Assembly (NCBI GenBank): GCA_030144725.1
Contig: JASKMD010000008.1
Location: forward strand, 2,308,143 to 2,372,142
Direction: 5' to 3'
Length of the DNA stretch: 64,000 bases
Source: Haematococcus lacustris
Lineage: Eukaryota > Chlorophyta > Chlorophyceae > Chlamydomonadales > Haematococcaceae
A model generated the notes under the pieces. It saw only the letters and a program-made list of their open reading frames with translations, was not told the origin of the DNA and ran no database searches. Below, one piece after another: positions 1 to 64,000 of this stretch. How positions within the stretch are numbered: position 1 is the first letter of the stretch; the number at the start of each line of letters is the position of its first letter. Both the position numbers and the translations under genes were made by a program.

Positions 1-424
1 GAAACTTGAGGGAGGGGGCAGCTGATGATTGCCCCTTGGCCTGTTTGTGCCCACTGCTAAGGCCCTCACCTGCATCAGGTCTCCTACTCAATAGCACTGA
101 AATAATTGCCTTGCTTTCCTACCATATTCTCCTTGCTTTCCTCCTCCTCATTTTTCACCTCAACCACAATATTATTGTTTTCAATGCAATTGGGATGTAT
201 GTAGCAGTAGCGGTTGTGCATGAGACGATATTGATAGACGCATTGTAAGCATGCCAATGACAAGACAAGCTATGCCGGCACCCAGCTGCAGACAATTCGT
301 TGATCATGTTATTGACACGCTCGAGGTGCAGCAAGCTCCTGCCTGCTGCTGGGAAAATAAGCTGGGTGGTGTTTTGTTTGTATGAAGTTATGTAGAGAAG
401 GGACACATTACTGCACCTCAGCAG
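1..424. other. No recognisable gene
   Basis: Unique-looking sequence to the left of the Fanzor-like relic, which ends (C-terminus) near 425. I see no convincing exon, RNA gene or repeat on either strand. The homology to the 49-50 kb relative stops a few bases after the relic's stop codon, so the conserved 3' hairpin seen in other copies is absent here. Confidence 0.5.
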
Positions 425-1990
425 GCTGCTGCTGCTGCTGGGGCTTGGGTGGCTGGGCTCGCAGCCGCTTGTAGCCCAGGCCTAGGAACTCCATGCCCTT
501 GGCTGGGAGCTCAGGCAAGCCTGGTCACCAGCACAGCTCCAGTGGGCGCCACCTGCTCTCCCCAATGCATTGCATGGTCAGCGCTCTATCGCAATCCCTG
601 TTTCAACACCGGCCTGGCTGCCGTGCTGTTTCAACACCGGCCTGGCTGCCGTGCAGCCTTGCCCTGGCCTTTACCTGTGCCCCTGGTGGGCTGGCTGGGC
701 TTGCCTGCCTGCTCAGCCGTGGTGCGCTTGTTGCGCTTGGCTGGCAAGGGAGTGTTGGGCCCAGGCTCTGAGGCTGCTGGCTGTGTGGCTGCCTGGTTAC
801 ATGGGGGCTGTGGCAGGATGCAGGGGGCCACCATCGGGCACCACTTCAGGCCCTGCATTGGCTGGTCACGTTGCTGGCTCAAGGTTGGGCGGAGCAGGCG
901 GCGGTGCACCTGCCCTGCTGGAGCTTCCAGCCTGTAGGCCTGGTGGGCTGCTCATGGCCAATTACTACTGAGCTGACACGGCTGGTGCGGGACTCATCCA
1001 CTAGCACCACTCCGCCCCGCCGCTGGGCTGTGCCCCTGGTCCAGCACACCACCTTGCAGCAGGCCCTCAGCACTGCATCAGTACCCAGACCGCCTCCGGT
1101 GCCAATGCCAACCTCATAACACGCTTGTGGCGCTCCATGGACACCTCAGCCATCTCCTCCTCCAGCTGCAGCCATGCACACAAGGCACACAGGGTGGCTG
1201 ACATGGTGGCACAGTCAACCACTCCTCCACTTCATGCCCACCCACCACCTCCAGATACCGTCCACCCTCATCTTCTTGAAGAACTGCTTCAGCGCCCGGT
1301 CCTGGGTTCCGTACAGCCTCAAACGCTGCTGTGCTCCCTTGGGTCCAGGTACACCTCCCACACCGCATCCCAGGTGACCAGGGTGACGGTGATATGCTTC
1401 AGGTTGGCTGCTGCCAGGTGCTGGCGGTGGGGCTGTAGTGGCGCTAGGCACCGCTCGATGTTGCGGCGGGCGTTGTTCAGGCCACTGGCCTGCTGCACCT
1501 GGCCCTTGGTAAGCTTCCCCCGGGTCAGCCGGCCTGACTGCTCGTCCCATGGCGTCACAGCCAGCAGAGCTGCTGGGCGTCTTGAGCTGCTAGGTTTGGT
1601 TTCTCTTCGCCAGGCTAGTAGCTTCATAAGCACCCAGCTGTAGGTTTTGATGAGGTGCCCAGTGGTCGTGGGGTCGGCCCACAGAACATGCCATCGATGT
1701 GGGGTTTTGTAGTCATCAAGGGTGCGACCGAGGATGCTACAACTTGATGTAGTAGCTGAGTGAGATTACCCACAGTCAGACATGTTGTTCCTTGTGAATG
1801 CGTTTTGATTGACTGCTCGTACACAATCCCACACCCCATTCTGTACAGATTGGCTTGATCAAACACAAATGCGGGCGTTTGTCAGACGCTGCTTTTGCTT
1901 GGCGGTGCCCTTCCGCTTACTCCGTGTCATTGCGGTGCTGTACTTTAAGAAGTCTGTGATGTTTCGAGCAACTTAGGGTTTTCATGGCTC
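425..1990 (-). pseudogene. Fanzor-like (TnpB-like) nuclease relic, nearly full length
   Basis: Degenerate copy of a Fanzor-like transposon protein, read on the minus strand. From its N-terminus (about 1932) it shows a basic start MTRSKRKGTAKQKQ, comparable to MAKKKRKGSDKKQK in the 27 and 49 kb copies. It then has a possible RuvC-I segment around WADPTTTGH (about 1680), a middle segment ending LRLYGTQDRALKQFFKKM (about 1280), the motif DESRTSRVSS (about 990), then GLKWCP (about 855). It ends with an RDC-type RuvC-III motif followed by IGESRWRPLELC (about 530-610) and a Gln-rich tail to about 427. The order D...TSxx...RD is the published Fanzor signature. The copy is broken by frameshifts, an in-frame TGA after LELCW, and a 28-bp tandem duplication at 599-656. 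Family call is from motif order; activity is not expected. Confidence 0.72.
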
Positions 1991-3455
1991 ATTTTCACGG
2001 AATGATGAACATGGAAGTGGCCTTCGATTTACTTTTTGTTCCTTGTTATTGTTTGTACACTATTGTTTTGTACACTTTTTTGCTACACTTGTACACAGGG
2101 CGCGACCGGACGTAATGTTAATGTTACAACTATGTTAACCGTTTGTTACAGTTGACCGCTTGGTCGTGATACGAGTCATTCCTTGCTGTCGATCTGGTCG
2201 CGACACGGCACTGCACCCAGCGACACTGAACAGAGGAGCTCCCTGAGGCCTACAGAGGAGGCGGCCTAGCACCCTGCACCTTCTCCACTAACATCACAAC
2301 TTGAGCATTATTGAAAACTGCGCGATGCCTGAATGCGGAGCGGGGTAAGCTCTCTCCTTTTACATGCACCACAGTTCCTTATTTTTCGTTGGCCCATATG
2401 CATGAACTATAGCACACTGACTGAAATGGCCCACACCATCGCACAATTTTTCAATCAAACGCGCGGGCAACAAGTGCCTCTGCAAACCAAGACTTGTGGG
2501 ACCTTCCCATGAGGCGTCCGCCCCGTTCCCCTTAAGGACCTGGGCCTGAGACAGAGGGCCATACAGACCAAGGTAGACCAACGTGCCCCACTCTGCACCA
2601 CGACCCCAGTCCATCACACCCTGATGCGACGTCATACCATTAGCAATGAATGGGAGCAATTCAATGGGCGGTGTTAGAGTCAGCGGTTATGCTCAGGGGC
2701 TGGTGGTGGATGAGCAGTCTTGGTCTAGGCATTTGGCGCGGGGCCCTAATACAGTGATGGCAGTACCAGCCACGCCAGCCCTAGCACACGCTGCCGCAGG
2801 CAGCCTCGGGCAGGGCCAGAGGGCCTCAATGAGTGTGACAAGTGCAGCATGTGAGGGCGGCCACCCTACAGGCTCCGGCGCTGTGGATACCCTGCAGTTG
2901 CCACTGTGATCATGATTTGTAGCACGCACAGTTTGCGTCATGAGCCTCACCTAGCATCTTGGCGTGATGTGTGTGCCAGTACTGCAAGGGTACTACGTTG
3001 TGAACTGTCGATGAATGGCAGTGATGCAATGCGTGACGCTGTGCTCGCTTGCCCACGCACAATGTGCCGCCATGCAACCCTTCTGGCTCATCATGTGTGC
3101 TGGGGCTGGCAGCCAGCCAGCCTACGAGCTGCAGCAACACAAAAGACTAGGCCAGTGCCAACTAGCGTGCATTAAAGGAGGAGCCTCTGCAAGGAGCCCG
3201 CTCCCACCATCAGGCAGGTTTTATCATCCGCAGCACAACAAGCTCCACCGCTATCCCTCCCAGGCTGCCCTGGGCCTATAGCTTGGTTGAGACGTGCTGT
3301 GTGTGGTTCTCATTGCGTGTGTGTGTTGCACTGCAGCTGACCAGCAGGGCAACTTTGCTGAGCACCACCCCAACCAGCCAGAGAGGCAGCCCAGTGATGC
3401 CGCCTGCAAGGCCTGATGAGCGATGCATGGGTCAGCAGGGATGTTCGCTGCCGCC
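1991..3455. other. Intergenic, no gene recognised
   Basis: AT-richer stretch to about 2160 (5' flank of the Fanzor-like relic), then GC-rich sequence. Short open frames on both strands, for example minus 2360-2659 and plus 2646-2909, have no motif I recognise and no splice context I trust. This is probably the 3' flank of the receptor gene that ends at 3456. Confidence 0.45.
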
Positions 3456-11660
<8,205 letters not shown>

Positions 11661-11699
11661 TAGCGTGGCTGGCAAGGATGGGACTGCACAGCTCCTGCT

Positions 11700-14340
11700 C
11701 AGCTGCAATGACATGAAGCAGACAAGGAAAGAAAGGAAGAACATGCCCTCGCCGGCGGGCGTGCAGAGGGAGGAGAGTAGCCCTGGGGCATACCCTTGCT
11801 ACCTTCCCTTCAAAACAGACACATAACCTGAGTTGAGATGCCGCGCTTTGGGCACATGCCTCCTGACAGAGTGAGAGAGCTCACTGTTCTAGCTGTCAGA
11901 CCAGTAGTAGATGGGGCGGAGGCAGCACCAGCAGGATGTGGTGGAACTTGTGGAGGGCGGCGGGGAGCAAAGCTGGCAGGTGGTGTGCATGCAACGAGGA
12001 AGGCTGACGAGCTATCCACACCTAGGGAGAGGCTGGACTAATCGCTGGTGCGGCAAGTGAGGTGCAGGAGCAGGCTTTCACGGCGGTGGCTTAGCTGAGC
12101 CTGCGTGTACGCATGAGGGTGTGCAGCCAGCAGTACTGCCGGGCATCCCACCCCTGATGCCTGGCTGCAGCTGCACTGGAGCCAGATCAGACGAGGTGTG
12201 GGCTACTACACACCACCTGCTCTGTTCAGCCCCCTCGCAACAACAGGTGGCACCTTTTGGCCAGGCAGGCAAGCCAGGAAGCCAGCTAAGAGTTTCACCA
12301 GGACCCTTCCCCATGTCCTTGCATGCTCGGCCCACACCCCGTGCGCAGGCTGCTATGTCGGCCTAGGATGCCCTGCTGCTGCCATGTCCAGGACGCCACG
12401 CCCAGGGCAGAGAAAGGGCAAGGCTACTGCTGCAGCAGGGTCAACATAGGCCCAGGCAGGACCCATTGGGGCACACAGCGGTTGAAAGACTGGATACCCA
12501 AGGCCAAGCTGCAGCATTACAAGGTGCTCCAGAATCAGCGTGGCGATCTGATGTGCCGAGAGCTAGTAGGCTGGATTAATCACGCAAAGTTGCTTCCTGA
12601 TGCCAAGTATGTGCTGTTAGCTGGCAAGGATGCTGAAGCAGCCAATGCTCCTGCCTCAACCCCTCCTCTCACCAGCTTGATGTCTGTTCCTCTGTGTACT
12701 GCATGCCTAGTCTTTTTGCCAGGATCAGGAAAAGATCCCAGTCATACCTGCACTTGCATGTAGTGCGCAGGGCAAGAGCTATCTCACTGTTTTGGGGTCG
12801 CACAAGTGAACAGGGCACCATTTACCCGGTATGTTGCTTTGTTTCAGGGTTGTAAAAACTAAAAGGGGCCCAGGATGAGACGCACACCCTGTCGCCAGAG
12901 AAAGTCCGTTGTTAGGTGCGGTTCCGTCGCAAGAGAGGGAGATGCGGTCTGTCGGAAAACGTACTGATAGATGCGGTCTGTCGGAAAACGCATTGCCGGC
13001 CCTGTTCTATTAGCAGCAACTAAAGGCAGTAAAAGAGCCAGTGCAAAGGAGTTGATGCAGCGGCATATTGGGTACATGATGCCGTGCCTAAATTTTGACG
13101 GTGATGCGAATCGCTGCTCAGGGTTTCGAAGTAACATGAGGGCTGTATGGATCAAAGTTTCAGGCCGGTTATTGTTATGAATTGGTGAGTGAGTTCATGG
13201 GGGTTGCTTGATGAATCCCTCCGCCGCATCACCCAGCTGTCCCTGCGGCCCCTCTAGTTCTCTAGTTTCAATGCAGTTGGCTCCTCGCCGCACGTGATTG
13301 GCTTGCCGCACGTGACTGGCTGCAGTGGGGTCCAGGCATATACATATTGGGCAGTCAATACCGGTGCGGGTGTGCCTCCTGGCTGCCTCTAGGTGTGACT
13401 AGAGGCCCGTGCCTAAAGCAATCCTAGTGAGGCCCTCCCTGGGGAGCCGCCAGAGTCCTTCAAGTGTGGGGGTTGAGGGATAGGGTCCAAGTGAAGAGTC
13501 AGTAGTACTGGGAGGTGGTGGAGCCAAGTGGCTGGGTATGGTTATTGATTCAGGCCCAAGAAAAGAGTTGACAATTGAGCATTGACATGTGTCCTTGCAG
13601 GTGGCTGCAGAACGATCCCAGGTTAGGGGCTTGATGTGCCCACCACACCCCTGCAGGTTCCCCCCCCATGGCCACGCCCCACCGAGCTGTGTTGATGGGA
13701 AGGCTGCCCAGCCATGCCAAAGCCAGGGAGTCCAGTCTAGAAGTGGGTATACGCGCCCGACGAGGCCCTGTTGCGCAAGTGGCGGTGACAGCCAGCTACA
13801 GCTAGTCCACCGCAACATAATATGACTGAACCCCACACAAAGGGTGTGTGCGTGATGACACCAGATGGGCAATTGTAGCCTTTACAATGATGAGGTCGCA
13901 GCCTGTGCTCGATTACAACTTTGCTCTTAATGCATTCGATGTCGTTCAGGTCAGCAACAGGGATGACGCGTCGCAGTCGCTATGAAGCCAAGCACTGCTG
14001 TGCAGTGCATCAAGGAGCTCATGTTGCAACATTGAGGGCTGGGCTGGCACGCAATGCTGGCGCCACGGGCTGCATTGTGGCGCTCATGTCCTGCAGCATA
14101 CTTTTAGAGCGCTGTACTTCGGCCTCCCAATCAAGCCTGCAAGCAAATGCAGGCACAGCTGTCGTCCCAAATACTGCAGTAATGCATCAATTACTTTGGG
14201 CTCCATCCAGTGCAGACACAGTCTTTTTTGCCAACGACTAACAATCAGGGAGATGCAGATGGGGGCCATGCAGCCATCAAAGTGGCTCGTGCAAAGCTCA
14301 TGATTTCACTGCTGCTACCCAAGGGCTGCCTGACTCTGAT
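11700..14340. other. Between the receptor and MATE genes; no gene recognised
   Basis: Both neighbours are on the minus strand, so this should hold the MATE 3' flank (right) and the receptor 5' exons and promoter (left). A minus-strand open stretch at 11810-12019 and a plus-strand one at 12440-12680 look compositionally coding, but I cannot identify them. A 21-bp direct repeat containing GATGCGGTCTGTCGG occurs at about 12940 and 12970. I see no satellites. Confidence 0.4.
12246..12340 (+). repeat. Dispersed repeat, copy 2
   Basis: Second copy of the roughly 95-bp segment at 11095-11192, same orientation. Confidence 0.6.
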
Positions 14341-14353
14341 TGACCACTGCCTG

Positions 14354-21770
<7,417 letters not shown>

Positions 21771-22883
21771 AGCGGGCAAGCGGCGCAAGCCTGGCGAGTG
21801 GAGCAGAACCAGCAGCCATACTACTGCTTCACTCATGAACATTAGCACATGCATGACATGGGGGATGGCAGGTGGCCAGGATGGCAGGGGTGCGTGGGTA
21901 GGTGGGTGGGCGGGTGGGTGGGTGGGTGGATGGCGCCTACTCTTGCACTAGTGCTGGAGCTGTCATGAGGGGTGGCTGTGGGGTGCCCTGTGCTGGCTGC
22001 CCCTCCTGGCCGTAGGCTGCTGCACTGGCTGCGATGGATGTCCTCACTGCCTCCTGGGGCTGGACTGGCCGGTCTGCAGCAGCAGCAGCCGTAGCACAAC
22101 CACACACTCACCCACAGTCACTGGGTCACATAGAAGCAGAGTGGCAAACAGAGTGAAAAGCAGAGGTGAAAGCAGAGTGGTAATGACCCCACTCAGCAGC
22201 AGCCTCACCATTGGCCCGCTGCTGCCAAGCAGGACGCATGGCTGCTGTGCTGCCCCCGCCTCTTATGTGCGTTAGCAAGGGGCGGACAACTGGCCTGCAG
22301 GTGTGGGCGGCAGCAGCAGCAGGCAGCAGTGCAGGGGCCTCAAGGGGGAGTGCCCACTGGCCTGATGGAGCTACAGCAGCAGGCAGCCAGGGTGTGCCTG
22401 TGATGCCAGTGTGCCAGTGCGCCAGGCTGTCTGCAGCTCACCTAGCCTGCCAGCTGTGCAGCCGAGGCGGCCGGGCCAGTGATGACGGCATAACCCTTGG
22501 CTCATCCCTTTTTCAGTGGCATCGATCACTTCACGCACGCTCCGCGCGATGTAGCTCGCGCGTTTCACGGTGCTCGTTACATTGCGCTTTCAAATTCGTG
22601 ACATGCACGCAAAACTGCATGATGCAGTAACGTGGATTACACACGCATTATATTGTCCAGTAAGGCTGCTGATGCCGGTAAGCGCATCAGGTATTGGTGC
22701 TATGTGTACACATCAGTAGTGTTCATGCCATGTTGCTCATGTCAAATGGTATAAAGTGAAAAAGGGCTAGGTGAACAGCTGTGCCGAACAATGCGCAGCG
22801 GCACACTGCGCGACCTTGCGTACCTGAGATTGACAACACCTGACACCCGCAGCAGCAGCGGCAGCAGCGGCAGCGGCAGCAGC

Positions 22884-22930
<47 letters not shown>

Positions 22931-23156
22931 CGGCAGCGGCAGCAGCAGCAGCATTGAAGCCCGGCTGCCGGTGTGACTCCATGTCGCCGTTGTCCATGTC
23001 ATCATCAACATCACCTGCCTTTGGCTGTCAACACATACTCGCAAACTCAAGCCATGTTTTGGGCATGCTTCCTGCGGGCACCGGGCTCACCTCGGGCTGG
23101 CCACCGTCGGCCACTTAGGCCAAGACCCTGACATGATGGCTGTATGGGTTCATGTG
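21771..23156. other. 5' flank of the MATE gene; no further gene recognised
   Basis: Holds a short GGTG run (21895-21930), a possible N-terminal MATE exon near 21.96-22.1 kb, an AT-richer stretch at 22.55-22.79 kb that could be promoter sequence, and a CAG/CGG tract at 22849-22955. No motif of another gene is visible. Confidence 0.45.
22849..22955 (+). repeat. CAG-rich trinucleotide tract
   Basis: About 105 bp of CAG with CGG/CAA interruptions. Outside the exons I could place. Confidence 0.88.
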
Positions 23157-23674
23157 ACCGCCTGGTCTACTAAGCTGGTCGTGTTCTGCCTCCCAGCCAT
23201 ATTGTTGAGGTGGCTGGCCGGGACGCTAGCCGACTGTTGCCATGGTCGTCACACACAGTTTTCACGGGAAACCCAAATTGCTCGGTGGCGGCCGCTGGAG
23301 CTGTGCTTCTGGCCAGACCAGGGAGCGCTGCCAGCCAAGGGCAAGGAGTACCCTGGCCTGGGCTACAAGCGGCTGCGAGACAAGCCCCCCAAGGCCCAGG
23401 AGCAGCAGCAGCAGCCTGCTGAGGCACAGTAATGTGTGCCCCCTTTGTTGAGCTGTCATCAGCTCACAATCAGTGCATGTTTTGTCATGCCAACTCTACA
23501 TCATATAGCCCTCGGGTCAGACAATACTGTAGGTGGTAGGCGGCTCATGTGCCATGTGCACTGGGTTTACTCCACACAGCCCAATAACACTATTTTAGCC
23601 GGAGCTAGTTAGTGGCTGCTAGTGGCTGCTAGTTCCGGCTAAAATGGAGGCCCTAGTGAGGGACAAGGGGGCTG
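23157..23674 (+). mobile_element. Internally deleted Fanzor-like element (about 518 bp)
   Basis: Left part (23157-23283) matches the 5' segment seen at 49113-49240 and 53335-53462. It is fused directly to the C-terminal coding end: RWRPLELCFWPDQGALPAKG, then GYKRLRDKPPK and a Gln-rich tail to the stop at 23430-23432. The 3' trailer that follows matches 50264-50526, including the hairpin. The protein middle and all RuvC residues are missing, so this is a MITE-like derivative with both element ends kept. Confidence 0.75.
23592..23645 (+). ncRNA. Candidate guide-RNA scaffold hairpin of the Fanzor-like element, copy 1
   Basis: Arms 23592-23608 and 23629-23645 form a 17-bp stem with one G.T pair and a 20-nt loop, 160 nt after the stop codon and about 29 nt before the element's right end. 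The homologous hairpin at 50422-50497 differs at four paired positions and stays paired at each. TnpB and Fanzor guide RNAs are known to come from this 3' region. The RNA itself is inferred, not seen. Confidence 0.5.
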
Positions 23675-23719
23675 TATGGGTTCATGTTAAAAAAAAAAAC
23701 AGAAAGGTGCACCCCACTC

Positions 23720-24100
23720 ACAGTCAGGTGTCCCCAACATTCAAAAAATGGCTGGAAATGATAGGAAACCGACCCCTGGTAATCAAAACGACGCCGCGTC
23801 TCAGCCACGTGGTTTCTATTTAGGTTTCGCACATCCCTGGATAGAGGACTCTGTCAGCTATGCGGTGCAGCTTGTAACATTAAATACTGTGCACTGTGCT
23901 GAGTGCTATGGCGGCTCGAATCTTGACATTCAAATTCATGCCAGTTTTGCTCATGCGAGCCTCGCCGCGACCGACCGCCGCGACCGACGTGGCCCAGTAG
24001 CCTCTGCAAACAGTCAGGGACAGTCGCCGCAGTCAAAACAATGCACATGGCACGCAAAACCGATGTAACGACGCCCCTCCACCCATGCTCGGAAGTATAC
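23720..24100 (-). repeat. Dispersed element end, copy 1
   Basis: Matches 54957-55285 over about 300 bp, with shared blocks near AGGTGTCCCCAAC, TAATCAAAACGACGCCGCG and a CGACCGACCGCCGCGACCGA block. Partial copies of the first blocks recur at 54222-54275 and 54712-54795. In both long copies it is followed, reading minus strand upstream, by the KR-rich and Pro-rich coding segment, so it looks like the non-coding end of that element. Confidence 0.6.
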
Positions 24101-24101
24101 A

Positions 24102-25076
24102 ACGCTGGTGCATTGCTTGACCGCTTCGTGAGTAGTACCTACTACCTGGCCACTCTGTAAGGCCACACAAGGTGTGTAGGCCATTGCTACGTTACCTTGC
24201 TCGACTTGTTGGGTCCGGTCCCTCCCGCCCGCCCTCCGCTTGCGTGTCGAGCTGGTGTCCAGCTCCGCCCTGACCCCCTGCTGCTCAGCTGGAGGGGTGG
24301 GCAGCCCAGGGGCAGCACCAGCACCAGCTGCCTGCTGCTGCCAGGGGGGTGCAGCAGGAGGGGGGGGCAGCCCAGGGGCAGCACCAGCACCAGCCGCCAG
24401 CTCCTGCCAGGGGGGTGCAGCAGGAGGTGGTAGCAGGTCAGGGGCGGCACCAGCACCAGCTGCCTGCTGCTGCCAGGGGGGTGCAGCAGGAGTGGGGGGC
24501 AGGTCAGGTGCGGCACCAACACCTGCTGCCTGCTGCTGCCAGGGGGGTGCAGCAGGAGGGGGGGGCAGGTCAGGGGCGGCACCAGCACCTGCTGCCTGCT
24601 GCTGCCAGGGGGGTGCAGCAGGAGGGGGGGGCAGGTCAGGGGCGGCACCAGCACCGGCACCTGCTGCTACCCCCAGCTCATCGCCATGCAGGGCGGCTAC
24701 TGTGTTGCAGATATGGGCCATGACAAGACCCTTCAGCTTGGGCTTCAGCCACCCCTTCATAAGCTCCTGCTGGTGGAAGCGAAGGTAAGCTTGCAACTCC
24801 CTAACAGATAGCTTCTCAGCCTCTTCGACAGTGGTGTGGCTGTAATCGCGCCCATCATAGGTCCTCAAGGTCGTGCACTTTGGCAGCAAGGACCTCCTCA
24901 ATAGCATGTAGCAACTGAGCCTCGGTCATCAGCAGCTCATTCTCTGCCTGCACCTCCTGGGCAATGTCGTTAGCCCTCCTTGCTGTAGCTTTTAGGCCAT
25001 TAGGACTGTGCAGGTGAGCAGCCCTTGGTGACTTTACAAGTGCTGCAAGATGAGCACGCTGCCGGCTGGGACTCAT
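24102..25076 (-). pseudogene. SAP-like / coiled-coil / Pro-rich repeat protein, frameshifted
   Basis: Unrecognised protein, minus strand, start at 25076 (MSPSRQRAHLAALV). In order: a charged coiled-coil stretch (about 24880-24990), a frameshift near 24860 by loss of one base, then EAEKLSVRELQAYLRF...KPKLKGLVMAHI (about 24710-24820), which resembles a SAP DNA-binding helix-turn-helix. Next come five to six 60-66-bp repeats rich in Pro, Ala and Gln (24290-24660), then a basic segment STRKRRAGGRD (about 24240) and MAYTPC. The basic end recurs at 55265-55445 as STRKRKAGVRDW, so this belongs to a repeated, probably transposon-borne, gene. Role unknown. Confidence 0.5.
24290..24660 (-). repeat. Coding minisatellite, 60-66 bp unit
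   Basis: Five to six tandem units, each encoding a variant of APDLPPPPAAPPWQQQAAG on the minus strand. They stay in frame despite base changes, suggesting the expansion happened while the frame was open. Confidence 0.85.
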
Positions 25077-25099
25077 GGGTTTGCGTCTTGCAATGACTT

Positions 25100-27226
25100 G
25101 CTAGGGCCAGGGGGCGACATTGATAGGGGCTGGGAGGGGGTGGGAAGGGGTGGGCATGGGTGGGAGGGGGTGGGAGGGGGTGGCGGGGGTGGGAGGGGGT
25201 GGGAAGGGGTGGGAAGGGGTGGGAGGGGGTGGGAAGGGTTGGCGGGGCAGTGAGGGGGCAGTGCGGGGGCGGGAGGGGGTGGGAGGCTTCTGCGGGGCCT
25301 GGGAGGTGGTGGGGGTGGTGGGGCTGCAAGGGGGTGGTGGGGCTGCAAGGGGGTGCGAGGTCCAGGCGGTCGGAGTAGGCTAGTCAATTCTGCAAGGCAG
25401 AGTCGGGTCACGCCAAAGGGTGAGGAGGCGGGCCTGGTTGATGGATTGCCGTGCTTTCTATTCCAGCAGCTGTGTCGTAGAGTTACGAACAGAGTAATGA
25501 CTCGAAATTCTAATAACTCAGAGTGGTCAGCTCACAACATGCCGATTTGTGCAAGGGGGTCCCTTTTTCTGTGTGACTGGCTAGAGAAACCTATATCCAT
25601 TCGCACCTCGCTGCAATGTCGAGTCATTACTAGCCCCACGATGGCCCTCCAACACCGCCTGCACCAACAAAAGGCTCGCGGAGCGAGCCTGGCGGGCTGT
25701 GCTGTGATTGTACTTCCGGCTGGATGCCAGGCGGAGTTCGCTCATTGGTGCCATTACTCACCACTAGAACAATCGGTTGTGAGCAGCTGAGGTGTGTCCG
25801 TGCTCGCTTGCGCCGGCACGGACTCTGATGCAAGGATTAACGCGCCGCTTGCCAGTAGATGCGGAGTTATTCGCAGGTGCCAATGCAACAAACGCTACCG
25901 AAATTGGTGCACTTCGTAGCGAGTACTTGCATGAAGATTACCAACCCCATGTTGGGGACTCCTGACTCACAGGCGTCGGCCTGCTAGGTGGAGGACGACA
26001 CAGTGCTGATGCACAATGCGTCATGTGTTGGTATGTGGGTGGCGTTCAGGTGGCATCACCGCCACTGTGGCGCCTGCTTCACAATGCCACAGCGCAAGCA
26101 GTGCCTTTGCACAAGCACGTGGGTGGGTGGCCCAAAGTTGGACCTCGTGCGTCCCACACACTGGACCTACACACCTACACATTGTGCAAGCCCATAACCA
26201 CGTCTGCAGCCAGGGGTTCGTCCTGCACACACATGCTGATCTACTGCGCCCAAGCAAAATGCAATTCATGAGTAAAGGCTCACAGTCTTTAGGCCATTCC
26301 ATGGCCCATGGCATGATACAAATAGGTTTGTCCTGCATGCCAGCTGTGGCATGACATGCCCGCCAGGCCATGTGCGCAGTGCTGCCGTCTGCGTAGTGCA
26401 GGAGGAGGGCCCCATCACGCCTCCCCATGAGGGAGCCAAGTGGTGCTCCTACTGCTGCTCCTGCTCCGGCTGCTGCTCCTGCCTGGCTCTTCTCTAGCTG
26501 CAAGCACCGAATCAGGCGCACTGCTGGGTCAAGTGTAAGACCTCACCTGGGCCTCCTCCCTGCACTGCCACGTCTCCTTACGTCTCCTTACCAGCTCCAC
26601 ATACCCCTGTCGCGCCGTACTCCGGGATGAGACGTAACAACAGTGTGCCTTCACTAGCATATCTCAAACGCGTACCAAAGGGTCAGCTGCCTGGACTTCA
26701 TGGCAGCATGCACATGTACAGCAGCATGCAATTGCACTGGCATGATGCGGCTGCCAGTACCCAGACCATGAGCTCCACGCCGCGCCCCGATAGGGGAACA
26801 GTTGCTGGGTCTCCGTTGTGCCGTCCAGGCACCAAGCAGTATGAGGCCAGCAGAAAGCTGGTTCAGCAGTGGGAGCAGCGGGCATGGGAGGAGCAGAGGC
26901 AGGCTGCACCTCAAGCATAGCCGCAGCTGAGCTAAGCCCTCATTTGCTGTAGTGCATTGTCCTGCACTAGCCAACTGTTTGTATTTAGCAGGTAGCCCTT
27001 TAGTGCTTACGAGCACGCCTTGTGAATGAGGTAGCTGCAACCGGAAAGAGGATGCGTTTCTTGCCAGGTGCGAGTTTCCTGGAGCTATTCAGCCACAGCT
27101 GACAGGCACAGCGGCAGGCTATGTTCCTGCATGGCGTTGTGCACGGGCTGTCCTCCTTTGCGTGGGTCACTATGCTCCAGCAATGTGCCATAACACGCCG
27201 CTTGCCGCTGTTTATTCTGAAGCGCT
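25100..27226. other. Intergenic with a G-rich run; unassigned open stretches
   Basis: 25122-25345 is a degenerate (GGGAGGGGGT) G-rich repeat. A minus-strand open stretch at 26380-26521 (GALLLHYADGSTAHMAWRAC) and a plus-strand one at 26627-26920 (MRRNNSVPSLAYLKRV to stop) look coding by composition. I cannot name either or place introns. Confidence 0.35.
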
Positions 27227-27227
27227 G

Positions 27228-28007
27228 GCTGGCCCAGCATGGTCGTCACACACAGTTTTCACGGGAAACCCAAATTGCTCGAAAAGGCCCCCGCCCGTCG
27301 CATTGCGTATCGCGTGATGGCTAAGAAGAAGCGGAAGGGTAGCGACAAGAAACAGAAAGGTGCGTGTCCCCAGCCGACTGTGAGCTGCGTGAGTTACGCG
27401 CTGTGAGATAACCCGTCGCTCCTGTTCGCAGTGTCTCGTTCCGCCCAAGGCAAGCAACGACAGGAGCGCAGGGATGGCTGGACCACTCGTCGCCGTCAGG
27501 TGCCGGCCCCGCCTTATGTGTCCCCGCACTGTTTGTGCTGACCCCGCCTTGTGTCTTGGCCTGTCAAAATGGCCTGTTAAAATGTCAATTGCGCTTGGCT
27601 GCAGGTCATCAAGGTCCCCGAGGGCGCAGTGCTGCGCGGCTGCAAGAAGACGCGGCGCAAGCTGCGGGAGCACCTCCGGCTGCGGGCTGAAACCCACTCC
27701 CAGCTCCGATTCATCGCTTCGCTGTTTGTCCTGCGCATCTTTCTGACATGCTTGGTGGGGTACCCTACCCCGGGATGTGCCAGCGCCCCTCAGCCTCCAG
27801 CCGTCCAACCCCCCCAAGGCCCTGATGCTCCCCCCCTACCCCCACTACCCCCACGTGCCCCTGCCCAGCCAGCACCTGCCCAGCCTGCCAGCATGGAGTG
27901 TGACACTGAATCTGACTCCGAGTCAGACTGTGGTTCAGAGCCAGAGCCACAGTCTGACTCGGAGTCAGAGTCAGAGTCAGAGTCAGAACCTGAGCCAGTC
28001 GCGCAAC
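27228..28007 (+). pseudogene. Fanzor-like N-terminal fragment cut by an LTR
   Basis: Shares 27235-27551 with 49200-49520. A basic N-terminus MAKKKRKGSDKKQK (ATG at 27317) ends at a donor (AAAG then GTGCGT); an acceptor CTGTTCGCAG leads into SRSAQGKQRQERRDGWTTRR. After a second probable intron (CTTGGCTGCAG acceptor near 27604) comes VIKVPEGAVLRGCKKTRRKL, unique to this copy, then Pro-rich sequence and an acidic Ser-Glu repeat (27894-27998). The frame runs into the LTR, whose first bases TGTAG create the stop. The basic N-terminus is a likely nuclear localisation signal. Catalytic parts are absent. Confidence 0.6.
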
Positions 28008-28214
28008 TGTAGCGAACGGCTCCTCGAAGCCTAGCTCGCCTCACGGTACTTCTGTACTGCAGTGTGACATGGTGGGCGAAAGGGGCAGGTGGGCCTTCGT
28101 GCACACCTGCTTCAGAGGTTCGACTCCTCGGGGGAAACGTTCTAAACCCTGGCCGTGTCACGCTGTGGGAAAGAGGTGGTTATCGGTTATCGGCACTGCT
28201 CTTAGCACGCTACA
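28008..28214 (+). repeat. LTR of a diverged Ty3/gypsy-type element
   Basis: 207 bp bounded by inverted termini TGTAGCG and CGCTACA, followed after 3 bases by a primer-binding-site-like sequence identical in 17 bases to that of the minus-strand elements. Contains a perfect Pol III B-box-like GGTTCGACTCC at 28117-28127 and the string GTTCTAAACCC that the other LTRs also carry. Confidence 0.75.
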
Positions 28215-28217
28215 TTT

Positions 28218-28234
28218 TGGTTTCCGACCGACGT
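28218..28234 (+). other. Primer binding site of the diverged element
   Basis: TGGTTTCCGACCGACGT, starting 3 bases after the LTR. The same 17 bases follow the otherwise different minus-strand LTRs (29264-29280, 35206-35222). TGG pairs with the tRNA CCA end; the priming tRNA is not identified. Confidence 0.7.
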
Positions 28235-28263
28235 TGTACTAACGCCACTTTCCCTCTGAGCAA

Positions 28264-28331
28264 ATGACTGCCAACAAGGAGCCTCCTCCTGGAGGAGACA
28301 AACGACCGGAGCGTTCTGCTCCTGGGGGCCA
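28264..28331 (+). CDS. gag N-terminus of the diverged element, cut by the gap
   Basis: Starts MTANKEPPPGGD, clearly related to MTDKEPPGNSN, the second methionine of the minus-strand gag. Only 22 codons remain before the assembly gap. Confidence 0.6.
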
Positions 28332-28831
28332 NNNNNNNNNNNNNNNNNNNNNNNNNNNNNNNNNNNNNNNNNNNNNNNNNNNNNNNNNNNNNNNNNNNNN
28401 NNNNNNNNNNNNNNNNNNNNNNNNNNNNNNNNNNNNNNNNNNNNNNNNNNNNNNNNNNNNNNNNNNNNNNNNNNNNNNNNNNNNNNNNNNNNNNNNNNNN
28501 NNNNNNNNNNNNNNNNNNNNNNNNNNNNNNNNNNNNNNNNNNNNNNNNNNNNNNNNNNNNNNNNNNNNNNNNNNNNNNNNNNNNNNNNNNNNNNNNNNNN
28601 NNNNNNNNNNNNNNNNNNNNNNNNNNNNNNNNNNNNNNNNNNNNNNNNNNNNNNNNNNNNNNNNNNNNNNNNNNNNNNNNNNNNNNNNNNNNNNNNNNNN
28701 NNNNNNNNNNNNNNNNNNNNNNNNNNNNNNNNNNNNNNNNNNNNNNNNNNNNNNNNNNNNNNNNNNNNNNNNNNNNNNNNNNNNNNNNNNNNNNNNNNNN
28801 NNNNNNNNNNNNNNNNNNNNNNNNNNNNNNN
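28332..28831. other. Assembly gap (500 N)
   Basis: Exactly 500 N, probably a placeholder length. It lies between a plus-strand element running in from the left and a minus-strand gag running in from the right, so the true content is retrotransposon sequence of unknown length. Confidence 0.98.
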
Positions 28832-29251
28832 TGGATCTGACCTAGGGCCTGTAGGAGCTCGAGGCCTTACTTGAGTGTTGATGGTGGAGAGCGTCTGCCG
28901 CATAGCCTCGTTCTCAGCCGTCAGCTGGGCTTGGCGTTGCTCCAGCTCCTCAATGTACTCCAAATCTCCTCCAGTGTAGCGTCCTGGCGGCACGTCCATC
29001 TCGCCTTCCTCGATGCCTTCACCAAGAGCATCGCCAAGGCCGCCACCAGGGCCGTCTTCAGGGGCCATAGAGCCGCCTGACGGGGTGTTAAACACCGCCT
29101 TGAACTTCTCACGCATGGCTGGATTAGCCTGTGCGGCTTCGATGAGCTTGTCCATCATATCGAACGCTGTTTCCAGTGGAGTTGTAACAGGCGGGGCTGT
29201 GGTAACACCAGACCCGGCGTTGGAGTTGCCAGGAGGCTCTTTGTCCGTCAT
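28832..29251 (-). CDS. gag N-terminal part of array copy C, cut by the gap
   Basis: Matches residues 1-140 of the complete gag at 33670-35193. The start chosen is the second methionine (MTDKEPP), because the first (29279-29281) lies in the primer binding site. Confidence 0.85.
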
Positions 29252-29263
29252 GTTGCTGTGTGT

Positions 29264-29280
29264 ACGTCGGTCGGAAACCA
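29264..29280 (-). other. Primer binding site, copy C
   Basis: Minus-strand TGGTTTCCGACCGACGT, two bases inside the LTR end. Confidence 0.7.
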
Positions 29281-29282
29281 TC

Positions 29283-29512
29283 TGTCACGGCGCCAGCCGC
29301 TGCCTTTAATCTTACAGAGTGAGCAGCATGTCGTTGTAATAATTAGCGCCACTGCATTACTACCGCACTCGTCACACAGCAACTGGGCTTGGGTTTAGAA
29401 CGGGACCCCCGGGAGTTGAACCCGAATGGTGGGCAGTGTACAGCCCACCAGTGACCTCCCCAGTCACTCTGCTAAAGTGTGGAATACGGACACGCGGACG
29501 CGCGCCGTTACA
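29283..29512 (-). repeat. LTR shared by copies A and C
   Basis: 230 bp, TGTAAC...GTGACA on the minus strand. By eye identical to 35225-35454. Preceded by the polypurine tract AAGAGGGGGAGGAA (29513-29526) and followed by the primer binding site, which fixes both ends. Carries a tRNA-like block with B-box-like GGTTCAACTCC at 29412-29422. Confidence 0.85.
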
Positions 29513-29526
29513 TTCCTCCCCCTCTT
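29513..29526 (-). other. Polypurine tract, copy A
   Basis: AAGAGGGGGAGGAA on the minus strand, directly before the 3' LTR: the usual second-strand primer position. Confidence 0.8.
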
Positions 29527-29724
29527 AAGAGATCCGTTCCGCCAAGGTACCAAGGGGTAACCCAGAGTACCGAGGCTCGCAGTCTATAGAGACCACTAAC
29601 AAACAGACTGACCCATAAGGGTACCAATCACCCACAGACAAGCATGCAACACCATAAGGTGTCACATGGAGACCATGGTCATAGGACCAGGCCAGGTGAC
29701 ATAAGTCACTTAGGACAACAAACA

Positions 29725-32700
29725 TCAAGGCAGGTTATGCACAGCCTTATACCTAGACAAGATCTGAGGAGCACCAGCTAGGTTAGCTTCTGGCTCCCAA
29801 GTGTTGTAGGTGTCATCATAGCCAGTCCACTTGACCAGGTACTCCATGCGCTTCTTGAACCGTACCTGCCTGTGATTCAACAGGCTATGCACTTCATAGT
29901 GAGGAGCATCTTCCAGCCACTCCAACACAGGAGGGGGGTGGAACCCCTGGCTGCCAGTGTACTTCTTAAGAAGTGACACATGGAACACGGGGTGCAACCT
30001 GCTCATGGTGGGAGGTAGCTCCAACCTATAGGCAGACTCACCTAGCCTACCGGTGACCTTGAAAGGTCCCACATACCTAGGCAAGAACTTACGTGCTTTG
30101 CCTGGTGCATTGCGCAGGTTCTTGGTGCTCAGCAAGACACCGTCACCCACGCTGAACGTGACATCACGCCTACGCTTATTCTCATACCTTTCTTGGCGAT
30201 CCTGAGCCACCCTCATGCACTCCTGGGCATGCTTCACCTCATGCTCCCACTTCTTGGCAAAGCTCTCAGCGGAGGGCGAGAGGCACGGCCTGGGCAGCTT
30301 ATGCAACATAGGCGTAATGGGTGACTGTCCATAGTTCACCAGGAATGGTGTAGACTGAATGGACTCCTGCCAGGAATTATTAATGGCAAACTCGGCAAAA
30401 GCCAGATGTCTAGGCCAATCAACCTGGGTAGGCAGGATATAATGTCTAAGCATTTCTTCCACAGTTTGATTAGTACGCTCAGTTTGCCCATTAGACTCTG
30501 GATGATACGCAGTGCTGAAAGCAGGGTCTACGCCTATCAGCTTCCTGACCTCAATCCAGAACTGATTGTTAAAGGTCGCACCACGATCAGAGATGGTAAC
30601 TTTAGATAGACCATGGTATTTAAATACGTGGTCAATGTAAAGTTCAGCAAACTCTTTAGCATCCATGGCCTCAATGCATGGGATTAAGTGAACCATCTTT
30701 GACAGACGATCCACGACCACACAAATTGAGTCATAGCCATGCACACCGACTGGAAGTTTAACCACCAAATCCATGGTGACAGATTCCCAGCGGTACCCAG
30801 GTATAGACAAGGGATTTAGCAACCCACCAGGAACCTGGCGAGAAGCTTTGTTACGTTGGCATGCGTCACAATTAGCCACATAGTGTCTAACATCAGTGCG
30901 CATAGTTTTCCACCAGAACACCCTGCGCACACGCTCCAAGGTCTTGGTGATGCCAACATGGCCAGCATACTTAGCATCATGCATTTCGTGCAAAATATGC
31001 TCTCGCAGCTGAATATCATTAGGGACTATAATAGTGCCTTTATCAAGATGTCGCCACAGTCCCTCCTGGGTCATTTCCCACTCCTCATTAGGTTCAGCAA
31101 AGGCGGGATCAGTGCTATAGGCACTAATTAGCCAATCTGTGACCTGAGAAGGGTGACCTGGACACTCAGGGAGCTGTGCCTCACAGTCATTAGAGACCGG
31201 GTCAGCCCACCTTAACCGCTTAGGCTCTGATGGCTTTAGAGCATCATCAGAGTCAGCATCATGGTCAGAGTCTGATCCAGCGGCAGGCTGCTGTTCGCTG
31301 CCCCCGCTGCCGCTGCCCAACGGTGTACCCGCACCGGCTTCCTCCCCCTCCTGTAATCTCCGCTTCTGCTGCCTGGTCGTCACCAGGATTTTGTCAGTAT
31401 CAGTCTTAGCCGTCGCTGAAGTTACTGGAATACGTGACAGTGGGTCTGCAGGATTAGTGTTGCCAGGTAGGTATTTGATGGTGTAATCAAATCGGGACAG
31501 GAATTCCAACCAGCGGCTCTGCCTACGGGACAGTGTAGACTGCGTAGGTAGGGCCTCTAGAGGGCGGTGATCAGTATACAGTGTGAATTGCACACCTTCA
31601 AGGTAGCATCGCCACTGTGTACACGCAGCAATAATAGCCAGTGTTTCCTGCTCCCCAGTGGTATAATTCTTTTCAGCCTTTGTAAGCTTACGAGAATAAT
31701 AAGCAAGGGGATAACCATCCTGCATCAAGACTGCCCCGACACCCAGTAATGAAGCGTCACAGTAGACTTGGAAAGGTTTGGTTGTATCAGGAAGGCGGAG
31801 CATAGGCACACGCATGACTGCCTGCTTTACAGCGTTGAAGGCATCTAACTGAGGTTTAGGCCACTCCTCCCAGTTAAAAGATTTGCCTTCAGGTCCAGTC
31901 AGATTAGTGAGTGGAGCTGCAATGGCACTGAAATTATGTACAAATTTACGTACATAATTGGCCATGCCAAGAAATGACTGCAAGGCTGTCAGGTTCGTAG
32001 GAACAGGCCAGTCTTTTATTGCAGCCACCTTGCTGGGGTCTACAGCTACACCATCTTTAGAGATGATGTGACCCAGAAAAGGTAAAGACTCTTTCATAAA
32101 ATCACACTTAGAAAGTTTAGCAAAGTATTTGTGTTTCCTCAACAATTCAAATACTTCACGAAGGTGGACGAGGTGTTCCTTAATAGACTTGGACATGATT
32201 AGAATGTCATCAAGATATACAAGGGCACACTTGTCAATCACCTCGGCAAATGCCTGGTTCATGGCACGTTGAAACGTGGCCGGTGCATTGGTTAAACCAA
32301 AGCACAGAACTTTGTATTGGTAATGACCTATGGGTGTCCTAAACGCAGTTTTAGGAATATCTTCATCAGGGATCCTGATCTGATGGTAACCAGCCTGGAG
32401 ATCCAGGGAAGAGAACACGGTCATACCGGAAAGTTTATCAAATAGATCATCAATCCTGGGTAGAGGGTATTGGTCACGAATGGTGAGCTTATTGAGTTGA
32501 CGATAGTCTACGCACATACGTAGTTCTCCAGTTTTCTTCTTTACAAAAAGAACGGGCGCTGCATAAGGGGATGTGCTAGGCTCAATCAACCCTTTGGATA
32601 GCATGTCAGTGACCTGTTTCTTAACCTCATCCTGTTCTGGCTTACTCATCCTATAACTGGGCCTGGCAGGAGGCTTAGCACCTTCCTGCAAGGGAATGGA

Positions 32701-33669
32701 ATGCCCCACGTTACGCGCAGGAGGCAACCCAGTTATAGGCTGAAACACATCAGAGTACTCCATAAGGAGGCTCTTCAGCTGTGCAGCCTGCTCAGGTGGT
32801 ACGCCAGGTGGGTCTTGCAAGTTCTCATAAGAGACCAATGCCACCACACCTGTACCACCTTGCTTGAGCCATCTTGCAGCCTCTTTGGCAGACAAGGGTG
32901 TAGAGACACCGCTTGGGCCAGGCTCAAGGAAACCAGGGGGTATAGCATAAGCTTCTTTTACAGGGTTTACAGTAGATTGAGACTCAACTGTACAGTTCAC
33001 TGACCCACCTTTGTTGATAGCTGAAGGTAGTAGCACAGGACTGCCCTTAGGGGTACGCAGGGTAAGGGACTTGTCGATGTAGTCGACCAGTGCCCCCTGC
33101 ACAGTAAGCCAGTCAGCACCCAGCAGAATGTCATACTCATGCACCAGTTCAGGCATCACAGTCAAGTTGCAAAAGCAGCTGAATTGCTGAATGGACAGGT
33201 GTGCCTTGACATAATGCGTGCAATACACCGGTTGATTATTGGCAACTTCATAACGAAGAGCCACCGGGTACTCATACAGCTTCAGCTTGTGCTTAGACAC
33301 AAACATGTGACTGATGAACGAGTCATCAGCACCACCGTCAGCAAGGCAAAAGCACTTGTGATCATGGTTAAGGGTGCCAGAAAACCTGAATCTCACCTTG
33401 CCATCACGTCCAACCATCCCAAGTACATGTGCCTGTTGGTACCGAGCCTCAGAAGGCACAGCAGTCTTACATGGCACATCACTTAACACAGAACATGGCA
33501 GTCCTGTTGGCAGGGCAGGCTGGGACATATCAGGGCAGGCTAACAAAGGAACCTGAGTTGAGTTGGCCTTAGGCTTACTCACACTCCTTGCTCCTACAAC
33601 TGCAGCATCATTCAACAGTTGCTCAGGTTCAGACACAGCACAGATCTGGCTGTCTGGCTGCGCAACACT
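29725..33669 (-). CDS. pol: Pol polyprotein of copy A (protease, RT, RNase H, integrase, chromodomain)
   Basis: About 1,303 residues from 33636, or 1,314 if read from just after the gag stop. In order: a retropepsin with DGGA in place of D(S/T)GA (about residue 100); reverse transcriptase with LDLQAGYHQIRI and YLDD; RNase H with YCDASLLGVGAVL and TDHRPL; integrase zinc region (H-x3-H...C-x2-C, CDACQRNKA); integrase core with MDLVVKLP, ISDRGATFNNQFW and HPESNGQTERTNQT (D, D, E present); and a C-terminal chromodomain (EYLVKWTGYDDTYNTWEPE). This order marks a Ty3/gypsy chromovirus. Pol is in the same frame as gag, separated only by a TGA and 33 bases with no ATG. Its first ATG is codon 37 here, and that codon is GTG in copy B. 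All catalytic residues look intact. Confidence 0.95.
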   Translation of the reverse strand, partial: SVAQPDSQICAVSEPEQLLNDAAVVGARSVSKPKANSTQVPLLACPDMSQPALPTGLPCSVLSDVPCKTAVPSEARYQQAHVLGMVGRDGKVRFRFSGTLNHDHKCFCLADGGADDSFISHMFVSKHKLKLYEYPVALRYEVANNQPVYCTHYVKAHLSIQQFSCFCNLTVMPELVHEYDILLGADWLTVQGALVDYIDKSLTLRTPKGSPVLLPSAINKGGSVNCTVESQSTVNPVKEAYAIPPGFLEPGPSGVSTPLSAKEAARWLKQGGTGVVALVSYENLQDPPGVPPEQAAQLKSLLMEYSDVFQPITGLPPARNVGHSIPLQEGAKPPARPSYRMSKPEQDEVKKQVTDMLSKGLIEPSTSPYAAPVLFVKKKTGELRMCVDYRQLNKLTIRDQYPLPRIDDLFDKLSGMTVFSSLDLQAGYHQIRIPDEDIPKTAFRTPIGHYQYKVLCFGLTNAPATFQRAMNQAFAEVIDKCALVYLDDILIMSKSIKEHLVHLREVFELLRKHKYFAKLSKCDFMKESLPFLGHIISKDGVAVDPSKVAAIKDWPVPTNLTALQSFLGMANYVRKFVHNFSAIAAPLTNLTGPEGKSFNWEEWPKPQLDAFNAVKQAVMRVPMLRLPDTTKPFQVYCDASLLGVGAVLMQDGYPLAYYSRKLTKAEKNYTTGEQETLAIIAACTQWRCYLEGVQFTLYTDHRPLEALPTQSTLSRRQSRWLEFLSRFDYTIKYLPGNTNPADPLSRIPVTSATAKTDTDKILVTTRQQKRRLQEGEEAGAGTPLGSGSGGSEQQPAAGSDSDHDADSDDALKPSEPKRLRWADPVSNDCEAQLPECPGHPSQVTDWLISAYSTDPAFAEPNEEWEMTQEGLWRHLDKGTIIVPNDIQLREHILHEMHDAKYAGHVGITKTLERVRRVFWWKTMRTDVRHYVANCDACQRNKASRQVPGGLLNPLSIPGYRWESVTMDLVVKLPVGVHGYDSICVVVDRLSKMVHLIPCIEAMDAKEFAELYIDHVFKYHGLSKVTISDRGATFNNQFWIEVRKLIGVDPAFSTAYHPESNGQTERTNQTVEEMLRHYILPTQVDWPRHLAFAEFAINNSWQESIQSTPFLVNYGQSPITPMLHKLPRPCLSPSAESFAKKWEHEVKHAQECMRVAQDRQERYENKRRRDVTFSVGDGVLLSTKNLRNAPGKARKFLPRYVGPFKVTGRLGESAYRLELPPTMSRLHPVFHVSLLKKYTGSQGFHPPPVLEWLEDAPHYEVHSLLNHRQVRFKKRMEYLVKWTGYDDTYNTWEPEANLAGAPQILSRYKAVHNLP

Positions 33670-35193
33670 TCAGCGGCCCACAGCAATGCGAGCAGACTGA
33701 GAGCGCCGGCCCTTAGGCTGAGCAGGTGGGGGACGCTGCTCAGGCTCAGACTCAGACTCCTCTGGCTCAGAGGGAGGCTTAGAGTCAGACTTCTGCCCAG
33801 GCTTCTTGGCACCGTTAGGTGGGTTCTGGTAGCCAGATCTGCGGCGGGCTTCAGTAGCAGTGTACTGCTGGAACGGGCAGGGCCAGTTGGACAGGTGACC
33901 AGGATGGTAGCACTTGTAACAGTACTGGCCAGGCTCAGGGCGAGGAGAGGCCCACAGGTTGACTTTCCTGGGGCGCTTGCTACCACCAGCAGGACCAGGA
34001 GGGGGACCACAGCCCCTCCTGCCTGGGCGAGCACCTCCACCCATAGCCGCCACAGCCTGCACAGCATGGACACCATTAGACACAGCACCCTTAGATGGTG
34101 TTGTGGTGGCCAGCATGACAATGTTCCTCTGCGCCTGCCGAGCAGCATCAATGGCCTGAGACAGAGTGGGGTCCTTGAAAGGAGCCAGATCCTTCAAAAC
34201 AGCAGTCTGCAAAGCAGGGCTGAGACCTCTGGTAAACACCATGCACAGCAAAGGCTGGCACATGCTGTCAGAACCTGCAATCAGCAAGTTGTTTCTGAAG
34301 GCAATGATATAGCTGCCCAAGAGCATGCCAGTGGTCATCTGAAGAGACCCGTCAATGAGCTTGGTACGAGCCACATTGCAGTCATCCCTAAGATCATCGC
34401 CTGTGTATTCACAGAAGGCGGAACGAAGGTAAGCCCAGTCAGGTGCGTCAGCATACAAAGCAGCATATGCGTCTTTGACTGAGGGGTACCAGGTGTTGCG
34501 GGCTGTGCCAGTCAAAAAAGCAGGCATAGCAGACGCAACATCAAGCCTGTAGCGAGCACAGTGACGTTCTAAGTCGTCACAAAACGCAGAGGCTCTGCGA
34601 TGAGTAGCACTGCAAGCATCAGTCCATTTGTCGGGACCTGGTATAGACCTGGCACTCAGCGACAAAGGCATAGGCAGTTCTGAAACAGGAGGGCCCATAG
34701 GGACAGCTCGTTCCCTCTGCCCGTTGTTCCCCGCAGGTCGATCAGGCAACGCAGACGCATCAGGCCTACCCGCTGGATCTGACCTAGGGCCTGTAGGAGC
34801 TCGAGGCCTTACTTGAGTGTTGATGGTGGAGAGCGTCTGCCGCATAGCCTCGTTCTCAGCCGTCAGCTGGGCTTGGCGTTGCTCCAGCTCCTCAATGTAC
34901 TCCAAATCTCCTCCAGTGTAGCGTCCTGGCGGCACGTCCATCTCGCCTTCCTCGATGCCTTCACCAAGAGCATCGCCAAGGCCGCCACCAGGGCCGTCTT
35001 CAGGGGCCATAGAGCCGCCTGACGGGGTGTTAAACACCGCCTTGAACTTCTCACGCATGGCTGGATTAGCCTGTGCGGCTTCGATGAGCTTGTCCATCAT
35101 ATCGAACGCTGTTTCCAGTGGAGTTGTAACAGGCGGGGCTGTGGTAACACCAGACCCGGCGTTGGAGTTGCCAGGAGGCTCTTTGTCCGTCAT
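33670..35193 (-). CDS. gag: Gag of copy A
   Basis: About 507 residues, capsid/nucleocapsid precursor. Acidic N-terminal part with a short coiled coil (EELEQRQAQLTAENEAM), Ty3-type capsid region (DDLERHCARYRLDVASAM...WAYLRSAFCEYTG), then a basic Gly/Pro-rich stretch and one zinc knuckle CYKCYHPGHLSNWPC. That spacing is C-x2-C-x4-H-x5-C, one residue longer than usual. Ends at TGA (33670-33672) in the same frame as pol. I chose the methionine at 35193 rather than 35223 because 35223 overlaps the primer binding site and the diverged plus-strand relative aligns from MT.KEPP. Confidence 0.9.
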   Translation of the reverse strand: MTDKEPPGNSNAGSGVTTAPPVTTPLETAFDMMDKLIEAAQANPAMREKFKAVFNTPSGGSMAPEDGPGGGLGDALGEGIEEGEMDVPPGRYTGGDLEYIEELEQRQAQLTAENEAMRQTLSTINTQVRPRAPTGPRSDPAGRPDASALPDRPAGNNGQRERAVPMGPPVSELPMPLSLSARSIPGPDKWTDACSATHRRASAFCDDLERHCARYRLDVASAMPAFLTGTARNTWYPSVKDAYAALYADAPDWAYLRSAFCEYTGDDLRDDCNVARTKLIDGSLQMTTGMLLGSYIIAFRNNLLIAGSDSMCQPLLCMVFTRGLSPALQTAVLKDLAPFKDPTLSQAIDAARQAQRNIVMLATTTPSKGAVSNGVHAVQAVAAMGGGARPGRRGCGPPPGPAGGSKRPRKVNLWASPRPEPGQYCYKCYHPGHLSNWPCPFQQYTATEARRRSGYQNPPNGAKKPGQKSDSKPPSEPEESESEPEQRPPPAQPKGRRSQSARIAVGR

Positions 35194-35205
35194 GTTGCTG
35201 TGTGT

Positions 35206-35222
35206 ACGTCGGTCGGAAACCA
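35206..35222 (-). other. Primer binding site, copy A
   Basis: Minus-strand TGGTTTCCGACCGACGT, two bases from the LTR. Confidence 0.7.
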
Positions 35223-35224
35223 TC

Positions 35225-35454
35225 TGTCACGGCGCCAGCCGCTGCCTTTAATCTTACAGAGTGAGCAGCATGTCGTTGTAATAATTAGCGCCACTGCATT
35301 ACTACCGCACTCGTCACACAGCAACTGGGCTTGGGTTTAGAACGGGACCCCCGGGAGTTGAACCCGAATGGTGGGCAGTGTACAGCCCACCAGTGACCTC
35401 CCCAGTCACTCTGCTAAAGTGTGGAATACGGACACGCGGACGCGCGCCGTTACA
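35225..35454 (-). repeat. LTR shared by copies B and A
   Basis: 230 bp with TGTAAC...GTGACA ends; B-box-like element at 35354-35364. It is both the 3' LTR of copy B and the 5' LTR of copy A. Confidence 0.87.
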
Positions 35455-35468
35455 TTCCTCCCCCTCTT
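35455..35468 (-). other. Polypurine tract, copy B
   Basis: AAGAGGGGGAGGAA on the minus strand, adjacent to the LTR. Confidence 0.8.
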
Positions 35469-35666
35469 AAGAGATCCGTTCCGCCAAGGTACTTGGGGAT
35501 AACCCGAGGCACCGAGGCTCGCAGTCTATAGAGACCACTAACAAACAGACTGACCCATAAGGGTACCAATCACCCACAGACAAGCATGCAACACCATAAG
35601 GTGTCACATGGAGGCCATGGTCATAGGACCAGGCCAGGTGACATAAGTCACTTAGGACAACAAACA

Positions 35667-38600
35667 TCAAGGCAGGTTATGCACAGCCTTATACCTAGAC
35701 AAGATCTGAGGAGCACCAGCTAGGTTAGCTTCTGGCTCCCAAGTGTTGTAGGTGTCATCATAGCCAGTCCACTTGACCAGGTACTCCATGCGCTTCTTGA
35801 ACCGTACCTGCCTGTGATTCAACAGGCTATGCACTTCATAGTGAGGAGCATCTTCCAGCCACTCCAACACAGGAGGGGGGTGGAACCCCTGGCTGCCAGT
35901 GTACTTCTTAAGAAGTGACACATGAAACACGGGGTGCAACCTGCTCATGGTGGGAGGTAGCTCCAACCTGTAGGCAGACTCACCTAGCCTACCTGTGACC
36001 TTGAAAGGCCCCACATACCTAGGCAAGAACTTACGTGCTTTGCCTGGTGCATTGCGCAGGTTCTTGGTGCTCAGCAAGACACTGTCACCCACGCTGAACG
36101 TGACATCACGCCTACGCTTATTCTCATACCTTTCTTGGCGGTCCTGAGCCACCCTCATGCACTCCTGGGCATGCTTCACCTCATGCTCCCACTTCTTGGC
36201 AAAGCTCTCAGCGGAGGGCGAGAGGCACGGCCTGGGCAGCTTATGCAACATAGGCGTAATGGGTGACTGTCCATAGTTCACCAGGAATGGTGTAGACTGA
36301 ATGGACTCCTGCCAGGAATTATTGATGGCAAACTCGGCAAAAGCCAGATGTCTAGGCCAATCAACCTGGGTAGGCAGGATATAATGTCTAAGCATTTCTT
36401 CCACAGTTTGATTAGTACGCTCAGTTTGCCCATTAGACTCTGGATGATACGCAGTGCTGAAAGCAGGGTCTACGCCTATCAGCTTCCTGACCTCAATCCA
36501 GAACTGATTGTTAAAGGTCGCACCACGATCAGAGATGGTAACTTTAGATAGACCATGGTATTTAAATACGTGGTCAATGTAAAGTTCAGCAAACTCTTTA
36601 GCATCCATGGCCTCAATGCATGGGATTAAGTGAACCATCTTTGACAGACGATCCACGACCACACAAATTGAGTCATAGCCATGCACACCGACTGGAAGCT
36701 TAACCACCAAATCCATGGTGACAGATTCCCAGCGGTACCCAGGTATAGACAAGGGATTTAGCAACCCACCAGGAACCTGGCGAGAAGCTTTGTTACGTTG
36801 GCATGCATCACAATTAGCCACATAGTGTCTAACATCAGTGCGCATAGTTTTCCACCAGAACACCCTGCGCACACGCTCCAAGGTCTTGGTGATGCCAACA
36901 TGGCCAGCATACTTAGCATCATGCATTTCGTGCAAAATATGCTCTCGCAGCTGAATATCATTAGGGACTATAATAGTGCCTTTATCAAGATGTCGCCACA
37001 GTCCCTCCTGGGTCATTTCCCACTCCTCATTAGGTTCAGCAAAGGCGGGATCAGTGCTATAGGCACTAATTAGCCAATCTGTGACCTGAGAAGGGTGACC
37101 AGGACACTCAGGGAGCTGTGCCTCACAGTCATTAGAGACCGGGTCAGCCCACCTTAACCGCTTAGGCTCTGATGGCTTTAGAGCATCATCAGAGTCAGCA
37201 TCATGGTCAGGGTCTGATCCAGCGGCAGGCTGCTGTTCGCTGCCCCCGCTGCCGCTGCCCAACGGTGTACCCGCACCGGCTTCCTCCCCCTCCTGTAATC
37301 TCCGCTTCTGCTGCCTGGTCGTCACCAGGATTTTGTCAGTATCAGTCTTAGCCGTCGCTGAAGTTACTGGAATACGTGACAGTGGGTCTGCAGGATTAGT
37401 GTTGCCAGGTAGGTATTTGATGGTGTAATCAAATCGGGACAGGAATTCCAACCAGCGGCTCTGCCTACGGGACAGTGTAGACTGCGTAGGTAGGGCCTCT
37501 AGAGGGCGGTGATCAGTATACAGTGTGAATTGCACACCTTCAAGGTAGCATCGCCACTGTGTACACGCAGCAATAATAGCCAGTGTTTCCTGCTCCCCAG
37601 TGGTATAATTCTTTTCAGCCTTTGTAAGCTTACGAGAATAATAAGCAAGGGGATAACCATCCTGCATCAAGACTGCCCCGACACCCAGTAATGAAGCGTC
37701 ACAGTAGACTTGGAAAGGTTTGGTTGTATCAGGAAGGCGGAGCATAGGCACACGCATGACTGCCTGCTTTACAGCGTTGAAGGCATCTAACTGAGGTTTA
37801 GGCCACTCCTCCCAGTTAAAAGATTTGCCTTCAGGTCCAGTCAGATTAGTGAGTGGAGCTGCAATGGCACTGAAATTATGTACAAATTTACGTACATAAT
37901 TGGCCATGCCAAGAAATGACTGCAAGGCTGTCAGGTTCGTAGGAACAGGCCAGTCTTTTATTGCAGCCACCTTGCTGGGGTCTACAGCTACACCATCTTT
38001 AGAGATGATGTGACCCAGAAAAGGTAAAGACTCTTTCATAAAATCACACTTAGAAAGTTTAGCAAAGTATTTGTGTTTCCTCAACAATTCAAATACTTCA
38101 CGAAGGTGGACGAGGTGTTCCTTGATAGACTTGGACATGATTAGAATGTCATCAAGGTATACAAGGGCACACTTGTCAATCACCTCGGCAAATGCCTGGT
38201 TCATGGCACGTTGAAACGTGGCCGGTGCATTGGTTAAACCAAAGCACAGAACTTTGTATTGGTAATGACCTATGGGTGTCCTAAACGCAGTTTTAGGAAT
38301 ATCTTCATCAGGGATCCTGATCTGATGGTAACCAGCCTGGAGATCCAGGGAAGAGAACACGGTCATACCAGAAAGTTTATCAAATAGATCATCAATCCTG
38401 GGTAGAGGGTATTGGTCACGAATGGTGAGCTTATTGAGTTGACGATAGTCTACGCACATACGTAGTTCTCCAGTTTTCTTCTTTACAAAAAGAACGGGCG
38501 CTGCATAAGGGGATGTGCTAGGCTCAATCAACCCTTTGGATAGCATGTCAGTGACCTGTTTCTTAACCTCATCCTGTTCTGGCTTACTCATCCTATAACT

Positions 38601-39611
38601 GGGCCTGGCAGGAGGCTTAGCACCTTCCTGCAAGGGAATGGAATGCCCCACGTTACGCGCAGGAGGCAACCCAGTTATAGGCTGAAACACATCAGAGTAC
38701 TCCATAAGGAGGCTCTTCAACTGTGCTGCCTGCTCAGGGGGTACGCCAGGTGGGTCTTGCAAGTTCTCATAAGAGACCAATGCCACCACACCTGTACCAC
38801 CTTGCTTGAGCCATCTTGCAGCCTCTTTGGCGGACAGGGGTGTAGAAACACCACCTGAGCCAGGCTCAAGGAAACCAGGGGGTATAGCATAAGCTTCTTT
38901 TACAGGGTTTACAGTAGATTGAGACTCAACTGTACAGTTCACTGACCCACCTTTGTTGATAGCTGAAGGTAGTAGCACAGGCCTGCCCTTAGGGGTACGC
39001 AGGGTAAGGGACTTGTCGACGTAATCGACCAGAGCCCCCTGCACAGTAAGCCAGTCAGCACCCAGCAGAATGTCATACTCATGCACTAGTTCAGGCATCA
39101 CAGTCAAGTTACAAAAGCAGCTGAATTGCTGGATGGACAGGTGTGCCTTGACATAGTGCGTGCAATACACCGGTTGATTATTGGCAACTTCATAACGAAG
39201 AGCCACCGGGTACTCATACAGCTTCAGCTTGTGCTTAGACACAAACATGTGACTGATGAACGAGTCATCAGCACCACCGTCAGCAAGGCAAAAGCACTTG
39301 TGATCATGGTTCAGGGTGCCAGAAAACCTGAATCTCACCTTGCCATCACGTCCAACCATCCCAAGTACATGTGCCTGTTGGTACCGAGCCTCAGAAGGCA
39401 CAGCAGTCTTACATGGCACATCACTTAACACAGAACATGGCAGTCCTGTTGGCAGGGCAGGCTGGGACACATCAGGGCAGGCTAACAAAGGAACCTGAGT
39501 TGAGTTGGCCTTAGGCTTACTCACACTCCTTGCTCCTACAACTGCAGCATCATGCAACAGTTGCTCAGGTTCAGACACAGCACAGATCTGGCTGTCTGGC
39601 TGCGCAACACT
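35667..39611 (-). CDS. pol: Pol polyprotein of copy B
   Basis: Same length and domains as the copy A pol; about a dozen amino-acid differences (for example PDVSQ for PDMSQ, GSDPDH for GSDSDH). All catalytic motifs including YLDD and the integrase D, D, E are kept. The same in-frame TGA separates it from gag. Confidence 0.94.
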   Translation of the reverse strand, partial: SVAQPDSQICAVSEPEQLLHDAAVVGARSVSKPKANSTQVPLLACPDVSQPALPTGLPCSVLSDVPCKTAVPSEARYQQAHVLGMVGRDGKVRFRFSGTLNHDHKCFCLADGGADDSFISHMFVSKHKLKLYEYPVALRYEVANNQPVYCTHYVKAHLSIQQFSCFCNLTVMPELVHEYDILLGADWLTVQGALVDYVDKSLTLRTPKGRPVLLPSAINKGGSVNCTVESQSTVNPVKEAYAIPPGFLEPGSGGVSTPLSAKEAARWLKQGGTGVVALVSYENLQDPPGVPPEQAAQLKSLLMEYSDVFQPITGLPPARNVGHSIPLQEGAKPPARPSYRMSKPEQDEVKKQVTDMLSKGLIEPSTSPYAAPVLFVKKKTGELRMCVDYRQLNKLTIRDQYPLPRIDDLFDKLSGMTVFSSLDLQAGYHQIRIPDEDIPKTAFRTPIGHYQYKVLCFGLTNAPATFQRAMNQAFAEVIDKCALVYLDDILIMSKSIKEHLVHLREVFELLRKHKYFAKLSKCDFMKESLPFLGHIISKDGVAVDPSKVAAIKDWPVPTNLTALQSFLGMANYVRKFVHNFSAIAAPLTNLTGPEGKSFNWEEWPKPQLDAFNAVKQAVMRVPMLRLPDTTKPFQVYCDASLLGVGAVLMQDGYPLAYYSRKLTKAEKNYTTGEQETLAIIAACTQWRCYLEGVQFTLYTDHRPLEALPTQSTLSRRQSRWLEFLSRFDYTIKYLPGNTNPADPLSRIPVTSATAKTDTDKILVTTRQQKRRLQEGEEAGAGTPLGSGSGGSEQQPAAGSDPDHDADSDDALKPSEPKRLRWADPVSNDCEAQLPECPGHPSQVTDWLISAYSTDPAFAEPNEEWEMTQEGLWRHLDKGTIIVPNDIQLREHILHEMHDAKYAGHVGITKTLERVRRVFWWKTMRTDVRHYVANCDACQRNKASRQVPGGLLNPLSIPGYRWESVTMDLVVKLPVGVHGYDSICVVVDRLSKMVHLIPCIEAMDAKEFAELYIDHVFKYHGLSKVTISDRGATFNNQFWIEVRKLIGVDPAFSTAYHPESNGQTERTNQTVEEMLRHYILPTQVDWPRHLAFAEFAINNSWQESIQSTPFLVNYGQSPITPMLHKLPRPCLSPSAESFAKKWEHEVKHAQECMRVAQDRQERYENKRRRDVTFSVGDSVLLSTKNLRNAPGKARKFLPRYVGPFKVTGRLGESAYRLELPPTMSRLHPVFHVSLLKKYTGSQGFHPPPVLEWLEDAPHYEVHSLLNHRQVRFKKRMEYLVKWTGYDDTYNTWEPEANLAGAPQILSRYKAVHNLP

Positions 39612-40531
39612 TCAGCGGCCCACGGCAATGCGAGCGGACTGAGAGCGCCGGCCCTTAGGCTGAGCAGGTGGGGGACGCTGCTCAGGCTCAGACTCAGACT
39701 CCTCTGGCTCAGAGGGAGGCTTAGAGTCAGACTTCTGCCCAGGCTTCTTGGCACCGTTAGGTGGGTTCTGGTAGCCAGATCTGCGGCGGGCTTCAGTAGC
39801 AGTGTACTGCTGGAACGGGCAGGGCCAGTTGGACAGGTGACCAGGATGGTAGCACTTGTAACAGTACTGGCCAGGCTCAGGGCGAGGAGAGGCCCACAGG
39901 TTGACTTTCCTGGGGCGCTTGCTACCACCAGCAGGACCAGGAGGGGGACCACAGCCCCTCCTGCCTGGGCGAGCACCTCCACCCATAGCCGCCACAGCCT
40001 GCACAGCATGGACACCATTAGACACAGCACCCTTAGATGGTGTTGTGGTGGCCAGCATGACAATGTTCCTCTGCGCCTGCCGAGCAGCATCAATGGCCTG
40101 AGACAGAGTGGGGTCCTTGAAAGGAGCCAGATCCTTCAAAACAGCAGTCTGCAAAGCAGGGCTGAGACCTCTGGTAAACACCATGCACAGCAAAGGCTGG
40201 CACATGCTGTCAGAACCTGCAATCAGCAAGTTGTTTCTGAAGGCAATGATATAGCTGCCCAAGAGCATGCCAGTGGTCATCTGAAGAGACCCGTCAATGA
40301 GCTTGGTACGAGCCACATTGCAGTCATCCCTAAGATCATCGCCTGTGTATTCACAGAAGGCGGAACGAAGGTAAGCCCAGTCAGGTGCGTCAGCATACAA
40401 AGCAGCATATGCGTCTTTGACTGAGGGGTACCAGGTGTTGCGGGCTGTGCCAGTCAAAAAAGCAGGCATAGCAGACGCAACATCAAGCCTGTAGCGAGCA
40501 CAGTGACGTTCTAAGTCGTCACAAAACGCAG
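39612..40531 (-). pseudogene. gag: Gag of copy B, 5'-truncated
   Basis: Matches copy A gag from the capsid region to the zinc knuckle and TGA. Homology stops at about 40531 (after HCARYRLD reading back to AFCDDLER) and is replaced by an AT-rich repeat. No start codon, LTR or primer site remains for this copy. Confidence 0.88.
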
Positions 40532-40697
40532 CTAAATCAATACTATGACTCTTATTAATGTAAAAGTATTTAGTATTAATACTATGACTCTTATTAATGT
40601 AATAGTATTAATATTATGACTCTTATTAATATATTATATATATAAAGTATTAATACTATGACTCTTATTAATGTAAAAGTATAATGTAAAAGTATCA
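40532..40697. repeat. AT-rich short repeat block
   Basis: About 165 bp made of four to five imperfect copies of a unit containing ACTATGACTCTTATTAATGT. Far more AT-rich than anything else in the window. Looks like filler or organelle-like sequence at a breakpoint. Confidence 0.8.
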
Positions 40698-40726
40698 TAC
40701 AGGCCCTAGGTCAGATCCAGCGGGTA
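40698..40726 (+). other. Inverted 29-bp fragment of gag
   Basis: Reverse complement of the gag segment at about 34769-34797 (contains CCTAGGTCAGATCCAGCGGG). It is inverted relative to copy B, and its edge coincides with the sequence that borders the N gap at 28832. Confidence 0.75.
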
Positions 40727-40746
40727 CCTAATGATAACTTTTACAG

Positions 40747-41450
40747 AGGGGAGGGGAGGGGAGGGGAGGGGAGGGGAGGGGAGGGGAGGGGAGGGGAGGG
40801 GAGGGGAGGGGAGGGGAGGGGAGGGGAGGGGAGGGGAGGGGAGGGGAGGGGAGGGGAGGGGAGGGGAGGGGAGGGGAGGGGAGGGGAGGGGAGGGGAGGG
40901 GAGGGGAGGGGAGGGGAGGGGAGGGGAGGGGGAGGGGAGGGGAGGGGAGGGGAGGGGAGGGGAGGGGAGGGGAGGGGAGGGGAGGGGAGGGGAGGGGAGG
41001 GGAGGGGAGGGGAGGGGAGGGGAGGGGAGGGGAGGGGAGGGGAGGGGAGGGGAGGGGAGGGGAGGGGAGGGGAGGGGAGGGGAGGGGAGGGGAGGGGAGG
41101 GGAGGGGAGGGGAGGGGAGGGGAGGGGAGGGGAGGGGAGGGGAGGGGAGGGGAGGGGAGGGGAGGGGAGGGGAGGGGAGGGGAGGGGAGGGGAGGGGAGG
41201 GGAGGGGAGGGGAGGGGAGGGGAGGGGAGGGGAGGGGAGGGGAGGGGAGGGGAGGGGAGGGGAGGGGAGGGGAGGGGAGGGGAGGGGAGGGGAGGGGAGG
41301 GGAGGGGAGGGGAGGGGAGGGGAGGGGAGGGGAGGGGAGGGGAGGGGAGGGGAGGGGAGGGGAGGGGAGGGGAGGGGAGGGGAGGGGAGGGGAGGGGAGG
41401 GGAGGGGAGGGGAGGGGAGGGGAGGGGAGGGGAGGGGAGGGGAGGGGAGG
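40747..41450 (+). repeat. (GGGGA)n satellite
   Basis: About 140 GGGGA units with a single one-base interruption near 40930. Pure purine on one strand over 700 bp, so capable of triplex or quadruplex structures. Open frames across it are artefacts. Confidence 0.97.
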
Positions 41451-42415
41451 TGGTGGTGTGGTGCCAGGACCCTGTGATGTGGTGCCAGGACCCTGTGGGA
41501 GTGGTGCCAGGACCCTGTGTGCCAGAACCCTGTGGGTGTGCGGCAGAACCCTGTAGCCAAACGTCGCAGGACCCTGTAGGCGTGCGGCAGGACCATGTAG
41601 CCAAACGTCGCAGGACCCTGTAGGCGTGCGGCAGAACCCTGTAGCCAAACGTCGCAGGACCCTGTAGGCGTGCGGCAGAACCCTGTAGCCAAACGTCGCA
41701 GGACCCTGTAGGCGTGCGGCAGAACCCTGTAGCCAAACGTCGCAGGACCCTGTAGGCGTGCGGCTGGACCCTGTAGCCAAACGTCGCAGGACCCTGTAGG
41801 CGTGCGGCAGAACCCTGTAGCCAAACGTCGCAGGACCCTGTAGGCGTGCGGCAGAACCCTGTAGCCAAACGTCGCAGGACCCTGTAGGCGTGCGGCTGGA
41901 CCCTGTAGCCAAACGTCGCAGGACCCTGTAGGCGTGCGACAGAACCCTGTAACTTACAGTGTAAGCAAACGTCGCAGGACCCTGTGTGCCAGAACCCTGT
42001 GGCGTGGTACCAGGACCCTGTAGGCCAGGACCCTGTGGTGTGATGCCAGGACCCTGTGGTGCCAGAACCCTGTGGTGTGGCGCCAGGACCCTGTGGTGTG
42101 GTGCCAGGACCCTGTGGTGTGGTGCCAGGACCCTGTGAGCCAGAACCCTGTGGTGTGGTGCCTGGACCCTGTGGTGTGGTGCCAGGACCCTGTGGTGTCT
42201 GGACCCTGTGGTGTGGTACCAGGACCCTGTAGGCCAGGACCCTGTGGTGAAGTGCCAGGACCCTGTAGGCCAAGACCTTTTGGTATGGTGCCAGGACCCT
42301 GTGGTGTGGGGCCAGGACCCTGTGGGCCAGGACCCTGTGGTGTGGTGCCAGGACCCTATGAGCCAGAACCCTGTGGTGTGGTACCAGGACCCTGTGTAGA
42401 AAGATACTCGTCGTA

Positions 42416-42640
42416 GGACCCTGTACAGGGTCCTGGCACACATGGTCAAAAGCATCCAAACGGGGTCAACAGGACCAACCACAAGCTATGTAGGAATCCT
42501 AACATGGTTCTATCACATAGGGATGCAATGAATGATTAAAATATCAACACTCATAGGGTACGGAGGACCCTGTACAGGGTCGGCAGGACCCTGTACCGGG
42601 TCCTACGACCATGATGACGCTAGGAACCTGTACAGGGTCC
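42416..42640. repeat. Palindrome cluster in the satellite spacer (copies also at about 45060 and 47268)
   Basis: GGACCCTGTACAGGGTCC, an 18-base perfect palindrome, is followed within about 220 bp by two or three imperfect ones (one reads CTGTACCGGGTCC). The half-site is the satellite module itself, so the palindromes are head-to-head modules. Confidence 0.85.
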
Positions 42641-43374
42641 TAGGACACGAGCCATAGCTCATCACAGGCTGGGACTTTTTGCATGACACCTACTAGGTTG
42701 GGCAGCTGTAACCGCCCTTTACAACTTCTCATACTCACATTTCATGAAAAGTCACTTTGGTCACACGGTGCCAACTCCCTTAGCCAAAATCGGGGTCACA
42801 GCCCCACACCTGGCCCAGCAACTCGACACCGAGTGAGAATTACACTTTGGCCCAAGAGAGTCTTGTCATCCTCTAGGTCACAGCAACCCACATACCAAGT
42901 TTCAGACCTCAACTCTCAGGTTTTTCAAGCCAGCCAGGCCTTAATTTGCACGAGTGTATGCATCGCACCTTTGCAAGCTACCTTTGTGCCGTTCGCCCTC
43001 AACTCTGTGCTTGATCACAAATACCCTATTCCTTTCGCTGAGCGCTAATGGCTGCGAGACCGAGCTGCATGCTGGCCTCTTGGCTGATGACTGATGGCTG
43101 CGAAGGCTAGCTTGCCCGCATTTCATGGCCGGCTGTGAGGCTGCGCATTTGGGCGCTGTTGATGTCGCTGCTGCTGAGTTTGGGATGGACGTGTCGCGTG
43201 TTGCGTGTTGCTGCATTACTGCGGGCTTTGCGGGGTCGACATGGTTTCCTCTCATGGCGCCTCGCGACCTCATGGCACACCAACGGCTTGCTTGGTGGCA
43301 GCTAGCGCAGATCCCAATACCAAGCCCGTCAGTTTTCGCGCTCTTGCATGCAAGTCACATGCAGAAAGCGGGGT

Positions 43375-43520
43375 TGGCGAAACCCTGCACAGCGTCTTTG
43401 AATCACTTAGGAGAAATCAACACAAGGAACGAAACCCTGCACGAGGTCGGCGAAACCCTGCACGAGGTCAGGGTTGACTTAGAAAAAGTCCATGCTTTGA
43501 TCGAAACCCTGCACTAGGTT
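43375..43520 (+). repeat. CGAAACCCTGCAC repeat cluster
   Basis: Four copies of (C)GAAACCCTGCAC followed by AGC, GAGGT or TAGGT, spaced 20-60 bases. The same cluster is at 46019-46164. Part of the macrosatellite spacer; function unknown. Confidence 0.7.
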
Positions 43521-46500
43521 AGCAACTTGACTTTGCACATGCTACCTACTAGGTTGTGCTTTTATTCTGATGCCTGACAACTCCTCATACTCAGAAATTT
43601 TAAAAAGTCACTTCAATCAGTAAGCACCATCTCCCATAGCCAAATTCGGGGTGAGGGCCAGGCTGATGGTCCAGCAGCTCCGCAATGACACAGAATTTCA
43701 CTTTGGCCCAAGAGAGTCTTCTCCTCCACTAGGTCACAGCAGCCTACATGCCATGTCTCAGACCTCAACTCGCAAGTTTGCCGAGCCAGCCAGCCCCTGT
43801 GGGCCAGGACCCTGTGGTGAGGTGCCAGGACCCTGTGGTGTGGTGCCAGGACCCTGTGGTATGGTGCCAGGACCCTGTGGTGTGGTGCCAGGACCCTGTG
43901 ATGTGGTGCCAGGACCCTGTGGGAGTGGTGCCAGGACCCTGTGTGCCAGAACCCTGTGGGCGTGCGGCAGAACCCTGTAGCCAAACGTCGCAGGACCCTG
44001 TAGGCGTGCGGCAGGACCCTGTAGCCAAACGTCGCAGGACCCTGTAGGCGTGCGGCAGAACCCTGTAGCCAAACGTCGCAGGACCCTGTAGGCGTGCGGC
44101 AGAACCCTGTAGCCAAACGTCGCAGGACCCTGTAGGCGTGCGGCAGGACCCTGTAGCCAAACGTCGCAGGACCCTGTAGGCGTGCGGCTGGACCCTGTAG
44201 CCAAACGTCGCAGGACCCTGTAGGCGTGCGGCAGAACCCTGTAGCCAAACGTCGCAGGACCCTGTAGGCGTGCGGCAGAACCCTGTAGCCAAACGTCGCA
44301 GGACCCTGTAGGCGTGCGGCAGAACCCTGTAGCCAAACGTCGCAGGACCCTGTAGGCGTGCGGCAGAACCCTGTAGCCAAACGTCGCAGGACCCTGTAGG
44401 CGTGCGGCTGGACCCTGTAGCCAAACGTCGCAGGACCCTGTAGGCGTGCGGCAGAACCCTGTAGCCAAACGTCGCAGGACCCTGTAGGCGTGCGGCAGAA
44501 CCCTGTAGCCAAACGTCGCAGGACCCTGTAGGCGTGCGGCTGGACCCTGTAGCCAAACGTCGCAGGACCCTGTAGGCGTGCGACAGAACCCTGTAACTTA
44601 CAGTGTAAGCAAACGTCGCAGGACCCTGTGTGCCAGAACCCTGTGGCGTGGTACCAGGACCCTGTAGGCCAGGACCCTGTGGTGTGATGCCAGGACCCTG
44701 TGGTGCCAGAACCCTGTGGTGTGGCGCCAGGACCCTGTGGTGTGGTGCCAGGACCCTGTGGTGTGGTGCCAGGACCCTGTGAGCCAGAACCCTGTGGTGT
44801 GGTGCCTGGACCCTGTGGTGTGGTGCCAGGACCCTGTGGTGTCTGGACCCTGTGGTGTGGTACCAGGACCCTGTAGGCCAGGACCCTGTGGTGAAGTGCC
44901 AGGACCCTGTAGGCCAAGACCTTTTGGTATGGTGCCAGGACCCTGTGGTGTGGGGCCAGGACCCTGTGGGCCAGGACCCTGTGGTGTGGTGCCAGGACCC
45001 TATGAGCCAGAACCCTGTGGTGTGGTACCAGGACCCTGTGTAGAAAGATACTCGTCGTAGGACCCTGTACAGGGTCCTGGCACACATGGTCAAAAGCATC
45101 CAAACGGGGTCAACAGGACCAACCACAAGCTATGTAGGAATCCTAACATGGTTCTATCACATAGGGATGCAATGAATGATTAAAATATCAACACTCATAG
45201 GGTACGGAGGACCCTGTACAGGGTCGGCAGGACCCTGTACCGGGTCCTACGACCATGATGACGCTAGGAACCTGTACAGGGTCCTAGGACACGAGCCATA
45301 GCTCATCACAGGCTGGGACTTTTTGCATGACACCTACTAGGTTGGGCAGCTGTAACCGCCCTTTACAGCTTCTCATACTCACATTTCATGAAAAGTCACT
45401 TTGGTCACACGGTGCCAACTCCCTTAGCCAAAATCGGGGTCACAGCCCCACACCTGGCCCAGCAACTCGACACCGAGTGAGAATTACACTTTGGCCCAAG
45501 AGAGTCTTGTCATCCTCTAGGTCACAGCAACCCACATACCAAGTTTCAGACCTCAACTCTCAGGTTTTTCAAGCCAGCCAGGCCTTAATTTGCACGAGTG
45601 TATGCATCGCACCTTTGCAAGCTACCTTTGTGCCGTTCGCCCTCAACTCTGTGCTTGATCACAAATACCCTATTCCTTTCGCTGAGCGCTAATGGCTGCG
45701 AGACCGAGCTGCATGCTGGCCTTTTGGCTGATGACTGATGGCTGCGAAGGCTAGCTGGCCCGCATTTCATGGCCGGCTGTGAGGCTGCGCATTTGGGCGT
45801 TGTTGATGTCGCTGCTGCTGAGTTTGGGATGGATGTGTCGCGTGCTGCGTGTTGCTGCATTACTGCGGGCTTTGCGAGGTCGACATGGTTTCCTCTCATG
45901 GCGCCTCGCGACCTCATGGCACACCAACGGCATCCTTGGTGGCAGCTAGCGCAGATCCCAATACCAAGCCCGTCAGTTTTCGCGCTCTTGCATGCAAAAC
46001 ACATGCAGAAAGCGGGGTTGGCGAAACCCTGCACAGCGTCTTTGAATCACTTAGGAGAAATCAACACAAGGAACGAAACCCTGCACGAGGTCGGCGAAAC
46101 CCTGCACGAGGTCAGGGTTGACTTAGAAAAAGTCCATGCTTTGATCGAAACCCTGCACTAGGTTAGCAACTTGACTTTGCACATGCTACCTACTAGGTTG
46201 TGCTTTTATTCTGATGCCTGACAACTCCTCATACTCAGAAATTTTAAAAAGTCACTTCAGTCAGTAAGCACCATCTCCCTTAGCCAAATTCGGGGTGAGG
46301 GCCAGGCTGATGGTCCAGCAGCTCCGAAATGACCAAGAATTTCACTTTAGCCCAAGAGAGTCTTCTCCTCCACTAGGTCACAGCAGCCTACATGCCAAGT
46401 CTCAGACCTCAACTCGCAAGTTTGCCGAGCCAGCCAGCCCCTGTGGGCCAGGACCCTATGGTGAGGTGCCAGAACCCTGTGGTGTGGTGCCAGGACCCTG

Positions 46501-47809
46501 TGGTATGGTGCCAGGACCCTGTGGTGTGGTGCCAGGACCATGTGATGTGGTGCCAGGACCCTGTGGGAGTGGTGCCAGGACCCTGTGTGCCAGAACCCTG
46601 TGGGTGTGCGGCAGAACCCTGTAGCCAAACGTCGCAGGACCCTGTAGGCGTGCGGCAGAACCCTGTAGCCAAACGTCGCAGGACCCTGTAGGCGTGCGGC
46701 AGAACCCTGTAGCCAAACGTCGCAGGACCCTGTAGGCGTGCGGCAGGACCCTGTAGCCAATCGTCGCAGGACCCTGTAGGCGTGCGGCAGGACCCTGTAG
46801 ACTAACGTCGCAGGACCCTGTGTGCCAGAACCCTGTGGGTGTGCAGCAGGACACAGTAGGCCAGGACCCTGTGGTGCCAGGACCTTGTGATGTGGTGCCC
46901 GGACCCTGTGGTGTGGTGCCAGGACCCTGTGTGCCAGGACCCTGTGGTGTGGTGCCAGGACCCTGTGGTGTCTGGACCCTGTGGTGTGGTGCTAGGACCC
47001 TGTAGGCCAGGACCCTGTGGTGTGGTGCCAGAACCCTGTAGGCCAAGACCTGGTGGTATGGTGCCAGGACCCTGTGGTGTGGTGCCAGAACCCTGTAGGC
47101 CAGGACCCTGTGGTGAGGTGCCAGGACCCTGTGGTGTGGTGCCAGGACCCTGTGGTGTGGTGCCAGGACCCTGTAAGCCAGGACCCTGTGGTGTGGTGCC
47201 AGGACCCTGTGAGCCACAACCCTGTGGTGTGGTACCAGGACCCTGTGGAGAAAGACACACATCGTAGGACCCTGTACAGGGTCCTGGCACACATGGTCGA
47301 AAGCATCCAAACGGGGTCAACATGACCAACCACCGGCTATGTAGGAATCCTAACTGGGTTCTATCACATAGGGATGCAAAGAATGATTATAATATCAACA
47401 CTCATAGGGTACACAGGACCCTGTACATGGTCAGCAGGACCCTGTACAGGGTCCTACGACCATGATGTCGCTAGGACCCTGTACAGGGTCCTAGGACACG
47501 GGCCATAGCTCATCACTGGCTGAGACTTTTTGCATGCCACCTACTAGGTTGGGCAGCTGTAACCACCCTCCACAACCTCTCATACTCACATTTCATGAAA
47601 AGCCACTTTGGTCACACGGTGCCAACTCCCTTAGCCAAAATCAGGGTCACAGCCCCACACCTGGCCCAGCAACTCGACACCGAGTGAGAATTACACTTTG
47701 GCCCAAGAGAGTCTTGTCATCCCCTAGGTCACAGCAGCCCACATACCAAGTTTCAGACCTCAACTCTCAGGTTTTTCAAGCCATCCAGGCCTTAATTTGC
47801 ACGAGTGTA

Positions 47810-47990
47810 GCCTCCAGCGGGTAGGGGATGCCCAGCGCCTAGTGGAGCTGTGCCGATGGCCAGGCCAACCAGCGGCTCCTGTCCTAGGCAAGGAGTACCC
47901 AGCAGCACCTGGGTTGCATAATGTGCTGCAGCGCAAACTCCAATCGGCCAAGCTGTACCCCAGCATCTTACATGTTGACAGCTGTTGACA
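47810..47990 (+). pseudogene. C-terminal fragment of another Fanzor-like lineage
   Basis: Frame ending at about 47988 reads LQRVGDAQRLVELCRWPGQP, then LGKEYPAAPGLHNVLQRK. It aligns position by position with LNMQRIGESRWRPLELCFWP and KGKEYPGLGYKRLRDK of the 50 kb copy. The sequence begins exactly where macrosatellite copy 3 stops, so the upstream RD motif is lost. Confidence 0.5.
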
Positions 47991-48841
47991 GCACAGTTGT
48001 TCCCCTACAATTACTACAGGGCAGGGGCTGTGTTATCTGTTGTCCGATCTGTTTGCATGCAGCAAGCATCCGGTACCACTACCGGATTCACTGCCCCAAC
48101 CCACTTGCGAAGGCTGGGCAATCTATTATGGCATGAACACATGCTGTGCTGGCCTAGGGTGCTCGGTCTTGCAGCCTCATGGAGCTTCTTGGGTACTCCT
48201 AGCTTTAGACTCCGACAGCACGGCTTCAGCACGGCCTGACCCGTCGACCTCCGCATCCTGCGAGCACACGGGACAGGGCGTAGGATAAGCGTGCGTGTGT
48301 GCGGGTGTGCAGCGGGTGTGCAGTGTGCGGGTACGGCAATTGATGCGGTGTGCAATTGATGTGCGGGGCTGTGTGCGAGACTATGCAAGACTGCGTGCGA
48401 GACTGGGCTGTGTGCGGACTGGGCTGTGTGCGGGGCTGAAACGTGGGCTTACCAGGTATTGGGGCGGATGTCGCGTCGTGTTCCATCTCATGAGACGCTA
48501 TCACGGCTGTGCGTGTCGCTCTGAAAGAACAAGCGCACAGCGGGGTTGGTTACGGGCCAGGGCTAGGGCCAGGGCTGGTGCGGTGCTGGTGCTCACCTTC
48601 GATGGAATCCCACAGCGGGGAGACATAGGGTCCAGGCCTGTAACGGCGCAGGGAGCCACGCCTGCGCCAAGACAGAGGTCGATGTGTGGCAAAAGCAGCT
48701 TTTATTCGGTCCGCTGTCACACTGTGCGCTGTCCGTCCTTTGACAGCCGTTTCATTGGATGACAGGCCCTTAGCTACTGGCTAGCCCCGCAGACAGCTGT
48801 TGACAGCAGCATTACCTTGCTATCAGGTTGTGACTGCGATA
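47991..48841. other. Intergenic; low-complexity GTGTGCGGG region
   Basis: 48290-48440 is a loose repeat of GTGCGGG/TGCGAGACTG words. No gene or RNA recognised. Confidence 0.45.
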
Positions 48842-49279
48842 GGCGGCTACACGCCATGAGAAGCGCGTCCAGGCTGTTGCCATGGTCCCATAGCATGGTC
48901 CTACATGTGTGGATAGCCCAAGCATGTGTTTGATGTAATTCAGTATGGTGTTTTTATACCAGGCAAGAGCTGGTCAAGTAAGCTAGGATCACAGCCACAT
49001 AGTGCTAGGAGTGCACTCGCAGGGGTTTGCAGCAATGAAGCCTACATGCAACGTGTTGCCTCTATCTTGTCAACCCACCGAGGACAACTGAGTTAAACAC
49101 TGTAACCAAGTCGACCGCCTGGTCTACTAAGCTGGTCGTGTTCTGCCTCCCAGCCATATTGTTGAGGTGGCTGGCCGGGACGCTAGCCGACTGTTGCCAT
49201 GGTCGTCACACACCGTTTTCACGGGAAACCCAAATTGCTCGAAAAGGCCCCCGCCCGTCGCACTGCGCATCGCGTGATG

Positions 49280-50265
49280 GCTAAGAAGAAGCGGAAGGGT
49301 AGCGACAAGAAACAGAAAGGTGCGTGTCCCCAGCCGACTGTGAGCTACGTGAACTACGCGCTGTGAGATAACCCGTCGCTCCTGTTCGCAGCGTCTCGTT
49401 CCGCCCAAGGCAAGCAACGACAGGATCGTCGGGATGGCTGGACCACGCGTCGACGTCAAGTGCCGGCCCCGCCTTATGTGTCCCCGCACTGTTTGTGCTG
49501 ACCCCGCCTTGTGTCTGGGTATGGGTATGGGTGTGCCAAGCAGCTGGTGGTGTTCTTTGGCGCTGCTAGCATTGGCACAGCGGGTGGGTGGGGTGCTGAT
49601 GCGGTGCTGCGTGCCTGCCGCAAGGTGGTGTGCAGGCCCAGGGGCGCAGACCAGGATGGGGGCAGGGTGGTGCTTGTGGATGAGCACCGCACCAGCCGGG
49701 TCAGCTCAGCAGTGAATGGCAAGCAGCCCTGTGAGGTGGAGCTGAATGCACTCAGTGCCACAAGACCCGCAGGCTGGAGGCCACCAGCAGGGCAGGTGGA
49801 ACCCCGCCTGGTGCGCCCAGCCTGGAGCCAGGAGCGTGGCCAGCCAGTGCGGGGCCTGATGTGGTGCCCAGTAGTTGCCCCCGCAGGCCCCCACAGGCCC
49901 CACGCAGCAGCCAGGCAGCCACACAGCCAGCAGCCTCAGAGCCAGGGCCCAGCACTCCCCCTCTAGCCAAGCGCAGCAAGCCGGCAGCTGAGCCCACCAA
50001 GGGCAATGGCAAGGCCCATGGCAAGGCTGCGAGGGCAAAGCCAGCCCCACAGCCAGGCAGGTGGCTGGACAGGGATTGCAATGCAGCATTGAACATGCAG
50101 CGCATTGGGGAGAGCAGGTGGCGGCCGCTGGAGCTGTGCTTCTGGCCAGAGCAAGGGAAGCTGCCAGCCAAGGGCAAGGAGTACCCTGGCCTAGGCTACA
50201 AGCGGCTGCGAGACAAGCCCCCCAAGACCCAGGAGCAGCAGCAGCAGCCTGCTGAGGCACAGTGA
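49280..50265 (+). pseudogene. Fanzor-like protein, N-terminus joined to RuvC-II/III half
   Basis: MAKKKRKGSDKKQK (ATG at 49279-49281), intron 49319-49391 (donor GTGCGT, acceptor TTCGCAG), SRSAQGKQRQDRRDGW. After a stop and the internal deletion the frame resumes at KQLVVFFGAASIGTAGGWGA (49539), then VVLVDEHRTSRVSSAVNGK (about 49670), VRGLMWCPVVAP (about 49850), a one-base frameshift near 49870, a basic linker, and RWLDRDCNAALNMQRIGES (about 50060-50115), ending KDKPP/Gln-rich tail at 50265. The motifs correspond to the Fanzor G-x-A...E-x-R-T-S...RD-x-N-A-A core. Of the zinc-ribbon cysteines only two remain (PCE, MWCP). Non-functional as it stands. Confidence 0.75.
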
Positions 50266-50421
50266 TGTGTGCCCCCTTTGTTGAGCTGTCATCAGCTTAC
50301 ACTTAGTGCATGCAGGTCATGCCAACTCTACATCATAGCCCTCGGGTCAGGCAATAGGGTAGGTGGTAGGCGGCTCATGTGCCATGTGCACTGGGTTTAC
50401 TCCACACAGCCCAATAACACT

Positions 50422-50497
50422 GTTTGAGTCGGATCTAGTTAGTGGCTGCTAGTGGCTGCTAGTGGCACCTAGTAGGTACTTCTGATCCGGCTCAAAT
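50422..50497 (+). ncRNA. Candidate guide-RNA scaffold hairpin, copy 2
   Basis: Arms 50422-50435 and 50484-50497, 14 bp including two G.T pairs, 48-nt loop (15 nt more than copy 1 from an extra GTGGCACCTAGTA block). Relative to copy 1, T-A is replaced by G-C, G.T by T-A, C-G by T.G and A-T by G.T. All are tolerated on the plus-strand RNA, whereas on the minus-strand RNA the G.T pairs would be A.C mismatches. Confidence 0.5.
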
Positions 50498-50526
50498 GGA
50501 GGCCCTAGTGAGGGACAAGGGGGCTG

Positions 50527-51441
50527 CAATAGGCGCAACAGTGCGGAGTGCGGGTACTTGCTGTACCTGCTGGATAACTGCAGCAGCAATTGACCAGCCT
50601 CGCTGCAAGACCTGCAGCCAAAGGACCAAAGGGCGAAAGAAGGGCAGGGCAGGGCAGCGAAGGTCAGGCTAGAGCCATAGCCAGGGCAGGGCAAAGCTGG
50701 TGCAGGGCAGGGCTGGTGCAAGGCAGGGCTGGTGCAGGTCAGGGCTGAGGAGTGAAAAGTGCACCTTGCGGTGGCCCAGCCCTGCTGCTGCTGGGGCATG
50801 CTTGGGGGCATGGTCGGCTCGTCCTGCTCCTGAGTGGTGTGTCTGCGTGACGAGTGGTGCTGCCACCATGGTGTGGTGCTCGGTTAAGTGGCAAAAACAG
50901 GCTGCAACCTAAGTGTACAGCTGATGCTGTGCAGCTGGCTTGCCATGTCATCCTATCATCCAGCTAGGGCACTCACATGATGGGCTGCTGCTCCTCGGCA
51001 GGTGAGGTCACAGGGTTGGTGGCAGGCCTAGTGAGGATGGAGAGCCCCGGTAGGTGCAGCAGTGCCGGCAGGGCCGGGTGGTGCTGGCTGGACCCCTGCA
51101 GCTGGGACTGTGATGGGTGGGAGGGTGGTTGGTCTGAGAGATGGTGGGGGCAGGGGGCATGGGCTGGCCCAGGCCGTGCAGCTGCTTGCGTGGGTGTGGA
51201 GCAGAGACGGGGCATGGGCTGGAAGTGGCTGGCTGGCTCCTGCCCCCGCAGCTGCTGGCCCAGGGCATGCGCAGCCGCAGCAGCCTCAGCGCAAGTTCTG
51301 TGGGCCAGTGGAACCTGTCGAGGCTCCAGGTTGCTGCAGGCCGTGATGACTTCAGACATCATGGCTGTGACCTGACCAATGGCTGTGTGACTGCGTCCGG
51401 AGCGGTAGGAGGCTGCATGCCGGCCGGTTGAGCTGCTGTGC
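50527..51441 (-). other. Possible exons of an unidentified minus-strand gene
   Basis: Minus-strand open segments around 51230-51420 (VTAMMSEVITACSNLEPRQV then CAEAAAAAHALGQQL) and 50540-50610 look coding and have plausible AG/GT borders. With the membrane-type exon at 52838-53040 they may form one gene. No family recognised. Confidence 0.3.
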
Positions 51442-51855
51442 ATGAGGGTGAGCTTGAGTGATGCTGTTGGCATGCTGAACAAGCAGATGCCAGAGTACAT
51501 CAAGCACCACCGGTTGGAACATCACCAGCTGCAGGTTTTCCGTGAGCACCGTGAGGCCGTCAAGGCAGGCAAGGAAGGGAAGGTGGTTATTTCTTGTGAT
51601 TGGTCAGAGAAGCTGACTGTTGAGCGCAGCGTTGAGATCATGTCAGAGCACTGGCATGCACCGCAGATAGGCATTCTCGTTGCGTGTGCATACTTCAAGA
51701 ACAAAGAGGGGGCCTACTATGAGCAGACCGTGTATGTGATGACAGATGGGAAGGAGCAGTCGGCAGCCATTACCCAAGCAGCAGTAAGCCAGGTGGTGTG
51801 TTATGTGCTGGCAGAGTCAAATGTCCCTTACGTGGTGGTTCAATGGGAGGGGTAG
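51442..51855 (+). CDS. Possible DDE-type transposon protein fragment
   Basis: 137 codons. Central part VVISCDWSEKLTVE, then IMSEHWHAPQIGILVACAY and VYVMTDGK, resembles (from memory) a common eukaryotic transposon protein with a D-F-A-E-N...E-I-Q-x-x-H-W pattern, whose first acidic residue is thought catalytic. The frame starts inside sequence that is otherwise intron-like and stops cleanly at TAG, so it is likely a fragment with more exons. Low certainty. Confidence 0.35.
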   Translation: MRVSLSDAVGMLNKQMPEYIKHHRLEHHQLQVFREHREAVKAGKEGKVVISCDWSEKLTVERSVEIMSEHWHAPQIGILVACAYFKNKEGAYYEQTVYVMTDGKEQSAAITQAAVSQVVCYVLAESNVPYVVVQWEG

Positions 51856-52488
51856 CCACATGCACTCATAGGTGTCCCAAACACTGCCCCCAACCTCCCG
51901 CAACTTTGCAATGTCATGACCAGTGGGCTTTATGCGGCTACGAGGCCTAACGCCCAAGGCCCAGCCCCAGCACCCTGTAGCACAGCACGATGTTTGCACT
52001 CGGCACTGGCCAAGCTGCTCAAGCCAACTCCCATCGCCCCACGTCTGAGAGGGGGTGGGAACAGTGCCGTGCTATTGTTGTGCACTCCCAGACTGCCCAA
52101 ACGGTAAGCAGAAAGAATACCCTAGATCCTACACAAACATTGTATCTCTCGTGTTTACAATTGGAAATGAAATCATCCCACAAGGTAGGATCTCCACCAG
52201 AAATCAATCAGCCTGACTACAAACAAGAGGACACTGCATCTTGCTCGCCGTGACGGTTAAGCCGGCGCAAAAGCAGCAGCAGCAGCAGAAGCAGCAACAA
52301 CAACAGTGATGCCAAACTAAACAAAACCACTAACATGACATGATGACGCACTGATCTGGTCATGGTCCTATGCCCAATCACACGGTCCGTCATACGGATG
52401 TGCCCCAACAAGGTGTCACGTGATGTGTCACAGGTGCGGGTTTAGTGGCGTGATGTGTTGCCATGTGACCTTGCTTTTATTACTCTTA

Positions 52489-52665
52489 GGCCACAGTTCA
52501 GGCTTGCCCTTGGCCCACTACAGCTTGGACCTTGGCTCCAGGGCCTTGGGTGGTGCAGGGGCTGGTTTGCTTGTGCCTGGAGGGTGCAGGAACTTGGTGT
52601 GCAAGCCCCTGGCGCACAGCTTCCCACCTGACATGATTTTAATCGGATGTGACCTTGCAGGCAGC
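52489..52665 (+). repeat. Dispersed repeat family, copy 1
   Basis: About 175 bp (TTAGGCCACAGTTCAGGCTTGCC to ACATGATTTTAATCGG) matching 56060-56395. The second copy carries an extra segment of about 190 bp. No product recognised on either strand. Confidence 0.7.
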
Positions 52666-52837
52666 ATGTAGCGTCACGCTACTAGTGTTTACCTGTCCTC
52701 AACCCTTGTGCCCTGACAAGATACAAATAGACAAACGAGATGAGGGCATAAGGCAGCAATAACGGTGGCTGTGGCTACCACGCAGCAAAGGCCAGCTGCC
52801 CATCCACAAGACTGAGCGCATGTCAGCTCCTTACCAC

Positions 52838-53040
52838 TGCCAGGCACTGCCACGCATAGCTGTGCGCATGAGCACCATGACCAGTGCAGCTAGGAGAGCG
52901 CTGTACGTCCACAGGAGGATCAGCTCCACCTGCCTGATGTTGGTCACGACACCCGCAACCACTGGGGCCTGTGCTAGCTGCCATGCTGAGGCAAGCAGCC
53001 CGTCATGCTGATGCTGGGCAGCTTGCCGAGCTTGAGATAG
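52838..53040 (-). CDS. Exon of an unidentified protein with one membrane helix
   Basis: Minus-strand frame with NIRQVELILLWTYSALLAALVMVLMRTAM: a hydrophobic span of about 20 residues flanked by charged residues, ending at a good donor (CAGTG then GTAAGG at about 52837). Acceptor not fixed. It may belong with the segments at 50.5-51.4 kb. Confidence 0.4.
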
Positions 53041-53067
53041 TAAGGCATGCCCATGATGAAGGTAGCT

Positions 53068-53490
53068 GGCTACACGCCATGAAAAGCGCGTCCAGGCTGT
53101 TGCCATGGTCCCATAGTAGGGTCCTACATGTGTGGATAGCCCAAGCATGTGTTAGATGTGATTCAGTATGGAGTGTTTATACCAGGCAAGAGCTGGTCAA
53201 ACAAGCTAGGATCACAGCCACATGGTGCTAGAAGTGCACTCGCAGGGGTTTGCAGCAATGCAGCCTACATGCAACGTGTTGCCTCTATCTTGTCAACCCA
53301 CCGAGGACAACTGAGTTAAACACTGTAACCAAGTCGACCGCCTGGTCTACTAAGCTGGTCGTGTTCTGCCTCCCAGCCATATTGTTGAGGTGGCTGGCCG
53401 GGACGCTAGCCGACTGTTGCCATGATTGTCACACACAGTTTTCCCGGAAACCCAAATTGCTCGAAAAGGCCCCCGCCCGTCGCACTGCTG
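53068..53490 (+). mobile_element. 5' end of a Fanzor-like element, truncated
   Basis: About 90 percent identical to 48842-49262, up to CGAAAAGGCCCCCGCCCGTCGCAC. Stops before the start codon of the basic N-terminus; unrelated sequence follows. The sub-segment from 53335 is also at 23157. Confidence 0.75.
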
Positions 53491-53924
53491 CAGAGGGAGG
53501 GAGGGGAGGTGACTGGGCGGCAGGGCGAGCAGGTGGCTGGGCTGCAGGGGGTGCAGGGGGTGGCTCCCCACCTGAACTGACGGCCCTGCTAGGCAGCATG
53601 CGGCACAGGCTGACTGCACAAGCAACCGTAAGTCAGCAAGAGCAAGGTAGGTGAGCAAGGGCTTACAAGACGTTGCACAAGCGATGCTTGCGTGATACTG
53701 ATTATCACCTCGTCGGCTCGACGCTGGTCGCTCCGAGTCCCATAAACCGCAGGTAGTTCTTAACTAGATTATTGCGTGTCCACGTGTTTGTAATGTGTGA
53801 ATGGCAAGAGCGCAGGGTATGCGCAGCGCGACTGTGCACTTAGGCGAGGCCATGCAGTCCATGCGAGTCCGTTTGTAAAACATGTGGGCGCCTTGGCAAA
53901 CAAAACTGATTCAACAAGGAACAA
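53491..53924. other. No gene recognised
   Basis: Short open frames only. Sequence between two Fanzor-like fragments. Confidence 0.4.
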
Positions 53925-54062
53925 CATGTTTGCCTGTGGGTAATCTCACTCAGTTACTACAAACAAGTTGTAGCATCCTCGGTCGCACCCTTGATGACTG
54001 CAAACCCCGCATCGATGGCACTCTTTCCCACTAGACCACTGGGCACCTCATTAAAACTAACA
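53925..54062 (+). pseudogene. Middle fragment of a Fanzor-like copy
   Basis: About 85 percent match (reverse complement) to 1655-1800 of the first relic: AAGGAACAACATGT, GTAGCATCCTCGGTCGCACC and CACTGGGCACCTCAT blocks. It covers the region of the possible RuvC-I motif; here the aspartate codon is not preserved. Confidence 0.6.
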
Positions 54063-54103
54063 GTTTAAATGGTTCTGTAAGGCTAACAGCTTGTGTGAAA
54101 CTA

Positions 54104-54212
54104 CTAGGTCTTATGCGCTGTTGCGGGCCCGTCCATCAATGCCCCGCCGGTACTCTGCAGCCCGGTGCAACCTCTGCCTGCCTTTGGGCAGCCGGTCATT
54201 GACCAGCTTGTA
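54104..54212 (-). pseudogene. C-terminal fragment, second Fanzor-like lineage
   Basis: Minus-strand NDRLPKGRQRLHRAAEYRRG, then IDGRARNSA and stop (around 54120). It overlaps in sequence with SDRLPKVRQRLHRAAE at 55500-55570, placing it in the same lineage, where it supplies the native C-terminus. Confidence 0.5.
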
Positions 54213-54956
54213 GCCTTGCTAGTCAGGTGTCCCCAACTAACAGAAAACCTACCCCTGGACCAGCTAACAAGTCGAGGGCAGCAAAGCAAGGTGAGACAAC
54301 ACCACGTACTGCACCTAGCACCGTGTTTAAGCGTAGTAGAGCAGCCGGTAATGCACTAGCGCCAGCAGCAGCTCCAAAAGCTCATAGTGGTATCCAGTCG
54401 TCACGACTGCCGTCGTCGCGTCCACATGCCAAAAGCAAAACATGTTCCGACTGCTGCTGCGTGTTGCAGGTGCCACTCACAACAGCGTGGCGAAGCGTGC
54501 TAGTGCGGCGCGTCTCGCATGTGGCGAAATCGCATGAATTCAAATGTGTATCTTTGGACAGGCACTGAGCACCGCTTAGAGCGAGATAGTTTTAGCTGCG
54601 TCGGCCATTTCGTAGATATGACTCTCCTCTGTTCGAAGCACTGTTTACATATATTTTTGACTGAGTGGTTGCGGAGATACGGGCTTCGTATCACAGGGGG
54701 GTGGTTTTCAGGTAGTTGGGAACGCCTGACCCTGGTAATCAAAACGACGCCGCGTCCCAACCACGTGGTTTCTAAACATGCTACGCACATCCCCGGATCC
54801 CCGGATCAAGGAGTGATTGGGACACATCCGGGGTCACATGTGGCTGGCCGCATCGAAAGACTCCAATGACAATTTTAGTCTTACATTAAATGCGCGATAT
54901 CGCATTGCAGCAGACGCAGCAAACGTCACATCAAGTAATGGAGCAGATGGGCTGCA
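54213..54956. repeat. Partial dispersed-element ends
   Basis: 54222-54275 and 54712-54795 repeat the AGGTGTCCCCAAC...ACGACGCCGCG blocks of the 23.7 and 54.96 kb elements. The rest has no recognised content. Confidence 0.55.
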
Positions 54957-55510
54957 GTTCAGGTGTCCCCAACTAACAGAAAACCTACCCCTGGTAATCA
55001 AAACGACGCCGCGTCCCAGCCACGTGGTCTCTAATTATGCTACGCACATCCATGGATAGAGCACTCTGTCAGCTACTGGTTGAAGCGTGTTTAACTAATT
55101 CCCGTGCATTGTGTTGAGCGCAATGGCGGCTCAAATATTAACATTCAAATTCATGTGTGTATTGCTCATGCGGGCCTCGCCGCGACCGACCGCCGCGACC
55201 GACGTGGCCCAGTAGCCCCTGCAAACAGTCAAGGACAGTCGCCGCTGTAAAAACGGTCAACACGGCATGCCAAACAGATGCAACTGAGCAGTACAAGGTG
55301 TGTAGGCCATTGCTCTGTTACCTTGCTGGGCAGGTTGGGTCCAATCCCTCACGCCCGCCTTGCGCTTGCGTGTCGAGCTCGTGCTCATCTCCGTTGTTGT
55401 CCCCTGCTGCTCCTCAGGTGCAGCAACAAGTGGAGGGGTGAGCAACCCTAGGGCTGCACTAGCACCTGTTGCCAGCTGCTGCCAGGGGTGTGCAGCAGGA
55501 GGGGGGGGCA
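54957..55510 (-). mobile_element. Second copy of the Pro-rich/KR-rich element end
   Basis: 54957-55285 matches 23720-24100. Upstream on the minus strand comes STSSTRKRKAGVRDWTQ and AMAYTPC, then Pro-rich sequence (PAPPPPAAHPWQQLATGAS) as in the 24 kb gene, but only one repeat unit before it fuses to the Fanzor-like C-terminus at about 55510. Confidence 0.55.
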
Positions 55511-55730
55511 GGACTCTGCAGCCCGGTGCAGCCGCTGCCTGACCTTGGGCAGCCGGTCACTGATCCGCTTGTAGCCCTGCTGGTACTCCTTGCCAACGGG
55601 GCAGAGCCTCCAGGTCCTTCCAGCTGCACAGCTCCAGGGGGCGCTGCATGCTCTCCCCAATGCGCAGCAAGTTCAAAACCCGTTGGTGTCCCGGTCCAGC
55701 CACATGCCCCTGGGGGGGCCTGGGGTCGTG
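55511..55730 (-). pseudogene. RuvC-III region, second Fanzor-like lineage
   Basis: Minus strand: MWLDRDTNG, frameshift, LNLLRIGESMQRPLELCSW, frameshift, VGKEYQQGYKRISDRLPK. It aligns with LDRDCNAALNMQRIGESRW of the 50 kb copy but is clearly a different lineage. The RD dipeptide is present. Upstream is G-rich low-complexity sequence. Confidence 0.6.
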
Positions 55731-56059
55731 GGGCTGGGCCAAGTGCTACACGGAAGGGCTGGGCCTGGGCTGGGGGAGGGGGAGGTAGGGCCTGGGAGGG
55801 GGGAGGGGGAGGGGGGGCCTGGGCAGGGGGGCCTGGGCTGGGGGGGCCTGGGCTGGGGGAGGGGGAGGGGCAGGAGCTGCTGGTACTCTATGCCAACGGG
55901 AGGCAAAGCAGGGAGACGCAGAATAATATTATCCAAGTGGAATGGCCGTGTTGGGGTGTGCATCAGGTCGCCATATAACCGGAGTGCCGGCAACCAGAGT
56001 GCAGCGGAAGTGGGGTCCATTACACATGTATGACATGGTGTTGTCCGCTGCCACATTAG
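55731..56059. repeat. G-rich low-complexity run
   Basis: 55760-55870 is a loose GGGCCTGGGCTGGGGGAGG repeat; the remainder has no recognised content. Confidence 0.6.
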
Positions 56060-56395
56060 GCCACAGTTCAGGCTTGCCCTTGGCCAACTACAGCTTGGAC
56101 CTTGGCTCCAGGGCCTTGGGTGTGCAGGGGCTGGTTTGCTTGTGCCTGGAGGGTGCAGGAACTTGGTGTGCAGGCCCCTGGCAGTGCCACACAGCCCTGG
56201 GCAGGCTGGCACTAGGGCGCGACCGAAATATGATTTTCCTGAGGAAACGCCGATATGACTGAATTATTCAGTGAATATGACTGGAATATGATTTTCAACG
56301 TTTGTAGGGCGGTGGAGAAGAGTTGAGACTTAGCGAGGGGAGAGTAGGCTAGCGGAGACCCCACACAGCTTCCCGCCTGACATGATTAAAATCGG
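56060..56395 (+). repeat. Dispersed repeat family, copy 2, with insertion
   Basis: Matches 52489-52665 in two parts (56060-56180 and about 56366-56395). They are separated by about 185 bp that contain AATATGATTTTC twice and look like an insertion. Confidence 0.65.
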
Positions 56396-57252
56396 CTACT
56401 GCTAAAGTTGCCAAAGGCATCGCCGTCAATGGGAAGGGCAAGGGCATGCCATACAGGTGCACCCCAATGAGGACACCGCAGAACGGGGGGCCTTGGGGGG
56501 TCTTTTCAGTCTTGGGGAGTCGGAGGTGGCCTTCCCTTAGGGTGAGTTTCCTGTGGGTGTGGGCAGAGGGTGGAGCTGGGGGTGGGGGAGGGAGGAGCAG
56601 GTGGCGGGCAATGTGGCCCTAGGGGGCGGGCAAGATGAATAACTGAGGGAGGGTGGACCCAGCGCCCATGGAAGTGGCGACAGGATGTTGAGGCGTCCTA
56701 ACGGCCTGGCACTGCTTGCGCTGACTAATAGCCTGCCCATCTTATAAGCGGCAGAGATACCGACACTTCACAAGGATTGCTGCAGGTGTGCTTCACTGCC
56801 TCCACTGCCTCAAGGATGCTACTGGCACAGCGCATTTGAAAATGACATTCGTATTGTACTGTCTGTCGGGGCTCACTGTCCATCTGGCGTGCGTAGAGCA
56901 CAGAGTTGCAGTAGAATGCCGAAACCCGGGCAAGGAGACATGCGAGGTGATACTGGGGGCGTCGACCATCAAGCTCCACAGCTGCTGGCGTATTACAAGA
57001 ATCGCGTAGGTCAGTAGGAAAACAAGTGGTGCCATTGCCCGGTCAAGTAGTCAGTCACCTTGTTTGCAATGGGCCGAGCTTGCACGAGCAGCTGCCACAA
57101 GTCACATGTGCACTCCTGGATAACCGCCCAGTGTAAGAGATCGCTGGTCCCTGTTGCTGACCAGTTAATCACATGTATGGAGCTAGTGCCTCCTTTTAAC
57201 CCTGATGCCCTATGTTTTGACACGCTGCGACATGCTGTGACACCCCACGCAG
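56396..57252. other. Upstream region of the CCDC77-like gene
   Basis: Should contain its promoter and first exon(s). I see no secure start codon, TATA-like element or upstream exon. A stretch at 56.77-57.0 kb is open on both strands but unassigned. Confidence 0.4.
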
Positions 57253-60200
57253 AGGAGTTCGAAAAGGAGCGTGCTGAGATGGTGGAGAGTGTTCACAGGT
57301 GCTCAGTACAAGCTGCAGAAACACATCGCCTGGAGTGGGAGAACAGACAGCGAGCAGATGAGATCAGAGAACTGCAGAAGGTGAATGGCCTTGTTTTGCA
57401 GCAGAGAGCAGTGTAGCTAACATGTTTGTGTGCTGGTGAGGAAGGGACAGCTGGGTTGGACAACAGCACCACATGAGGGTTGCAGCTTTGCTCATGTGGA
57501 TCACAGCCTGCGGAGTTTTACACTGGTGTAACAGTACTCACCATGCAGAGTGTCAAACATGGACATGGAGGTATTATTCATACCTTTTAGGTACAGCTTC
57601 ATCGCTATAGCGTCATCGTTCACACCCTTGACAGCAATGAACCCCATTTCTGGTGGCGCGTTCCCTTCCCTGACCATTCTGGTGTAACAGAGTTGCTGCC
57701 CCGCTCACCTGCATTCTCCCACGCTGCTGCTCCCATGTCAACTTGCACAGGCACTCAGCGATGCACATGCCTTCTTGTTTGAGGAGCGGCAGCGCTTGCT
57801 GGCATTGCAAGCCGAGAATGACGAGCTGCGCCTGCAAGAGCTGGAAGACAGGTAAGCATGTGAGTGCCTAGGGTGGCTGAGGGTCTGTCAGGGCCGCCCT
57901 AGGTGCCACCAGCTCATACATCTCATCACAATCAGGGTGGTATTCAGGGTGTGGCTGGCCATGGCTGGCTGCGCAATGCAGGAAGCGTATCCAACAGCTG
58001 CTGGCAGGCAGCGACAGCAAAGCGCGGCAGCAGGCGTCCAGCTACAGTGTGGAGGCGCTGCTGCTGAAGATTGAGTCCCTCCAGGCTCAGCTGCAGGAAC
58101 ATGTGAGGCTGCGCCATGGGCTGCATCCATACCACCACGTCTCTCCCTGTATTGCAGCCAGCAGGACACAGGCGCTGCAGCGCGTGATCCCACAGCTACC
58201 CTTGCAGCTGTTGCTGCCACCTCTCCCTGAACAGAGTCCCTGACAGAGTCGGGCACCCAGCCCCAGCCCAGCCTTCCTGTCAGGCGTCTGACATGGCAGG
58301 CATCACACCATGATCACGCTTAGCTTATGCTTCATCGTTAGCTGCGCATACCTGATGTGCACGTCACAGCAGCTGTGGGACTGCAGTCTCTAGGGGTGGT
58401 AAAGTCATCATTGCCGACAATCAGCATCATCATCATCATCATCATCACTCCTGCAGCCTGGTAGTCACACCTCTGACACACTTCGACCCCATGGCCTGGC
58501 GAAGGTAAGCGTGGTGACCACTGTATGCGTTGTAGAAGCAGTTGGGCAACGAGCGAGTGGCAGCTCTGGTGGAGGACAGGCGCATTCGTGAGGCTGAGGA
58601 GGTTGCACACCGCTCCCATTGCAACCAGCAGCTGGAGCAGCTGGCCAGCAAGCTGGGCAAGGTCGAAGAGCAGCTGCGTCTTACCACATGCGACTTCATC
58701 CGCGGTGAGGAGGTACTGGGTGAGCTGCTGCCCTGCATACTGGCCTCCCTTTCCCTCCAGGGTGCCAAGTCAGGCAGGCCTGGCCCATGCCACAGTGCAG
58801 GGCTTGGTTTTCACCTGCTGAACAATGCATGCGGTATTCGATTATGCTGGACAACAGCAATTGCCATGCAATGAGGATGAGGATATTGAGAAATCCCGAT
58901 ATCAACAACTTGGGTTTTCACGGTTGGTTTTCACGGAGTGATCGATAAGTCAGTACCAGCACTGAACAGTATGTGGTACCCCACTCATACTACTGCAAGC
59001 GAGTCCTAGCAGGCTACCCAGCAGCTGCGCGAGGATGGCAGCCCAGGGCTATGACTGGCAAGGGGCTGTCGAGGTGGGCTCCAGAACATGGCGTTGTGTT
59101 GCCTGGGTTGGCTGTTGCAGCCCGCCGTGACAAGCAAGCTGCTGAAGAGACCATCGCAAGCTTAGAGACAGCCTTGGCCCAAGAGCGACAGCGTGCGGCT
59201 GAGGAGTTCAATTCGGTGAGAAAATGCCGCTCCGCATACACAGCAGTGGCATGCGGACGGTGGCAAGGTTGGCGGGAACGTGAGATTATTGCGTTGCCAC
59301 AAGCCACAAGGCTCATTTGGCCCAACGAAAAATGGACGAGATGCCCTTACCAATGGGCATGCGTAAGGGAGGCACGTGTTGGGTGTGGCCCCTTACCGCC
59401 CCTGCTGCCAGCTCACCTGGACCGATACGCACACTACTTACACCGCTGATGGGGTGGATATGGGCTGTAGCATGGGCCACTACCTTCCTTCTGGCTTGAC
59501 AGTTCTTCACAGCCCAGCCTGGGGTGCTGATCTTACCTGAAGGGCGGTGGGGACAAAGACCCCAATGAACGGCACAGGCACTCTGGGGTACGGGCAGCTG
59601 TTCCATGCCGTGCAGGGCCGGGTCAGGCCTCAATCGCTGTCCGCTGCCTCTGTGTACTGAAGGCCCTCATCAGCCCTGCAGGCAACCAGTAAAAGCGCAG
59701 AGGCAGGGGTGGTGGCAGTGGCAGAGGACCCTCAGGCTGTATGGAGTGAACCTACCCCTCACATGGCATGGACGCCTTCCACCTTCACTATTGCCTGACC
59801 CCTGTGACAGGGCCTTAGTCTAGACCTGGCATGACTGGTGGTGTTGGCTAGATGCCTTGGCCTGACCTGATTCCATCCGAGCTCACCTGATCTGACGGTG
59901 TGACAAGGAGAGGCATGTGTGACCTGTGCAGCTGCGGAAGGCCTCTGACAGTGAGCTGCGTGAGACCAGGTCGACGCTGGAAGGCAAGCTGGAGGCCATT
60001 ACCAGCAACCTGCGCAAGCAGGTGAGTGCTGCCCGGCAGCCTGAGCCCTGGCACCTCCCCGCTCTTGCTGCAGCAAAGTTCCACCGACCCAGCCACGATG
60101 ACCTGCACTGTACATCATATGCTCCTGTCACAGAATATGCTACACCATATGCTACTGTCACCTGGGTAGCCTCACTGCTTGCGCACCAACTGTCATGTGC

Positions 60201-61751
60201 CTGTCTGCTACCATTATTGCTGCCTGATGCCCTGTCATGGGCTTGTTAGCAGCAAAGATGTGAGGCCTGCTGTAGGATGGGATCAGCCACTGGGGTCATT
60301 CATCACCCCAGGCTGTCTGTACAGAGATGGCTGCAAGGGTGTGGACGGCTCCTTGCTAGCTAGAGCAGCTCCTTGCTTCCGCCTTGAGTGACACAGCCCC
60401 GTGTTTGGGATTGCTTTGCATCTGCATTGCAGTTGAAGGCCAAGGAGGAGGAATTGATCAACTTGAGCAGCATGCATACCCATGCGGCTGCCAGCGCTGA
60501 TGAGAGAGTGGCTGAGCTGGAGGCAAAGATATCTCGCTTGACAGCTGCCAACAAGCAGTTGGAAGTGCGAAGGTATGATCTTGCTGCCCAGGTACAACAG
60601 CCTGCCTGAGGGCTGGCTTGAATTAGGGATGGTAGATATGAAGGGCAGTGGATGCTTTGCAGCTTGCCAGTTCCCTCTTGAGCCTGAATGACAAGCAAGC
60701 CCTGTTTGAACAACATACAAGCCCCGTTTGAACATCATTAGACTGGGCCATCCCTGTGCGAGTGTAGGTTCCAGGACCAGGAGGGCTGGTCCGCAGACGT
60801 GACCAGCCTGCGCAAGCAGTTGACCGCAATTGACCGCAGACTACACGAAATGAGGCTGGCTGACAGGTGAGGGCGCAGCGGCAGGGGTCAGCCCGCCAGC
60901 CCCTGCTGAGCCCTGCGGTAGCATGGGGTGTGTTCAGGGTTCATGTACCCCAATGGGAACATCTCACGGGTAGCTAGTGGGCTATGTGACGCCTAGCTGC
61001 TGCTGCTCTTGCGCCACGCACCACGTCCATCTGCCTGCTGTCCTGCCCACCGCTGCCTTGGAGCTGGTCACGGGCAGGGAGATGCAGGGACTGAGGCAGT
61101 AGTCACACCCACACTGCCCTCTCAATCACATGTGCCTACCGCCTGGCATGCCCAATGAGGCCGCGAACAAGGCTTAGCAGCCATACCAGGCTGGCAAGTG
61201 GACCCTTGCCACTCTGACATCACATGTCAATGTCAGGGAGAATGAGTGACATCCTATGATGTTAGTGTTGCCTTCTCCTTCACGACACTGGCACAGTATC
61301 TTCCGTACTGACCTTTTGTCACGCTTCAGAAGCCTCAATGCCAATGGCATCTTGGACATCAAATGCTGCAGGATGAGGCTTTAACATTGTGCCTGGGTGA
61401 TGGTTAGCACGTCACTGCCTTACTGCCTCCTTGCTAAGGGGACCTGTCAACTGGCAATGGCTATTGTGCAGGCTGGATGACGAGGACCGGTTGGAGGCCA
61501 TCATCCATGGTCTGAGGCGCAGGGCTCCAGAGGCCCTGTCCGCGCCCGCCCAGGGCCTGAAGGGCCAAAAGCCTCGTGTCGCCAGTGGCAAGCCTGGCAG
61601 CAAGGGGGGCGGGGGCGGGGGTGGGGACGATGTCCATGCGGGCAAGGATGTCCATGGTGGCAAGGACGGTGTGGCGGGGGGCCTTCAGGAGATGCGGGCT
61701 CGAATCCTTGAGCTAGAGGCGCGCCTCATTGCCAAGCGCAAGGGGAGCTAA
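57253..61751 (+). CDS. CCDC77: CCDC77-like coiled-coil (centrosome/cilium-associated) protein, 5' partial
   Basis: Exons: 57253-57380 (HRLEWENRQRADEIRELQK), 57751-57851 (ALSDAHAFLFEERQRLLALQ, then AENDELRLQELEDR), 57982-58102 (KRIQQLLAGS, then LLLKIESLQAQLQEH), 58536-58704 (KQLGNERVAALVEDRRIREA to LRLTTCDFIRG), 59121-59215, 59932-60021, 60433-60572, 60768-60866 and 61472-61751 (stop TAA). All junctions have GT..AG and phases agree from exon 1 on, except that an extra exon between 58704 and 59121 is possible. The blocks ELQKALSDA, ENDxLxxQELEDRKxIQxLL and VEALLEDRRxR match CCDC77 as I remember it. The product is almost wholly coiled coil, with a Gly/Lys-rich linker before a final heptad stretch. 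CCDC77 is reported in cilia/centrosome proteomes; its biochemical role is unknown. Confidence 0.8.
59300..59700. other. Intron sequence of the CCDC77-like gene with unrelated open stretch
   Basis: Large intron (59216-59931) holding a plus-strand open stretch (59317-59499, start MAQRKMDEMPLPMGMRKGGT, hydrophobic end). It may be a dispersed repeat; a short related string (CGTTGGCCCA) occurs inverted at 2387. Not assigned. Confidence 0.3.
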
Positions 61752-62739
61752 TGGCAGAGCAATGTGTGGCATAAAGCGTTGCAAGCCTGACGGCTGCTTG
61801 TACTTGAAGGAGCCCTGTGACAGGAATATGCATGAGTGCATGAGATATAATGGTCACAGAAGGGCATGCACTTCTTGATGTTTCTTGCGACGCATGGTAT
61901 GACACCGTGCAATGTTGCAGCCTGCACACTACAAAGTGTGCACCCACACCTTAGGCTTCGCAACATCGTCACCCCATGCACTTTGAACCGTGTGGACAGA
62001 TGTACCATGAGTGGGCCTGGCAGCACCTTCCTGGTTTTGTGGTACACAAGTGGTTCTCTGGGCACAGTTCCTAAATGCACTGCAAACACGCTTGCTCAGG
62101 TATGCTGCCAGGGTGCCTGATGGTGCTGCATGACTTGGGGCAGTGGCCTCTCAGGCTCCACTGACTCAGGGCTGCCTGTAAGATCTGATACAGGTCTGAG
62201 TCTGTAGGCTGTCTCCGCTGCCGCCTCCTCTGCAGTCCCAGCTGCAACGCTCGACTTCGACGGTTTCAATCGCTGCAGGTCCTCCTGTCAGGGGCTGGCC
62301 AGCAGCTAAGGACGCGTCATCAAATGCAATGGCTGTCAAAGGACGGCCACCACCTCCAAACCCACCCACCCACCCACCCAGCCATTATCCCGCCGAGGCA
62401 GGCTCGGATTTTCTAACTTGGGGTGGTGTTTTGTCTGAATGGAGTACCTCTCACACATACATACAGGATGGCGCCTAGTTTGAGCTCACTATCCCTACAC
62501 CCCAGCGGTAGTCAATCGTATGCTGGGCCGCCCGTTTTGTTGTGCATGTTTATTAGGTCAGGTTTGTTAGGGTGGTCGCTAGGTTTGTGAAGTGGACGCT
62601 AACCCCGGGCCCGACACGCACTAGCACAGTTTCGTTTTTGACTTATTCTCGGCCAACCAACGAACTTGATATCATTTAGGGCCATTGACCGTCTCTCTGT
62701 TCCTTTTGACCCACCACGACTAGAAAACGCAATTACATC
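61752..62739. other. Between the CCDC77-like gene and the hAT element
   Basis: 3' flank, a short CCCAC run at 62360-62382 and the probable left part of the hAT element. No terminal inverted repeat or target duplication identified. Confidence 0.45.
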
Positions 62740-64000
62740 TTGAACCTCTTCTTCACAGGTCAGATAGCTATGCATATCCCATGCTCTACATGCTTGTCCA
62801 CACCACCACCTCTCAATACAATCCCTCGGGTCATCCCGCAGGAGTGGTTGCGCAATCAGCAAGGCCCAAACGGCACAGCACTTGTGCCCATGTGTGCAAC
62901 CCGGTTAAGCAGCATGTACAAGATGTTGTGGAGCTTGCAGCAAAACAAGCAGGCTCTCACCAACACATTTTTTGGGACGCCGATGAGCGCTCAAAGCTGA
63001 TCAAGGCCTGTGTGATGTCTGAGCCATGGTGGGATCTGAACAACTGCTTGGCGGAGCTGATGGTCCCCGTGGCTCAGCTGTTGACAGCCTTTCAAGCAGA
63101 TCACGCCAACCTTGCGGACGTGCACTACGGCTTGGCCACAGTGGATAAGTAGTTTGGTGATGCCACCAGGTGAGACACTACCTCCACCACCACCACCATC
63201 ACCACCACCACCACCATCACCACCATTACCACCATCATTTCCTTTTGATGCCCTGCCACCCCCCCCCCCCCAACCCCCCCCCCCCCCCCCAACCCCCCAC
63301 CCCACCCCCCACCCCACCCCACCCCACCCCACCCCATTCTCTTTGACTATGTACAGGAAGGTGCCCATTGAGTTTGGGGACGAGGTGATGGAGCTGGAGC
63401 AAGTGTTCTGCAAGCGATGGACTACAGGCACCATGTCAGTCTCTTCCTAGCTGCCCTGCTAGACCCCAGGTACCGCCACAAGCCTCACAACCTGACCATT
63501 GACGAGGTGTGGGCTGCAGAGGAGCTGGCTGCTAAGCTGGCAAGCGCGGATGGCCAGGGCAAGGATGCAGCTGGCAATGCAGCGCGCTTAGAGCTCCTCG
63601 ACACCTGGCTGGAGCCAGAGTACGCTGTTGGCATGGGGCTCGAGATGGACAGGTTTACACCGGACCTGACAGCAGACCCCGTGGCCTGGTGGCGCAGGTA
63701 TGGCTCAAAGCTGCCACACCTACAAGTTGTGGCGCAGCACGTGCTCAGCATCCCCACCTCAGCTGCCACAAAGCGCTCGTTCAGTGCCTTCAAGTTCATT
63801 TGGAGCGACTGGCGCTCTCGATTGTTGCTAGGGCGCATGTGGATCATGTCCTAAGTGTTCCTTCAACACACGGGTCATGAATCGCAAGGAGCACCACGCA
63901 TCAGCTCAGGCGCAAGAGGAGTGGGAGAGCTTCATGGCAGCCCAGGTAGTGCTCGATGCCCCTCAGCTAAAGCATGCACGTACACCCCACAGTGGTATTG
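62740..64000 (+). pseudogene. hAT-family transposase, C-terminal half, degenerate, cut by the window edge
   Basis: Segment 62800-63150 includes HIFWDADERSKLIKACVMSE and PVAQLLTAFQADHANLADVH, the usual hAT middle. After an intron (63168-about 63356, holding CCA and poly-C runs) comes KVPIEFGDEVMELEQVFCKR, a one-base frameshift, then HHVSLFLAALLDPRYRHKP (about 63440). The C-terminal dimerisation domain follows: DPVAWWRRYGSKLPHLQVVA, IPTSAATKRSFSAFKFIWSD (about 63680-63830). Another frameshift near 63840 leads to NTRVMNRKEHH. L-D-P-R-Y and the P-T-S-A-x-x-x-R-x-F-S block are diagnostic. BED finger and catalytic N-terminal part not seen. Confidence 0.75.
63180..63345 (+). repeat. CCA and C-rich runs in the hAT intron
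   Basis: (CCA/CAT)n at 63180-63235, then poly-C with (CCCCA)n at 63258-63338; sense strand is pyrimidine-rich just before the presumed acceptor. Confidence 0.85.

Follow-up and report, generated by a model that had tools for sequence, protein, structure and literature searches.

The closest known systems to the family described here are CRe-1/2/3, the Fanzor1 elements of Chlamydomonas reinhardtii, which have been assigned to Helitron2 and combine 5′ truncation with an intact 3′ end and duplications of 7–19 bp; Helitron2 itself carries a 3′-terminal hairpin (PMC3627910). The available part of that source proposes no guide RNA for CRe-1/2/3. In Fanzor systems the omega-RNA is encoded between the stop codon and the right end, and the SpuFz1 transcript, which is protein-bound, extends 14–15 nt into the flank (PMC10432273). 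The shape of the scaffold varies between lineages (SpuFz1, GtFz1, PpFz1), and many SpuFz1 copies are gene-less “ghost loci” (PMC10432273, PMC11423790). In the green alga Auxenochlorella, an uncharacterised Fanzor-encoding element is the most abundant repeat of the genome (PMC12633428); it resembles the family studied here by description only, as an abundant green-alga Fanzor element.

As far as these sources describe them, CRe-1/2/3 and the Haematococcus family are both Fanzor-like elements of green algae with introns, frequent 5′ truncation, internal deletions, an intact 3′ end, variable target duplications, a fixed motif just before the duplication and a hairpin near the 3′ end. The motif differs, being GGCTG in Haematococcus and TTTT or T-rich in CRe-1/2/3, and the asymmetric terminal inverted repeat of CRe/Helitron2 was not found in seven Haematococcus copies. 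Like the loci of the described SpuFz1, GtFz1 and PpFz1 omega-RNAs (PMC10432273, PMC11423790), the Haematococcus element encodes stem loops at its right end; it differs from these three, as described, in that its end repeats the insertion motif. SpuFz1 elements are also reported to have inverted repeats; none were found in the seven Haematococcus copies examined.

Two copies of a Fanzor-like element in the window

The window, a stretch of 64,000 nucleotides from Haematococcus lacustris, contains two plus-strand copies of the element. Copy A is internally deleted, spans 519 bp (23156–23674) and shares its right end with the other copies. It is bordered on both sides by a 13-nt target duplication (left, TATGGGTTCATGT, 23143–23155; right, 23675–23687), and GGCTG lies directly before the left one (23138–23142). 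The longer copy B probably spans 48846–50526. Its left end was placed from the flanks CGATAGGCG (48837–48845) and CAATAGGCG (50527–50535), which, as read from the sequence, match at 8 of 9 positions with one mismatch; an exact-match duplication scan at this copy returned just 7 nt, elsewhere, and did not pick up the 9-nt near-duplicate. The original prediction had started copy A at 23157, which the 13-nt duplication corrects by one base, and copy B at 48842. Its proposals that both copies derive from a TnpB/Fanzor-like gene and that each carries a stem at the conserved right end, past the stop codon, were borne out.

An open frame of copy B (49735–50265, plus strand) encodes the C-terminal portion (DRDCNAALNMQRIGESR) of the Fanzor-like protein, as identified by protein matches. 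The consensus of 22 aligned homologs contains the RuvC catalytic motifs, namely the D in GVGIDPG, the acidic DEHRT and RD-N-AA-N, among which the choice of the catalytic acidic residue is putative. The Cas12f1-like TNB domain (PF07282) scored above the cut-off solely in P0011, over 14 residues, with the remaining seven of eight proteins below it. Between [TS][TS]xx and RD, where the C4 zinc-finger motif of Fanzor was defined by Bao and Jurka (PMC3627910), the consensus reads HRTSRVSSAVNGQQPC...MWCP, with two cysteines against the four expected. Given this shortfall of two zinc-finger cysteines in the alignment, we refer to the protein as Fanzor-like and not as a proven Fanzor1. Identification by structure was discarded: the AlphaFold2 model of P0067 was of low confidence (mean pLDDT 39) and a PDB sequence search with the protein returned no match. 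At the end of the coding sequence, mismatches per site reached 0.065 at third codon positions and 0.008–0.011 at the first two; on account of this excess, past constraint on the encoded protein seems likely.

A predicted three-helix domain closes at the last base of the element

The predicted stems were present as placed, with 17 pairs including one G.T in copy A (23592–23608 with 23629–23645) and 14 pairs including two wobbles in copy B (50422–50435 with 50484–50497). In both window copies, this hairpin is the central stem, P2, within a predicted domain of ~100 nt on the plus strand. According to the fold and the pair table, P2 of copy A exceeds the earlier stem and comprises 20 pairs (23590–23609 with 23628–23647); the fold of copy B predicts 16 (50420–50435 with 50484–50499). 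The domain is predicted to be closed by P1, in which the last six bases of the element, GGGCTG (23669–23674 in A; 50521–50526 in B, where the flanks of related copies also mark the right end), pair with CAGCCC (23577–23582 in A; 50407–50412 in B). Between P2 and the closing strand lies the P3 hairpin (CCCT-AGTG-AGGG, 23651–23662 in A; 50503–50514 in B). Departures were absent from the CAGCCC strand (252 cells, 42 copies) and from P3 (504 cells), and numbered 3 in 230 cells of the GGGCTG strand, immediately past which the flanks of the copies diverge.

The hairpin is real and more than a chance feature. The fold z was −5.01 for copy A and −5.04 for copy B, with none of 200 shuffles as good. Three of five tails gave values from −5.0 to −5.8, and in these (A, B and L027b) P1, P2 and P3 were all predicted; two divergent tails gave −1.8 and −0.9. 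For the divergent L033c, P1 and P3 were predicted with a z of just −1.84, and the fold of the L009d tail was not significant in the shuffle test. Assignment to a known RNA family was rejected, as the best Rfam match, a miRNA family found with copy A only, reached 18.6 bits against a threshold of 62 (E 0.46). An RNA-model search across 29 sequence sources recovered no family beyond those first found.

Variation across copies

Among 42 copies, departures per site were 0.0074 in 23571–23674 compared with 0.0347 in 23433–23570, and overall the final ~130 nt vary less than the trailer upstream. Relative to that upstream trailer, variation is low in the arms, the loop and P3; the stem arms are more variable than the loop.

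The four pairs said to differ between copies A and B do so as claimed (A-T to G.T, T-A to G-C, C-G to T.G and G.T to T-A), and two of them are changed on both sides. Paired changes exceeded both controls: four pairs were altered on both sides, a count reached by 1 of 500 shuffles and compared with 0–2 in slid versions. Kinship among the sequences inflates this test, and independent lineages are few. When uncompensated arm changes were sought in 63 copies, the outcome was mixed. Two-sided switches between lineages occur at 2 of 14 stem pairs; against this, six copies with otherwise identical arms have a common uncompensated T.C mismatch, six of the eight singleton stem haplotypes contain mismatches, and 7 of 14 aligned stem pairs are broken in L033c. 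The contention that the wobbles work only for RNA of the coding strand proved weaker than stated and is kept as a hint only, with 19 G.T cells against 5 C.A and 9 other mismatch cells among 14 distinct stem haplotypes.

Insertion boundaries and target motif

Target duplications of 9–13 nt were detected at 24 of 46 right ends, compared with 2.9% of 2070 mismatched controls. Copies with duplicated flanks range from 186 to 4008 bp, the shortest being the trailer alone, with a constant right boundary and a varying left one; since the copies were gathered with 3′-end queries, this pattern is no gauge of 3′-end retention. Partial trailers lacking the terminal domain occur at L020, at L024 (two) and on the minus strand of the window near 59735. 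Because the duplications pin the right boundary while the length varies, the structured domain is, on this evidence, the end that insertion keeps constant. The motif GGCTG, which is also the right end of the element itself, precedes 18 of 22 insertion sites, and TTTT precedes none; at these 22 sites the target matches the element end over 2–8 nt (mean 5.3).

An origin of the stem as a terminal inverted repeat, named at the outset as a possible objection, is unsupported: in seven copies, whose true 5′ end is unfixed, the longest inverted match to the 5′ region was 5–7 nt and not beyond chance (p 0.34–1.0). Spliced junctions were absent, against 43 unspliced alignments that include L016 itself and duplicated loci, which argues against retrocopies of spliced mRNA.

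Interpretation of the 3′ domain

Our preferred reading, for which confidence and doubt are evenly balanced, is that the stem belongs, as helix P2, to a structured 3′-terminal domain that serves a high-copy Fanzor-like family as fixed insertion end and putative omega-RNA scaffold. The domain would be transcribed in the coding sense as the scaffold of the Fanzor-like nuclease, P1 would close the scaffold at the last base of the element, and the guide sequence would come from the right flank. The domain may plausibly act as a guide RNA, given that it occupies the same place as known Fanzor omega-RNAs, downstream of the stop codon at the right end. The strong folds, the conserved final stretch, the paired changes, the probable constraint on the protein and the target duplications also speak for the preferred reading. 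The T.C group, the singleton mismatches, the breaks and weak fold in L033c, the non-significant fold in L009d, a loop less variable than the arms, the partial trailers and the two absent zinc-finger cysteines count against it. Furthermore, as the same segment is the fixed insertion boundary, its conservation fits a purely cis-acting mobility signal equally. Because the insertion motif equals the element end, a right-flank guide in the usual layout would also match its own locus; if the insertion motif is taken as the TAM, the GGCTG at the element's own end complicates the simplest guide model.

It is conceivable, if somewhat unlikely, that the hairpins are a DNA-level mobility end alone, as in one-ended Helitron2-like elements, with the nuclease guide encoded elsewhere or the nuclease disused. 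The fixed 3′ end, variable 5′ end and variable target duplications are Helitron2/CRe-like traits, in keeping with the truncation pattern and terminal hairpin described for those elements (PMC3627910), and the excess of unspliced alignments favours a DNA route; the failure to find asymmetric inverted repeats in seven copies and the insertion mostly after GGCTG, never after TTTT, speak against it. The fixed right boundary, variable 5′ truncation and variable-length duplications would also fit a reading in which a reverse transcriptase recognises the hairpins at the 3′ end, the unspliced transcript being copied into GGCTG sites by target priming as its 3′ end GGGGGCUG anneals to the nick. The match between target and element end agrees with such annealing, but the loss of introns expected in new copies of a retroelement was not seen in the 43 alignments, and we regard this route as improbable.

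We give still less credence to a 3′-UTR signal of the transposon mRNA acting in RNA processing, termination or as a small-RNA precursor: the long, near-perfect hairpin does lie past the stop codon and the top Rfam hit belongs to a miRNA family, albeit far below threshold, but such a signal has no need of a P1 that ends precisely at the last base of the element. That the stem is a functionless inherited accident of two young families seems extremely unlikely; although just two stem pairs are two-sidedly changed between the two big lineages and the copies are non-independent, the z values of about −5 in three tails and the low variation of arms, loop and P3 relative to the upstream trailer oppose it.

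The preferred reading could be extended to a single 3′ domain with two jobs, supporting, as DNA or RNA, a one-ended insertion at GGCTG that keeps introns and is primed by microhomology, and providing, as RNA, the scaffold of the element's own nuclease, a combination to which we assign a low probability. Since the last bases of the element restore GGCTG, its own right junction would also be a match for the guide, and the nuclease could cut there; were the dual role true, such a cut could start a new round of copying.

The one-ended insertion pattern of the Chlamydomonas CRe elements is now documented in a second alga, with a different target motif (GGCTG) and a microhomology rule. For a Fanzor-like family of green algae whose candidate copies, at first look, number thousands in a single genome, the domain offers a precisely placed candidate omega-RNA. 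In many Haematococcus copies, the right-end fold shows where the insertion invariably stops and is also a possible guide-RNA scaffold for the nuclease.

Predicted fold and variation of the 3′ domain

The original prediction placed a candidate Fanzor guide-RNA hairpin in the trailer, the stretch from the stop codon to the element's right end, of copy A (23156–23674, plus strand) and the longer copy B (48846–50526, plus strand, left end putative). Both stems are present, at 23592–23608 with 23629–23645 and at 50422–50435 with 50484–50497, and the four pair differences between the copies are as it described. Fold prediction was run on five tails (A, B and the further copies L027b, L033c and L009d), where the structured right end spans ~100 nt. 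Identical three helices were predicted in A (z −5.0), B (z −5.0) and L027b (z −5.8): P1, in which CAGCCC pairs with GGGCTG, the final six bases of the element; P2, the stem of the original prediction; and P3, a small hairpin. The fold of L033c, with a trailer ~72% identical to that of copy A, kept P1 and P3 and rearranged P2 (z −1.84), and that of L009d did not form the three-helix domain (z −0.89).

A 301-base query from copy A returned 3878 first-look candidates (40 scored) and a 201-base query from copy B returned 2031 (40 scored, 41 matches); these are unconfirmed candidates rather than copies, the two sets may overlap, and the sampled copies are skewed toward close relatives of both window copies. 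Comparison of 42 A-type copies with their majority sequence gave 0.0074 departures per site in 23571–23674 versus 0.0347 in 23433–23570, with the onset of the low-variation stretch near 23532–23556. The P2 arms (0.0138 and 0.0125) were more variable than the loop (0.0071), the 5′ arm of P1 and P3 (both 0), and the low variation is therefore not stem-specific.

Covariation was analysed in alignment A3, comprising 16 tails picked from 46 distinct ones plus L009d, in which 94.8% of cells were pairing. Four pairs were switched on both sides, compared with a mean of 1.3 in shuffles (1 of 500 reaching 4) and 0–2 in slid versions. Because relatedness of the sequences inflates such counts and one pair was misaligned for copy B, the 14 stem pairs were also read directly in 63 distinct copies fitting a text pattern. 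Pair 5 was T-A in 33 copies, G-C in 21, T.C in 7, and T.G and G.A in one each; pair 13 was G.T in 40, T-A in 20, and C-G, T.T and C.A in one each. Five of the six haplotypes with at least three copies were fully paired, the sixth (6 copies) carries a T.C mismatch, and 6 of 8 singleton haplotypes have mismatches. This pattern fits pairing selected in active lineages and decay in dead copies, but the copies are related and were drawn from only two large lineages. The proposed coding-strand bias of the wobbles is present as a hint (19 G.T versus 5 C.A cells, from haplotypes that are not independent).

Insertion pattern of the family

Because the query was the trailer, the copies it found necessarily share a 3′ end; their lengths vary. 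The right flank was repeated upstream over 9–13 nt in 24 of 46 right ends, compared with 2.9% of 2070 mismatched pairs; three of the 46 resemble chance matches of the search pattern. Setting aside two right ends that repeat an insertion already counted, in duplicated segments, left 22 sites, where the duplication was preceded by GGCTG (18), GACTG (2), TACTG (1) or AGGTG (1). By position, T at −2 and G at −1 were invariant, and the preceding motif letters were present in 21 (C, −3), 19 (G, −4) and 20 (G, −5) of the 22 sites. Target and element end matched over 2–8 nt (mean 5.3) at these sites. The 3′ domain thus marks the end that stays constant in these one-ended insertions. Derivation of the stem from a terminal inverted repeat of a DNA transposon was not supported: no inverted match above chance was identified between the 5′ region and the tail in the seven copies compared.

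The L015 insertion consists of the trailer alone (186 bp) with an 11-nt duplication; truncation may occur during insertion, so it does not imply that the trailer is sufficient. In the L056 piece the match is confined to the final 48 bases of the element and the duplication is ambiguous. Copy A (L001, G000:C476:2331542) and L002 (G000:C476:1574699) have common flanks and a common target duplication, with elements of 519 and 1502 bp. On this basis, one insertion seems to be present at both loci through a duplicated segment or haplotype, with copy A its internally deleted form. A common right flank likewise connects L004 with L006. The 5′ regions of L015, L016, L021, L027, L031, L035 and others carry at least three different leaders upstream of a common TTTTTCACGGGAAACCCAA segment, and some of these leaders contain short inverted repeats (TGTGATTTCACA, CGTGTATTTTTCACG).

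Partial trailers lacking the terminal domain occur in L020 (6273), L024 (2935 and 7595) and the window near 59735 (minus strand). Fanzor-like remnants without a recognisable tail were detected by tblastn at 459–1741 (minus), 27434–27784 (plus) and 13666–13779 (plus; matching only a foreign N-terminal piece of protein P0018), and by antisense frames and sequence similarity only at about 55000–55700 (minus). The partial trailers and the remnants at 459–1741 and 27434–27784 count against a universal 3′ end and may represent other subfamilies or damaged copies.

Gene and protein of the family

The window belongs to a 308-Mb assembly, in which its contig is 21,499,393 bases long. The ~3.7-kb element L016 contains a predicted gene with five exons, read from sequence; alignments at the intron junctions across the loci collected were all unspliced (43 versus 0 spliced), with L016 and duplicated loci contributing to the 43. 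In a search with residues 270–920 of its 927-residue conceptual protein (one stop kept as X), 7993 candidates were scored and 623 of them qualified as relatives (E ≤ 0.001); the best 120 of these were all named Haematococcus lacustris. The consensus of 22 aligned proteins retains GVGIDPG, DEHRTS and DRDCNAALN. We use the label "Fanzor-like" because the Pfam TNB domain exceeded its cut-off in one of eight proteins scanned (over 14 residues), no solved structure matched the family protein by sequence, structure prediction was unsuccessful and two of the four expected zinc-finger cysteines are absent. Over the final 153 coding bases, mismatches between 42 copies and copy A were 0.065 per site at third codon positions and 0.008–0.011 at the other two, a pattern typical of a gene formerly under selection.

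Elsewhere in the window, near-identical long open frames at 29725–35226 and 35667–40607 (both minus) carry reverse-transcriptase-like and integrase-like sequence, recognised by eye as a probable retroelement. Translation gives X near 28260–28840. Long simple tandem repeats at 9.9–10.5, 14.8–15.4, 17.8–18.8, 20.4–21.2 and 40.7–41.5 kb account for long open frames on either strand there. Blocks at 41.5–42.5, 43.6–45.1 and 46.3–47.3 kb have common open-frame text and are apparently a local duplication.

Discussion

Among the open-access papers listed on Fanzor in Chlamydomonas, in Haematococcus, as an RNA-guided system, or in connection with Helitron target duplications or truncated LINEs and reverse transcriptase, this H. 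lacustris family was not described; the word Fanzor is absent from the main text of the H. lacustris genome paper (PMC7617258). The one-ended insertion process resembles that of Chlamydomonas CRe-1/2/3 (PMC3627910). Fanzor omega-RNAs occupy the same locus position as the 3′ domain (PMC10432273), and Fanzor1 scaffold shape varies between lineages (PMC11423790). The simplest guide model is challenged chiefly by the repetition of the insertion motif at the element's own end. The role of the 3′ domain as an insertion boundary and its predicted omega-RNA role may coexist.
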